Of a stretch of DNA of 64,000 nt, positions 1 through 64,000 are shown piece after piece; position 1 is the first letter of the stretch, and every line of letters starts with the position of its first letter. Where the stretch lies: positions 310,001-374,000 of the forward strand of contig WHUZ01000010.1 in the NCBI GenBank assembly GCA_015179045.1, read 5' to 3'. Both the position numbers and the translations under genes were made by a program. The notes below the pieces were generated by a model that had not been told where the DNA came from, made no database searches, and was given only the letters and a program-made list of their open reading frames with translations. The DNA is from Kalaharituber pfeilii. Lineage: Eukaryota > Ascomycota > Pezizomycetes > Pezizales > Pezizaceae.

Positions 1-300
1 GTGCGGGGGGGAGGGCGGGTGTTGGGATCGAGTCGGGGGTTGGTGTGGGTGTTGTGGGGCTTGGGGAAGCCGCCTGCTTTCCGACCGGGGCAGAGGGTGT
101 CTTTGTCGTTTTCTTTGTCTTTTTTCTCTTCGTCTTTGTCTTTTGGGTCGGAGGTGTTTGTGCGTGGCTTAGCGTGCGGAGGCTGTAGGGCGCGGGCCGT
201 GACATCAATGATGAGGGCGGTTATAAAGACCTAGACGTGTTTGAATCGTGGCGGCAGAGCCCTGTGGAGTTTGTATAACGTACAGGGGGGTTTAACAATG
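1..300 (-). other. GC-rich low-complexity sequence, possible LINE ORF1 remnant
   Basis: The minus strand reads as a proline/threonine/aspartate/lysine-rich low-complexity peptide, similar in style to the proline-rich part of the LINE ORF1 copies at 33140-33400 and 62050-62160. There is no conserved ORF1 core block here, so the assignment rests only on composition and on the LINE pieces next to it. Confidence 0.3.
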
Positions 301-360
301 TGAGGGGGCGGGAAGTCGTGGAGAGAGTGAGAAAGGACCCAAAGGTAGCAAGATGGGAGA

Positions 361-495
361 TTTTTGTTTTTTTATATCATTACTCGCATGCCGCCCTGTG
401 GGCTATGGCGAGGTGTAGTTACATGATGAGAAAGTTCGGAAAATTCGGAAAAGGAAAGTACGAGCGATAACGTGAGCAAACAGGAATACGAAGTC
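361..495 (-). mobile_element. 5'-truncated LINE (family 1) 3' end with target-site duplication
   Basis: A T-rich run is followed by the reverse complement of the family-1 terminus (CTCGCCATAGCCCACAGGGC...GCGAG, then TAATGATAT and the A tail) and about 80 bp of 3' UTR. CAAGATGGGAGA occurs on both sides (349-360 and 496-507), which is a 12-bp target-site duplication and fixes the insertion limits. Confidence 0.85.
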
Positions 496-551
496 CAAGA
501 TGGGAGAGATGGCTTAGAGACTTTTTCAGGGAAAGGAAGTTCTCGGTGGAG

Positions 552-604
552 TTTTTTTTTTTTTACATGATGCCCGCGGTTTCCATTGTGTTGCGGGGGG
601 AGCG
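552..604 (-). mobile_element. Micro-insertion from an internal part of the LINE ORF1-only 3' UTR
   Basis: A run of 13 T precedes about 40 bp whose reverse complement matches the 3' UTR seen at 62838-62873 (CCCCCGCAACAC..., CCGCGGGCATCATGTA), ending in poly(A) directly after CATGTA. TCTCGGTGGAG flanks it on both sides (541-551 and 605-615). The insert lacks the usual terminal hairpin, so the RNA was probably polyadenylated early. Confidence 0.75.
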
Positions 605-654
605 TCTCGGTGGAGTGGGGCGGGAAGATGAGAGGAAAAGGAAGAGCAAACATG

Positions 655-930
655 AGCATACTGTACGTCAAGGATCTCCACTGTCGCCGGTAGTCTTCTT
701 GATATGGCTATCACCAACGCTAGAGAATCTGGAGAGAACTCTGAAAACTCGCCATAGCCCATAGGGCGGCACGCGAGTAATGATATTTAAAAAAAAAAAA
801 AAAAAAAAAAAGTACTCTGAAAACCCAGGTACTGGAAGTGGAGTGTGAGGTCCCGTCATACGTTAACTCCCTAGGCGTTGGAGTTGGAGGGGTCTGTAGC
901 TTCGTCGTAGTCGGTTCCTTTCTTTGGCTC
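655..930 (+). pseudogene. LINE reverse transcriptase fragment
   Basis: The plus strand reads VRQGSPLSPVVFLI, the conserved RT block QGSPLSPxLF, followed after an insertion by SYVNSLGV, which sits where the catalytic YVDDxG box is expected but has lost the aspartates. The frame is broken. It is interrupted by the micro-insertion at 749-813. It is a decayed piece of a non-LTR retrotransposon ORF2, and its far boundary with the minus-strand RNase H fragment next door is uncertain. Confidence 0.6.
749..813 (+). mobile_element. LINE 3'-terminal micro-insertion (hairpin + poly(A))
   Basis: The insert starts at TCGCCATAGCCCATAGGGC, continues through GCGAGTAATGATATTT and ends in about 25 A. ACTCTGAAAAC is duplicated exactly at 738-748 and 814-824. 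The whole insertion is therefore only the family-1 terminus with its A tail. Confidence 0.92.
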
Positions 931-994
931 ACCTCGCCATAGCCTACCAGGCGGCACGCGAGTAATGAAATAAAAAAAAAAAAATAAAAAAAAA
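931..994 (+). mobile_element. LINE 3'-terminal micro-insertion (hairpin + poly(A))
   Basis: ACCTCGCCATAGCCTACCAG...GCGAGTAATGAAATA plus an A-rich tail, flanked by TTTCTTTGGCTC at 919-930 and 995-1006. The inner stem here is GCCT/AGGC instead of GCCC/GGGC, a paired change relative to most copies. Confidence 0.92.
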
Positions 995-1006
995 TTTCTT
1001 TGGCTC

Positions 1007-1740
1007 GTCGTGCCCTCGCAGCCTCGCTTCCACGCGTAGCCCGGCCTCGTTAATTGCTTCGGCCTGATAGAGAGTAGAGCACCGATCTTTGCCGCCCGGT
1101 CTGCCTCTTCGTTCCCTTATAGGCCCTTGTGACTCTTGACCCACATGGCTGCTATGTCTAGTCCTCCTCTTTGTGTCCTTCCCTCCCATGCCTTCCTTAC
1201 CACCTGTGCTGCCCCTTCCGGGGTCGGTTTACCTTCGGATATGCTCCTGAGCTTCTGTATGGCCACCTGGGAGTCTGAAATGATTAGGATTCCTTCGTCC
1301 CCTTCATCCAGCGCCCAAGCTATTGCCATGAGCTCTGCGTTGTTCACCGTGGCCCTCTCTCCGAGATAGGCTGAGGTCGGGGTGGCGTTCTATTCCACAC
1401 TCCTAGGCCTGTTCGCCCAGCGATCCGGCTTCCGTCTGTGTATGTTGTCTTCCACCCTTGTTCTTCTTCTACGAGCTCTTCCCATTCATGTCTCTCGGCT
1501 TTGGGATCCTGGGTGTTGAATACCGCCAGCGGGATTGGCTCCTTCCATCCCGTCGATCCTCGGAGGTATCTTGTGTCTTCCTCTTCGCGGAATATCTCTT
1601 CTTTCGGGAACCTTAATGCTCTCTTTTTTTTTTTTCTTTTTATTTCATTACTCGCATGCCGCCTTATAGGCTTTGGCGAGGTCTTAATGCTCTCGCTTCT
1701 ATCCTTTGGGACTCTCCCCACACGTAAGCGTGTATAGATA
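1007..1740 (-). pseudogene. LINE ORF2 RNase H domain fragment
   Basis: Minus-strand reading gives, in order, FPKEEIF...YLRG, TTYTDGSRIAG (first catalytic Asp), NNAELMAIAWAL (catalytic Glu), ISDSQVAIQKL (second Asp) and IAAMWVKSHKG, the RNase H layout of Tad/I-type LINEs, then EAGLRVEARLRG. The reading frame shifts between the first and second motif at about 1345. The micro-insertion at 1624-1682 splits the N-terminal side. RNase H in such elements removes the RNA template during target-primed reverse transcription. This copy cannot encode a whole domain. Confidence 0.85.
1624..1682 (-). mobile_element. LINE 3'-terminal micro-insertion (hairpin + poly(A))
   Basis: T-rich run, ATTTCATTACTCGCATGCC, then GCCTTATAGGC and TTTGGCGAGG. 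CTTAATGCTCTC is duplicated at 1612-1623 and 1683-1694. It sits inside the RNase H fragment and also has the covarying GCCT/AGGC stem. Confidence 0.92.
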
Positions 1741-2194
1741 GCATGGGAATTGAGTAAGAGTTGAGTGGTGTAATGTTATGCACAGGGTCTTAAGTATCGC
1801 TAAGCAGTAGCAGTTCAGCGGAAATAGTACAGCTAAAGTCAAGCGATAAAGAAGAGCGGGCAAAAGGTAAGAAATCAGCTTAAAGTTCGAAGTAAACTTA
1901 GGACACCGCTAGTGTTTTAATTCTTTCTAACTAACAGCGATAGCTGGGGCTTATATCTTAGGCACCCATCATATATGACTCGTCAAGAGCTAATAACATG
2001 ACTATAATGTAATAACACTATCTTGTAAAATAGATAAGTAAATATAGAACTATTAACGTAATAGAAACATATAATAACGCAGATACCTCTTTCAATACCA
2101 ATAACTGGGAGAACTATTATCTATGTAGCAACCATACGTAATTAGTAAAGATATCATAAGCGATACAGATTGCTTTATAAGCACCGTGTAAATA
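1741..2194. other. AT-rich stretch without a recognisable gene
   Basis: No open frame or known repeat end is visible. The composition is much more AT-rich than the gypsy gag/pol to the right, with many TA dinucleotides and stop codons on both strands. It may be a heavily mutated downstream part of the gypsy pol. Confidence 0.5.
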
Positions 2195-3640
2195 TTAGTA
2201 CAGTGAACATACATAAACTGATACACATGTCTGTGAGGTAACCACTGAACAGTCAAAATGTACTAACACTTGCCTAGTGTTGATCAGATACATCTTAGCG
2301 AGTCTTATAACAATACAATAGTGGTACCTTATCCCATATTCAGTAAGTCTTACCTTTAGCCGTAACATATATTCACTCAATTTAGCGAGCACTTTTTCCA
2401 CTATCCTTTGGTAGTCTCATTCGGTTTTGCCTCCATAGATTAAGATATTGTCCAAGTACCAACAACTCTATTAATACTAGTGAGGATCTCATTCATCATT
2501 TCCTAAAACAAAGTGGGTGCATTGATGAGTCCAAATGGCATGACTGTGTACTTGAATAGGCCTTTGGATATTTTGAAGGCTATCTTCTATTCATCGCTTA
2601 ACTTAATTCGTATGAGGTTGTATCCATTTTTAAGGTTCAGCTTGGTGAACCATTTACTGCCTTAGGTCTTCTTAAGGAGTTCCAACATTAAGGGCAGAGG
2701 GTATTTATTTGGAATAGTCAGTTTGTTCAGTACCCTATAGTCAATGCACAGTCGAAGCGACCCATCTTTCTCCCGCACGAAAAGGATTGGTGAACCTGCT
2801 TTCGATCTTGACCTTCGTATCTTTGTTGGTAGGTGTTCGTCGATATACCTCTGGAGGGCCTCATCCTCTTCCCAGGTCGTTTTGTAGACTGGATCATAGG
2901 GAGGCTTCGCATTTGGGTCACGGTTCTCAAATGGGATTTCATGATCCCAACTTGGGTGCGGAGGTAGGCGGCGTGCCTGTTCCTCCGAGAAAACATTAGA
3001 GTATCGCGAGTAGTGCTCGCGTGTGTCAAGTAACAACAGAATATCACCCTCCTCGAGGGTATCAACATCTTCAGAAAGAACGGAAACCGAAGGCAAATCA
3101 ACACGGGTACAAGGGACATCAAACATGCCATGTTTCAGAACGCCATTAATGCAATCAACAGAAAAACCGTTTTCTTTCAGCCAGGACAAACCAATGATGC
3201 ACTCCCTGTCGCCGATATCCATGACTTCGGCGTCAAGATCGAAAACAAATTCCTTTCCAACGTTAACTGAAGGAGGGTTCAAGACAGAAGAAGCAAAATC
3301 AACAGATGCCTTATCAGGTTTTGCGGGAACGCCAATAGAATGCACATAATCTATAGCAGAGGAGACAGAATCAGGAACCGGAACGCCAGAGAATGAAAAC
3401 GAGATATTTACAATGAAAGAACCACCAGAGAGGAGAGAGCCATCACCTTGCTTGATATTTACAGGCCTTGCTCGGGGCCTCAATCCCAACTCGTTACCCA
3501 GTGCCAAAGAAACAATCGGCGCAGAGGCTGCACAGTCCACGATGGCCCTAACGGTCCTTCCAGTTTTGAATTTTATCTCGCAACTGAGAAGGTCACTGTG
3601 ACGGGGAGTCCTACCAGGCTGAGTAAGGTCCCCATCTAGT
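2195..3640 (-). pseudogene. Ty3/gypsy pol remnant: aspartic protease and N-terminal reverse transcriptase
   Basis: An open minus-strand frame covers 2662-3540. It starts near [13 protein letters not shown], placed like a retropepsin active site (usually DSGA/DTGA, so the motif looks altered). It continues through [12 protein letters not shown] and ends in the RT start [20 protein letters not shown] with [13 protein letters not shown]. Beyond 2660 the frame is full of stops, although KGLFKYTVMPFGLINAP (an RT block) is still readable near 2520-2580. The rest of RT, RNase H and integrase are missing. It belongs to the same element as the gag and LTR to its right. Confidence 0.85.
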
Positions 3641-5090
3641 TTTCCGAATCTGTTATTCTCTCGGACTCATCGACAGCCTGTATCTTGAGATGGCCGGAGT
3701 CTGCTCTCTTCTTTCTGAGATGTGAACTTCATGACTCCAGGGGTTTTACTTCCCTTTTGTCTTCTCTCTTTGGCCTATTTGGTTTCTCCCCTTCCATTTC
3801 CCATATCCTTCGGTTCCACCACTTCTTCTCCCAGCATGAGGTGATCTTATGCTCACCTTTTCCGCATTTCAAGCATCAGCGTTTTGCCCTCCTTTCCTGA
3901 ATCAGTTGTTCAGGAATGTCGTCAGTTTTCTTGCTCTTTGAGGAGGAGGAGGCTATATCTTTGCGGATAGGGCCACTACTGGAGGGAGTGTTTGTCTTGG
4001 TGGTGGAGGGAGCGGAGTGCTTGTTTCCAGGTTTGCTCAGGGCATCGGCAATGGAAACTGCTTTCTTTTTCCATTGATCCCAATTGCTTCGACACTCGGG
4101 ATGGCTGGCTAGAAGGTTCCGGACATCTTCTCGAATGTTTTCAGAAACATAGGAGAGGAGGACGGGATCAGAGACCTTTGCTACACTGTTGAACTCATCG
4201 ATTTCAATCAAGAAGTCCTGCATTCTACCCCACTGCTTGTGCATCTGAATTTTTCGAGCGGCCTCAACAATGGCTGAGGAGTCCTGGAAGGTCTTTTGCT
4301 GTAGGGTGAGAGCCATAGCATACGAGGCTAGGGGGTTCCAATGGAAAAAGGTGAGAGCAGAGCCCTTCAAGCAAGAGGTGAACATGTCAATGCGTTCGTC
4401 ATCTTTGAGCTCTTAATCCATCATTGGACCAGGTAGAGAAAGTTGTCAAGCTCCTTCGCATCCCCATCAAACTTATCTGAAGAGGGAATCTTCACAGGGG
4501 GAGCAGGAGGAGGAGGAGGAAGGCCCCACGGCAATGTTTGACTTATGGGAAATCGCAGGAGCGGGAGAGGAGGAGGTGTCAGGTCCCGGATCTGGCGGGA
4601 GCTGCGAGAAGAGGCACGAGGAGGAGCACCAGCATCAGCACCACCAGTACCTGGCGGAGGAGAACCTCTGAGGGAGCTTCCTCTAGTAGGGGGTACGGGG
4701 CATTACGGCTGTAGTGTGGATACTGGCTGGAATGTCATCTGCTGTAGGATTTGGCCCCGCACATTTGCCAGTGCTTGGGCCAGCTCATTCAACGTGGCCT
4801 GTAACTCTTGCTGACTCTGTGAGAGGGGGGTTGATACATTACCTTGGAAGGCTCCTACTAAGGTATCTATTCGGTCGCATGCTTGGGCCAGGTGATTGCT
4901 CAGTTCGCCATAACACCAGTTCACATAGTCCTTCATCTGCTGGTTTCTGTTTGCTTGTTCGATCTGGAGATTTGCTACGTCAGCAGAGGCTTGCTCGGCC
5001 TCTGTTCTTACGTCGACGGTTTGCCCCACAGCTGCTGCTGCTAGTTGATGAACTTCCTTCCTGAGCGGAGAGCTGACCCGAGGGTAATGA
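3641..5090 (-). pseudogene. Ty3/gypsy gag remnant with CCHC zinc knuckle
   Basis: Reading leftwards from about 5029, the first open piece (to 4703) contains a coiled-coil-like stretch rich in Q, N and A (QSQQELQATLNELAQALANV). A second piece (4385-3876) reads FTSCLKGSALTFFHWN...LQQKTFQDSS and RKIQMHKQW, typical of gag capsid regions. Near 3833-3876 the frame gives CLKCGKGEHKITSC, a perfect CX2CX4HX4C nucleic-acid-binding knuckle. Frameshifts and stops separate the pieces, so no full Gag is made. Position between LTR and pol agrees with this. Confidence 0.82.
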
Positions 5091-5105
5091 GGTGTCGGGG
5101 AGTGG

Positions 5106-5770
5106 ATTTTAGGCTAAGGTGAGACTTACCTGACCAGGGGAACACTTACCCTGAACCCTTAGTAAGGCTAGTGCTGCTAGACCGGACTGATCACCCATTA
5201 GGCTTGGCAGAGGATTCTTTGTCTTTGAATAGGGTAGTGCTAAGGAAGTGTGTGTCATTGTTGATTGTAAGGTCTTTATGCCTGGCACTCGGTTTATGAA
5301 GCTAATATGCGCACATGCCTATAGTACATATTATTATCTTGCATCTGTACTACTTTGCATTTTTTTTTTTTTTTTTTTATATCACATGACCCCGCGGGCG
5401 GCTGCTCGCCAAGGCAGGGCGTACTACTTTGCATATTTCTTTATTACATTGAGAAGGGACGGTCATTTCTTTATTTGCTCGCCTAGTCATGTATGATGCG
5501 CTTAGTCTATTTAAGCACAAGTGATGGCACAGTTGAAGAATTAAGACATAAGCGGTGTTCTAGTTCTCTATTACTCTAAAACCTATCGTTTCCTCATTAC
5601 ACCCGTGAATTGCTCCACTCCGCTACGTGCTCCACGCAAACAGCTGCCCTTCCGGCCCGCCGTATATATACCTCCGTAGCGACTCCGGCCTGCTGAATAC
5701 GCACCTTTGTAGCCATAACATCTAGTGCCTTCCAGCGCCTACCGGAGCCTAGCCACTCACGCCTGTAACA
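5106..5770 (-). repeat. LTR of the gypsy element (5' LTR for the minus-strand element)
   Basis: The right end is GTAACA (reverse complement TGTTAC), as in the related solo LTR at 61496-63196, and the block CTGATCACCC.TTAGGCTTGG is shared with that copy. The left end (ATTTTAGGCTAAGG) is a mutated form of TGTTACGGCTACGG. The LTR is about 665 bp including the 60-bp micro-insertion at 5361-5420. No second LTR is visible to the left, so the element is truncated there. Confidence 0.8.
5361..5420 (-). mobile_element. LINE family-2 3'-terminal micro-insertion
   Basis: A T run, then ATATCACATGACCCCGCGGG and the reverse complement of the family-2 end (GCCTTGGCGAGCAGC). GTACTACTTTGCAT is duplicated at 5347-5360 and 5421-5434. 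Family 2 ends in a CACGTGA-like motif before the A tail, unlike family 1. Confidence 0.9.
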
Positions 5771-5805
5771 TTACACCACTTCTCCTACACCTACCCCATC
5801 TTACA

Positions 5806-6120
5806 ATGTTGGCTCAAGAAGGATCATCAACTCTTCCACTCACCTGGAATGACCTCTCTCCAGTAACACAGGAGTTGGCAAGAGAATATGCATCATAGCA
5901 TTCATGGCCAAAACCCCTCCCTGCCTCCTCTGCACATGATAATGATGATGAAGATGATGATGATTTAGGAAGCACTCATAGTAGTATGGTACTTAGCCAT
6001 ACCGACCTCGCTAATGTATCCAAGGGGAAGCAGCGACAGAGCCGCCTACCCGAAATGAGCAGAATCCGTAACATCGACACCGCATCGGGCAGTGTGCTCG
6101 ACATACATTTTGGTCTTTAA
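5806..6120 (+). pseudogene. Short open frame with one internal stop, unknown product
   Basis: From an ATG at 5806 the plus strand reads about 104 codons (MLAQEGSSTLPLTWNDLSPV...) with a single TAG after ELAREYAS and an acidic run (DNDDEDDDDLG) before a final TAA. It starts 35 bp after the gypsy LTR, so it could be a fragment of another retroelement's gag or of a host gene. I do not recognise the family. Confidence 0.3.
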
Positions 6121-6236
6121 ACATTTTTGTCGTGCTATGTAAACATTTTGGTCATGCTATGTAAACATTTTGGTCGTACTATGGGCATTTTGGTCCTTAG
6201 TACGACCAAAATGTATGTCGGGTGCACTGCCCGATG
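6083..6236. repeat. Inverted repeat with internal short tandem repeats (MITE-like)
   Basis: GCATCGGGCAGTG..CTCGACATACATTTTGGTC at the left reappears inverted at 6200-6236 (GACCAAAATGTATGTCG...CACTGCCCGATGC). The loop holds about three copies of a 22-24-bp unit containing CATTTTGGTC and TGCTATGTAAA. No target-site duplication could be assigned. Confidence 0.6.
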
Positions 6237-6479
6237 CAGTGTCAGATGCTAAAATATGTGCACACGACACGTCGGGTGCAATGTCAGAAACTAAAAGACA
6301 CGTCGTCGCCCAGGGAACAAGAGCCGCACATTTCAAGTTCGTAATTGCATACACGGATGATTGTACTTTCCATCTTACGGTTTCACTACTCGCATGCCGC
6401 AAGGCTGGACTACGGACGAGACACTTAGGCCCTTCTTTTTCTGCTCTGGCCGTCAGTGGTAGATCATTGATATCATGAA

Positions 6480-6956
6480 CGGCACAACGCTAAATATGAC
6501 CGCAAATTCAGTTTCCGGGGAAAAGAATGCAATTGTAACTAATTAGCGAAATTATTGCAGCAAAGCTTCCTCCAATCCATGAAATTAGCCCCCTATTACC
6601 ATCCAACCAAAATCCTCAACAGTTGGAATTCCAATGCCACCTCTGAGACTACCACAAGGAAATGGAGAAAAATGCATTGAAGGAAGGAAACGAGCTACAG
6701 CAAAACCACATCCAAGATTAAAATTAAATCCGCACCACGATACGAGTACCATCCCCTCTTTCTATATCCACCGGACCAAGTGATAATTTGAATAGAAAAC
6801 TATAAACCCTAAAAGGAAGAGTGGAAAGCTGGAGTCCATTGCGGACTATGTGGCTGTCTGCTTTCCAATATTGACTTCATCTTGAGAACATTATTTGCGA
6901 TTGGACAATTGAGCATTGGCAGGTAAAATGAGTATCTCTTCATGGCTTGTCATACC
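6480..6956 (-). repeat. Downstream flank of secreted-peptide gene 1, shared with the other copies
   Basis: Blocks such as TTAGCGAAATTATTGCAGC with CATGAAATTAGCCCC and, at 6832-6865, TCCATTGCGGACTATGTGG recur downstream of the copies at 15313, 21577 and 25077 and, inverted, of 11717. This shows that the genes were duplicated as segments of 2 kb or more, not as bare coding regions. I see no other gene here. Confidence 0.7.
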
Positions 6957-7016
6957 CTGTCATTTAAAAGTCAGCATTTTATTTAACGAAGGCTTTCTGG
7001 ATTGATTATAGCTTAC
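6957..7016 (-). other. Predicted 3'-UTR intron of secreted-peptide gene 1
   Basis: On the minus strand a GTAAGC donor lies 22 nt after the stop codon, with a branch-like GCTGACTTT and an AG acceptor 60 nt on. The same arrangement is found in all other copies of the family. Confidence 0.55.
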
Positions 7017-7038
7017 CACACACAACGTCACATCGCAT

Positions 7039-7824
7039 TTAGTAGATAATTTTAAGGATGAGATCCACCACCCATGGTGCAACAATTTCCAACACTTTAC
7101 CAGCTGCCCAGCCACCAATGATGCTCTTCAAGATCTTCTTCAAAGCACCCTTGATCTTGTTCTTGAGCCAATTCCTGTGTGCCGGAGTAATCTTGCTGAG
7201 AGTCTTGGCCTTGCTCTTGAGGTACTTTACAATGGACCTTCGCAGGCCACCACCAAGTGCATTCCAGACTTTCTTGGCAAGGGATGACTTGCTGATCTTC
7301 TTGAGGAGGATCTTAATGATCTTGTCAATAATCCCACGTCTCTCAATGTAGTCACGGCGCTCAAGTGCTGCATCACCATCATTACCATCGTCCTCTTCTG
7401 GGAGATTGAGAAGGCCGCGGAGGAATTCCTCCTCCTCAGGGTCAGCAAGCTTCACAGCATCGTTATCATCCTCTGGGATCTCTGGGATATCGTTATCGTT
7501 CTCGTCACGGCGCTCAAGGGTGGCATCGCCATCATCATCATCCTCTTCCGGGAGATTGAGAAGGCTGCGGAGGAATTCTTCTTCCTCCGGATCGGCGAGC
7601 TTCACAACATCATTCTCATCCTCTGGAATGGCAGGGACGTCTTTATCGTCTTCCTCAACTGGGACTGCAGGCTCTGGCACTGCAGCTGGAGCGGGCTCAC
7701 GTTTGGCGAGAGTTGAGTCTGCAACCTGGATATCGCGGGCATTGATCTCGACTGCCGGGATGACTAGGGCATTAACGGCAATGATTGAGAAAGAAATAGC
7801 GAGGAAGGCAGGGGTGTACTTCAT
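7039..7824 (-). CDS. Secreted Kex2-processed cationic peptide precursor, copy 1 (261 aa)
   Basis: I start it at MKYTPAFLAI, because that start is shared by all paralogs; 21 further in-frame codons upstream are not conserved. Residues 1-20 are a signal peptide. A KR lies at 41-42. Residues 58-156 are two acidic repeats, each of the form IPEDxNDxVKLADPEEEEFL followed by LPEEDD and closed by LERR (a Kex2-type dibasic site). Then DYIERR ends at 163, and residues 164-261 form a 98-aa mature region without cysteine, starting GIIDKIIKILLKK and ending VVDLILKIIY. It has many lysines and few acids, and is helical-amphipathic by eye. The acidic part probably neutralises the cationic part until cleavage in the late Golgi. 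A membrane-active or antimicrobial role is inference; I recognise no named family. Confidence 0.85.
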   Translation of the reverse strand: MKYTPAFLAISFSIIAVNALVIPAVEINARDIQVADSTLAKREPAPAAVPEPAVPVEEDDKDVPAIPEDENDVVKLADPEEEEFLRSLLNLPEEDDDDGDATLERRDENDNDIPEIPEDDNDAVKLADPEEEEFLRGLLNLPEEDDGNDGDAALERRDYIERRGIIDKIIKILLKKISKSSLAKKVWNALGGGLRRSIVKYLKSKAKTLSKITPAHRNWLKNKIKGALKKILKSIIGGWAAGKVLEIVAPWVVDLILKIIY

Positions 7825-8015
7825 TCTGAATATGCTTTGGGATTCGAGGTAGGGAATTGACAGAGAAAATATTTCAAACTCGCTCAAATTAAAGCTGTGG
7901 ATTTGATACTCAAATGAAGTGGGGAGGAGGGAAGGATGATGTGATGTGAAGGACAGGTTGATTTTTCGGTGGATGGTGAGGGGAGAAGGAAGCAGTTGAG
8001 GAGGGAACTTGAGGT

Positions 8016-8024
8016 CTCTTTATA
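8016..8024 (-). promoter_or_regulatory. TATA box of secreted-peptide gene 1
   Basis: TATAAAGAG on the minus strand lies about 192 nt upstream of the start codon. The same sequence occurs at matching positions upstream of the copies at 15313 and 21577, within an upstream region conserved among the copies. Confidence 0.55.
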
Positions 8025-8239
8025 GACGTCCTAAGGCTTATGATTGTGTGATACTCCTAAAGAAACATCATAGCGGTATGCTGTACTCATTGCCCTGGCG
8101 AAAAGCAGGACTGCGCAGACCAGATTGTGCGAGTGTAACATGCAGATCGATGGCAGCATAGAAATCTCACATCTCGCGCATCTCCGTGAGATTGTTCAGT
8201 TGAGCACAAGTTCGCGAGGCACCATGTCGGTGAGGCTGG

Positions 8240-10690
8240 TTCAGCAAACCATGGTCAATGCAATTCGGGGATTGCGTGACTACTGCATTGGTCGTTGAAG
8301 TCTTGTTGCATTGCTCTGTTCGAATTAGGTAATTGAAACTAGGGTTAAGCTAAGCCCTCCTGCTCGGCTGCCCCTTTGTCCCCCGGGAATGCCGAACGTC
8401 ATTACAAGTACTGCGGCTTGCCCGTGAAGAAACGACCAATCAGCGTTTAATTTCACAGCGCATTAGAGATTGACAGTGGCTCATATTTGCAAACATGTTG
8501 AAACATTGTCGACTCTACACACATAAGGTGATTATCCCTCATCCCGAATGGTTTATCTTAAGACTCATGTCGCTTATGCGTGGCACCATTGACCTACTTG
8601 TGTAACCACTTTTAGGGTTAAGCGATTCATAAAACACGGGCGTGCCCTGCACACCATGTAATTCGACAATTCAATATCATGCCTATTACTTCACACCAAT
8701 CAAGTGAGCTCTACATCCCATAACAGGATAACTAGGCACAAATCTGTGTGCGAGCAAGGAACCATCCTGTGGACCTCAGATTTTGATGCAGGGGAGAATA
8801 TTCTGTACTCTACAGATGTGGCTGCCGTCATCGTAGCACAGGCGAACCTGTCATCTTGGATCCTCTATAACTGGCTATCCTGCACGGAGTATTGGATCAA
8901 TCCACGCGCCCCAAATTTCCTTCTCATAAGGCAACGTCTTTAAGTGGATATTTGGATATATTGGATATGAGTGCGGTCCCGCGCTGGTCGAATACGAGAG
9001 GCTCTACTATAAGCATTTGTTATGATTTGTTCGGTGTTTTCCGGGTGTTGATTATTCAAGGGGCAGCGGATGGGTATGAGAACAGGACAGGGGACAAAAC
9101 TAAGGTTAATGTTGCTGTAATTTTGAACGTTGACCTATAAATGTCGTATGGGAGATGCGGCTAGTGCTGCGGTGCTACTACCGTAGCACTAGGGTCTTGG
9201 CATTAGACTAGTAGGCACTTAGGTACACCCTCGCGTACCACCACGATTACCTAGTGTCAGCTAAACAGCAAGGCAAATCTCAACAAGACTATTTACCATT
9301 CTAGAATTTTTCCTAATTCAGCCGATCTCCTGTATTAACAACTCGTGCCTGCTTTCTTCCCGTTACGGAAGTTACATCGGAGTGCTGGTGAAAAAGTGAA
9401 CTTTACCTAAAAAAAAAAATACATAATATGCCGAGAAATAAATATTTACTCTCCACTCTGTGTGTGCAGCAGATACCTAGCAAATGTTTGTCGACCGCGC
9501 AGTTCATATTTTGTTTAGGACAGCGCTTCAACGTTAAATGCCCCATGTCATGCAATTTCAAGTCAAATGTCATATCCAGTGGCTTCAATGTTACACCCAA
9601 TATATTCTCAAAGTGGAAAAATACGAGGTGGCACAGCTTCATCCAATGCTATTGTCTATCAGCAACGTTGCACAAGAGTCTCGACCATTAATTGCATAAT
9701 ACATAAGCCCATTTCAGTGTTGTTAGACACAGGGTGAGGCAACGGAATCCCCGTTGGACCCCACCTAGCCGTTGCGCATCAAGCAACTCAATTTGCTGTG
9801 ACTTGGGAATGTATTATGGTGTAACGTTGCAGCACAATTAAATGACGTGAGATGAATCGCGTAACATGTGCGGGGCTGATGTTGGTGTAGCTGTTCCATC
9901 TCGGAGTAACATTTGAGCGCTTTCCCGTACGATCATGTTTGACAAAACGGTGATCGATAACCAAAAGCCTAGGAACTTGTGTGTTGCAAACATACAGGCG
10001 GTGATAAAGGATGTGATTCTCATCGCAGTTGCTATTTTGCTTTACCTTTGTTCCTTCCATTTTCTTGATTTGCGATTTTCTACTACGTTTGTTTTTCTCA
10101 GAACGCGGATGTGGCATTCGTGATGACAAGAAGGCAGTCATGATTTGAATACGGCTAGGGTGATGAGGAACTGAATTAGAAACAATTCTAAATGTCAATT
10201 CCTGTTCTGTTCTTGTTCAGACAGCCTTGCTATACTGCAACTAGTTAATTACCCTATCAGAATAATGCAACTCCTCTTTGGGAGATAGTGCAACCAGGCT
10301 TGGTTTCCAGGTTAATAATGGCCGTAGTATAGGTAGGTACATGTGCGTAGCACAGCAGCGATAGCCACCATTCTACATGCCCTCATGTAACATGTCTCCC
10401 CGGGCCAAAGGTAAAGTTAAGGTTTCAAAATTAAGGTTAAGGCGATTTCTCGGCATGATTTACACTACGGAAATGGACCGAGGAAGGCGTAACGGACGCA
10501 TGGTAAGACGGTGCATTTATATTTTTAGAGAAATGAACGTTAATCCCCTGTATCACATCTGAGATCCATGTCAGGGTCCTGGCTCCCACACAGCCTTATC
10601 CCTGGTTACATGTGAGATGTGCAGCTGTCACTTGATTGGAGATGGAGTAATAGAGACAGCGATTGAACTGTAAAATTCTACGTTCCACAG
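8240..10690. other. Intergenic sequence, no supported gene; parts shared with other copies of the cluster
   Basis: No ORF here is convincing. Sections around 9090-9190 and 9590-9700 resemble 16860-16960, 17510-17600, 13500-13600 and 23400-23520 (for instance the GCTATTGTCT...GTTGCACAA block). They are therefore distal parts of the same segmental duplication that carries the secreted-peptide genes. Confidence 0.5.
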
Positions 10691-10693
10691 GGC

Positions 10694-10850
10694 AGTTTTT
10701 TTTTTTTTTTTTTATTTCATTACTCGCGTGCCGCCCTATGGGCTATGGCGAGGTATATATAAACTAAAGAAAAGAAACTAAATCACTAAATACATGTGTT
10801 TCCCGCGTGTCCTTCGTGATGCGGGTAGCTTCCACCCAGAGCCCGTTTTT
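10694..10850 (-). mobile_element. LINE family-1 3' end
   Basis: Poly(T), then ATTTCATTACTCGCGTGCCG and CCCTATGGGCTATGGCGAGG, followed by about 100 bp of the 3' UTR type with ACATGTGTTTCCCGCG, the reverse-complement pattern of the ORF1-only LINE 3' UTR. No clear target-site duplication was found. Confidence 0.75.
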
Positions 10851-11716
10851 CGGAATCTTTTGACCTCAGCTTGACACAGACCAACAAGTGATACACAAGT
10901 TGATGTCAATGCTGCTGTGCAAAGATGCCAATGGACGTGAGTCTTGTAAGTTTTCTAATGAGGGTTTTCACAAGGCATGGCTTGGACATGACAATATTTC
11001 AGCATGGTTGCAAATATGAGCCATTGTCAACTGCGAATATACGATGAAAAACAGATGCTGATTGGTGATGTCTTCATGGCTTAGTCGCAATATCTGTAAT
11101 GACATTCGGTATTCCCGTGGGCGCGGTGGATATGACCCGCCCTAGGCTTGGTGCAACGTTGAGAGGGCATAGCTTAACCCTTACCCAACTCAGACTGAGT
11201 AATGCAAGCAACTTGAAGATTGTATGCAAAGGCGGTGGTGTAACAGTTTTCAAAGTGCATCGACCCCGGTTCGTTGGAAGGGTCGAAAACGAGCCAGACG
11301 AACTTGTGCTCAACCTCCCAAATTTACGGAGATACGCGAGATTAGAGATGACTACGCTGATGATCTGCATGTTACATTGAACATCTGGTCCGAACCAGAG
11401 TCTCTTCCTTCACAGAAATTCTATTGTATTGTAGTACCTACAATAGACTGGTAAAATGTTTATGCCTTTATGAAAGTAGACTCAATCAATGGCCCTCAAA
11501 CATCTATATCAAGACTGACGTCCCTCGTCAATCGCTTCCTTCTTTCCTCATGACCCATCCAACAATCAATTCTCCCTTCACATCGTCCTTCGTTCTGGGC
11601 AACTTCATTTGAATATCAGCAACGCAGCTTCAGCTTACAAAGCCTTTCAGTCTCCATTTCTTGGAACAAGCCGTTCTTCAAGTGCCTGCCTACCACAAAT
11701 CTAAAGCAGATTCAAA

Positions 11717-12367
11717 ATGAAGTTCACCACAGCCTTCCTCACTCTTGCTTTCTCCGCCATCGTTGTCAGTGCTCTTGTCATCCCGGCAGCTGAGGTCAAC
11801 GCCCGCGATATCCAAGCCGCAGACTCAGCTCTTGCCAAACGCGGTGCTGCTCCAACACCTGCTGCAGCCCCTGAACCTCCTGCACCCTCTGTGGGCCCAG
11901 TCAAAGATGATGATGAAGATGTCCCTGAGGTCCCAGAGGATGACAGTGATGCTGTTAAGCTCGCTGACTCTGAGGAAGAGGAATTCCTCCGCAGCATTGC
12001 CAATCTCCCAGAAGAGGATGGCGATGATGATGATACTGGACTTGACAGACGTGACTACATTGAGAGACGTGGGATTATTGACAAGATTATCAAGATCCTC
12101 CTCAAGAAGATCAGCAAGACCTCTCTTGGCAAGAAGGTCTGGAATGCAGTTGGTGGTGGTCTGCGAAAGTCCATCGTCAAGTACCTCAAGAGCAAGGCCA
12201 AGACTCTCAGCAAGATCACCAAGGCAGACAGGAATTGGCTCAAGAACAAGATCAAGGGTGCTTTGAAGAAGGTCTTGAAGAGCATCATTGGTGGCTGGGC
12301 AGCTGGTAAAGTGTTGGAAATTGTTGCACCATGGGTGGTGGAAGTTATACTTAAGATTATCTACTAA
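11717..12367 (+). CDS. Secreted Kex2-processed cationic peptide precursor, copy 2 (216 aa)
   Basis: The start MKFTTAFLTLAFSAI matches copy 3. Residues 1-20 are a signal peptide, KR is at 41-42, a short Pro/Ala-rich linker follows, and one acidic repeat spans about 64-110 (DDDEDVPEVPEDDSDAVKLA). LDRR (109-112) and IERR (115-118) precede the mature region 119-216. This 98-aa part has 22 Lys and 2 Arg against 4 acidic residues, no Cys and three Trp, with helices such as GALKKVLKSIIGGWAAGK. It lies convergent with copy 3 and divergent from copy 1. Its TATA-like sequence (CTATATCAAG near 11504) differs from the TATAAAGAG of the other copies. The intact frame and conserved spacing argue for a working gene. 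Function is inferred only from architecture. Confidence 0.87.
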   Translation: MKFTTAFLTLAFSAIVVSALVIPAAEVNARDIQAADSALAKRGAAPTPAAAPEPPAPSVGPVKDDDEDVPEVPEDDSDAVKLADSEEEEFLRSIANLPEEDGDDDDTGLDRRDYIERRGIIDKIIKILLKKISKTSLGKKVWNAVGGGLRKSIVKYLKSKAKTLSKITKADRNWLKNKIKGALKKVLKSIIGGWAAGKVLEIVAPWVVEVILKIIY

Positions 12368-12389
12368 ATGTGATGCAAGGTTGTGGATG

Positions 12390-12440
12390 GTAAGTTGCTA
12401 TTCATTCACCGGGTTCATTGGACATAAATGCTGACGACAG
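12390..12440 (+). other. Predicted 3'-UTR intron of secreted-peptide gene 2
   Basis: GTAAGTTGC begins 22 nt after the stop codon. A branch-like GCTGACGACAG ends at the AG at 12440. Position and motifs match the introns predicted for copies 1, 3, 4 and 5. Confidence 0.55.
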
Positions 12441-12512
12441 ATAACAGTTCAACCTGCATATGCATCGTTGTACAAATCGCAAACAATTTTTCTCAAGATG
12501 AAGGGCGGTATT

Positions 12513-12560
12513 GGAATGCAGACAACTATCTAGTCCACAATGGACTCCAGCTTTCCTATT
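12513..12560. repeat. Conserved downstream block of the secreted-peptide genes
   Basis: GGAATGCAGACAACTATCTA and the following GTCCACAATGGACTCCAGC are the reverse complement of blocks at 6832-6870, 15127-15165, 21366-21405 and 24881-24920. All lie about 150-210 nt from the stop codon of their copy. It could be a 3'-UTR element or simply the result of duplication. Confidence 0.55.
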
Positions 12561-12660
12561 CTTTATTTTATGGCCTTAAAGTTTTCTATTCCAATTTCCA
12601 CTTCTTCCGGGGGTATATATACAGAAAAAGAGATGGTATGCTGGTTTGGTTGTAATCTGG

Positions 12661-13088
12661 ATGTGTAATTTGGTTTGCGGCAGCTCTTGGTTCTTTTTCT
12701 TTCTGATTTAAGTTCGTTTTCCTACCTTTTCTTCGCCTTTGCTTGTGTCTCAGAAGCCGGATTCCTACTGTTGAGGATTAGGTTGGGTCGAACGAGGGGA
12801 ATAATTCCATGGAGTTGCAAGATGTTTTGCTGTGGTACCAGATTGTTAGTTTTTAGTTATTAGTCAAATTTGAAGGCCTTCCTCAGGAACTGACTTTGCT
12901 TTGCCATATGGAACTTCAGCAGAAGAGTACATTAACTATTTACCATATCCGGTAGGACGGACAGGTGGAGCGGATCTCGGAGTGTCGGAGGAGAGTCCGG
13001 GGAAGTAGCGCAAGCCAGTGATCGCCAGTGGTGGAACAGTCATGGAACACCTCCAAGAATCGCAACAGCAGGGAAGTATCGCGGCTGA

Positions 13089-13090
<2 letters not shown>
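12661..13090. other. Intergenic, nothing recognised
   Basis: No conserved ORF, RNA gene or repeat end seen. Confidence 0.5.
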
Positions 13091-13129
<39 letters not shown>

Positions 13130-13200
13130 CAGTGATCGCGTGCCGCCCTCGGGGCTACGGCGATCTTGTTATATAGGAGATAAAGTATGGAAAAGAGAAA
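13091..13200 (-). mobile_element. LINE family-1 3' end with ATCGC/GCGAT outer stem
   Basis: A run of 34 T is followed by AATATCAGTGATCGCGTGCC and the reverse complement of ATCGCCGTAGCCCCGAGGGC. The outer stem has changed from CTCGC/GCGAG to ATCGC/GCGAT with both sides altered. No target-site duplication was found. Confidence 0.75.
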
Positions 13201-13785
13201 AGAAAAAACAAATAGTTGAAAAATAATGATGAGTACATGTCCTGTTCCATCCCCGTCATGATCTGGCTTTTGATGTAATGGATAATAGCAGTTCCTCGCC
13301 AACGTTGACAGGTATAGGCGCAGAACTTAGTACGGGTAAGTGACGCCTCACTGACAACAGCAATTTCCCTGCATAACGTTGACTTTCTCAACGAATATAA
13401 AATTTCTCAATAGTGGAAAACATGTACAATATCCTTCGCACTCGATCAGACTTGCAAACAGCAAAAACTCTGACTAACTTTCGTAAAGGTAGTGGGGCCA
13501 CAGTAGTAACAAAATACAAGAGACGCAACTTCACACAATTCTATTGTATTTCACGTTACACGAAGAGGGTCAACGATTGCATAAGCGCTTTTTACATTTT
13601 GGGTAATGGATTATGCTTATAGTTCCACCTATCAGTCTTAGAGAGGTAACGAACGGGCGCCTTGGCTCCTTACCATGGAGTTTCCAGTTTTAGCAAGGAA
13701 TAACTTACAGAGTATATCTCCTCTATGTCCGATGAATTAGTTATGGGCTACACTAACTGCGCTGAATCTAGATATGAAGGGGAAT
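13201..13785. other. Intergenic, duplicated cluster flank
   Basis: The part around 13500-13610 (ACACAATTCTATTGTATTTC) resembles 17518-17590. No gene supported. Confidence 0.45.
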
Positions 13786-13912
13786 TTTTTTTTTTTTTTT
13801 AATATCATTAATCGCGTGCCGCCCTAAGGGCTATGGCGATGTTTAGTTACATATGAAATAAAGGAAAGAAAAGAGTATAGTCGAGATCCCCGGATCCTCC
13901 TGTGTGGCGGGG
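13786..13912 (-). mobile_element. LINE family-1 3' end
   Basis: T run, AATATCATTAATCGCGTGCC and GCCCTAAGGGCTATGGCGAT; the outer stem is of the ATCGC/GCGAT type. A short GGGGAA repeat on both sides is a possible, weak target-site duplication. Confidence 0.7.
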
Positions 13913-14516
13913 AAGTAACAATTTACCGCAGAAAAAGAAAGGATGTTGCCCGTGATTGTTTCTGAGTTACAGGCTTATGAAAAGAAAAGGTTCAAGTCCG
14001 TCTCCTGCCCCATTCATACTTGCACGACTTTAACCATCTCTCTTCCAGTCTCACTCTGCCCAGTGTTGGTTCGATCCGTTCCTCGAGATACACCACCACC
14101 GAGCTGGTGAGCGAAGCGACGGTACTAGAGCAGGAGATTCGTTTAATTCTTTTCGGACTGAGGCATAACTTGGTAGAGTGGTATGATAGGGGTAACTATA
14201 GGGCAGGCATTGGCGAAATATAGAATTGACGATTCCAGCTCGGGAAGAGTATATTGTCCAATAAACTAAATTAAATAAGATGAACTATAATCCAGTAATA
14301 TAAGGGAATCAGGACGATCCACGTTCCGTTTGTTTTTGCATTCTTGCCTCAATACTCGTATGCAGCGCTAGTGAACCATCAAGAGGCACTAAGACCCCTT
14401 TTGTTTGTGCTCCTTGCCATCAGACACAGATAATTGCTATCGTCAGTTACGCATTCAAATATCTAAATATGAGAGCACCTGCACTTCCCAGCAAAGACTT
14501 CAAATTTTGAGTAACG

Positions 14517-14852
14517 TCACTGACCGGGATCCGGCGCATTACCGGGATCCGGCGCACTTCCGGAATTAAAACAACAGCGCCCCGTAAGGCCAAATCGTCA
14601 TAGAAGATTACCAAATTGCACATACAGATTGGAGATGTATAGGAAAGTAACTTCCGCACCTCAGTTAGCTAATTGTAAATTTGAATGATACTCTATGGTG
14701 GCAGTTGCCTAATCAGGCGTCTGAAGCCTATGCAGGTATAAAATGGCAAGATAGCAATTTAGGACCTTGAGCAAGTGCATATACCTTCTATAGTATGTAT
14801 TCAAGAGATTTGGAATGTTTTATGAGGTAATGCGCCGGATCCCGGTCAGTGA
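14517..14852. mobile_element. MITE with inverted terminal repeats (336 bp)
   Basis: The left end CACTGACCGGGATCCGGCGC is repeated inverted at 14828-14852, and the CCGGGATCCGGCGCA unit occurs twice at the left end. This doubled CCGGGAT...GCGCA layout resembles the ends of the pogo element at 56867-59043, so the MITE may be a non-autonomous relative. There is no coding sequence. Target-site duplication is not clear. Confidence 0.65.
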
Positions 14853-14869
14853 TGTTAGATAAAAACTAA

Positions 14870-15231
14870 CAACTGAGTAGTACAGCAAAATTCCCACCGT
14901 TCATAACATTATTCTCCTAGTGCGACGCAACCGAAATCCTCAAGTACAGCAAAAATCCTGTTGAAAGCGACAAAAATCCAGTAAAATCAAGGAGAAAGGA
15001 AACCAAGAGCCACCACAAACTAAATCCCAGATCCAAATGAAACCCAAACCAATATGCCATCCCTTTTTGTATATACTCCCAGAACAGTTGAAATAACTTA
15101 AACTCATTAAATAAAGAATAGGAAAGCTCAAATCCGTTGCGGACTATGTGGTTGGCTACATTCCATCCCCGCCTTCATTAGTTGATTTCCGATTGTACAA
15201 TTATGTACTTCCCCGTTGAGCGTTGCATGTC
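14870..15231 (-). repeat. Downstream flank of secreted-peptide gene 3
   Basis: Shares blocks with 6590-6950 and 21110-21490, including GTTGCGGACTATGTGGTTGG at 15133-15152. No separate gene seen. Confidence 0.6.
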
Positions 15232-15290
15232 CTAGCATTCTAAAATCAGTTTCATTTCAAATAAGTCCGGCTTCATTAATGTTAACTTAC
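15232..15290 (-). other. Predicted 3'-UTR intron of secreted-peptide gene 3
   Basis: Minus-strand GTAAGTTAAC donor 22 nt after the stop codon, branch-like AACTGATTTT, and AG acceptor in AATGCTAG. Confidence 0.55.
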
Positions 15291-15312
15291 TGCCCCTAAT
15301 CTGACATTGCAT

Positions 15313-15969
15313 TTAGTAGATAATCTTGAGTATAACTTCCACCACCCATGGTGCAACAATCCCCACCACCTTACCAGCTGCCCAGCCACCAATGATGCTC
15401 TTCAAGACCTTCTTCAAAGCACCCTTGATCTTGTTCTTGAGCCAATTCCTGTCTGCCTTGGTGATCTTGCTGAGAGTCTTGGCCTTGCTCTTGAGGTACT
15501 TGACGATGGACTTTCGCAGACCACCACCAACTGCATTCCAGACCTTCTTGCCAAGAGAGGTCTTGCTGATCTTCTTGAGGAGGATCTTGATAATCTTGTC
15601 AATAATCCCACGTCTCTCAATGTAGTCACGTCTGTCAAGTCCAGTATCATCACCATCACTATCACCATCCTCTTCTGGGAGATTGGCAATGCTGCGGAGG
15701 AATTCCTCTTCCTCAGGGTCAGCGAGCTTAACAGCATCACTGTCATCCTCGGGGACCTCAGGGACATCTTCATCATCATCCTTGATTGGGGCCTCAGAGG
15801 ATGCAGCAGGTTCAGGGACTGCAACAGGTGCTGGGGCTGCATCGCGTTTAGTAAGAGTTGAGTCTGCAGCTTGGATATTGCGGGCGTTGACCTCAGCTGC
15901 TGGGATGACAAGTGCACTGACAGCGATGGCGGAGAAAGCAAGAGTGAGGAAGGCTGTGGTGAACTTCAT
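15313..15969 (-). CDS. Secreted Kex2-processed cationic peptide precursor, copy 3 (218 aa)
   Basis: Nearly identical in plan to copy 2: signal peptide 1-20, KR at 41-42, an Ala/Pro linker, one acidic repeat (DVPEVPEDDSDAVKLADPEE), LDRR then DYIERR ending at 120, and a 98-aa cysteine-free lysine-rich region 121-218 ending WVVEVILKIIY. Differences from copy 2 fall mostly in the linker and acidic part (for example a DGDSDGDDTG insertion), while the mature region is almost unchanged, as expected if the mature peptide is the selected product. Long open frames on the opposite strand are shadows of this gene. Confidence 0.87.
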   Translation of the reverse strand: MKFTTAFLTLAFSAIAVSALVIPAAEVNARNIQAADSTLTKRDAAPAPVAVPEPAASSEAPIKDDDEDVPEVPEDDSDAVKLADPEEEEFLRSIANLPEEDGDSDGDDTGLDRRDYIERRGIIDKIIKILLKKISKTSLGKKVWNAVGGGLRKSIVKYLKSKAKTLSKITKADRNWLKNKIKGALKKVLKSIIGGWAAGKVVGIVAPWVVEVILKIIY

Positions 15970-16169
15970 TTTGAACGTGCTTTAGATTTGAAGTAGGTAG
16001 GTGCTTGAAGAAAGGCTTGTTCCAAGGAATGGAGACTAGGAGGCTTTCGAAGCTAAAGCTGCGTAGTTGATATTAAAATGAAGTTGCCCAGGAGGAAGGA
16101 TGATGTGAAGGGAGGATTGACCGGTGGGTGGTGAGGAAAGAAGGAACGGATTGACTGAGGGAAGTTAGT

Positions 16170-16178
16170 CTCTTTATA
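16170..16178 (-). promoter_or_regulatory. TATA box of secreted-peptide gene 3
   Basis: TATAAAGAG on the minus strand about 201 nt upstream of the start codon, in the same upstream context as in copies 1 and 4. Confidence 0.55.
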
Positions 16179-16259
16179 GTTGTTCCAGAGCCATTGATTG
16201 AGTGAGCATTGATAAAGACAGCGACATCTATCAGTCTGATACAATACAATAGCATTTTG

Positions 16260-19183
16260 GCCAAGGAAGGGACAGCTGCTCAGAACAGATGTGCGGTGTA
16301 ACATGAAGATCGGCATCTTCGGCATCTATCAAGCTCACCTCGCGCATCTCCGGTTATGAACACAAGATCGTGAAGTTTATTTTCAGTGAAAGTGGTTGCA
16401 ACAAACCGGGATCGATGCAATTCGACAACTGTTTGACTTCCGCATTTGCATGAAATCTTGTTTGCATCATTCAGTCTGAGTTCGGTAATGTAAACTAGGT
16501 ATGATTATGCGCTCCAAGACTGAGACCTGTATCTGGCTGCTGCTCCCACGGCAATGCCGATTAACATCACTGGCCCTGCAGCGAAGCCGTGAAGAAATCA
16601 GCAATCAATCTCTAATTTGCAAGGTGCATTAGCGCATTGACAATGGCTCGTATTTGCAATCATGTCGTATTCAATCGCATACCGCGAATATCCACGACAT
16701 GCCTTGTAGAGCTCCTTGGAGCAAAGGTTAGCACATCGGAGCTTGAATCTCAGATCCGATGCAGGGGAACACAGGTAACCTTAAATAGATGTGCCATCTT
16801 ATTATGCGTTCATTATGCCTTGCTCGGTGATTTCCGAAGCCTAAATTATGCATGGGGTAGCCGAGAAAACCGCGTTGTTGTTAATATTTGAACCATTAAT
16901 TTTTACCCGTGACGAAACGTGGAGGTGGGGGATGCAGATCGGTGGATAGCGCTCCCCTGCTGGGGACTTGCGCTTAGAGTACTCGAGTACTGTAAATAGC
17001 GCTATGCCTAGCCTAGTGCGCTTTCCTAGTAGGTTGCCAGCTTCAGCGTAGCAACTCAAACAAGACGTGTACTTCGATTCTAGAAGTTTTCCTAATTCAG
17101 TTCCTCATCGTCCTTCTCGCGTGTTTTCTCGCTTTTACGAAAGCCATATGGACAAATAACAAATGAAAAAAATAGAACGAAGCAAATATGTAAAATAGTA
17201 CTATGTTGGGAAACATAACGTTTGATTCCACACAATAGTTAAGCACCTATGTAATTGATTGTCGATCACACTTTCGTCAGGGCATGATCATGCTTTTTTT
17301 GTAGATGCAATGGTCCAGCAGGGTCACATACAAGTACTAAACTGTAAAAAAAGGTAAAGCGCTCAAATGATACAGTACTCTATGATACGACGGCTATTCC
17401 GACACTAGCTACCCTCAAATCATGCGATTCATGTCAAGGTCATCTAATTTTCCTACGATGTTACATCATAATACGTACGGTTCCCAAGTACAGTAACAAA
17501 ATACGATCTGGTGCATCCTCACACAATTCTATTGTCTTTGACTAGTGTTGCACAAAGAGTAGCAATTGCAGAAGCGCGTTTCACATTTTGCGAGCCGTGG
17601 CGCATGCCAGCCTCGTACAGGCGGATGGCTACTGAACCCGAAAGATTCGCTTACCAATGTATTGGTCGATCATTCGAATGGGGCTATGGTTAGTATTAAT
17701 TAACGGGTATCGTTCGGCTGAATGAGATGCATGGTACAGTAATATGCCATTGTTGAACGGTTTGCCGATACGGCAACTTCATCAGCAAAAATGTACTAGC
17801 GTCAGGCCGGTCACGTGACTTTAGATTTTACGTTGTCTGGTACGTTCCAGAGACGTGACACGGGATCAGTGATGGTGGCACGGTCACTCGGGCAGAACAC
17901 CTTCAAATGTCCAACAGGCAGTGTGATGACGGCTCAACAGCATCCACTGTTTCGCACGGGTACCGTTATCTAGAGCTGGCGGAACGAAGTCTCAAGGGCG
18001 GTCTCAATGGTCAAATGTAAAGGAAAGGGTCGTCAATTGTCTTCTCTCTGCGTGTCTGGTCTGTCTGATCTATCCATATCTGCGCATCCATGTCTGTTGC
18101 TGCTTGCTTGCTTGCCCATACAGTCCTATCTACATCAATTTATAGACCACCTTCTCCTTCCAACTGAGCCTATACATCCACATCTCGCTCGCTAAATATG
18201 AGCTCGCTTCCTTAGCATATATACGCATCATCATATAGCCCTACCGATGAGTGGCGTTCCGGCCCGCGTTTAGCCTTATGCTTTCCATCGGTACCGTGGT
18301 TACAACCACAACAGTACCCTGTGAGGACCTGGCTCGATAGCATCACCTGCAGAAGGGTATCTTATGGAAGCTCTGATGTGCATATCCACATGTTGCAGTC
18401 TGCCGGCGAACATATCTGGTTCAGGAACCGACTGGCCTGTTCTCGAATAGGCAAATTCTTGAGCAGATCGGCCCATTCGCGAACAGACCAACCCACTCAA
18501 GGCAAGTACCACTTGGTATTTCTATCTGCCAGTAGACATGAGTATATGCTAACGTGCCACTGCAGTTGGTATGATTTATGAACCACTTACTGACTGCTAT
18601 GCATAACAAAGTCCCCCTGAGCTTCAAACTGTCAGTAGAGCATAATTGCTGCTGGGATACTGCACTGACCGCGATCCTTCTGACCCTGGCAAATCGCTAT
18701 TATTAACGCACTTATTAGAATTTAATGTAGATAGCATAATCAATTCTAGTTGTGGTGCTGCTTAGATTTCCATGTCGAGAATGGAGGCTTGTGATCATAA
18801 ATATGTTATTATCAATAGAAAAATTCTTGGAACATTACCAGATGTGCTCCAGGTATTTTTTATTTTCTGTGACCAAAGTTTCCGAGTGTTACCTTTACAG
18901 GCAGAAATATCCGGAATCCTCCACCATTTCAGGTGCTGTTCAATGTTCCTGTCCTGGAGGTGATAGGGACTGTGTTGGCACCAAGCATCTTCATTAAGCG
19001 CAGAAAAATAAGCATATACATATAGCTACGTGCATGGAGGTACATTCATGTTCTGCACCAGACTAGTTGCACGTGGCTAGGCTGTGTTGGTGAAGAGCAT
19101 ATGGGGTTCCCCACTAAGATAGTCTAGTCGCAAGCAGGCTAGTTGGTTCGCGAACTCGAAATTCTCCCCGGCAGACTACAACA
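16260..19183. other. Intergenic, duplicated cluster flank and unrecognised sequence
   Basis: The part up to about 17700 shares blocks with 8240-9700 and 22620-23530 (for example GATCGGTGGATAGCGCT at 16938 and GATCGGCGGATAGCGCT at 23500). From 17700 to 19183 I see only short ORFs without recognisable motifs. Confidence 0.5.
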
Positions 19184-19196
19184 AGCATGACAGCGC

Positions 19197-20015
19197 ATGG
19201 AGACGAAGGGGGAGTGGGAAGCCGCGATCGGGGAAGCCGGAAGAAAAAGGGCAGTCCTTTTCTCCGACGGCAGCAAGATCGAGGACAGCAAGGTGGGAGC
19301 AGGAGTGTGGGGGAGGTCGGCTGCGGTGGCGGAGGTGGTGGGGAGAACGGCGACGGTGTTCGATGGGGAGGTGAGGGGAGTGAGAAAGGCGCTGGAGAGT
19401 GTGGAGGAGGAGGTCCCTGTACTGATCTGTTTAGATTCTGAGGCTGCCGTCATGGCGATCCAGAAGGCAGGCAGGGAGGGAAAGGGGAAAACCGAGGATG
19501 TGAGGAGAGTGGTGGATGCCGTGGCGAGGAGGAAGAAGAAGGGAGGGGATGCGAAACTGATGTGGGTCAAGGCTCATATCGGAATTGCAGGGAATGAGAA
19601 GGCTGATGAGTGGGCAAAGAAGGGGACGGCGGTGGAAGGGAAAGAGGTGGCCACCGGGAGCGGGGTGCGCCAGAGGATTAAGGCGTGGAGGAAGGAGAGG
19701 AGGGAGGTGGAAGGTTTCGGGAAGGGGAATGTAATGGAGTGGAATAGGACAGCGGTGTCCAACTTCACAGCATTACGACTGGAGAGAGGAAGATGCAGGG
19801 TGTGGTTGAAGAGGATGGGAGAGGCGAAATCGGAGAAGTGCAGCTGCGGGGAGGCCCAGACGGGGGTGCACCTAGCCTTCCAGTGCAGTCAGCAGAGGTT
19901 TCGCCCAGAAGGCTTCAGAGAATGGGGGGATGTGGAAAAGAACTGGAAAAGGACGGCAGAGAATGGGGAGGAGTGGGATGAGTTGGAAAGGTTCTTTTCC
20001 GGGATCAAGTTTTAG
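19197..20015 (+). CDS. LINE ORF2 C-terminal part: RNase H domain and zinc-finger-like tail (partial)
   Basis: The frame is open from the 5' truncation point to its TAA. Motifs in order: LFSDGSKIEDSK (first Asp), FDGEVRGVRKAL (Glu), LICLDSEAAVMAIQKA (second Asp), and LMWVKAHIGIAGNEKAD (His and last Asp), so all four RNase H catalytic residues are present. The tail has CSCGEAQTGVHLAFQC, a CCHC-like arrangement common at the ORF2 end of Tad-like LINEs. The apparent ATG coincides with the insertion junction by chance. The reverse transcriptase and endonuclease portions are missing, so the fragment is not autonomous. Confidence 0.85.
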   Translation: METKGEWEAAIGEAGRKRAVLFSDGSKIEDSKVGAGVWGRSAAVAEVVGRTATVFDGEVRGVRKALESVEEEVPVLICLDSEAAVMAIQKAGREGKGKTEDVRRVVDAVARRKKKGGDAKLMWVKAHIGIAGNEKADEWAKKGTAVEGKEVATGSGVRQRIKAWRKERREVEGFGKGNVMEWNRTAVSNFTALRLERGRCRVWLKRMGEAKSEKCSCGEAQTGVHLAFQCSQQRFRPEGFREWGDVEKNWKRTAENGEEWDELERFFSGIKF

Positions 20016-20374
20016 GAGCGCGGCGTGCGATAATTTTCGGGCCGGTTTGCGAAGGTGTGGAGAGTTTTTAGTGCGCCGCGCGATTTACCGACCCGGGTCG
20101 GGAAAAATTCGCAGGTTGCGAAGGTGTGGAGGAAACTGCGAAATTTGCCGTCGGGGAAGTTTGCGAAAGTGTGGGGAAGAGGGGAGAGGGGAGAGGGGGG
20201 GATATATAGTGGGGCCTCCTTGAAGCAGAAACCGGAAGGTCCGTCCGGAGGTTTCTGGAATCAGGTGGTAGAAGTAGATAGAAAGTTCTTTGTTTGTTAA
20301 GCCTGTCTCCGGGCTTCGAGGGCTTGCCCAAGGACCCTGCCATGGCTTGGTGCTGTAAGCGGGGTTATGTGATT

Positions 20375-20406
<32 letters not shown>
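19197..20406 (+). mobile_element. 5'-truncated LINE (family 2) insertion
   Basis: AGCATGACAGCGC is duplicated at 19184-19196 and 20407-20419, which fixes the limits. The insert is GC-rich, encodes an intact RNase H portion of ORF2, and ends with CATGGCTTGGTGCTGTAAGC, GGGGTTATGTGATT and an A run. This is a mutated family-2 terminus (GCGGGGTCACGTGA in better copies). The intact frame suggests a fairly young insertion. Confidence 0.88.
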
Positions 20407-20410
<4 letters not shown>

Positions 20411-20599
20411 TGACAGCGCGTCCGAACTATGAGATAGAATCTGAAAATGAAGTCACGCTGAATTTCGAAATCTCGCCTGAAACGAACCAATCCAGATTTC
20501 GTTTACTAATTGAGATTGGTAACTACGCTGCCAAACAGGGATAGGATGAAACTGGAGGAAAAGGCGAAGTTGTTTGGTAGTCACTGCAGTCTCTCTGTA

Positions 20600-20705
20600 G
20601 ATGCCTGTCTGCGGGCTATAAAGATTTCGGTCCATGAAACCTGCCATGGTAAATAGCTGCAAGTGAGGTTACATGGTTACAAACAAATAAATGAAAAATA
20701 AAAAG
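20600..20705 (+). mobile_element. Older LINE family-2 3' end
   Basis: GCCTGTCTGCGGGCTATAAA, CCTGCCATGGTAAATAGCTG and AAGTGAGGTTACATGG precede an A-rich tail. The order matches the 3' end at 20300-20375, with more substitutions. Confidence 0.65.
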
Positions 20706-21494
20706 GCATTACAGTTATGGTCGGCAATCCCTATGGTGTTGTTTATATAGATACTAGTGGAGTCAGTTATTGATCACATTGTAGTCTGGTTGCACAGACC
20801 CTCTGACCGTAACATTGCTGTACTGTAGTTTACATCGTCGTCGGACAGGTCGGGACAGGGTTCTCAACCAGTTTCAGGCGGGAAAACACGTACATGTGTC
20901 AATATTTATCAATTAGGCCCAAATTGAATCTATAGCGTCAGGTATATAGAATTTAATTCCGCACTTTTGTTCCCCAATTGGGGCGCAATGTTCTATTTAG
21001 TCGCTGATATCGTCCGCACTACTAAATATAAAAGTAAATTCAGCTCCCGAGAGAAGAATTCAATTTGAACTAGTTAACTAACTACGGCAGCAAAGTTTTC
21101 CAATTCCACGAAACTCTCCCCTATTACCATCCAAGCAAAATCTTGAAAAGTAGGAATTCCGCCTCTGAGACATCAGCAGAAGGAAATGAAGCAGAACGCG
21201 GTGACATCAAGAGGAAAGGAACCCAGAGCCATCACAACCTTAAAACCAGAATCCAGATCCAAATCAAATCCAGACCACTATACCATTTCTTCTATGTATA
21301 TACATTACGTCCAAAACAGGTGAAAACAGAAACCTAAGGCCGCAAGATGAGGAATATGAAAGCTGGAGTCCATTGCGGACTATGTGGTTGTCTGCATGCC
21401 TATACCACCCGTCATCCTGAGAACATTGATTGTGATTATAGCATCATCCATTTGCAGGCTGACCTGTCAACTGTGGCTCCTAGATTGTGATGCC
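20706..21494 (-). repeat. Intergenic and downstream flank of secreted-peptide gene 4
   Basis: 20990-21490 shares blocks with 6500-6950 (CAATTTGAACTAGTTAACTA and, at 21366, GGAGTCCATTGCGGACTATG). Nothing recognised at 20706-20980. Confidence 0.55.
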
Positions 21495-21553
21495 CTAGGA
21501 TTTTGAAATCAGTATTTTGTCACATAAGCCTGTCTCGGTTGGTCGTAGCTTAC
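21495..21553 (-). other. Predicted 3'-UTR intron of secreted-peptide gene 4
   Basis: Minus-strand GTAAGCTACG donor 23 nt after the stop codon, branch-like TACTGATTTC, and AG acceptor in AATCCTAG. Confidence 0.55.
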
Positions 21554-21576
21554 CACCCACAAGCCTCACATCGCAT

Positions 21577-22353
21577 TTAGTAGATAATCTTGAGGATGAG
21601 ATCCACCACCCATGGGGAAACAATTCCCAAAACCTTACCAGCTGCCCAGCTGCCAATGATGCTCTTAAGGACCTTCTTCAAAGCACCCTTGATCTTGTTC
21701 TTGAGCCAGTTCTTATGTGCTTTGGTGATCTTGCTGAGAGTCTTGGCCTTGCTCTTCAAGTACTTGGTGATGGACTTCCGCAGGCCACCACCAAGAGCAT
21801 TCCAGACCTTCTTGGCCAGGGATGTCTTGCTGATCTTCTTGAGGAGAATCTTGACAAGCTTGTCAACAATCCCACGTCTCTCAATGTAGTCACGGCGTTC
21901 AAGTGCTGCATCGTCATCATCATCATCCTCTTCCGGGAGGTTGGCAAGGCTGCGAAGAAATTCCTCATCCTCAGGGTCTGCAAGCTTCACAACATCGCTC
22001 TCATCCTCTGGGATCTCTGGGATGTCTTTATCATCGCTCTCACGGCGCTCAAGTGCTGCATCATCGTCATTGTCATCATCATCATCATCATCCGGGAGAT
22101 TGAGAAGGCTGCGGAGGAACTCTTCTTCCTCAGGATCAGCAAGCTTCACAGCATCGTTCTCATCCTCTGGAATTTCAGGGACGTCTTTATCATCGTCCTC
22201 GATTGGGGCCACAGCCGGAGCAGGCTCGCGTTTGGCGAGAGTCGAGTCTGCAGCCTGAATATCGCGGGCATTGATCTCGACTGCCGGGATGACCAGAGCG
22301 TTGACGGCAATGACTGACAAGGAAACAGCGAGGAAGGCAGCAGCGTACTTCAT
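21577..22353 (-). CDS. Secreted Kex2-processed cationic peptide precursor, copy 4 (258 aa)
   Basis: The start MKYAAAFLAVSLSVIAVNAL is chosen by alignment to the paralogs; 18 upstream in-frame codons are not conserved. KR is at 41-42. Like copy 1 it has two acidic repeats, the first ending in a run of aspartates and LERR, the second in LERRDYIERR. The mature region is 161-258, again exactly 98 residues, starting GIVDKLVKILLKKISK. The HPW-less end reads IVSPWVVDLILKIIY. Aspartate-codon (GAT/GAC) runs suggest the acidic repeat can expand and contract by slippage while the mature length stays fixed. Function as a membrane-active secreted peptide is inference. Confidence 0.85.
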   Translation of the reverse strand: MKYAAAFLAVSLSVIAVNALVIPAVEINARDIQAADSTLAKREPAPAVAPIEDDDKDVPEIPEDENDAVKLADPEEEEFLRSLLNLPDDDDDDDNDDDAALERRESDDKDIPEIPEDESDVVKLADPEDEEFLRSLANLPEEDDDDDDAALERRDYIERRGIVDKLVKILLKKISKTSLAKKVWNALGGGLRKSITKYLKSKAKTLSKITKAHKNWLKNKIKGALKKVLKSIIGSWAAGKVLGIVSPWVVDLILKIIY

Positions 22354-22510
22354 TTTGAATATGTTATTGGATTCGAAGTTGGGACTCGGCGGAGCGATTG
22401 GGTCCAATATTCAAAAGAAGTTTTGAGAAAAGAAGGAAGATGTGACGGGTGATTGTTTGTTGGGTGGGTGGTGAGGAAAGAAGGAATGGGTTAATGAGGG
22501 AATTTGAGAT

Positions 22511-22519
22511 CTCTTTATA
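22511..22519 (-). promoter_or_regulatory. TATA box of secreted-peptide gene 4
   Basis: TATAAAGAG on the minus strand about 158 nt upstream of the start codon, in the conserved upstream region. Confidence 0.55.
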
Positions 22520-22674
22520 GAGGATCGAAGGCCACTTATTGCGCGATTATGATATTCACGAACAAACATTGTAGCAGTATTCTGTATCTAATCAAAACCA
22601 TAGCATTTCGGTGAAGTCCAGGACGGCTGCTCAGACGGGGTGTCCGGTGTAACTGGAAATTGAGCCGGTCTCGC

Positions 22675-22735
22675 TGCCCTGCCATGGCGAACAGCTACAA
22701 GCGGGGTCACGTGAAATAAAAAAAAAAAAAAAAAA
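22675..22735 (+). mobile_element. LINE family-2 3'-terminal micro-insertion
   Basis: TGCCCTGCCATGGCGAACAG through GCGGGGTCACGTGAAAT and an A tail, flanked by GAGCCGGTCTCGC at 22662-22674 and 22736-22748. It lies in the upstream flank of secreted-peptide gene 4. Confidence 0.92.
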
Positions 22736-22959
22736 GAGCCGGTCTCGCATGTCGCGCATCTCCGTGAGGTTGCGAGGCGGAAATAATGCCGCGAGGCTCA
22801 TTTTCTGACAACGGTTACAATAAACATGGGTTGACGCCATTTGAGGACCGGTTGACTAGCCCATGGGCCATGAGATCTTGTTTGCATCGCTCGCTCTGAG
22901 TTGGATAATGTAAAATTAAATTGAACCTAGGCGCTGCCGCCCGGCTACCCAAGCCTAGG

Positions 22960-23232
22960 GTGCTATCCCTGCTTGCCGCTCCTACGGGCATGCCGAGCGA
23001 CTACGGTTAAGCCGTGGAGAACTCCGAGACTCACGTCCATTCGCGCCCATCGCCCAAGCGCGGCAGCATTAACAGCTACTCGCGTACTCGCGTTCTTCTC
23101 CAACTGCAAGTTTCGAACTGGCGTTGGAGGCCCTTTGTAGACCATATAAAGACAGTTCAATGGCCTTATCCCTGGTATAACTGTGTACGGTGTTACGTGA
23201 CCCCCCCCCCCCAAAAAAAAAAAAAAAAAAAG
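22960..23232 (+). mobile_element. Probable degenerate LINE family-2 3' end
   Basis: TGTTACGTGACC, a C run and an A run resemble the family-2 terminus. The preceding sequence is unrecognised and no duplication was found. Confidence 0.4.
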
Positions 23233-23982
23233 GGCTTTAGAGCTCGGTATCGGGGACAAGTATGTGCATGAGGCAGGAAATGTAGAGTACTACAGATCTC
23301 GGATCCGATACAGGGGAGAATGTTCAGTGCCCTGCATATACATGCGGCGTCTTATTATGTGTCATGTTTACATCTTCTTCGGTCATTTCCGAACTGCAAG
23401 GGGCAACGGAGATAACCGCGTTAACCTTAATTCGAATGTTAACGCCTACCGTACCCGTGGTTCAGGATACATGCACATGAGGGGTGGGGAATGCATGTAG
23501 ATCGGCGGATAGCGCTGCCGTGCTGGGCAATTCCACTGTAGAGGACCGCCATGATTAACCTGGTGGCCGTTGAATTATTCCGATAGGGCAATTAATCCGC
23601 TATAACATAGCATATATTCCAATAGTAATATTGACGAATCGCTCGAATTGCTGTATGGTTTGATGTATTCGATCGACGAATGTGGCTCAGGATCGCAGTG
23701 GGTTCGGTAGTGGCAAGAGACAGCGGAAGTCTCAAATTGTCTTGGCATCAATATTTCCCACAGTTCCCTGTGGACCACACACAATTTCTCCAGTAGGCAT
23801 TAGCGACATCTGTCATCGCAGAATATATAGCAGACTGGGCTGAGTATGCCAAGAATATTTGACAAGCACGCTCTGAAATACACGGTTCGTAAAGTCAATG
23901 TTATGCGCAGAAATATAGCAAGATAAGTACTAGTACCCTTGCATAATAGTAGGATAGCAGCAGTAAACTCCCGTTCCCGGTA

Positions 23983-24110
23983 TAAGTGTTCTGGTCCCTT
24001 TGGAAATTCAGTCCGCTCCGGAGTGGGCCGGCCCCTTCGGGAGGTCGGTCGTGCGGGAATCAGTATTTTTAGAGCTTGGGAATCTCGGCGTAATGAGCGT
24101 AATGATATTG

Positions 24111-24142
<32 letters not shown>

Positions 24143-24510
24143 AGATCGGGAATTAAACGTACTTTCTGGCAGGCTTCAACATTTGTTGAAAATCAACTAT
24201 GTACTTTTTTTTTTTCGGCATAAGTAACGGTATACAAGAAAGAACAAATAGAAATATATTAAAATCTACAGATAATTATTTCGTCTTACATATTTTCAAG
24301 CTCTGTTACTGAATGCTCACGAGACGATTAAATCGAAACATTTCGACGGGCATGTGGATGACAAGTGATAAAGCATTTCTGGGAATTTTGGATACATGGG
24401 CATCTCTGGGTCCACGACTTAATGTGAAAGATTTTTCATATACCCGAGTGCCCGGTCCTCTCTCCACTCCGGAGCAGCCTGAGTTTCCGACAGGACCAGA
24501 ACATAAGCAT
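23983..24510. repeat. Inverted repeat pair, possible MITE
   Basis: GTGTTCTGGTCCCTTTGGAA with GCTCCGGAGTGG on the left reappears inverted at 24445-24505 (CCACTCCGGAGC, GTTTCCGACAGGACCAGAAC). A LINE-type A tail has inserted between the arms. Ends and target duplication are not defined. Confidence 0.45.
24085..24139 (+). mobile_element. Short LINE family-1 tail
   Basis: GCGTAATGATATTG plus a run of about 26 A matches the last nucleotides of the family-1 terminus; most of the hairpin is absent. Confidence 0.55.
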
Positions 24511-25011
24511 ATGTTCCATAAAAGCATATTACCTCCGCCACAAGGTAGAGTTATAACGGAATTTTTCTGTATAGGAAGGAACCAGCTCGCCAGAAAAGAT
24601 TTCAATTTTAACTAGTTAAGTAATTACTGAAGAAGGTTTCCTCCAAGCCACGAAATTAGCGCCTATATTACCATCCAACCAATCATGATTGTCAAACCTA
24701 GGAAGCCTGCCTCTGAGAAATTAGTAGATCGCAAAAGAGTAAAAGAAAGCCAACAGCCATTACGAAAACCAGATCCCAGATTCTATGTATATCTAGACCA
24801 ACATGCTATTGCCTTTGTTTAATCGAGTACAACCAAATGAAAAAATCGTAGGATTACGAAATCGAGAATAGGAAATCCGGAGTTAATTACGGACTATATG
24901 GTTGTCTATATCCCAAAACCGCCCTTTCCGATTATACATTTGTGCCTTCGAAGGTGGACCAGGTACATATGTATTGTTCATTGTCCCTACCTTGTCATAG
25001 TCTAGCATTGT

Positions 25012-25059
25012 AAAGTCAGTATTATTTCAAAACTCGTGTTTGGATTGATTACACCTTAC
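25012..25059 (-). other. Predicted 3'-UTR intron position of secreted-peptide pseudogene 5
   Basis: Minus-strand GTAAGGTGTAATC donor, ATACTGACTTT branch-like motif and AATGCTAG acceptor are kept even in this pseudogene copy. Confidence 0.5.
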
Positions 25060-25154
25060 CACATGTAATGTTATATCGCATTTGGTAGATAATTCGAAGG
25101 ATAACATCCACCACCCATGGTGCAACAATTTCCAGCACCTTACATACCAGCTGC

Positions 25155-26527
25155 TAGTGAGCGGCACGAGCCGAGCCAGCCCACGCGAGCTTGAGACAGC
25201 CAAGATTACGCTAGTGTTTCTCTTTTTTTTTTTTTTTTTTTTTTATATCATTACTCGCATGCCGCAGTGTTTCTCTTGACAGCTCGCTAAAATGCTTAGC
25301 CAGCGCAGGGTTTCATAAACTGTAAATACCTAACATAGTAATAAATTAGAGACTCAGAGCTCATTCCGACCTGCCAACAACTTCTATAAATATCAAAAGT
25401 GGTTCAATTATATAGACCTATATCAAAGTCTTTTATGTTTAATATCTCTCAAGGCCTTTAGAAGGTAAGTTGCATATTGAAAGAGTATATATTAGGCCTC
25501 TCTATTCTCTCTATCCTCTTGAAATTCTTTTCTCTTTACTACTACCCAATATCAAGACTTCAAGACTCATACTATGCTTCGAGACCCTTAATCCTCATAC
25601 TACACTTCAAGATTCTTGTTCCTTATACTATATTAGCAATTTATCAATATGACAACCAATTCTATATCAATTTATAATGCCTTTCTTGCCAGCCTAGCTG
25701 GCCAATATTCTTTAGTTAAAGATCAGCATACTGTTTTGAACTCTTATCATCATAGTTACCTGTATGAAAGATGTATGATTTTGTGGTGAAAAATATCAGA
25801 TAATGAGCATGAAATTTTATATGTGTGTATTGTTTCAAGACTTGGCACGTCAAAAGCTGTACAACAACCACATCCATGTTACTTCACTATTTTCAGAAGT
25901 TACATGCATCAGTTCCACTTTTGCGTCAGCTAGTAAATGCCACAGAATTAAAGCAACGAAGACCATTTGAGATGATGGTTCCAACAAAGCGAGCTAAACC
26001 AGAGGGCTTTTCCGAAACACGTATTGTGAACTCCTTTGCCGCTTTCTTATCTCAACGAATTCACCAATCAAACTAGCAGAAAAGGCATCATTTCTAGAGC
26101 TCCTCCACCCCAAAGTTCGAGCCGGGATGTCGCCAAATCTAGACCGCATGGCATGAGAGTATTTAGCAATACCTGCCTCCTCTGTCCCCTCCGAACAGAT
26201 ATTCTTGCAGGTAAGTATTTCAACATAATACTATCTCTAGCTAAGCTGACAATTTCCTACAGGCAGGCGAAGTTCTCAACATACGCCGAAACAGAATGGA
26301 AGGTGAGACTATGAGCGCTATCATGTGCTACTGAATTTAACAGATAGCAGTGATAAGGATGAAGCTGTAGAATAGTTTAGATTAGTTATTAATATCATGT
26401 AATCAAGGCTCGCTGGCTCGAGCCTACCTTCTATTTGACGAGCTCGGCTTGAGCCGAGCTCACTAACTCACGAGCTGGCTCGAGCTCACCCTCCAGCTCG
26501 GCTCGAGCTAGCTCGTGCCGCTCACTA
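25155..26527. mobile_element. hAT-type element with 8-bp target-site duplication
   Basis: The ends are TAGTGAGCGGCACGAGC and its inverted match GCTCGTGCCGCTCACTA, flanked by CCAGCTGC at 25147-25154 and 26528-26535. An 8-bp duplication and a TAGTG end fit hAT. The inside is AT-rich; a short plus-strand frame at 25825-26076 (HYFQKLHASVPLLRQL...) could be a transposase remnant but lacks the usual hAT motifs. Related copies lie at 43646-44036, 50427-51970 and 54416-54992. Confidence 0.85.
25225..25265 (-). mobile_element. LINE micro-insertion truncated within the hairpin
   Basis: T run plus ATATCATTACTCGCATGCCGC only, flanked by AGTGTTTCTCTT at 25213-25224 and 25266-25277. About half the terminal hairpin is present. 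Confidence 0.9.
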
Positions 26528-26779
26528 CCAGCTGCCCAGCCACCAATGATGCTCTTAAGGACCTTCTTCAAAGCACCCTTGATCTTGTTCTTGAGCCAAT
26601 TCCTGTGTGCTTTGGTGATCTTGCTGAGAGTCTTTGCTTTGCTCTTCAGGTACTTAGTGATCGACTTGCGCAGACCACCACCGAGTGCATTCCAGACTTT
26701 GAGAAAATCAAGAACACACATACCTAAGGGGGACACTAACCCACCGAAACCCCCTACCTCTAGCGGTTCTTCCCACCAT

Positions 26780-27620
26780 CCCAGCAGATACTGAAAAGGA
26801 GGAATGGGAAAGAGCAATCGCCGATGCCGAGGATGAAGGATGGAACAGCTTCTACACAGACGGTAGCCGAATAGACAGCACCACCGGAGCAGGGTCATAC
26901 CACAACAAAAAACGACCCTCCAGATACCTCGGCACCTCAGCACGGTGAACGACGCAGAGTTGATAGCCATGAGCGACGCACTGTCAAGCCAAACAGGCGA
27001 GTTACTTATCATCGCCGACTCTAAGGTAGCTATAAGCAAGCTCCAGAAGATAGCCAACGGAGAACCTACACACGAGGGCTAATGACGCTGTTAACAGGGG
27101 TTGAGCGGCTCAAGGGACTGATAGGAAACACAGACGAAGAACACGGCACGGAAACACTGAGACACAGAGGTCACAGATCTGGCATTCGCTAAGGTTGTTC
27201 TAGTTACAAAAAAATGGAGCGGAAGGGCCTCTCAAAAAGTCCCCCTCAGAACACAAACTAATTTCATGAGAGCGTCATATGCAAACGGGAATCAGTGTTT
27301 GTACCCATGCCGTTTGCAGTTTGCTCCATGCATACCATTTCAAGTATTCCTCCGTTTACTCTATGCACCTACCCTCCTGCAACAGGGCGCATCACAACTG
27401 GTTAGAGAGAGATGGGAGTCGAGAGCAGAGCGAGGCGACCTAGACGTAGCCGTGATGTGTGTAAAAGGACACAAGGGAGTCACAGGCAACACAGAAGCAG
27501 ACAGGGCGGCAAAACTCGGGGCATTTCTACAATATCAAGACGAAGTCGTCACGGAGGCGGGAATGAGACAGCAATCAAGGTCACACAGAGCCAACGAAAG
27601 AAACAGACCAATGAATCCAA
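26780..27620 (+). pseudogene. LINE ORF2 RNase H fragment, frameshifted and interrupted
   Basis: The plus strand reads WNSFYTDGSRIDSTTGAGSY, then after a frameshift NDAELIAMSDAL and LLIIADSKVAISKLQK. After the insertion at 27081-27386 it continues VRERWESRAERGDLDVAVMC and VKGHKGVTGNTEADRAAKLG. The RNase H catalytic residues are recognisable but not in one frame. Confidence 0.8.
27081..27386. mobile_element. About 300-bp insertion in the LINE RNase H, type unknown
   Basis: The RNase H reading is interrupted between EPTHEG and the sequence coding for SQLVRERWE. The insert begins near TGACGCTGTTAACAGGGG and ends near CCTCCTGCAACA, so a small solo LTR is possible. Only a weak GGGC repeat at the edges was seen. 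Confidence 0.4.
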
Positions 27621-28160
27621 CAGGCCAGGCCGGCCGACCAGGCCGTGATCTGCATTGGACTGAAACCGCCTGGACCGGCCTGATCCACATGAATCAGGCC
27701 AACCAGGCCAGTCCAGGCCAATCTGGCCGGTTCGGGCCATTCAGGCCGGTTCAGGCCAATTAAACGAATCACTCCACAGCTATCCAGCTGAATTGAGGCC
27801 AGCATTTACCAGATTGTTTGAGTATTTAGATGAGTAGAATCTCCCGTATGTCTAGAATTTTAAACAGCAGCGGTCTACGACTTTTGTCAAGTATGTATCA
27901 CACTTTGTATTCAAGTATATATACTAAGAAATATTTTAGAAATGATCGACCTTCCAGATAATACAACAGACTGGACTCAATTCTTCGATGATGATACCTG
28001 ATGCGCAACTGTCAATTACTGATAGTGGAAATATCCAGGACTATTAAAATCTAATTCACCTGGGTTAAATTCCAAAATCGCTTAAATTTACGTAAATGGC
28101 CTGGTCGGCCTGGACTGGCCTGAATGGCCTGGACTGGCCTGGTTGGCCTGGCCAGCTCTA
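27618..28160. mobile_element. GGCC-rich terminal repeat element, related to the hAT at 41609
   Basis: Both ends are dense in CAGGCC/GGCCTG units (for example GGACTGAAACCGCCTGGACC at the left and TGGCCTGGACTGGCCTGAAT at the right), inverted to each other. The same pattern, including TGAAACCGCCTGG, forms the ends of the element at 41609-42862. The CAGTGTT tips of that element are not seen here. Confidence 0.55.
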
Positions 28161-28162
28161 CG

Positions 28163-28338
28163 GAAAGTCTCTGTACCAAGTTGCCGTTTCGAAATCAGAC
28201 ATCTTGGGCACAGCAGCAAAGAAGGATGACGATACCAAAGGCGAGACTAAGGCAAAAAGTAAGAAGGATGCTGCTGGAGCTGCAGCAGGGGCGGCAGCGG
28301 CAGCACAACCGCCAAAGGGGGGGGTGTTCTCGTTTTAA
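28163..28338 (+). pseudogene. C-terminal fragment of an unrecognised protein
   Basis: The frame reads LYQVAVSKSDILGTAAKKDD then a Lys/Ala-rich tail (KSKKDAAGAAAGAAAAAQPP) and KGGVFSF before TAA. It sits between transposon pieces with no upstream exon in sight, so it looks like a carried-in gene end. Family not recognised. Confidence 0.35.
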
Positions 28339-28344
28339 GGGGAT

Positions 28345-28573
28345 GAGAGGGGGAGGAGGACCCACTGAAGAAGCTGGTAGAGATGCTTGGGTAGTGAGGA
28401 GACCCGTTTCGTTAATGTTACCTTCATCTATTCTTTCTCGCTTTATTTATTTATCTTCATTTATGTACTTAAGACATCGCCATAGCCCGTAGGGCGGCCA
28501 GCGATTAATGATATTAAAAAATAAATAAATAAATAAATAAATAAAATAAAATAAAATAAAATAAAATAAAAAG
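28345..28573 (+). mobile_element. LINE family-1 3' end with degenerate A-rich microsatellite tail
   Basis: A GGACCCACTGAAGAAGC piece like the ORF2 end at 34535-34560 is followed by 3' UTR, ACATCGCCATAGCCCGTAGG with an ATCGC/GCGAT stem, and a tail of (AAATA)n/(AAAAT)n repeats. Confidence 0.7.
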
Positions 28574-28721
28574 TTCCTAAACTTTTCCTTTGACGGTTTA
28601 TCGAGTATCGCTTTGACTGCATTTGCTTGTTTAACTATTTCCTTTCCCTTTGACGGTTGATCGAGTATCGCTTTTACTGCCTTTGTTTAATTATCTCCTT
28701 TAAACTCATGCAACTAAACCT

Positions 28722-28761
28722 CGCCATAGCCCAAAGGACTGCATGCGAGTAATGATATAAG

Positions 28762-28794
<33 letters not shown>
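28722..28794 (+). mobile_element. LINE family-1 terminus and poly(A) at the edge of pseudogene copy 5
   Basis: CCTCGCCATAGCCCAAAGGA...GCGAGTAATGATATAAG and about 35 A end exactly where the secreted-peptide sequence resumes with ATTCCAGACCTTCTTGG. Confidence 0.85.
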
Positions 28795-28797
<3 letters not shown>

Positions 28798-29075
28798 CCA
28801 GACCTTCTTGGCAAGGGATGCCTCGCTGATCTTCTTGAGGAGGATCTTGACAAGCTTGTCAACAATCCCACGTCTCTCAATATAGTCACGGCGCTCAAGA
28901 GCATCATAATTATCATCATCATCCTCTTCTGGGAGATTGGCAAGGCTGCGGAGGAACTCCACATCCTCAGGGTCGGCAAGCTTCACACCATCGCTCTCAT
29001 CCTCTGGGACCTCGGGAACATCTTCATCGTCATCCTCAACTGGGCCCACAGAAGTTTCAGGGGATTCAGGGGCGC

Positions 29076-29453
29076 ATACATTTTAGCACTCGATACTGCT
29101 CGATATCACTAAGGTCACTACAAATGTATTCAGAATTCATCCTACAAATACCAAGATTTTCTATTCAGTTGAGTATTTTGAAATTTTACCTGACATAAAG
29201 CCCTTGCTAAATACTCTACCCGAGTTACATATTATCTTCACACCCTATAAGTATGCAACTTCAAAGTACATCATCCCCCCACTATAGCTATCATGCTATC
29301 TATAACCGAAACATTTCCATCTCCCCATTAATATCAATGATGACAAGTGCGAGCCTGCGATACCCTAATCATGCCCCTCCGGGAAAAGACAATCCTCTTG
29401 CTGGAGTGAGTAACTATGTTCGGACGATGTAGGAGTACCATTATTCCACCTTT
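29076..29453. other. Intergenic, nothing recognised
   Basis: No conserved ORF or repeat end visible. Confidence 0.5.
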
Positions 29454-30631
29454 TCACCTCACTCTGGCCAACTCATCCCCAATCTTTCTACTACTAACAG
29501 ATATCTTTTCCATGAAGCTCTCAGTAGCAGCTGATGTTTGCCGATGTTTTCTCAGGTAAAGGTCCCCCCCATGCAACCCTCCAGCATGTTTAAATGAATT
29601 AGTCACATTACTTGGTCTCATGCCGGTGGGTCTCTGGCTCAAAGTTTCCTTTTTAATCGCAGATACTGACTTGAAAGAATTGCGTTTTTCTTGCTTGAGC
29701 TCCAAATAGAGCTCCATATCCGCTAGAGCCTATTTCCTTGCATTCTTGATTTCTTCTGCTAGTTGTTCTACCTCTTGTTTTTTAGCTCTCTCCCACATGC
29801 CAATTAGATCACTACGATGCAAGCAAGCTCTTCACTCACTTAGAACATAGCATGCACAACCCAGGAGCCCTAGCATGGCAATTCTAATTGCCTCCTCAGT
29901 AACGAAATTCACAAGCTCCATCCTTTCAAGCTTCCCCTTGACTAAGCACATAGTTTCCTCGTCAAAATCTTCATCGATAGCCTCTTGTTCCAAGATCTCT
30001 TCCATAGTATCAAATTCCATTCCTAACTCCATTGGAGCAGACAAGCTAGCCACTTCTTGATTAGGAAGACCCTTTCTCCACTCGTCTTCTCCCTCATCTT
30101 CAAATGACTCCCTAGCTTCTTCCACCACATGGCCTACTATCAAGCTCCGATCTCCCATTAACTCAGAGGATACAAGGTCTTCTTCTGTGTCCTCCGCTGG
30201 TTTCACGCTAACCTGTCTCGACTCATGCACACCCTCTTTCTTTACCTGAACCCCTTCCACGCTGGCATTAACTCTCTTATGCATAGCATGATGCTCTTCT
30301 CCACCTTCCTTCACAGTTTGCATCACATCTCTCGCCTTAGTTTCTTTGGCTGATTCATTCTTAGAATCCATATCGGAGCTTTTAGCACCCCGTCTATCAC
30401 AATCTGCTTTCTCTTGGCTTTTTCATCTTCCCCTCTGCCTTCCTTCTGTTGATCTATATTTGTGTTTTCCTCGGCTTGTACCTGAACATTCTTCTTTTGC
30501 TCTTCATACTCTCTGAGGGTCCCTTCCGAAGCCTCTAATTCAACCACTTCCAGCTTAGTATTTGTAAACTCATACCCCAAACAAGCCATTAAAGCTATCC
30601 AAATCTCAGAATCATAGGCATCGTCATACAT
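29454..30631 (-). pseudogene. Frameshifted coding remnant, unknown product
   Basis: Three minus-strand frames follow each other: 30631-30323 (SEIWIALMACLGYEF...), 30371-29832 (glutamate-rich, EILEQEAIDEDFDEETMCL...) and 29717-29454 (MELYLELKQEKRNSFKSV...). They overlap or abut, with a frameshift near 30350 and a stop near 29832. Read together they would be a roughly 390-residue acidic, helical protein. Neither conserved domain nor transposon ends were recognised; a retroelement ORF1 or a lost host gene are both possible. Confidence 0.4.
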
Positions 30632-30639
30632 GTTTGGCT

Positions 30640-31039
30640 CGGCACCCCATTCATTAGCAGTTTGTGGCCCATCCTATGGTTTGATCAATGCTGGCCATCC
30701 TTTGAGATCTGCCTAATTGCTTTGATGGAATTCCTTTGTACGCACTGAGACAGTGATAGCGGCTTGAACCACTCCACTCAGAGCGAGGTATCTGATATAC
30801 CTAGCAACCAGTAAAATTGTACTATGTCTTATTGCTTGGACAGAATCCCGTTGAGAGCTCGCGGTATGTATATTCTTGATTGTGGTATCCAAATACTTTG
30901 TCGCACAACACCAAATGACCATGATTTCTGCATGCGTAAATTAGAAATATTTGGCAATCATATCAAGGACTCAGCTCACTGAGAGCTTTTGATCTATGTA
31001 ATTTTCACTGGAGGGGACGTTGTGGTTGTGGACTCGTTT
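30640..31039. other. Unassigned sequence
   Basis: No gene supported. The block 30958-31050 (GAGCTTTTGATCTATGTA..., GACGTTGTGGTTGTGG) resembles 46095-46165 and may be LINE-related. Confidence 0.4.
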
Positions 31040-31290
31040 CCAAGTGCTCCAAGAGGCCAGCAAGCGCATCCTGCGTTATCCTTCTATTTGCTACACTCAT
31101 CTTGTGCCCCACAGGACCCCGGTGATACGCTGGGCTATCGTGTATTGCTACTTTTCCAGTTTTCCAGTTTGTCTAGCTTGGGTTCCGGTGTTGCACCCCT
31201 CACGTAGTCCATCCATGCCCAGCACCCCCAGGTGGCGGCTGTTCTGGCGATGCGTGTGTGTCGTTGCCTCTTTTTTGCTGGCTCAAGGTG
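31040..31290 (-). pseudogene. LINE ORF2 fragment (region after the RT domain)
   Basis: The minus strand reads RTAATWGCWAWMDYVRGATP then LEK.QYTIAQRITGVLWGTR, matching NVATYGCWAWQSYAKGDP and LEKWQYTVARDITGAPWGTR in the intact copy at 39544-40716. Stops are present. Confidence 0.75.
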
Positions 31291-31353
31291 TCCTAATCTC
31301 GCTACCACCCCTCACGCGGCTTTGGCCAGGTTTAGCGTTGTATGGGCCAGCAA

Positions 31354-31437
31354 GAGCTGCCCTCTCAAAGGTCAAGCACCAAGCGTTGTCCTAAGTTACA
31401 CCCTCATATTTGCTACATCATGGTAGAAACCGTAACA
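31354..31437 (-). repeat. LTR fragment related to the solo LTR at 47090
   Basis: The reverse complement starts TGTTACGG and shares GATGTAGC.AA, GAGGGTGTAACTTAGGACAA and CGCTTG with 47090-47180. Confidence 0.7.
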
Positions 31438-31448
31438 CTGACGGCCTG

Positions 31449-31640
31449 AGATGAGGTAGAATGAGCTGAATTTGACAGGTATAGCAGGTGCAGCCCGAAG
31501 GCCCGATGGCGCGAAATGAGGTACAATGAGCTGAATGCAACACGTATAGCTGGAATGGCCCGACGGTGTGAAATGAGGTAGGATGAGCTGAATTTCACAA
31601 GTATGCCTGGTACGACCTGTCGGCGTGGAATGAGCTGAAG
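31449..31640. repeat. Tandem repeat, about three units of 63-65 bp
   Basis: GAAATGAGGTA.AATGAGCTG recurs three times, with diverged spacers containing CCCGAYGG and RTATRGC.GG. A fourth partial unit ends with GGAATGAGCTGAAG. Confidence 0.75.
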
Positions 31641-32394
31641 TTAAGCTAACATACTACTCGAGCTGTCATATTATCCAAATGATTAAGCTGTTATGAGTGT
31701 GTGCTGCCATCGTGTTATAACACTGGGTACAAGATCTGTAGGTCAGATTGAATACTAAATGCCGATGGATACGAGACTTTGGATGCACATACTAGTAGGG
31801 ACTGTGGGGAATAGGGCTGAAACCCTGTTCAAATCTTGGCATTTTGCCAATCGGCCTTGTGCAGCTTGTCATCAACCCACCGCTCCTCAGCAAGCCGAGT
31901 TCGCTCCCGGGCAGAGACTTTCTGTACCGTAGCACATACAACCCGAAGTAAGGCTTGGAGGGCGATGGCTGAGAGTGGACCAGTATGAATGGGACAGAGG
32001 ACGGAAGTAGGAAGATAATATCAAAATAAGCGGAGTCTTTTTGGTAAATGCTTGTATTCACGAAGGGAATGAAAGGCAAGCTCGTTGAGTCTGATCTATT
32101 AAGAAGTGGCAGAATTGCCCAACTTATATACACAGAAGGTGAGATATAACGTGACTTCAATACCATGACAGAAAAGGAAAACATAATCCAACCGAGAGGT
32201 GTGTGAGTCAACGCTAATAATAACCGAAACACTATAAGCGCCAGACATGGTTCATATGCATGAAATAATCAAGTGAAACAAGTGATAACGGAGTGAATTA
32301 CTATTTTAGGAAACTGCAACATAAATGCAACGGATGTACCATTCCAACAGATAAGGCCCCGAACATACTGGCTCACTCCTCACCTGCATCATGG
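31641..32394. other. Intergenic, no supported gene
   Basis: The only longer open frame (31792-32232, minus) has no recognisable motif or typical coding composition. Confidence 0.45.
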
Positions 32395-32517
32395 ATGAGC
32401 ACTGCGAGTATCACATGTATCTAGTCAATTCTTTCTTTTAGTTTAAATAAACCCTCGCCATAGCCCATAGGGCGGCACGCGAGTACTGATATAGGGAAAA
32501 AAAACAAAAAAAAAACA
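32395..32517 (+). mobile_element. LINE family-1 3' end
   Basis: 3' UTR with GCATCATGGATGAGCACTGC and ACATGTATCTAG, then CCCTCGCCATAGCCCATAGG...GCGAGTACTGATAT and an A-rich tail. Confidence 0.75.
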
Positions 32518-32544
32518 TCGAAGCCGAGCAACTTTAACAGCTCG

Positions 32545-32790
32545 GGTGGCACTTTAAGTTTGCTCAAAAACCTCATTAGCGGCCCGGGTGGCAAATATAG
32601 TTCTAAAAGGCATCATTGGCACAGTATGCGAAGCCTCATTAGCCGCCCGGGTGGCAAATAGTGCCTGAAAAGCTTAATTGGCACAGGGTGCAAAGCCTCA
32701 TTAGTGGCCCGGGTAGCAACTATATATCTGACAGGCTTCACTAACACAGAATGCAAAGCCTCGTTAGCGGCCCGGGTGGCAATTCAAGTT
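32545..32790. repeat. Tandem repeat, about four units of 63 bp
   Basis: CCTCATTAGCGGCCCGGGTG followed by GCAA.TA... recurs four times at regular spacing with small changes (GCCGCCCGGG, GTGGCCCGGG). Confidence 0.8.
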
Positions 32791-32959
32791 TATTCAAACA
32801 CGCATGATACATTAGCACTGATTCTCATGTTCAGAATGAAACTCCATGACAGTGAATTGAGTACGATCGATCGATTATTCCTAGAACAACCACTCTTAAG
32901 TATGAAGACAGGGTGCATGATCTTGTCGACGAGTATGACAAATGGGTGCTGAGACTCAC

Positions 32960-33806
32960 ATCGACATGAGAGGAGGATCATACGGCAGACGATAGGAGGG
33001 GTGCTGGCACGGGCTCTAGCATCCAGCGCCAACACCGACCCCCGGCCCCCCCTCGGAAAAGACCACGACCAAGTCGAGAAAGCGGAAAGGCAAAGCGGCG
33101 TCAGCACAAACGCCCTACGCAATCAAACGCAGACTCAATGATGCGGAGGCAAAAAAGATACAGTAGCCACCGCACCAACAGTCCGAGACAGCACTCCCAC
33201 CCCCACTCCCACCCCCATGCCAGCCCCAACAGACACACCGGCAGGCAGCACGCCCACCACCACCCAGAACGCCAGACCACCGACACCTACACCCGAGCCC
33301 GACCCACGCCCCCAGACCTTACCCCTGCCCCCCAAAGCCAGATCCCATCCCCCGACCCGCCCCGACAACAACACCGGAGACAAGGCATTGTCGTACATGG
33401 CATAGCCCTGAGGAAAGACTTGGGGAATGTCCAAAGATGGTTGGAGGCATCCAACAAAGACATAGGCAAGATCACAGGGATCAGATGGCTACGGGAGAAG
33501 ACAACCTTAATGGAAGAAGGAAAGAAGACAAGTTCCGTGGTAGCCTACCTGGAGGCACCAACGGAAATCGGGAAAGTCAGGCTCGGAGGAAGGTAGCTGC
33601 GGAAGAACGTGTACGAGACGGACAGAGGAAGGAAGTAGGAAGGTCACGGACACGGATCTTGGATTATTTACCCGCTTCACGCACGAACACCGCGGGCAAC
33701 ACATGTACTTTGTGTTTATTCTTTCCTTTTTCTAATAAAACACCTCGCCATAGCACACAGGGCGGCATGCGAGTATTGATATAAAAATAAAATATAAAAA
33801 AAAAAC
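32960..33806 (+). mobile_element. ORF1-only LINE (family 1), frame broken
   Basis: ORF1 segments: KRKGKAASAQTPYAIKRRLN and DAEAKK, a proline-rich spacer, then in another frame RQGIVVHGIALRKDLGNVQR, WLEASNKDIGKITGIRWLRE and EEGKKTSSVVAYLE with KVRLGG. Immediately after the ORF1 end comes the 3' UTR (GACAGAGGAAGGAAGTAGGA), the family-1 terminus and A tail. There is no RT or RNase H between them. The same join is seen at 44629-46092 and 61650-62989. A stop after EAKKIQ shows decay of this copy. Confidence 0.75.
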
Positions 33807-34372
33807 GGGATCTAGCACGAGCTAGCATGAGAACTAATATAAGGGCCACGGATACACGTGAAGACTGGAAACCGAAAAACCAAGCACTAGACAGACTATT
33901 AATAAGATGGACAGCTACGCAAACGCCACCTCGTCAATTGCAACAACCTTCAACACATGGGGGGAGCGTGAGTCGTTGTGAGGGCTGGTTGCGGTGCCTT
34001 GTGGGTGGCAACGCAGTCCCGGTCTGGCCCCTCGATCCCATGATGGTTTTGCAGCAGCAGCAGGCTACGGGTGACAACCCTATCCACATACCCCTAACCT
34101 ACAGCACACCCAGAAGTCAACGCTCCTGTTGCCACGCAAGGTACCGCTAAGGGACATTACTGCAATTTCCACAGCGCGAGATTGAGTTTGACTTCGACAG
34201 GCCCAAGTCCCAACGCAAGCTGAGGAGAGGAGCTGGATTTTGTACGCCGGGGCACGCTGTGGTGCAGGAGAGCAAATGTTCTGCTGGTGTAGATTTTAAA
34301 ATACGCTGATGCAAGGGGGCGGTGCACAAAGCAATCTCTGCAAAGTGGACATTTAAAGCTCGGGATCAGGTC
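33807..34372. other. Unassigned sequence
   Basis: A plus-strand frame at 33827-34150 has no recognisable motif. Nothing else supported. Confidence 0.45.
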
Positions 34373-34439
34373 TTTTTTTATTTTTTTTATTGTTTTTATT
34401 TCATTACTCGCGTGCCGCCCTGAGGGCTATGGCGAGGTT

Positions 34440-35745
34440 TTATCTACTTTACTCTACTCTTCCTTTCTACATTACATTTCCGCGTATGTCTCTCACCCCC
34501 TCACTGGTTCCTTCATGAGGTCAATGACTGTTCTCAGTGGGTCCCCGTCCCCCCGCTCTTCTTCGGTCTCCTCAGCTCCTCCTCACCGCCTGGCCACTTC
34601 CTCCTCCATACCCTACATCTCTCCATTACGTGCTCTATATATATATATATATTTCATTACTCGCATGCCGCCCTATCGGCTATGACGAGGTTTTTTATAT
34701 TAAAAGTAACGAACGAAAGAAGAATATAAACGACTAAGTACATGTAGTGCCCGCGGACTTCTTAGGTGATGCGGGTGGTGTGGGAGCCCCGGTGTCCTAT
34801 TTCCTTCCTCTATCTGTCTCGTACACACTTGTCCGCAACCACCTTTCCATTACGTGCTCGAACGTCTCAACCCCCTCCCCGCACCACCCACATTCCGCGT
34901 CCGCGACCTTCCCCATCTCTTGTCGCCACTTCTTTAGCCATTTCTTCCCCAGGAGCCCCGCCAACCTTGACACCTCATGCCCCAATCTTTGAAGTGGTCT
35001 ATAGCTCAGCCCCAGTCTCTCCCTCTCCGCGGCCCTCTCCCTTCTCGCCTCCTGAATCATTCCCGGTTCGGTCACTATTTCGCTTTCGTATTGCAGAACT
35101 GTCCCTATCTTCGCTGCCCAGTCCGCCCCCTCGTTCCCTGGGATTCCTTTGTGGCCCTTCACCCACATCACCGCTAGGTCTTCTTCCCCTCTCTTTGTCC
35201 TCTCTTCCCAGACCACTCGTACCTTCTGGCTCCGAGGTGGGTTGGAAGTCCCTCTGCGATCTTCTTCAAATTTGCTATCGCTATTCTGGAGTCTGTTAGT
35301 ATCAATGTCTCTCCGTCCTCCTTCAACGCCTCGCTAAGTGCCAGCAGTTCCGCATCGTTGATGGTCGCACGGTAGCCCAGATACATCGACTTCCTCTCCC
35401 CCGCCGCTGCCCACCCAGCCCCCGCTCTCTCCTTCATCCTGCTCCCGTCCGTGTATACCTCTCTCCACCCTTCCTCCTTCGCTGCCTCTATGTGTGCCGC
35501 CCACTCCTCCGTCTCCGCGTCTCTCGGGAGTGGATTCACCATTGCTAGGGTCAGCATGCTCGGATGGTCCGTTAAACCTCTCAGATACACCGCCTCCGGG
35601 TCTTCGTGTCTGATCTTCTCGTCTGGGAACCTCAATGCCCGTGCCTCTACTCTTGTGGCCACGAAGTCGACGAACGTCCCCGCTGACTCCAGGTCCGCCA
35701 GTCCTTTCTGCAATCTCAAAATGATGCTCTTCAATTCCCCATGAA
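34440..35745 (-). pseudogene. LINE ORF2 C-terminal part: RNase H and CCHC-like zinc motif, one frameshift
   Basis: From the right: VEARALRFPDEKI, YLRGL, EVYTDGSRMKERAGAG (first Asp), TINDAELLALSEAL (Glu), TLILTDSRIAIANLKKI (second Asp). A frameshift near 35215 follows, then LAVMWVKGHKGIPGNEGAD, YESEIVTEPG, LSYRPLQRLGHEV and CGWCGEGVETFEHVME (CCHC). The zinc motif is followed in the pre-insertion gene by the part at 34440-34635 ending GDGDPLRTVIDLMKEP. RNase H residues are all present, so the copy is recent, but it is inactive owing to truncation, frameshift and insertion. Confidence 0.85.
34636..34845 (-). mobile_element. 3' fragment of an ORF1-only LINE inserted in ORF2
   Basis: TCCATTACGTGCTC is duplicated at 34622-34635 and 34846-34859. 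The insert holds the last codons of an ORF1 (TSVYETDRGRK), the ORF1-only 3' UTR and the family-1 terminus. It makes the surrounding ORF2 seem to end in RWLRTSVYETDRGRK, which is a junction artefact. Confidence 0.88.
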
Positions 35746-35842
35746 TGTAGATCTGAAAATGGAGTCTGCTGTAGAATCTACCTCTGGGAATCACAGAAAC
35801 TCTGTGGGTAGTCACATTCTGACTGCGACTCTCGGTCCGCAT

Positions 35843-36070
35843 CTGGGAATTAGGACTAGGTGATATGCTTCATATCTCCATTATCGCAGTTCCATCAACA
35901 GTAGTGATGGTTGTGATTATTCATTAGATGCTCGAAGTAGTTGCCCATGGGTATACACTCGTAGCAATGGGAGAAAACAGACAGTCAGTCTTGATCGGCA
36001 AATGTTCAAAGTGATGGCATGCAGACAGCTGGCCATGTCGTTGACTAGATTGAAGATAAAGTGACAAAAA
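35843..36070. other. Unassigned sequence
   Basis: No gene or repeat recognised. Confidence 0.45.
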
Positions 36071-36192
36071 GAGGATCTTTTCTTATTCCTTTTCTTCTAC
36101 CTTCATATATATCTAATCTCATGTAACTAATCTCGCCATAGCCCCCAGGGCGGCACGCGAGTAATGATATAAAAAAAAAAAAAAAAAAAAAG
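36071..36192 (+). mobile_element. LINE family-1 3' end
   Basis: ATCTCGCCATAGCCCCCAGG...GCGAGTAATGATAT with about 20 A. A possible duplication AAAAAGAGG lies at both edges. Confidence 0.7.
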
Positions 36193-36940
36193 AGGTTGCG
36201 GTCAACGGACGGCGACAGAAGGAGGGTGGCAGAATAGGGGTGAGAGGCGGAACTGACGGAAGGACAGGTGAGAGGACTGACTAAAAGCAGTCGTACGGCT
36301 AGAGCGAGAATTTAGTCCCATGAATGCCAAGATCCCGTTAGCTCAGATCAGCGTGGATGGTCTGACTGGGGAAATGCAGCTCATGTATTAATGGGGTCAT
36401 GTGCGATGCCAGGTGGCTGCTACAAAGCTCGGTTTCTTTGATCTTCAGAGCCTCTGGAAATGCCTGTCGATACTGTAATTCACCACCAAGCGGGCCACAC
36501 CGGCAATCGGGACACCTTCGTCACCAAAACTGCACAACTTTTGCACTCAACATCTCAACAACCGCACCAGCATTTGTTAATGTCCTTTATGTAGGTATTA
36601 ACCTAAGGGCCATTCTTGCAATCTAGCACTGTTGCCTGCCCCAAATTGTAGGTGCGAAGGAATTATGGCTTGTCGCATTTCTATCAGAAGGCTTGCATTT
36701 ATTTGCATGGGATGCCCAGCAGTGGTCATACCAACTAATGGTCTCGCCAAGAAGCACTCCTATCATCATTAGTAACTTATCAGATTTGTTTCTCACTCAG
36801 CACCTGCGCCCAGCCCCGTGGTTGAGGTGGTACTTAGAATCTGATAATAATGTTGTACCAATGTAGAGTAATGTACCGGTAAGTCTGTTGTACCAATGTA
36901 GAGTAATGTACCAGTAAGTCGCTAGTCTCAAGTACGATTC
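36193..36940. other. Intergenic; right half is part of a segment found three times
   Basis: 36725-36945 (GGTCATACCAACTAATGGTC through CGCTAGTCTCAAGTA) matches 52225-52650 and 60630-60860. The earlier part is unrecognised. Confidence 0.55.
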
Positions 36941-37016
36941 TATGTTCCCAACTTTCGCGTACTCTTTGGGCTGCTCCTTGGTGGGTCGGGAGTCCTTCGG
37001 CTATCCTTTTCATGTT

Positions 37017-37048
37017 CACGTGAAAAAAAAAAAAAAAAAAAAAAAAAA
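37017..37048 (+). mobile_element. Minimal LINE family-2 insertion: 6 nt plus poly(A)
   Basis: CACGTG plus about 26 A, flanked by the 14-bp ATCCTTTTCATGTT at 37003-37016 and 37049-37062. CACGTGA is the very end of family 2, so this is an extreme 5' truncation. Confidence 0.88.
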
Positions 37049-37104
37049 ATCCTTTTCATGTTAGCCAGGAGTCGGTCAGTATGAGGGTTTCTCCTTCCGT
37101 CTTT

Positions 37105-37160
37105 TTTTTTTTTTTTTTATTTCATTACTCGCGTGCCGCCCTATGGGCTATGGCGAGGTG
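37105..37160 (-). mobile_element. LINE 3'-terminal micro-insertion
   Basis: T run, ATTTCATTACTCGCGTGCCG and CCCTATGGGCTATGGCGAGG, flanked by TCCTTCCGTCTTT at 37092-37104 and 37161-37173. Confidence 0.92.
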
Positions 37161-37318
37161 TCCTTCCGTCTTTAGTGCTTCGCTTATTGCGAGTGTTCCG
37201 CGTTGCGAGCCTGCCCAGGTATATCGACCGGCTCCCTGGCTCTGCCGATATGCCTGCCCCTGCCTTCTCGTCTATCCTGCTCCCGTCTGTGTATACATCT
37301 TTCCACCCTTCCGAAAAT

Positions 37319-37586
37319 TTGTTCACGCCCCGCTACGAAAGCGGCGTGTAAGACGCTACACCTGCATTAGTTGGCGGCCTGAACGCCAAGCATTGGCAGT
37401 GACGGGCTGCACTATTTGGATTACCCCCTCCTTGCACCTACCACTATCTGATTATAGTCTCACAGACCTCGACATCAGTCAATTTCCACGTCGCGTCTTA
37501 ACTATTGTGGTTCCAAAGATCGTTAGATTTTAATTTCTCGTTCGCGCATAAGTCATCCGATTCCCAGTTGTGATTGAGTTCTGAAA
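37319..37586. promoter_or_regulatory. Conserved upstream region of duplicated unknown gene, copy 1
   Basis: GTTGGCGGCCTGAACGCCAA with GCATTGGCAGTGACGG, CACATCAGTCAATTTCCACG-like and CGTCGCGTC blocks are shared with 52960-53200 and 63830-64000. This is more conserved than neutral sequence between the repeats seems to be, so it likely holds the promoter. Confidence 0.5.
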
Positions 37587-38725
37587 ATGTCTCAAGGTAT
37601 ATATCCTCGTCACAGATTTTAAGGGTTGGAGTCCTTACGTCTTTTCTATTAGGAATCCTTACTGTCTATGTCCCGCAGCTTGGGGCTTCCGCACCCATTA
37701 CCCTACCGGTGCCAGTGGGATATCAAACCAATCGTAAATCATATATTGATCGGTTTCTGGCGGGATTGCCCTCTGCAGGTCAAATCACCGCACCCGACAA
37801 TTTCAACATCAACCCGTCAGCCAGCGACTGGATCTTATTTGACATTGGAAGGCTTAGCTATATACACAGAAACTACTTTAACTTATATCTGGAAAATCTT
37901 TCACCCAACTACCTTGAAAGTAGAAGCTATATTTTACTGTCTATACACGCCGCATTCCGATTCACGAGCAATTCATTGGGCACAAACTTTCTAGGTAAGT
38001 CCATGCACCTCTTGCTACATGTGAATATCGTTGCCAACAGCCCCTTGCTTTCATGCATCTAGATGAGCTCAATACACGTTTTCCAGAGACAATTCTATAC
38101 CCCACAATAGATGATTTTTTGAAGCAACAAGCAGTGCCGCCGTGGGATAGGACATTGTGCAGAAGGTCGTTTAATCTTGTGCTTTGGATCCCAGGCTTTG
38201 CATTACCTTGGGATATAATCATTGCACCGGTTCAACGCAAAGACTGGCACATCGGAGCAAGGGTGACAAACCCATCATAAGCCTCGTCTAATCTATTGCT
38301 TTAGTCTGATAGGCACCTGCGTTTTTTTGCTGGTGGCATAGTACCATACTAACTTTCATCAGGACATTGAACAGTACGAACCACTGAATCTTGAAAACGC
38401 GATTTTGAAATTTACGTCAAATTTGCTTGAAGACATACCGCAGCATCGGCAGATACCGGGGGGTCTTACAGATATAAACGAATTACCTCAGCCCATCGTG
38501 CCCATACCACAGCATAACTGGGTCCTTGTCGACCTTGAAACCCAGCAGATCATACCCCAGGTCTTCGTGAACGATATTCCACTCAGAATGAATGAATGCA
38601 AAAACTTCATTTTGGCACCAATCACCTTATCAGAACTGGCCTATCAACTTTTGACGGTTATCAAGGACCGCGGGGCGCCGGGCTGGGAGGCATGCTGGAA
38701 GACCTATGCGGCGGAGAGAGAATAA
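37587..38725 (+). CDS. Unknown multi-exon fungal gene, copy 1
   Basis: Predicted exons: 37587-37596 (ATGTCTCAAG), 37653-37994, 38063 to about 38240-38280, and 38363-38725. Introns 1 and 2 start GTATAT and GTAAGT and end TTAG and CTAG. The last intron has a TACTAAC branch site and ends CATCAG; its donor is not clear. The protein would begin MSQGILTVYVPQLGASAPIT and include FLAGLPSAGQ, SASDWILFDIGRLSYIHR, AAFRFTSNSLGTNFL, IPGFALPWDIII and QPIVPIPQHNWVLVDLETQQ near the end. It is neither secreted nor membrane-bound by eye, and I recognise no domain. The paralog at 53202-54367 keeps the same exon phases and frame, which argues that it is a real gene. Confidence 0.65.
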
Positions 38726-39164
38726 TCTAGGTGATGGAGATGGAACCGAGAAAGGTATGTTAAGAAATCACTTGCTTAACAAGGCTAAGCTCCCAATAGT
38801 TCAGGCTGACCTCTATATACAGACGTCAAGAGCAGCATCTACAGCACCCGCTAGAACAAGTACTCTTTTAACTAGTATATATCTGACTTTAGTAGCTACT
38901 AGTGTTGGTGAAAACATTATACTAGTTCTTGCATCAAGTGATTTCATCTCCCAATTCGCACGGACCTTGGAGGAGCAACTGAAGTTGCTGAGTTCATATG
39001 TCTGTTCGTCCTATGCTCGTAACTAAATACGACCTAATATAAGACACTAAACGCGAACAGGCACATACCACTTGTCTGGAGGATTTATACTTTTTGGTGT
39101 GATGTACATATTCATTATACACTGATAGCAGTTAGGCAGGTGGATTGCTTCGTGGAAGCGGTTT
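38726..39164. other. Intergenic, nothing recognised
   Basis: The first 45 bp still match the region after copy 2 (GATGGAACC.AGAAAG.TA). Beyond that no gene or repeat is seen. Confidence 0.5.
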
Positions 39165-39543
39165 TTTTTTTTTTTTTTTTTTTTTTTTTCACGTGACCCC
39201 GCTTGCAGCTATTCGCCATGGCGAGGTCTAAATACATAAACTGTGGTAACATGGAAAATTAAAGTAACGTAGCAAGTAGGAAAGAAAAACTCCCATTACG
39301 CACTTCCCCCCCCTTTTCTAACGTCCCACCCAGTTCAGTATGTCTAAAAGTCTGTCTCCATCTTCATCGTCGCCTCTCGAGTGGCACAAGTCTTCGACAC
39401 CGCTTGGGCATTTCTATTTCCATACCTGACATTGCATCATTACGTGTTGGGTAGTCTCGTAGTCTTCACTGAACCATCTGCATTCCGGGCTGTTGAAAGT
39501 GCCGATTTCGAACTTCCAATCGCATAGACCTTTACCCCTGAGG

Positions 39544-40716
39544 TTACCACCGAGCAAACGGAGACAGATTTACACAAGTATAGCCAGAAACGTAGCCACC
39601 TATGGCTGCTGGGCCTGGCAGTCCTACGCGAAAGGGGATCCGAAGGAGAAGAAGCTTAGACAGTTAGAAAAATGGCAGTACACGGTTGCCAGGGACATCA
39701 CCGGCGCCCCGTGGGGGACCAGGAGAGACATCGTGGAAGGAATAGCCAATCTAGATTCGATAGATACATTCACACACGGAGAGAAAGAACGCGTGGAAGC
39801 CCGAACCTTGAGGTTCCCCGACGAACCAGTACTAGACCCGTTACCGGACACCACGTACCTGAGAGACGATCTCTCACACCGAGACCCCCTCCCGATACAC
39901 GTCTTCCCCTTCCAACCTAGCGACACAAGCAAGGAGAGATGGGAAGAAATTATCCCGAAAGAGGAGGACGAGGGATGGAAGAGCGCGTACACCGACGGGA
40001 GCCGAGTGGACAACCTGACGGGAGCGGGGACGTATTGCCGAGGCAAAAACGAGTCCATATACCTGGGGAAAAGATGCACAGTGAATGACGGAGAGATGAT
40101 CGCAATCGGCCAGGCACTCGAACAAGAAGGAGAGCTAATGGTTGTCACCGACTCTCGCACAGCGATCACCAGGCTCCGGAGGATAGCCAACGGCGACCCG
40201 AACGTAGAAGGCTCATCCCTGGAAGTCAGAAGACAATGGGAGAAACGAGTCGGCCGAGGGGACCAAGACATCGCAGTAATGTGGATCAAGGCACACAAAG
40301 GGGTAGAAGGAAACACCAGGGCGGACGAGGCGGCCAAGGTAGGCACAGCACTACAATGCGAAGACGACATCATCACAGAAGCGGGGATTAGACAGGAAGC
40401 CAAAAGCCTCAGGGCCGAAGAACGGAACCGCCTCCACCTCTCCTATCGACCCCTCCAAAGCATAGACAACCGCAGGAGAATCGCGACCCCGGCCGGGATC
40501 CTCGGGAACAAGGGGCTCAAAGAGTGGAGATACGCCATAGGAAAGACCGACTCCCCAGAATGCAGATGGTGCGGGAGAGCACCAGAGAACCTAGCCCACA
40601 TAACCAACGACTGCCAGACATGGAGGAGAAAGATAAGGGACGGAGCGGGAGGACTAAGGCAACCGGATAAGGAGACAAACATCGCGGAAATACTGGAATG
40701 GGCAGGGCAGGAATGA
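39544..40716 (+). CDS. LINE ORF2 C-terminal part: post-RT region, RNase H, CCHC zinc motif (partial)
   Basis: The open frame runs from the truncation point to TGA, about 390 residues. Order: RRQIYTSIARNVATYGCWAW and LEKWQYTVARDITGAPWGTR (region after RT), VEARTLRFPDEPV, then RNase H with SAYTDGSRVDNLTGAG (Asp), VNDGEMIAIGQAL (Glu), LMVVTDSRTAITRL (Asp) and AVMWIKAHKGVEGNTRADEA (His, Asp), then YRPLQSIDN and CRWCGRAPENLAHITNDC (CCHC). It ends EILEWAGQE. This is the best-preserved ORF2 end in the window and a good reference for the family. The RT and endonuclease are cut away. Confidence 0.9.
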   Translation, partial: LPPSKRRQIYTSIARNVATYGCWAWQSYAKGDPKEKKLRQLEKWQYTVARDITGAPWGTRRDIVEGIANLDSIDTFTHGEKERVEARTLRFPDEPVLDPLPDTTYLRDDLSHRDPLPIHVFPFQPSDTSKERWEEIIPKEEDEGWKSAYTDGSRVDNLTGAGTYCRGKNESIYLGKRCTVNDGEMIAIGQALEQEGELMVVTDSRTAITRLRRIANGDPNVEGSSLEVRRQWEKRVGRGDQDIAVMWIKAHKGVEGNTRADEAAKVGTALQCEDDIITEAGIRQEAKSLRAEERNRLHLSYRPLQSIDNRRRIATPAGILGNKGLKEWRYAIGKTDSPECRWCGRAPENLAHITNDCQTWRRKIRDGAGGLRQPDKETNIAEILEWAGQE

Positions 40717-40844
40717 TCTTTCTTTCTTCCTTTTTTTTTTTTTCCTTTTCTCTCTCTACTTTCTCATACATGTACCTAAAATAACCTCGCCATAGCCCAC
40801 AGGGCGGCACGCGAGTAATGAAATAATAAAAAAAAAAAAAAAAA
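39544..40844 (+). mobile_element. LINE family-1 insertion, 5'-truncated, young
   Basis: TTACCCCTGAGG is duplicated exactly at 39532-39543 and 40845-40856. The insert holds an uninterrupted ORF2 C-terminal part and the full 3' end (CCTCGCCATAGCCCACAGGG...GCGAGTAATGAAAT, A tail). Confidence 0.93.
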
Positions 40845-40856
40845 TTACCCCTGAGG

Positions 40857-41600
40857 ATGTCAGCTAGGTTGGCTACTCTGTGTCCTAGTTACTGTAGTGG
40901 CCTGTCTGTGATACCTAGTCTATTTCTTTCGAAGGCCCTGTTTGCTTTGACTAGTTGTCTCTATCCGGCTTCCGTCACCATTTCTTCTTGGTATTGAAGG
41001 CATATGCCTATCTTGGCTGCCATGTCCACCTCTGTATTGCCGGGTACTCCTGCATGCCCTTTTACCTACATGACTGCTACGTCCAGGCTCCTATTCTGCA
41101 TTCTGCGGTCCCATGCCTCTCTAACACGTTGTGAGGCCCCTCGTAGTTGGGTTCCCTGTTAGCAATCCTCTGAAGCTTGGCTATTGCTGTTTTGTAGTCA
41201 GTGATGATTAGAAGTTCGCTTGCCTGGCTCTCTAACGCCTTGCTCATAGTAAGCAGGCCTGCGTCATTGACGGTACTTAGCCTGCCCAGGTATGTTGAGG
41301 TCCGTCTTGGAGGGTGTTGCGTGAAGGTCCTGGCTCCACTAGTGTTTTCTATCCAGCTACCGTCTAATGTAGTAGCTGGTCCACGCCTCGTCTTCAGCTT
41401 CAGTGATTGCACTCTCCTACTCAGCCTTCGTAGTGTCTGCGGAGAGTGTGGGCAGCCTGGCGAGTGGGAGGGGGTGGCAGTGAATTAGCGTACCTCACAG
41501 ATATCTGGCTTCCAGATCTTAGTTTCTGATCGGCTCATCCTCAAATCTTAGTGTGCGGGCCTCGACTCTTATGCTTTCTCCCTCCACGAAGGTCTGTATC
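40857..41600 (-). pseudogene. LINE ORF2 RNase H fragment of the large copy
   Basis: Minus strand: TTLDGSWIENTSGARTF (first Asp, with YTDGS changed to TLDGS), STVNDAGLLTMSKAL (the Glu is replaced by Gly), LLIITDYKTAIAKLQRI (second Asp). Frameshifted, it goes on VKGHAGVPGNTEVDMAAKIG, QYQEEMVTEAG and ITDRPLQ. Loss of the Glu and the frameshifts show that it is inactive. Confidence 0.8.
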
Positions 41601-41608
41601 GACTTAAG

Positions 41609-42862
41609 CAGTGTTCCCAACTGGCCAGGCCTGAAACCGCCTGGGGCGGCCCCGGCGGAGCTTCTGATGGCCTAGGCCGGCCTGGACCGGCCTGGACCGG
41701 CCTGAAACATGCAGGCCGATTCAGGCCATTCAGGCCATTCAGGCCGATTCAGGCCATTCAGGCCGGTTCAGGCAAACCAGTTTGCGCAAACACTACGAGC
41801 ACCACCAGTGTGAGCCTGTGTGCTAAGGTACCTATTTCATTGAAGAGTTCGGTTCACTATGCTATCCGTTTTTTACTGTGTTCTGTATTCAGTATTTTGT
41901 GTTCTCGTTCTGATCATCTAAGTACAGGTAGGCACCTGCGTAATCCCTCTCACACCATAGCGGAGTAAACTACATTCTCCCTCCACTTTTCGCAGTCAAT
42001 ATCTTCTCAATTCCACTTTCTCAGTTTCGCATCTACAGTATCTAAACTCTGTAAAACTGTCTAAGTGCTATTCTGATAATCTTACACGTGTAAGTACAGT
42101 CGCCAGATGACCTGGTGCTGGCTGTATTGTAATGGAAATTACTCAATTCAGTCAATTATTACGTATATTACATTGTCCACAAATATAGATATGTGGCCAA
42201 GGCAGTTCTTCAGCTGCTAATTCGTTGTCGTCATTCAAGGGTATACGCTGATCTTGATGATCAAAGGCCAAAATTCAGTTACTGATTGGTTGATGCTATT
42301 CAGGCTGTTTCAGACGGTCCAGGCGGTCCAGACCATTTAGGCATACTTTTTTAGTATTTAAACCCCGACAAATATGCACGCGTAGGGACTGAGGTCACAT
42401 ACCCGGCTATTCATCTCACCACCTATTATTCTTTCCGCGTGTATTTATTTTGCCCACCTATTCTTCTTTCAAATTGAGGTCACATATCGCGTGTATTTAT
42501 TCACCACCTATTATTCTTTCCGCGTGTGTTCATTTCGCCCAGCTATTACTTTTTCAAATTTAGGTCACATATCGCGTCCATTTATTTACAACTATTATTC
42601 TTTCTATGTGTATTTATTTCGCAGTCTATTATTTTCTCCGATTGAGGTCAAATATCGCATGAGTTTATTTCACCATCTCTCATTCTTTCCAGGTGTATTT
42701 ATTTCGCCACCCATTATTCTTTCAGATACCGCGTGTATTTATCTCACTATCTTTTAGTCTCTCATGTATACAGCGATATTATTTTCACTCTTTGTTCTGG
42801 ACTGGCCTGAATGGCCTGGACCGGCCCAGGCCGACCTCATGGCCGGCCCGTTGGAAACACTG
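41609..42862. mobile_element. Non-autonomous hAT element with GGCC-rich ends
   Basis: CAGTGTTCCCAACTGGCCAG at the left is matched inverted at the right (CGGCCCGTTGGAAACACTG). GACTTAAG is duplicated at 41601-41608 and 42863-42870. An 8-bp duplication and CAGTG tips are hallmarks of hAT. Subterminal regions are arrays of CAGGCC/GGCCTG, usual transposase-binding type repeats. The interior has no transposase gene, only AT-rich tandem repeats. Confidence 0.92.
42395..42755. repeat. Tandem repeat array within the hAT element
   Basis: Units of roughly 38-40 bp carrying CGCGTGTATTTATTT.CC followed by CCTATTATTCTTTC, with an alternating GAGGTCACATATCGCG unit, are repeated about eight times with divergence. 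Confidence 0.7.
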
Positions 42863-42870
42863 GACTTAAG

Positions 42871-43645
42871 GTTGGCCAGCCCTTCCACCAGGTTCCGTCT
42901 GGTACCCCATGGAGCGCCTGTGATTAATCAGGCTACGGTGTACTGCCATTTCTCCAAGAAGTCCGTCTTGAGGTGGCTCGGGGCACCCCGTACATACTCG
43001 TTCCATACCTAGCAGCTCCAGGTCACTATAGTATAGACTATGGAGGTATACACTTGGTGTCTTTTAGCTGATGACATCTGGTAGAGCCTTGACACTACCC
43101 CCTATGCCACTTTGGCAAGTTGAAGTCTTTTTTAGTGGTGCCAGTTGAATTTCAGCTCCCAGTTGACTGTGAGGCCAACCATGCAATCCTCCGGGCCTTT
43201 GATTCCTACGATCAGCGTCTCTGCCTTGTCGGGGTCGACTGCGTACCCTTCCGCTGATGCTGCTGTGGCCAAGGTGGTGCAGTAGTCATCTATGGCTCGT
43301 CAGAGCTTTGGGAGGGATTTATTCGATAGTATACTGTGGAAGTCATCTACGTATGACCTTGTGAAGTGTGTTTGGTCCATCCGTGTGGCTACGGGGGTAA
43401 CCCCAATTGGGAGGGGTACCAGGGACAGTGGTGAACCATGGGGCATGCTGTCAGTCATTTTCCCTATGATATGTTTTTGTCTATCCCAATATAGGTTGAA
43501 TTCGTTGGATATAAGGAAAGCCTGTACAAATGTGGCCAGGTTTTGGTTGACCTCCTTGATGTGGGCTACCACCCTGTCTCTTCTGAGGAAGTTGAGGGTG
43601 GATTTGATGTCATCACTAACTCTAGCCACCCACTCCTTCCAGTGC
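42871..43645 (-). pseudogene. LINE reverse transcriptase fragment (catalytic part)
   Basis: The minus strand reads DSMPHGSPLSLVPLPIGVTP and HFTRSYVDDFHSILS, the RT boxes QGSPLSP and YVDD with both catalytic aspartates kept, followed by LEKWQYTVA.LITGAPWGTR nearer 42900. Stops and frameshifts occur. Confidence 0.85.
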
Positions 43646-44036
43646 TAGTGAGCGGCACGAGCTAGCTCGAGCCGAGCTGGAGGGTGAGCTCGAGCTGACG
43701 TGGCATGAGCTCGAGCCTGGATTGATTATATACATAATATTGACAAACTAAACTAAACTAAGCTAAATTTTCATCTTTCTCACTACTATCAGGTAAATTG
43801 TGCATTTCGAAGTGGTTGGTAGGTCAGAATGAGCTCCAAGTCTCTAATTATTACTATGTTCGGTATTTACAGTTTATGAAATCTTGCACTGGCTAAGCAT
43901 TTTAGCGAGCTGTCAAGAAAAACACAAGCATGATCTTGGCTCGTTTGAGCTCGAGCTGGGCTCGTTTGAGCTCGAGCCAGCTCGAGCTCATGCCAGGCCA
44001 GGCCAGCTCGAGCGGCTCGGCTCGTGCCACTCACTA
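43646..44036. mobile_element. hAT element copy (TAGTGAGCGG type), 391 bp
   Basis: Begins TAGTGAGCGGCACGAGC and ends GGCTCGTGCCACTCACTA. CTCGAGC-rich subterminal repeats on both sides. CCTTCCAG/CCTTCCAC at the edges is a near-match 8-bp duplication. It is almost the same sequence as 54416-54992 without the LINE inserted there. Confidence 0.8.
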
Positions 44037-44625
44037 CCTTCCACTGTAGTCTTGTATCTATTTCCATTAATGTTTGCCTCTATAGATCCTCTGCTTCTCA
44101 TTATAGTCATCCTCTCAGTTGCATATTCTAGAAGAGAAAGTTCTATCTTTGTAGTAAGTCGGCGATAACCTTTTGACCTAGTTTGGTGTCCATGTTGAGG
44201 AGCGTTATTGGTCTCCAGCTGCTACTTAGGTTTCAGGGTTTTCCTTTCTTCAGTATCATGACAATATCAAAGCCTCTAGTGAGGGTATATTCTCCATTTA
44301 TATAGTCTACTATGTTTTCGCGGACTGCCTCCCAGAGGGTTATGCCTTTCAACAGCTTTAGGAGTCCATACTGGATTTCGTCTGGGCCTGGAGCTGACCT
44401 TGATTTCATTCTGATGAGGGCTTTTGTCTATGGCCCTACATGCTTGTTTGCTGTCAAGGGTTAGGCCTGTGGAGGTGAGACATGTAGTAATCTTGTCTAG
44501 TCCTTCTGTGATGAAGTTGCACTAGATGTAAGTGTCAGCAATTTCCTTCTCCATTTCAGGTATACCCATTAGCTCCTTCTGTCTGAATGGGGTCTCTGGT
44601 GAGGCGGAATACATCCCATGGTGAG

Positions 44626-44628
<3 letters not shown>
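44037..44628 (-). pseudogene. LINE reverse transcriptase fragment (N-terminal part)
   Basis: Minus strand: DIVMILKKGKP, then NLSSSWRPITLLNMDTKLGQ and KVIAD, the classical RT boxes preceding the catalytic core in LINEs. Interrupted by stops. Confidence 0.8.
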
Positions 44629-44673
<45 letters not shown>

Positions 44674-46092
44674 ATATCATTACTCGCGTGCCGCCCTATG
44701 GGCTATGGCGAGGGTCTTATTAGAAACAAAAACGAAGACAAAGACAAGCAAACCAGCTAAATACATGTGGTACCCGCGGTGATCCTGCGTAATACGGGAG
44801 GAGAGATAACTAAATACATGTGGCACCCGTGGTGCTCGTGAGTGATGCGGGTGGAAAGGGCCAGTCCGTCCGTCCTACTTCCGTCCCCTGTCCCGTTCGT
44901 ACTGGTCTGCTTTTAACCAACGTCCTCCAAGTCTCACTTTCTCCACCTCGATCTGCTTCTCCAGGTATACCACCACCGAGCTGGTCCTCTTCCTTTCTTC
45001 GACCAGTATAGTCTTCCGTCTGAGCCAGCGAATCCCTACCGTCTTTCCTAACTTGTTGCTCGCTTCCAGCCATTTCCGAACCTTGCCCAAATCCTTTCTC
45101 AGGGCAATACCATGTACAGCGATGCCGTGTGCGGAGGTGGAGGCATCGGGGTGGCTGTGGAAGTTGCGGAGGTGTCTTGGGGGGCCGGGGAGGGGCGCTG
45201 GAGTTTTTTGTGGGACCTGGGGAGGGATCGGGGGTCGGTGGGCTGGTGGGGGGTGGGGGTCTTTCCCCTTGAGGTGGCTTTTGAAGGCTGTTTCTTGACT
45301 CGGCAGCCTTTGTCTCTTCAGGGTGGAGAGGGGGGGTGGTGGCGCAGTCTCAGGGGGCCCCCCAGTGCCGGGTGCCTTCTTCGGAAGTGGGAAGGATCCC
45401 GCTGTAGCGGCTATCTTCTCCGCCTCTTTGTCGTTGAGCTGTCACTTCAGGGCGTATGGGACCTGGGGAGATGGCGCCTTCCCTTTGCGTTTCTTGTTGG
45501 GCGTCTCCCGTGGCGGTGGAGAGCTGGAACCCGATGGCTGCGGTGTCTGTGTAGGTGGTGGGGCCCCTGCCGGGCGGGTATCTATGCACGTGACCGGACT
45601 GAAACCCAGTGTCTGTGGTGGCGGTGGCGGTGGTGGCTCTGTTGAATCCACCGGAGTGATGGCGGAGTGATGGCGAGGTATATATCGGTCCATGTCTCTG
45701 TCTTGCTCCACTCATCGTCCTGGAATTTGATTACTACGTACTCCCCTTTTCCGTGGATTCCGTTGGAGACTGCACGAGTACAACTGCCATAACGACGCGG
45801 CTATGATGCCCAAATCGAGGTCTACTTCGTCTAGCTTGTCCCTCACGTCTTCCCAATCCGAAGGCATGTCGGGGGAGGGAGACGGACTTCGGGGCGGGGG
45901 AGGAGGCGGTGGGGGAGCGGCTGTCCGTGTCTTCTCCGGCATCTTATTGGTCGTCTGGGTCGCGTCTTGGCAAAGGCAGGGGTGTGGTTGATGTGCTTGC
46001 AAGGAGGTGGTGAGCTGACGATTCCTCGCGATTTTGCCCCTCGGGGGAAAACCGCAGTGTCGGGTATTTGAGAAAGAAAATTAGATCAAAGT
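44629..46092 (-). mobile_element. ORF1-only LINE (family 1)
   Basis: From right to left: start TTTGATCTAATTTTCTTT (same as at 61668), 5' UTR with GGTTTTCCCCCGAGGGGC, ORF1 (46002-44875, frameshifted), 3' UTR with GACGGAAGTAGGAC and ACATGTATTTAG, family-1 terminus and about 43 T at 44629-44672. Both ends match the copy at 61650-62989, so this is a complete short element and not a truncation. Confidence 0.82.
44875..46002 (-). pseudogene. LINE ORF1 (gag-like), frameshifted
   Basis: The N-terminus has PPPPPPPPRSPSPSPDMPSD and WEDVRDKLDEVDLDLGIIAA, then a Pro/Thr-rich middle, and a C-terminal core MGKVRKWLEASNKLGKTVG, IRWLRRKTILVEERKRTSSV, VVYLEKQIEVEKVRLGGRW and YERDRGRK. The C-terminal core is the best conserved part among copies and likely binds nucleic acid, as ORF1 proteins of LINEs do. 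At least two frameshifts occur between 45090 and 45720. Confidence 0.75.
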
Positions 46093-46558
46093 GCTCAGCG
46101 CGCTGAGGGCTTTCGATCTATGTAGGTTTCAGCGGGGGGAGCGTTGTGGTTGTGGAGTCGCTTCCAAACGCTCGTCCTGTGGTGGTTGTTATCGGTGCCA
46201 TGGTGAGGATATCCAGCACCGCCACCACAGGCACCGGGGCTAAGCCCTACACTCACCCCCGAGGAACAAATTCAACCACCAGTCACCCGGAAAAGAAAGG
46301 GCAAAACACCGTCCCCCAGGGACCCGTACGCGATAAAACGCCAACTCAATAGCGAGGAGGCAAAAAAGATCGCCGCGGCCACACCGGCTGACCCCCCTGA
46401 AGGCCCACCACCCGCCACCAGCCCCGCTCCAGACACCACCGGCACACCGGCAGGCAACACGCTCGCTGCCACGCCCGCCGCCACCACCAACAAGACTAAG
46501 CCGTCGAACTTCAGACGCCACCCCCGAGCATCCGCCACCAAAACAGGCCTCGCATTCA
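46093..46558 (+). pseudogene. LINE ORF1 fragment
   Basis: The plus strand reads TRKRKGKTPSPRDPYAIKRQ, LNSEEAKKIAAATPADPP and, near 46530, NFRRHPRASATKTGLAF, matching the ORF1 middle at 62270-62570. It stops where the ankyrin sequence begins, so its insertion or deletion removed the front of the ankyrin gene. Confidence 0.7.
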
Positions 46559-47089
46559 GCAATTGTGCAGCTGCTTGTTGCATGTAAAGGTGTGGATGTC
46601 AACTCTAAGGACAATTCTGGCAAGACTCCTCTGTCATGGGCAGCACAGAATGGGCATGAGGGAGTTGTGCGACAGCTTGTTCAGCAGGAGAATGTGGACC
46701 CCAACTCAAAGGACAATTCAGGCAGGACGGCACTGTCATGGGCAGCGGAAAAGCGGCAGCTGGAAATTATACAATTGCTCCTTAGTAACGATAGTGTGGA
46801 TGCCAACTCTCAGGATAATTTGGAGCATACCCTCCTATCATGGGCTTCACGATATAGACGTTATGCATTCCCAATCGTGCCACTGCTTCTTAAGCATCCT
46901 GGTCTGGATGTCAATTGCCGGGACAACTCTGGTAGGACAGCGATATCATGGGCAGTGGAAAAGCGGCAACTGCCGATTGTGCGACTGCTCCTTACCCACG
47001 CCAATATAGATGTGAACTCGAAGGACAGTTATGGCAACTCACCGCTATCATGGGGTTCACGATATAACCGTCATGCCATTGTGCGGCTG

Positions 47090-47516
47090 TGTTACGGAGT
47101 CTACGATGATGTAGCTAAAGTGAGGGTGTAACTTAGGACAACGCTTGAAGCTTGACCATCTCTCGAAGGCAGAAGGTCCTCCTTATGTAGCCAGCTCCCC
47201 GCGCATGCCCTCTGTCTGTTCTATTGCTTATGCTATCTATGCTTAACAATCGATATCAATGTTTAACAATCAATAACAATGCTTAACAATCAATAACAAT
47301 GCCTGAGGCTGTGCACAACAAGCCTACGCGTACTCTTGCCACTCAGTGGCGCAACTCACTCAACCATGTGCTCCGCTTGTGATACGCTTCCGTGACCCGA
47401 CCCGTCAATTGTATTGCCCTGCTGTCGCTATCGGTTGATCAGGCCGAATGGTCACTAGCAGCCTTACGGGTCAACTCAGGTGGATATCCCCAGCATCTCT
47501 GGGTAGGCCCGTGACA
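47090..47516 (+). repeat. Solo LTR in the ankyrin gene
   Basis: Starts TGTTACGGAGTCTACG and ends GGTAGGCCCGTGACA, with GGCTG duplicated at 47085-47089 and 47517-47521. It contains short tandem CTTAACAATCAATAACAATG units near 47230-47300. A related LTR piece lies at 31354-31437. Confidence 0.9.
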
Positions 47517-49314
47517 GGCTGCTTGTTCAGCATCCTGGTATAGATGTCAATTGTAGAGATAGCTTCGGCATGACGACGTTGTCATGGGCAGCGGAAAATG
47601 GGAATTTGGAAATTGTACAAAGGGTACTTGAGTTTGAGAATGTGGATGCTGACATCAGGGATGATACTGGCAGGACGCCGCTTTCAAAAGCTGCACAGCA
47701 CGGGCATGAAGCAATTGCGCGACTGCTAGTTGAGCGCAATGATGTGGACGCCAACCCCCAGGACAATTCTGGCAAGACAGCTCTTTCATGGGCAGCAGAG
47801 AATGGGCATCAGGCAATTGTGCGATTGCTTGTTGAGCGGAATGATGTGGACGCCAACTCCCAGGACAATTCTGGCAAGACAGCTCTTTCATGGGCAGCAG
47901 AGAATGGGCACCAGGCAATTGTGCGATTGCTTGTTCAACGAGACCGTGTGGATGTCAATTCCAAGGACAACTCCAGCCAGACGCCGCTATACGGGGCAGC
48001 AGCGCAGGGGCACGAGGCAGTTGTGCGATTGCTTCTTGAGCGCGAAGATATGCATGCCAACTCAAAGGACAATTCCGGGAGAACACCACTGTCACGAGCA
48101 GCACAATATGGTCATCTGGAGACAACCGTGCGACTACTTCAGCGCCAGGATGTGATTGCCGACTCGAGAGACAATTCTGGCAGGACTCCTCTGTCGTGGG
48201 CAGCAGAATATGGACAGGATGCAGTTGTGCGACTACTTCTTGAACGCGAGGATGTGAATGCCAACTCCAAGGACCATTTCGGCCGGACTCCGCTTTCTAT
48301 GTCTGCGCGAACTGGGTGCGAGGCTTGTGTGCGACTATTTATTGAATATGACGGTGTGGATGTCAACTGCGCAGATAACTGCGGTAGGACACCACTCGCA
48401 TGTGCCGCATCAAATGGGCACGATGCAATTGTGCAACTGCTTCGTGAGTGCGACGGGGTGGACGCTAACTTGAAGGACTACTCCGGGAGGACACCACTCG
48501 CATGTGCCGCATCAAATGGGCACGATGCAATTGTGCAACTGCTTGGTGAGTGCGAAGGGGTGGACGCCAACTTGGAGGATAATTCCGGTAGGACACCTTT
48601 GTCATGGGCGGCTGGAAATGGGCATCTGAGGGCCCTTATGCAACTACTGATCGAAGGCCAGCATGTGGATGCCGACTTAAGAGATAATTCTGGCAGGACG
48701 CCTCTATCATACGCAGCAGAGAATGGACACGAGGAAATAGCAGGACTTCTTGCTAGGCGAAGGGGTGTAGATGCCAACTCCAAGGACAACTCTGGTCAGA
48801 CGCCACTGCACTGGGCAGTAGCGGGAGTGGACCGGGCAGCAGCGGGAGCGTGCGAGACAATGGTGCAACTGCTTCTTGAACAGGAGCATGTGGATCCCAA
48901 CTTGAAGGACAATTCCGGTAGGACACCACTGGCAATGGCAGTGGCAACGGGGCAAGTGGCAATGGTGCGAGTGCTTCTTGGGCACGATAATGTGGATGTT
49001 AACGCAAAGGATTATGCTGGCAGGACCCCGCTTGCATTGGCAGTAGAATGTGAGCATGAGCCAATCACACGATTGCTTCTTGACCGAGGAGATGTGAATA
49101 CGAACTCCAAGGACAATTTTGGCCAGACCCCATTGTTATTAGCTGCTCGCATTGTGGAGACAACAATTGTTCGACTACTTGTTCAACGACCGGATGTGAT
49201 TGCTGATTCCAAGGACAATTCCGGCAGGACGCCACTGTCATGGGCAGCAGAGACTGGGAATGAGGGCTCGGTCTGGCACCTTCTTGTGCGCCCCGATGTG
49301 AATGTCAACGCCGA

Positions 49315-49868
49315 TTTTTTTTTTTTTTTTTTTTTTTCATTAATCGCATGCCGCCCTATGGGCTATGGCGATGTTTAGTTACATGTGAGGTATATGGAAA
49401 ATAAGGAGAAATAAGACAGTAAATAAGGAATCCCTCCCTTTTCCCGACTGACTTCCGATCCCCCTACTCCTTCGTCGCCCATTCCAAAATTTCCGCCAGA
49501 TTCGTGTCTTTGTCTGGGTGTCTGAGTCCTTTAGCTCCGTCTTTGAGTTTTCCTTTCCATACCTGGCATTCGTCCGTTATGTGCTTTAGGTTTTCCAGCG
49601 CTCTGCCGCACCATCGGCACTCCGGTAAGTCGGCTTTCCCTATGCTGTGTCTCCACTCTTTGAGGCCCTTGTTGCCGAGGATCCCCGCTAGTGTGGAGAT
49701 TCTTCTTCGATTGTCTATTCTCTGTAGGGGTCTGTAGGATAGTCCCAGGCGATTCCGTTCCTCGGCCCTGAGGCTTTTGGCTTCCTGTCTTAACCCTGCC
49801 TCCGTGACCGTGTCGTCTTCGTACTGTATGGCTGTGCCTATCTTGGCTGCCGTGTCCGCCCTGGTGTT
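49315..49868 (-). mobile_element. LINE family-1 insertion with intact ORF2 end
   Basis: ATGTCAACGCCGA is duplicated at 49302-49314 and 49869-49881. The minus strand is open from the 5' end: KIGTAIQYEDDTVTEAGLRQ, LSYRPLQRIDNRRR, CRWCGRALENLKHITDEC (CCHC) and EILEWATKE, then 3' UTR and a terminus of the ATCGC/GCGAT type with a T run. It is young. Confidence 0.93.
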
Positions 49869-49927
49869 ATGTCAACGCCGAGGATAACTGTGGCAGAACG
49901 CCGTTAACATGGGCAGAGTACGAGAAA

Positions 49928-49965
49928 CATTTTTTCTTTTTTGTATTCATGTAACCCCACTTCAA
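49928..49965 (-). mobile_element. LINE family-2 micro-insertion in the ankyrin gene
   Basis: ATTTTTTCTTTTTTGTATTC and ATGTAACCCCACTTCAA are the reverse complement of the family-2 end. AGAAA occurs at both edges and removal restores the ankyrin frame EYEKDEAVVQ. Confidence 0.7.
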
Positions 49966-50101
49966 GAAAGATGAGGCAGTTGTGCAGATACTACGCCAAT
50001 GTTTGGGGTATAATAAGCCAGGTATAATTGTTGTCTGGCCCAGACTATTATTTCCAACCTCTACCCACGTTTGGCCCTAAGGTGTAATGTGATGTCAGAC
50101 T

Positions 50102-50178
50102 GTTTTTTGTTTTTTGTTTTTGTTTTTTGTTTTTTATGTCAGTGATTGCGTCCCGCCCTGTGGGCTATGGCAATGTGG
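50102..50178 (-). mobile_element. LINE family-1 terminus with ATTGC/GCAAT stem
   Basis: T/G-rich tail, ATGTCAGTGATTGCGTCCCG and GGGCTATGGCAAT. The outer stem has changed on both sides to ATTGC/GCAAT. Confidence 0.75.
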
Positions 50179-50192
50179 TTGAATAGGGGATA

Positions 50193-50255
50193 TTTTTTTT
50201 TTTTTTTTTTTTTTATTTCATTAATCGCATGCCGCCCTATGGGCTATGGCGATGT
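50193..50255 (-). mobile_element. LINE 3'-terminal micro-insertion
   Basis: T run and ATTTCATTAATCGCATGCCG...GGGCTATGGCGATG, flanked by the 14-bp TTGAATAGGGGATA at 50179-50192 and 50256-50269. It lies just beside the terminus at 50102-50178, so one LINE tail has landed in another LINE's 3' region. Confidence 0.92.
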
Positions 50256-50269
50256 TTGAATAGGGGATA

Positions 50270-50426
50270 ATTATGGAAGTGAAATAGGTATAGCTAGAGA
50301 ATCCCGTATCAACAAAAGCGTGGCACTTGCAATATTCTGACACCTTTCCATCCAGTCCAACAGGGTCCCGAGTGGGTCCGTGTCCCCTTCGTCCTCTTTC
50401 GGTGGTTTGAGCAGCACGTCCTGTAG
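50270..50426 (-). pseudogene. LINE ORF2 extreme C-terminus
   Basis: Minus strand: LLKPPKEDEGDTDPLGTLLD and WMER, similar to the ORF2 tail EERGDGDPLRTVIDLMKEP at 34510-34560. Interrupted at 50427 by a hAT end. Confidence 0.6.
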
Positions 50427-50507
50427 TAGTGAGCGGCTCGAGCTTAAGACAGCCAAGATATGCTAGTGTTTCTCTTGACGGCTCGCTAAAATGATGGCTC
50501 ACTAAAA

Positions 50508-51165
50508 TAGTGGTTATCAGTTATGCGTTACGTTACGTTACGTTAGGTAACTCATGTCAATCAACTAAGCCTAAGTGAGAGGGAGTAGCTGATTTCCCCC
50601 ACGTAACTCACGTTACCGTTGCATATCGTCACATCCGTAACATCACCATGCCCCGTACCTTGTTTCCAGCATCCAAATAACTAGTCTCTCGATTTCGTCG
50701 TTTGTCCATGCAAGGTTACTAGTTTGCTTGCTCATGGGAGTAGCAGAGCACGGAGTAGCAGAGCGTGAAGTAGCAGTGTGTGAACTTGCTGCTGTTGTAG
50801 CGGACATTTACTGACTCATGGTGATAGAAGCTGGCGAGCTCTCAGTAGATTGAATATGCTCATGAAATGGTAGATTTAAGACGTGTCCTGCATATGCATC
50901 TGTTGTTCAAATCTTGCTAATTTAGGTAAAAGTAGTCAGAAACCCCTGAGCTTAGCCGAAAACAGGTTGCATATCCTTGTCGTTACCCAGAGTTACGTGA
51001 AGTTATGGCGGTTACGCGACGATTTGGCAACGTGATCATCGTTACGTCGCGTAACGAAAATCGGTGGTTTCAGGTAACGAAATCAGCCAATCAGAGCGTT
51101 TGCTTATGTCATGTTACCTAACGTAACGTAACGTAACGCATAACTGATAACCCTGATAACCACTA
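50508..51165. mobile_element. MITE with GTTACGTTACGTTACG inverted repeats (658 bp)
   Basis: Left end TAGTGGTTATCAGTTATGCG plus TTACGTTACGTTACGTTAGG; right end is the inverted match with a 9-bp duplication (GATAACCCTGATAACC). No coding capacity. A clear target duplication was not found. Confidence 0.8.
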
Positions 51166-51358
51166 ATGTTCAGCCAGCGCACAGTTTCATAGTTAACTGT
51201 AAATACTGAATATGGTAATAAATTAGAGACTCAGAGGTCATTCCAACCTGCTAACAAGTTCTATAAATATTAAAAGTGATTCAATTACATAGACCTATAT
51301 CAAGTCTGTTATGTTTAATATCTCTAGGAGATAAGTTGTATATTTTAAAAGTGTATTT

Positions 51359-51560
51359 CAGGGGACGGAAGTAGGACGGACGGACTGGCCCTCTGAGTTT
51401 TAGATATTTCCCTTTCCCGCATCACGTAGGACTACCGCGGGCAACACATGTAGCTAGTGGGTGCGATCGTTTTGACTTCTTTTACTTTCATTAATAAAGA
51501 CCCTCGCCATAGCCCGTAGGGCGGCATGCGAGTAATGAAATTAAAAAAAAAAAAAAAAAA
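51359..51560 (+). mobile_element. LINE 3' UTR insertion (ORF1-only type)
   Basis: GGGGACGGAAGTAGGACGGA, GCGGGCAACACATGTAG and the family-1 terminus with A tail, flanked by AAAAGTGTATTT at 51347-51358 and 51561-51572. Confidence 0.92.
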
Positions 51561-51970
51561 AAAAGTGTATTTATAGGCTTCTCTATTCTTTTTATTTCTT
51601 TGAAATTTTTTTCTCTTTACCAGTATCCAATATCAAGACTTTAGAACTCATACTATACTTCGAAACTGTTAATCCTCATACTACACTTCAAGCACTTTAT
51701 CAATATAGTAACCAATTCTACCTCCATTTGTGATGCCTTTCTTATCAGCCTAGCTAGCTGATATTCTTTAGTTAAAGACCAGCATACTATTTTGAACTGT
51801 CATTATTATAGTTATCTGTATAAAAGATATATGATTTTGTGGTAAAAAGTATTAGATACTGAGTATAAGATTTTATGTATACATTATTCTAAGACTTGGC
51901 AGATATAGAGCTATATAATAATGGTATCTATATTACTTTACCATTTTTAAAAGTCACATGCATTACTTCT

Positions 51971-52156
51971 TGTTACGGGCGTGAGGGGCTCGGCTACGCT
52001 GGGCCCGGAGGCCAGGTGTTACGGCTAAGGGGTGTATATGGCGGGCCGGAAGGTGTATATACGGCGGGCCGAAACGGCTACGGAGGTGTGTAGGCTGCGG
52101 GCCGAAATGGCTACGGTGGAGCGCGCCCACACTACGGTCGCGGTGAACCCGTAACA
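51971..52156 (+). repeat. Short LTR-like unit
   Basis: Begins TGTTACGGGCGTGAGGGGCT and ends GAACCCGTAACA. Its first part matches the start of the gypsy LTR at 5770 and 63196 (reverse complement). At 186 bp it is much shorter than the full LTR. No 5-bp duplication was found. Confidence 0.65.
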
Positions 52157-52296
52157 TGAAAGAAATTGAAAAACAGAAAAACATAAAACGTAAAGCATAC
52201 CACTACCTAGTACGAGCAGTGATCATACCAACTAATAGTCTCGCCAAACCGCCATAGCCCTCAGGGCGGCACGCAGTCAATGATATAAAAACACAA

Positions 52297-52470
52297 CCAG
52301 ACAAGGATACGAACATCGGGGAGATACTGGAATGGGCAGGGCAGGAGTGATTATTAGCATTTATTTTATTCGTTATACCTGTAATTAACTAGTTTATTTA
52401 TACCTCACCATAGCCCTTAGGGTGGCATGCGAGTAATGAAATAATAAAAAAAAAAAAAAAAAAAAAAAAA
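52297..52470 (+). mobile_element. LINE family-1 3' end inserted in an older LINE tail
   Basis: Encodes the last ORF2 codons PDKDTNIGEILEWAGQE and TGA, the 3' UTR and terminus. TGATATAAAAACA.AA is duplicated at 52281-52296 and 52471-52486, the A-rich end of an older LINE terminus. Confidence 0.88.
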
Positions 52471-52747
52471 TGATATAAAAACAAAAAGAACAAAAAAGGT
52501 CTCGCCAAGAACCGCTCCTATCATCATTAGCATATCAGATTTGTTTCTCACTCATCACCTGCGCCCAGCCCCGCGGTTGAGGTGGTATTTAGAATCTGAT
52601 AACAATGTTATACCAATGTACAGTAATGTACCGGTAAGTCGCTAGTCTCAAGTAAGTTGCATTTGGTTGTACTACTAGTACCCCCGGTTCGAGATTGACC
52701 CCACCCACCCTGGTAGGGGTCAGTTGCTCTACCCCACTCTTTGTAGC

Positions 52748-52942
52748 TTAGTCACTTATTTTCCTCTCGTAGACTTTGCACCAGGTCCTCTCAAGACCTT
52801 CACCTTTCTTTCGTTTCCTGAATTTGATGTTCAAATCTCCACACTGGTTCAAGTCACTTTCGTGCGGATGCTCACCTTCAGTCGTAACTGCTAGTACTGT
52901 AATAGAGCGGTAAAATTGTCGCGAAATTGAAAATTTATTCAC
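52748..52942 (-). CDS. Short conserved ORF, unknown (64 aa)
   Basis: MNKFSISRQFYRSITVLAVT, EGEHPHESDLNQCGDLNIKF, RKRKKGEGLERTW. The copy at 60969-61163 keeps length and frame with a few substitutions, several conservative (E/D, R/H). It lies divergent to the unknown gene. It may be a real small protein, an exon, or just a fortuitous frame in a recent duplication. Confidence 0.35.
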   Translation of the reverse strand: MNKFSISRQFYRSITVLAVTTEGEHPHESDLNQCGDLNIKFRKRKKGEGLERTWCKVYERKISD

Positions 52943-53201
52943 TTCCCGCTACGAATGCGGCGTCGTATGCTGTACGCTACGCCTGCGAGTTCAATCAAGA
53001 CGTGTTAGTTGGAGGCCTGAACGCCAAGCATTGGCAGTGACGGTTGGATTACCCTTCCTTGCACCGACCATAGTCTCGCGGGGCTCCCCATCAGTCAATT
53101 TCCACGTCGCGTCCCAACTATTATAGTTCCAGAGTCGCCAGATTTCCGTATCTCGTTTGTGCATACGTTATCCGAATCCCAGTTGTGTTTGAATTCTGAA
53201 A

Positions 53202-54367
53202 ATGTCTCAAGGTATATATCCTCGTCACAGATTTTAAGAGTTAGAGCCCTTACATCTTTCTATTAGGCATCCTTACTGTCTATGTCCCGCAGCTTGGGGC
53301 TTCCTCACCCATTACCCTACCGGTGCCAGTGGGGAAGTCATCCCAAACCGGTAATAAAAAAAAGGATAGTAAATCAGATATTGATCGTTTTCTAGCGGGA
53401 TTTCCCTCTGCAGAACATAACACCGGGCCCGACAATTTCAACATCAACCCATCAGCCAGCGACTGGATTTTATTTGACATTGGAAGACCTAGCTATATAC
53501 ACAGAAGCTTCTTTAACGTATATCTGGAAAATCTCTCACCCGACTACCTTGCAAGTAGAAGCTATATTCTACTGTCCATACAAGCCGCATTCCGATTCAC
53601 TAGCAATTCATTGGGCACAAACTTTCTAGGTAAGTCCATGCACCTCTTTCTACACGTGAATATCGTTGCCAATAACCTCTTGCTTCACGGATCTAGATGC
53701 CCTCAATACACATTTTCCTGACAAAATTCTACACCCCACAATAGACGTTTTTTTGAAGCAACAAGCACTACCGCCGTGGGATACTACAATTCACAGAATG
53801 TCGTATAATATTGTGCTTTGGATCCCAGGCTTCGCATTACCATGGGATATAATCATTACACCGGAACTAAACGTAGGCTCTTTCATCCATGTAATTTTGA
53901 GAAAGCTATCATAAACCTCGTCTACGCTATTGCTCTAATCCGATAGGCACCTGCTTTTTTGGCTGCTAGTATAGCTCCACACTAACTTTCATCACGACAA
54001 TGAACAGCACGAACACTTGAATCTTGAAATGGCAATTTTGAACCTTACATCGGAGTTAGTTAAAGACATACCACAACATCAGTATCGTACAGACACAACA
54101 GGGAATCGTACATATATTAAAGATTTACCTCAGCCCATCGTGCCCATACCACAGCATCACTGGGTCCTTATCGACTTTGAAACCCAGCAGATCATTCCCC
54201 AGGCCTTCGTGAACAATATTGTACTCACAATGAATGAATGTAAAACCTTCATTTTGGCCCCAATCAAGGTTTCAGAACTGGCCAATGAACTTTTGAGGGT
54301 TGTCAAGGACGGTGGGGTGCCGGCTTGGGAGAGACTCTGGAAGGACGTGGCTGCGCAGGAAAAGTAA
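53202..54367 (+). CDS. Unknown multi-exon fungal gene, copy 2
   Basis: Predicted exons: 53202-53211 (ATGTCTCAAG), 53267-53629, 53697 to about 53875-53914, and about 54002-54367. Introns 1 and 2 have GTATAT...TTAG and GTAAGT...CTAG borders at the same phases as copy 1. The frame is open through all exons: SASDWILFDIGRPSYIHR, SIQAAFRFTSNSLGTNFL, IPGFALPWDIII, PIVPIPQHHWVLIDFETQQ. The last intron's acceptor differs from copy 1 (CATCAC in place of CATCAG; GAACAG slightly downstream could serve). Compared with copy 1 many substitutions exist but no stops, which suggests constraint. No domain is recognised. Confidence 0.62.
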
Positions 54368-54415
54368 GCAGGTACTGCAGATGGAACCAAGAAAGATAAG
54401 TTAAGAAATACAGGG

Positions 54416-54992
54416 TAGTGAGCGGCACGAGCTAGCTCGAGCCGAGCTGGAGGGTGAGCTCGAGCCAGCTCGTGAGTAAGTGAGCTCGGCTCGAGCCTGG
54501 ATTGATTATATACATAATATTGACAAACTAAACTAAACTAAGCTAAATTTTCATCTTTCTCACTACTATCAGCTAAATTGTGCATTTCGAAGTTGTTGGT
54601 AGGTCAGAATGAGCTCCAAGTCTCTAATTATTACTATATTAGGTATTTACAGTTTATGAAACCTTGCACTGGCTAAGCATTTTAGCGAGCTGTCAAGAAA
54701 AACACAAGCATGATCTTGGCTCAGGCTTGGGGGACGTTGGTTGAGGACGGAACGGTATGATTCGGAGAGGGGACGGAAGTAGGACATACCGGGCCTTCAT
54801 TCGCACCATGAGAGAGCTCTGCGGGCAACACATGTAGTTAGTTAGGAGGAGTAGTTAGTGAGAGTTGTTATTCTTTTAATAAAGACCCTCGCCATAGCCC
54901 ATCGGGCGGCATGCGAGTATTGATATAAAAAAAAAAAAAAAAAGATCTTGGCTCGTTTGAGCTCGAGCTGGCTCGGCTCGTGCCGCTCACTA
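54416..54992. mobile_element. hAT element copy (TAGTGAGCGG type)
   Basis: Ends TAGTGAGCGGCACGAGC and GGCTCGTGCCGCTCACTA, with the same interior as 43646-44036. It is split by the LINE piece at 54723-54943. It abuts the end of the duplicated gene segment. Confidence 0.82.
54723..54943 (+). mobile_element. LINE 3' UTR insertion (ORF1-only type)
   Basis: GAGGGGACGGAAGTAGGACA, ACATGTAGTTAG and the family-1 terminus with A tail, flanked by GATCTTGGCTC at 54712-54722 and 54944-54954. The empty site is seen at 43930 in the sister hAT copy. Confidence 0.93.
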
Positions 54993-56140
54993 CCAGGGAC
55001 GTCAGCTAAGAGTTTGATGCAGGCCGATTCATAATATGTATTTGCTGCCCCAGCCCCAGTCCCGAACCAGACTACCACTTAGTGGCTGACTAAGCTACTC
55101 CACACTATGCAGTTGCTTCGTGGGAGAATGTCTGGAATAAAATGTGCGCGACACCATAGAGTAGCCAAGGGCAAATGTCGGCGACGGCCTACTGGAGTCG
55201 CCGACATGGGTGACGCTAGTGGAATGCACTAGTGTAGACTAGCATAATATGTAAGAGCAACTAAGTGGTATGTATCTGCAGCCCACGATACTGAAGTACC
55301 AAAATAGATGAAGTTGGATCAAGTAGAACTGTAGAACTACCCCCAGCCAGGCCTAGGAATAGCTTCAGCAGACAAGCCAATTATTAATTGCATTGGGGAA
55401 TAATCAAAGGGCATTAAGGAAAAAATCAGAATATACTCGTGGGATTATGGTAACGGGATGTCTCCGGACAGTCCTTTTGGACTGTCCTGACTGTCCCGAA
55501 GGTTGCATAACTGACTGTCCCGTCTTGCATATGGTGCGGCTGAGCTCACTGTCTTGGTGTGGCAGACTGTCTTGGTGCGGCAGATATTTTCGATGCGGGG
55601 TAATCAGTGTGCTTAACTCTCCGAACTGGGAAATTTTTCTTTGATAATTCGTACTGTAGCTACTGGTTTTGAGATTTTCATTTTTGTAAGACTCCAACAC
55701 AATTACAAAGGCTTCACGCACTTCACATCCTAGATATTTTCCAGCCGATACATATATTCATATAGTACTCACGAGTCCTTGTTTAATTTTTCTGCCCTAC
55801 ACTTGCTTTGCGCCCACTAAAATGTCACTCTCCACTGCAACTGGTACCTTGAGTGCGAAACAGACCTGGACTCCACACCCAAGCCTTCCAAAGGAGCTTG
55901 TTTCGGTAGTAATAAAGGTTGTAGAAGAGATGCCTGAATTACATTGCGAAGAACCTATGGATGGCGAGCAATATGCATGGCCAAATATGGCTTTAGATAG
56001 ACTCCAGGACTATGCATTTACCAAAGGCTTCGCTGTGGTGACTTTAAGTGGGTCTGAAAAGAAAGGTCGTATACGCTATGGATGTGTACATCATGGCAAG
56101 CCCCGAGATACTAGAAAACTAGATGCAGAGAATTCTGAAG

Positions 56141-56188
56141 GTATGTCAATATATTTTAATTAAGACTTATGTACTAATATATATATAG
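56141..56188 (+). other. Intron in the MULE transposase
   Basis: GTATGTCAATA donor, GTACTAATAT branch site and ATATATAG acceptor; 48 nt. Splicing joins the frames NSE and VQRRRQ exactly. Confidence 0.85.
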
Positions 56189-56866
56189 TACAGCGCAGAC
56201 GCCAGACCAACACACAAGCCAAAGAATGTCTATGGGCAATATCTATCAATTTGCGAGTAGATATAGATAGTGGAACAGATACTTGGGTGCTTGCGACATC
56301 AGATAAAATCCATACTCACCCTTTGGCACCGTTAATATATATCCAGCATAAACGTCGCAATACTGATTATCAGCAAGCAGTAGGAGATGCTATACAGCAT
56401 AGGCGAGCAGGATTGAGTAACAATATGTCCTTACACCTTCGTACAGAAGAAGGAATACAGTGGAATCCTAAAGCATACTATAACAGCCGTCGTAGTAGTA
56501 AAATTCCTATTACTGCTGAGGAAAGAATCGATCGGATGTTAAGAGAACTAACCACAGCTGGTTTTCATACACGATCTCGATGGAGTGACAAGACAAATGC
56601 AGATGGTACAATCATTGCACAACAGCTCGAGCAAATCTTTTTCATCAATGGTGATCAAATCAGACTAGGACGGCGATTCATTGCAGACTTTCTTATGGAA
56701 TGTGATGCGACATTCAGTAATAATCTCCTTCGAATGCCTTTAGCTAATATCGTTGGTATTACCAATACGAACCGCACCTTTTCCTTAGCTTTCAGCTTTA
56801 TTCGATCTGAAAGTGCTGAGAATTTCGATTTTATCTTCCATTGTCTTGATGAATTACTGTGTTCTA

Positions 56867-59043
56867 CCGGGATATTGCGCATAACCGGGATATTGCGCAC
56901 TTTCGGGTGACTAATAAATGACTTGTCAAAATTCAACGACTTGTTCAATTGACTTCAAATTAAATACAATGCATCTGGATACATCTAGAAACCTATTTCA
57001 GACCTTGTTTAAGCACACAGAAATTTTTCAGGGGGGGTGATTTTGGTAACATACCTATTTGGGAAGGACAGACACTTGAAGGTCTAACTTTTGCAGAATC
57101 ATTTCCTAAGTCTCACAGCCATTGTGGTAGATGCTCTTGTGGGTCTAGATGGTGGGTGCGAAGTAGGAAAGAGCTGGCGTCTTGTGGGCGGAAGTGGTGT
57201 CTGAACAACTATAGTATCCAAAGTGGTATCTGAGGCAGCATCAGATGTTTCAGAGTCATCTGTATCAGACCAGGCTTCTGGTGACTCTGAAGCAATTCTA
57301 GCTTGTTTGCGAGTACGTTGGGATGGTTGACGCTTGTTTTTGACCTGTGGTTGCTGTGACTTCGACTTGGATGTTCTTTTTTTTTTCGGTTTTTGCTTCT
57401 TTTGCTCTTCCATCTCTAGCTGCTTCTTGAGCCTGATAATATCCTTTCCAGTGATGGGCCCAATGACTGGAAGACGTCTTTGGTCCTTTGTCTTGAGTTT
57501 CTTACCACGCCTCTTGAGTTTCATATTGATATCTCTCTCAATATCAACCTCAGTCATTGCTCCTAATGCTGCTGATGAGAGCTTAAGAAATGACTTTTTG
57601 ATTTCTGACTGAGAGGCATTTGGAAGTCGTTGAATGAAGCGAATAGTACGCCTTTTGAGTGCTTTTGGTGTCCTAGGAGTATAAACACTATGGGAGGATA
57701 TTGGACGTACTGGAGAGAGGTATTTTTCGATAGCTGTATGTTGCATATTGCCAAGGGGGTTCTATAGTTGCTAGGATATATTCCAGTCCCTGCCCATCCA
57801 GACTTGATATTCTGCTCCGTAAAGGCACGCTCTCGAGCTGTCTTAAGCATTGGCCAAAAATTTCCTTTTCTAACAATATCAAAATTCTCTCTAGTAAAGG
57901 TATCCACCTCTTGACTATAGGCATGTTGTAGAGGTGCAAATAACCCAACATCTAAAGGCTGTAGAAGATGCCTTGAGTGTGGGGGAAGATAAAACACTAA
58001 CATATCATGCTCCAAACACCATGAAAGAAATTCCCAAGAGCAATGAGAGGCATGTCCATCTAGAAACAATACAAGACGATGAGTTTTTTTAGACAATTTC
58101 ATTGCTAGGGGGTAAAAATGATTCTGCAAATAGTCTTGACCAATTTTATTATCTGCCCATCCCTTAGGTGAGTGGTTAAATCTTGCTTCCTTATCCTCTG
58201 GAGTTATACCTGCATACCATCCTGCTACATGAGTTTTTCCTTTATATATAATATATGCAGGTAATACTTTACCGGCTGCATAATTGTCTCAATATCTGTA
58301 ATTGTTTCTCTGTTTCCATCCACCCTCTTTCGCACATGCTTTCTCCCAGCTCTACAAATCACTTTGCATTTGCTTCCTCTTCCTAACATAAACCCTTTCT
58401 CATCCATATTCCATATATTCTCTGCGGGTATCTTATTCCTTGCTATCACTTTTTGCGCTGCCTGAATAAACCTTTTTACCACTTCCGGATTATTTGCTGC
58501 TGCCCGCTGGCGCTCCTGAGCTGTTGCTAACTTCTGCTTGACTCTGGGTGTCTTTTCACAAACCTGCGTACCCAATTTCTGCCTAAATCTTGCTTAATAC
58601 CCCCCTTACATTTAATTATTAAACTAGTAGCAATCTCTCTCAAAGTTTCTATCTCAATAGGAAATCCCATATCATCCATTCGCTCAAGATATCTTACCAC
58701 TGCCTTCTCCTGCTCTTTATCTAGGTGCTGCTGACTCTCATGACTAACTTTACGAGTAGTAGTCTTCCCTTTATATCTATTTCTCACTGTAGCTTCAGCT
58801 AGTCCTAAAAAGTCTGCTGCTCTCCGAACTGACTTGAACTTACCATCTTAAGGCCCTTAATAGCCTCCTGAATTTTCGCTTCTTGATCTTTTGCCATGGC
58901 TGGGTTCTATAGACCTCCGGGAATGATTGTTGTTGCGTTGCTGTGCCCCACAATGCCCCGCAACTGTAGTGTTATCAAGTAATCGCGCTAGCGCACTAGC
59001 GCCACGCTAGTGCGCAACATCCCGGTCGTGCGCAATATCCCGG
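56867..59043 (-). mobile_element. pogo/Fot1-like Tc1-mariner superfamily element
   Basis: CCGGGATATTGCGCA is repeated twice at the left end and inverted twice at the right, with TA on both sides (56865-56866 and 59044-59045), the target choice of this superfamily. The 2177-bp element encodes a transposase on the minus strand. Confidence 0.92.
57099..58910 (-). pseudogene. pogo-type transposase (HTH_psq, CENP-B-like HTH, DDE), frameshifted
   Basis: Starts MAKDQEAKIQEAIKGLK, then after a 1-nt frameshift RRAADFLGLAEATVRNRYKG (psq-type helix-turn-helix), EKAVVRYLERMDDMGFPIEI and GRNWVRRFVKRHPE (CENP-B-like HTH). A further frameshift leads to NIWNMDEKGFMLGRG (first Asp). Later come VLFLDGHASHCSWEFL (second Asp) and HSRHLLQPLDVGLFAPLQ (third acidic residue), then a Lys/Ser-rich C-terminus with RRLPVIGPITGKDI. 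There are at least three frameshifts or stops. The catalytic residues remain visible, so decay is moderate. Confidence 0.87.
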
Positions 59044-59373
59044 TAGAACATAGTAGTGTTTCCTGATGATATTCCTCGTCCTAAGCACGTACTTAGTGAT
59101 CAAGCAAAAGGGTTTATCAAAGCACTCGCAGACCAATGGCCAAATGTTCATCACCAATTATGCGAATGGCATATGGTACAGAATATTAAGAAAAGATTAT
59201 CAGAACGTGGGTATACTAAGCAGCAGCAAGACCGTCTCCAACATCTGATTTGGATGTATGTTCATTGTGAAGATCTTGATAAACTTAGTCAAGTACGTCA
59301 AGATCTTTATTTTGAATTACAGCCAGAAGAGCGAGACTATATGGAGCAAAACTGGCGACTCAAGGAGACTCAG

Positions 59374-59426
59374 GTATGTACTACATTTTTCTAACTATAA
59401 TAAGCTCTTACTGATATGTAATTTAG
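59374..59426 (+). other. Intron in the MULE transposase, 3' part
   Basis: GTATGTACTAC donor, TTACTGATATG branch-like motif and AATTTAG acceptor; 53 nt. Splicing gives LKETQ joined to VLRSYTRYYAN. Confidence 0.8.
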
Positions 59427-60610
59427 GTGCTACGTAGCTATACTCGATATTATGCCAATCTTGGAGCATATTCTACTCAACGTAATGAAGGTCACCATGT
59501 TGTTGTAAAACAATTTTTGAATCCACAGATCACCCTAGAACAAGATACATTACGTCTAGCCGAGCACCTAAAACAAGCAACCAGACGACTGGATGAGGAG
59601 AAAGCTGAATCTAGAACGAAGGTACCACGATTCCTAGACACTTCGATTTTTACACACCTTATTGGACCAATTACCATCACAGCTATCAATCTCGTCAAAA
59701 TTGAGTGGGAGGCTGCCAAAGATTGCAATAATACTGAATTTGTACTTGTACTATAATTTCACAGTATGGACTACCTTGCAGACATCGCTTCATTAGTCTA
59801 GATCTCGTGAGCACCAGGATACCCATTCCAATTCAGCTCCTGCATCCTCGTTGGCAGATTGATGAGCATACCACTTTACACGGTTCTTGGATAATGCCTA
59901 CTACCCTCGATGAATGTGGAATCACCACTGGTACCGGTGCAACTTCAGGTTCTCTAGACCCAGTAGCACTGCAACCACATGACCACTATGAGCAGAATGG
60001 GCATACTATGCTCCTACGGGCACTCCATGATATAGAGTTCATTCATTCAGAACTGCAAGGAGAGGCTGGTGAGATCTTTGCCAAACGAGTTCAAGATATC
60101 AGTATTGCTCTAAAACGCGAAATCACTGATCATTCCACAGTACCAACAGTACCTCGTCACTTTGCACCAGTCGCATCTTCCAGCACATTGCCCCAACGTA
60201 AAAATAAAGGAAAAGCAGCTGGTCGTACCTTAACAGGAGCTGAAATGGCAGAAAGGCAGCGAAAGCGGGCTCGGGCAGAGAGTGTGGCGCATAATGAGAC
60301 TCAAGACTGTATCACTGTATCTTCTACTACATCAGTATGATGTATCATTCTGTATTGCGCACAATCATGTATTTAGGTACTTCGCTTTTTTAATGAATTC
60401 TCGCTAGTTGCCACACCAAGACAGTGAGCTCAGCCGCACCATATGCAAGACGGGACAGTCAGTTATGCAACCTTCGGGACAGTCAGGACAGTCAGGACAT
60501 TCCAAAAGGACTGTCCGGAGAATACTAGTAAAGTCGCGCACATTTTATTCCAGACAAGCAACCGCGTAGTGTGGAGTAGCTTAGTCAGCCACTAAGCGGT
60601 CGAGACTGAC

Positions 60611-61200
60611 TACCTAGTACGAGCAGTGATCATACCAACTAATAGTCTCGCCAAACCGCCATAGCCCTCAGGGCGGCACGCAGTCAATGAGATAAAAACA
60701 AAAACAAAAAAAAAGGCCCCGCCAAGAAGCGCTCCTATCATCATTAGCATATCAGATTTGTTTCTCACTCACCCCCTGCGCCCACGCGCTGGTATTTAGA
60801 ATCTGATAACAATGATATACCAAATGTAGACTCATGTCCGGTAAGTCGCTAGTCTCAAGTAAGTTTCGTCTGGTTGCACCCCCAGTTCGAGACTGACCAC
60901 GCCTCCCGTGGTAGGGGTCAGTCGCTAGTCTAGTCTGGTTGCTAGTCTCATGCTCCACCCCAGCTTAGTCACTTATTTTCCTCTCGTAGGCAGACTTTCC
61001 ACCAGGTCCTCTCAAGACCTTCACCTTTCTTTCGTTTCCTGAATTTGATATTCAAATCTCCACACTGGTTCAAGTCACTTTCGTGCGGATGATCACCTTC
61101 AGTCGTAACTGCTAGTACTGTAATACCGTGGTAAAATTGTCGCGAAATTGAAAATTTTATCACGTCCCGCTACGAAAGCAGCGTCGTATACTGTACGCTA
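60611..61200 (+). repeat. Duplicated segment upstream of unknown gene copy 3 (left part)
   Basis: Collinear with 52200-52975: CTAGTACGAGCAGTGATCAT, the old LINE terminus (60655-60710), GTAAGTCGCTAGTCTCAAGT and the short minus-strand ORF. It is cut at 61200 by a DNA transposon and resumes at 63819. Confidence 0.8.
60969..61163 (-). CDS. Short conserved ORF, unknown (64 aa), second copy
   Basis: MIKFSISRQFYHGITVLAVT, EGDHPHESDLNQCGDLNIKF, RKRKKGEGLERTW. Same length and frame as 52748-52942. The C-terminal eight residues differ because of a small indel. Function unknown. Confidence 0.35.
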   Translation of the reverse strand: MIKFSISRQFYHGITVLAVTTEGDHPHESDLNQCGDLNIKFRKRKKGEGLERTWWKVCLREENK

Positions 61201-61649
61201 ACGTGCCCGAAGTGGTAACGATCTGCCCTCCTGTAACGATCCATTCTCTGGGCACTCCTCGTCATACATTCCTCGTTCTACTACTTATTTTGTAATGGCT
61301 GCAGCTGAACAAGCTACAAAGAGACACCATGGAAGAACTCAAATGCAAGGCTGGGGCTGGGAAAGATCTTTAGTTCATGAGATAGGAGGGTCTGAATACT
61401 AGAAGGGGGGGTGGGTAGAAGAAGGTTCCAACAGCAGATTTGAGCCACAGGTCTCTTCTGTCATACCTGGCACCTCAGAAGGAGTTAGTGTTACCTGTTA
61501 CGGCTACGGTAAGACTTACCCGCGTTGGGGAGCACTTACCCTGAATCGTTACATAAGACCAATGCTGATAGACTGGACTGATCACCCGTTAGGCTTGGCA
61601 GTAGATTCATTTATTTATCGAATAGGGTAGTGCTAAGGAAGTGTGTGTC

Positions 61650-62989
61650 AAACGTTTATGGTCACTTTGATCTAATTTTCTTTCCCAAATACCCGAATCT
61701 GCGGTTTTCCCCCGAGGGGCAAAATCGCGAGGAATCTTCAGCTCAACACCCCGTTGCCACCACACCACCCCGGCGCCAAGCCCCACACGCATAAGCCAAT
61801 AAGCATGCCGCCAAAGGGGAGGTACCCACCGACATCGGCTAGGAGGCCCCGGGCTTGGACGGCCATGAGAGACGAGAAGGAAGCCTTTTTAGAAACCCTC
61901 GTCGAATACTGGAAACGGAACATGTGGGGAGAGAATGCTGCGGCTGAACCCCCGAGGAAGGGAGACTACCTCGGGATCACCTTCGACGACCATGGCAAAC
62001 CCGCCCCCTACCCTCACCTGGCTCCACCACGACCTTCACCACAGAAGCTGGGGCTTAGCCCCATCACGTGTGTACACACGGAGCCATCACCACCTCCACC
62101 GCCGCCGCCACCGCCGCCACCACCGCCTACACCACCACCACCACCACCTCCACCAGCACAGCCTCTGGGGCCCAGCCCCATCACGTGCATAGACATCCCG
62201 CCGGCGCCACCCGCCGACCGGAAGGGGAAGGAAAAGGCGGACCCACCTGTGCCACGTGACGGCAACACCTCCGGCAACAGGAAGAGGAAGGGGAAGACGC
62301 CCGCTCCCAATCAGCCCTACGAAATAAAACGCCGACTCAGCGATGAGGAGGCAAAAAAAGATCGCAGCTTCGGGAGCACCACCACCCGCACCGCCGTCAC
62401 CCGCACCGGCACTACAGCCATCGCCGCCACCGGTGCCGGCACCATCATCACCGAACACACCACCACCGTCGCCACACAAGCCAAGACGGAAGCTTCCGAC
62501 CCAGCAAGAAGCGTTCCGGCGACACCGTGCCACCACCAAGACCTCTGTCAAGACTGGAATCGTTGTACATGGGGTAGCATTGAGGAAGGATCTGGGGAAC
62601 GTACAACGATGGCTGGTTGCAGACAACAAGGACCTGAAGAAGGTGGTTGGGATCCGTTGGTTGAGAAAGAAGGACCTACTAGTTGGAGAGGGGAAGAAGA
62701 CGAGCTCCATAGTGGTTTATCTGGAAGGCCAACAGGACATCGACAAGGTGCGACTCGGAGGAAGATGGTTGAAAGTGAGCCAGTACGAGGCGGATAGGGG
62801 ACGGAGATGAGGAAGGAGATGAGACGGACTGGCCGCTCCCCCCGCAACACTATGTAAACCGCGGGCATCATGTATTTAAAGTTGCTTACTTCTTTCGTTC
62901 TTTTTGGAGTTTTTTTAATAAAAACCCTCGCCATAGCCCTTAGGGCGGCAAGCGAGTATTGATATAAAAAAAAAAAAAAAAAAAAAAAA
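61650..62989 (+). mobile_element. ORF1-only LINE (family 1), nearly intact
   Basis: Begins with the same 5' sequence as 46092 (TTTGATCTAATTTTCTTTCC), then GCGGTTTTCCCCCGAGGGGC, ORF1, 3' UTR (GCGGGCATCATGTATTTAAA), the terminus CCTCGCCATAGCCCTTAGGG and about 25 A. Length is about 1.34 kb, without RT or RNase H. Confidence 0.85.
61754..62810 (+). pseudogene. LINE ORF1 (gag-like), one homopolymer frameshift
   Basis: The N-terminus reads MPPHHPGAKPHTHKPISMPP; a second ATG, MPPKGRYPPTSARRPRAW, may be the better start. Then come EKEAFLETLVEYWKRNMWGE, a poly-proline spacer and KRKGKTPAPNQPYEIKRRLS with DEEAKK. At 62352-62358 a run of 7 A (6 A in other copies) shifts the frame. The C-terminal core follows in the next frame: TGIVVHGVALRKDLGNVQRW, KKVVGIRWLRKKDLLVGEGK, KTSSIVVYLEGQQD, KVRLGGRWLKV and YEADRGRR with a stop at 62810. 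No CCHC motif is seen. The core probably binds nucleic acid. Confidence 0.78.
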
Positions 62990-63201
62990 TTACTACGCCC
63001 GCGAATCGCTCCGCTCCGCTGCGCGCTCCACGCCAAACAGCTGCCCATTCGGCCCGCCGTATATACACACTTCCGTGGCGACTCCGGCCCGACAAACCTC
63101 CGTAGCGACTCCGACCCGCCGTATACACTCCTCCGTAGCCGTAACATCCAGTGCCTTCCAGCGCCCACCGGAGCCTAGCCCCTCACGCCCGTAACATTAC
63201 C

Positions 63202-63550
63202 ACCCCTAGTGCTTCAACTACTACTACTTCAAGTCCCGGTATTCCTGAATCACTTGAGGAGTCTAGGAACACTGAAGGTCAGATCAAGGTATGGAGATTA
63301 GCTCAGGAACATAAACTACTTCTATACAATTAACGGCACGCGAGTAATGAAATAAAAAAAAAAAAAAAAAAAATCTATACAATTAAAGGTGCATTGCATC
63401 CCTCATGATCTGTATATGCAATTGTTGACTTTTAATAAAAAGACTGGCCCTAGATGGATGAGAATTACTAGTTTTCTATATTATTTTTCTGATTTCGAGG
63501 ATGTTGAGCTATACTATATACAGGGAGAGCTCAAATTAGGTAAATAATAA
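63202..63550 (+). pseudogene. Coding remnant inside the DNA transposon
   Basis: Frame: SSPGIPESLEESRNTEGQIK, VWRLAQEHKLLLYN, then after the micro-insertion LKVHCIPHDLYMQLLTFNKK, TGPRWMRITSFLYYFSDFED and VELYYIQGELKLG followed by GTAAATAA, which could be a donor site. It may be an exon of the element's own gene. Not recognised. Confidence 0.4.
63334..63373 (+). mobile_element. LINE micro-insertion truncated within the hairpin
   Basis: CGGCACGCGAGTAATGAAAT plus an A tail, flanked by TCTATACAATTAA at 63321-63333 and 63374-63386. Confidence 0.92.
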
Positions 63551-63627
63551 TGAATTTAGTTGTAAATATTGGAATTTTGATTTTTTCCTCATTATAATAG
63601 CAAATTCTGATTCAGCGATGTCAAATT

Positions 63628-63687
63628 ATCGCCATAGCCCGTGGGGCGGCAAGCGATCAATGATGTAAAAAAAAAAAAAAAAAAAAA
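63628..63687 (+). mobile_element. LINE 3'-terminal micro-insertion with ATCGC/GCGAT stem
   Basis: ATCGCCATAGCCCGTGGGGC, GGCAAGCGATCAATGATGT and an A tail, flanked by GATGTCAAATT at 63617-63627 and 63688-63698. Confidence 0.92.
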
Positions 63688-63818
63688 GATGTCAAATTGG
63701 TATAATTTCTATAGTTGCAATATATTCAAATAAAAGTAGTAGAGTGAGGAATGCATGACGAGGAGTGCCCAGAAAGTGGATCGTTACAAGGGGGCAGATC
63801 GTTACCACATCGGGCACG

Positions 63819-64000
63819 CTACGCCTGCGAGTTCATGTTAGTTGGAGGCCTGAACGCCAAGCATTGGCAGTGACGGGCTGCACCATTTGGATTACCCCTC
63901 CTTGCACCTACCACTATCGGTATATAGTCTCGCAGAGCTCCACATCAGTCAATTTCCACGTCGCGTCCCAACTAATCGCCAAATTTCAGTTTCTCGTTCG
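63819..64000 (+). promoter_or_regulatory. Upstream region of a third copy of the unknown gene, cut by the window end
   Basis: CTACGCCTGCGAGTTCATG, GTTGGAGGCCTGAACGCCAA and GTCAATTTCCACGTCGCGTC match 52978-53120 and 37370-37500. The coding start would be expected about 50-60 bp beyond the window. Confidence 0.75.

What the first reader, a model, noticed from the sequence alone, without database searches (positions are those of the whole stretch)
7039..29075. Cluster of cysteine-free, Kex2-processed cationic secreted peptides
Seen: four intact paralogs and one pseudogene share signal peptide, KR, acidic pro-region, RRDYIERR and a mature part of exactly 98 residues. In the 216-aa copy the mature part has 22 Lys and 2 Arg against 4 acidic residues, no Cys, and helix-like spacing. 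Known: fungal Kex2 cleaves after KR/RR, and acidic pro-parts often mask cationic membrane-active peptides. Inference: an antimicrobial, cytolytic or self/non-self peptide family. I know of no matching described family.
Basis: partly seen in the sequence, partly recalled or inferred. Interest (0 to 1): 0.88.

Follow-up and report, generated by a model that had tools for sequence, protein, structure and literature searches.

The report
Truffle family of secreted cationic helical proteins
A desert truffle carries a family of duplicated genes for a secreted, strongly positively charged, cysteine-free small protein that is predicted to fold into a five-helix bundle, is made behind an acidic pro-part that offsets its charge, and has no relative that we could find in another organism; it is most likely antimicrobial or membrane-active, but nobody has tested it.

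Summary
The window is from the desert truffle Kalaharituber pfeilii: four intact paralogs and one broken copy. Each intact copy has a signal-peptide-like start, KR, an acidic pro-part, RR-DYIERR and a 98-residue cysteine-free mature part of net charge +20 to +22. I count 24 copies in the assembly, alleles included: 16 intact ORFs, 3 with an altered C-terminus, 5 broken. Intact copies are under purifying selection (dN/dS about 0.2; 0.08 for the mature part of a divergent pair). New here: (1) the mature part is predicted with high confidence as a five-helix globular bundle; (2) a 23-residue core of the pro-part is as conserved between two divergent subfamilies (65%) as the mature part (62%), while the pro-sequence on either side of it is 26% and 21%; (3) in the eight single-module subfamily-A ORFs that keep the final RR, pro and mature charges cancel to -1..+1. 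Three searches of 5.8 billion proteins returned only K. pfeilii; there was no significant Pfam, NCBIfam, PDB or viral-fold match. Best reading (inferred, 0.5): a secreted antimicrobial or membrane-active bundle kept inert by its pro-part. A symbiosis effector is the main rival; a self/non-self role is not supported. Expression, cleavage and activity are untested.

The parts
7039..7824 (-). intact precursor gene, 261 aa, two acidic modules; mature part 7042-7335
11717..12367 (+). intact precursor gene, 216 aa, one acidic module; mature part 12071-12364; NCBI model BDZ91DRAFT_791937 has a different C-terminus
11948..12016 (+). conserved 23-residue pro-core (residues 78-100 of the 11717 gene), predicted short helix at residues 85-95
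   Evidence: coordinates computed from the residue numbers
15313..15969 (-). intact precursor gene, 218 aa, one acidic module; mature part 15316-15609
21577..22353 (-). intact precursor gene, 258 aa, two acidic modules; mature part 21580-21873
28795..29211 (-). broken copy, first piece (signal, pro-part and start of mature part)
26527..26700 (-). broken copy, second piece (middle of mature part)
25085..25147 (-). broken copy, third piece (C-terminal end)

Best explanation
These genes make a secreted, disulfide-free, cationic five-helix-bundle protein that most likely acts on the membranes of competing or associated microbes. SHOWN: a coding family under purifying selection; dibasic sites kept in most copies; a conserved acidic pro-part with a specially conserved core; a confident prediction of a five-helix mature part. 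INFERRED: signal peptidase, then kexin at KR-42, at the first RR and at IERR, free the 98-aa protein. Before cleavage the acidic pro-part cancels its charge, and the pro-core helix docks on or shields it, so that the producing cell is unharmed. Once freed, at +20 to +22, it binds anionic microbial surfaces; its cationic helices 1-4 and its neutral, most hydrophobic helix 5 then open in the membrane, as has been proposed for saposin-like peptides (passages of PMC6072434).
For: Net +20 to +22 and no Cys in all four window copies. Five helices at mean pLDDT 91.1, pTM 0.77. Helix charges +3, +3, +5, +7, 0, helix 5 the most hydrophobic. Of 98 mature positions 46 are invariant over 12 A and B rows: 24 of 41 hydrophobic (ILVWYFM) and 11 of 22 Lys, so a core is kept as well as charge. 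Pro plus mature charge is -1..+1 in 8 of 8 single-module subfamily-A ORFs that keep the final RR. Pro-core 65% identical between A and B against 26% and 21% on either side. dN/dS 0.21 in the mature part of 28 A pairs, 0.08 in the B pair. Cys-free helical-bundle bacteriocins are a precedent for such proteins acting on membranes.
Against: No expression, cleavage or activity data. No homology to any antimicrobial family and no fold match. The amphipathic signal is weak in subfamily B, and whole-helix moments are modest in helices 2-5 (0.38, 0.29, 0.23, 0.34). Charge balance is not general: -3 and -5 in B, -4 and -3 in C63 and C348, -16 to -18 in the double-module genes. The pro-core helix is predicted only at pLDDT about 60, and its docking is not shown.
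Confidence: 0.5

Rival explanations
1. A mycorrhiza-associated small secreted effector: the bundle acts on the host plant, outside or inside its cells, to aid root colonisation, and its charge serves to bind walls or membranes.
For: K. pfeilii is among the mycorrhizal fungi of PMC7550596, and 31.2% of symbiosis-induced genes there are species-specific, many of them small secreted proteins (passages). The family was found only in K. pfeilii.
Against: No sign of the fast change often seen in host-targeting effectors; dN/dS about 0.2 in every region of the A paralogs. A charge-offsetting pro-part with a conserved core is not needed for this role. No mycorrhiza expression data were seen.
Confidence: 0.2
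2. A non-lytic polycation: a secreted structural, storage or polyanion-binding protein, for example of the fruit body, spore or cell wall, packed with its acidic pro-part for solubility in the secretory pathway.
For: High Lys content, charge-offsetting pro-part, many copies, purifying selection.
Against: A specific hydrophobic core and a five-helix fold are kept; a plain polycation would not need them.
Confidence: 0.18
3. A selfish killer element: a toxin with its own antidote in the precursor, spread by duplication among transposons.
For: 24 copies on many contigs with decayed ones among them; transposon domains nearby; the conserved acidic pro-core could act as antidote.
Against: Both haplotypes of the cluster carry intact, nearly identical genes; strong purifying selection; I noticed no separate antidote ORF beside the seven other copies whose ORFs I listed (read by eye).
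Confidence: 0.07

Closest known systems
[quoted passage not shown]
   Same: No cysteines, several amphipathic helices packed to a hydrophobic core, thought to act on membranes (passages of PMC6072434)
   Different: Bacterial; here a signal peptide, an acidic pro-part and dibasic sites, a longer product, no sequence match and no fold match listed
Saposins and saposin-like peptides (NK-lysin and kin)
   Same: Four or five helices, lipid binding
   Different: Those mostly carry three disulfides; here no cysteine at all
Candidalysin from Ece1p
   Same: Fungal precursor cut at dibasic sites to free a membrane-active product (passages of PMC5784256)
KEPs, Kex2-processed repeat proteins
   Same: Secreted precursors cut at KEX2 sites
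   Different: KEPs were called only with at least three repeats (passages of PMC6339444); here one product and one or two acidic modules
Defensin-type precursors with acidic pro-parts (recalled; search listing only)
   Same: Acidic pro-part offsets a cationic product
   Different: Those products are cysteine-rich; this one is all-helical and cysteine-free

Membership tests
KEP (Kex2-processed repeat protein) | at least three internal repeats separated by KEX2 sites | tested here: not met
   one mature part, acidic module once (12 of 16 intact ORFs) or twice (4 of 16); threshold from passages of PMC6339444
kexin-processed secreted protein in general | dibasic site directly before the product, and a kexin in the genome | tested here: met
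   14 of 16 intact ORFs; P-domain match 65.4 bits on C13 (this domain also matched one of 14 control genomes, an archaeon, so it is not proof alone) beside a subtilisin-type stretch (motif recognised from memory). Cleavage itself not tested
secreted protein | N-terminal signal peptide | tested here: inconclusive
   hydrophobic stretch and A-x-A-like end seen by hydropathy and by eye; no predictor run
saposin / saposin-like peptide (SAPLIP) | conserved cysteines forming disulfides | tested here: not met
   0 Cys in the mature part of all intact ORFs counted (C348, which that script did not score, shows none)
saposin-like-fold bacteriocin | cysteine-free bundle of helices | tested here: met
   predicted five helices, no Cys
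saposin-like-fold bacteriocin | two helices in a V with a third nearly perpendicular | tested here: inconclusive
   no coordinates were available; fold searches listed no such protein
saposin-like-fold bacteriocin | match to known bacteriocin family models | tested here: not met
   no match at the cut-off in Pfam or NCBIfam with 4 proteins each
defensin-type fungal antimicrobial | cysteine-stabilised fold | tested here: not met
   no Cys
antimicrobial protein | inhibits microbes in vitro | not testable with these tools
   needs an assay
mycorrhiza-induced small secreted protein | induced in mycorrhiza | not testable with these tools
   no expression data at hand

The most novel reading that the evidence does not exclude
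An undescribed, lineage-restricted eukaryotic counterpart of helical-bundle bacteriocins: a disulfide-free, globular five-helix membrane-active protein that a truffle secretes as a self-neutralised zymogen, in which a charge-matched acidic pro-part with a conserved inhibitory helix (doubled in some genes) keeps the product silent until kexin cuts it.
Probability: 0.35. Interest if true: 0.75.

Novelty: new variant of a known kind. Interest (0 to 1): 0.6.

Why it matters
If true it adds a new, cysteine-free protein scaffold to fungal secreted antimicrobials, whereas fungal effectors are typically described as small and cysteine-rich (passage of PMC9438471). It gives a testable case of a toxin zymogen, with a pro-core helix as the proposed inhibitor. 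It may also bear on a reported peptide antibiotic of the desert truffle Terfezia claveryi (Janakat et al. 2004; only the title seen, in the reference list of PMC12649337). The family is hardly visible in public annotation: in the three protein searches no named public model appeared for three of the four intact window genes; the model of the fourth has another C-terminus, and the broken copy sits in a fused model.

Tried and rejected
Chance ORFs: rejected. In 28 pairs of eight intact A paralogs dS exceeds dN in all five regions, and Fisher tests give p 7e-4 (mature part of three allelic pairs), 2e-7 (mature part of the B pair) and 4e-10 (whole B pair).

Diversifying self/non-self family: rejected for lack of any dN/dS excess among intact copies. 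Highest values: 0.82 (pro-part, 11717 against C337_76k), 0.66 (signal peptide of three allelic pairs, on one change per pair on average) and 0.77 (mature part of the three C19-type copies, which have lost the final site and the C-terminus). The spacer of A against C19-type copies gave 2.79, on about 1.5 changes, and was not taken as evidence. A-against-B dS is near or beyond saturation.

Relatives elsewhere: none confirmed in viral contigs, prokaryote genomes, or plasmids; three protein searches gave only K. pfeilii. In some searches only the 7,997 and 7,995 candidates sharing most words were scored, and I ran no positive control that other Pezizaceae are held, so 'only in K. pfeilii' means in this database at this sensitivity.

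Uninformative: the bacterial promoter scan; the loose paper search (104,983 papers at two terms, 5 listed, none with Kalaharituber). Codon bias as a sign of expression was considered and not done.

Full report
WHAT AND WHERE. The window is C2:310001-374000 of a 78-Mb, 360-contig assembly. Its 11717 gene matches the NCBI protein BDZ91DRAFT_791937 of Kalaharituber pfeilii at 100% over 94% of the query, and the contig lengths listed for other K. pfeilii hits equal those of the assembly (C1, C19, C190, C304). The organism is therefore this desert truffle.

FAMILY SIZE. The search of the own genome gave 36 matching stretches, which I group by place and by reading the frames into 24 copies, alleles counted apart. 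Sixteen are intact ORFs: four in the window, four on C337, two on C344, and one each on C63, C294, C348, C1, C35 and C304. Three (C19 twice, C326) have an open frame but another C-terminus and RH in place of the final RR. Five are broken (C79, the window copy, C296, C190, C224). C337 is the other haplotype of the cluster in reverse order: its collinear stretches over 1 kb are 94-97% identical to the window, and cross-matches between paralogs of over 1 kb are about 82%. C63 and C348 share 6.1 kb at 97.3% and are probably alleles. C344:253210 and C304 form a divergent subfamily B, 52% and 55% identical to the query, on a fully supported branch, with a 100-residue mature part behind LEKR. A search with a B member brought no further subfamily. 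On C337 the partners of the 11717/15313 pair encode identical proteins, which suggests gene conversion.

SELECTION. Among eight intact subfamily-A paralogs (28 pairs, Nei-Gojobori) dN/dS is 0.29 in the signal peptide, 0.19 in the pre-part, 0.24 in the pro-part, 0.26 in the spacer and 0.21 in the mature part; the mature part of the B pair gives 0.08; three window/C337 pairs give 0.20 in the mature part. These are conserved proteins, and the intact copies show no region of diversification.

PRECURSOR DESIGN. In 14 of 16 intact ORFs a dibasic stands directly before the mature part. A kexin-like gene is present: Pfam PF01483 at 65.4 bits over 56 of 86 positions, with a subtilisin-type stretch beside it (motif recognised from memory). 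The pro-part after KR-42 is strongly acidic. In the eight single-module subfamily-A ORFs that keep the final RR, pro charge (-19 to -22) plus mature charge (+20 to +21) sums to -1..+1; the sum is -3 and -5 in B, -4 and -3 in C63 and C348, and -16 to -18 in the four double-module ORFs. Exact balance is thus a property of one group, not a law. A 23-residue pro-core (residues 78-100 of the 11717 gene) is 65% identical between A and B, as much as the mature part (62%), against 26% and 21% before and after it, 27% in the pre-part, 35% in the signal peptide and 48% at the RR spacer (8 single-module A rows against 2 B rows, gaps counted as differences; the C337, double-module and C19-type rows left out). 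In the full-length model (mean pLDDT 64.8) the core holds the only helix of an otherwise low-confidence pro-part, residues 85-95 at pLDDT about 60. I infer that it docks on and silences the mature part; this is not shown.

RELATIVES AND LITERATURE. Three searches of 5.8 billion proteins returned 6, 8 and 8 proteins; each bears the name K. pfeilii except P0002, which the window itself encodes. Pfam, NCBIfam, PHROGs and PDB sequence searches gave no match at cut-off or significance. Nine paper searches were run; none of the titles and abstract starts listed describes this family. I saw passages only of PMC6339444, PMC7550596, PMC13127573, PMC9438471, PMC6072434, PMC5784256 and PMC12649337, and of the others only listings. 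The repeat survey's minimum of three repeats would exclude these genes.

MECHANISM. I commit to a secreted membrane-active or antimicrobial bundle with a self-neutralising pro-part (0.5): high charge with a conserved hydrophobic core, no cysteine, a charge-matched pro-part with a conserved core, purifying selection as expected for a generic membrane target, and the precedent of cysteine-free helical-bundle bacteriocins. Against it stand the lack of expression and activity data, the lack of any homolog, and the weak amphipathic signal in subfamily B. A symbiosis effector (0.2), a non-lytic polycation (0.18) and a selfish killer element (0.07) remain possible.

Noticed in passing
window 37574-38062 and 53245-53721 (+): Two similar unexplained frames (LLGILTVYVPQLGAS...; similarity seen by eye) without a Pfam match: another paralogous pair.
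   Followed up: partly
window 46337-47131 and 47507-49378 (+): Frames rich in ankyrin repeats (Pfam Ank_2 E 5e-34 and 2e-161) with near-identical repeat units.
   Followed up: partly
window 10696-10772, 13108-13184, 13784-13860, 25227-25303, and others: Poly-T-headed repeats sharing a GC-rich core (D7, I10, I14, I15): they look like poly-A ends of retroelements; RNase H frames lie at 19197 and 39463.
   Followed up: no
window 56164-58288: Transposase domains: MULE (+) and DDE_1 (-).
   Followed up: no
window 28161-30631 (-): Public model BDZ91DRAFT_807050 (P0009) fuses an unrelated upstream frame with a piece of the broken copy.
   Followed up: partly
precursor residues 43 onward, after the first KR: The start of the pro-part in most A copies (EAAPAPAAAPEP) is made of X-Ala and X-Pro pairs, the kind that dipeptidyl aminopeptidases trim in some secreted precursors (recalled, not tested).
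   Followed up: no
L015 (C294) and L026 (C190): The broken C190 copy reads nearly as the intact C294 copy (by eye) and may be its allele.
   Followed up: no
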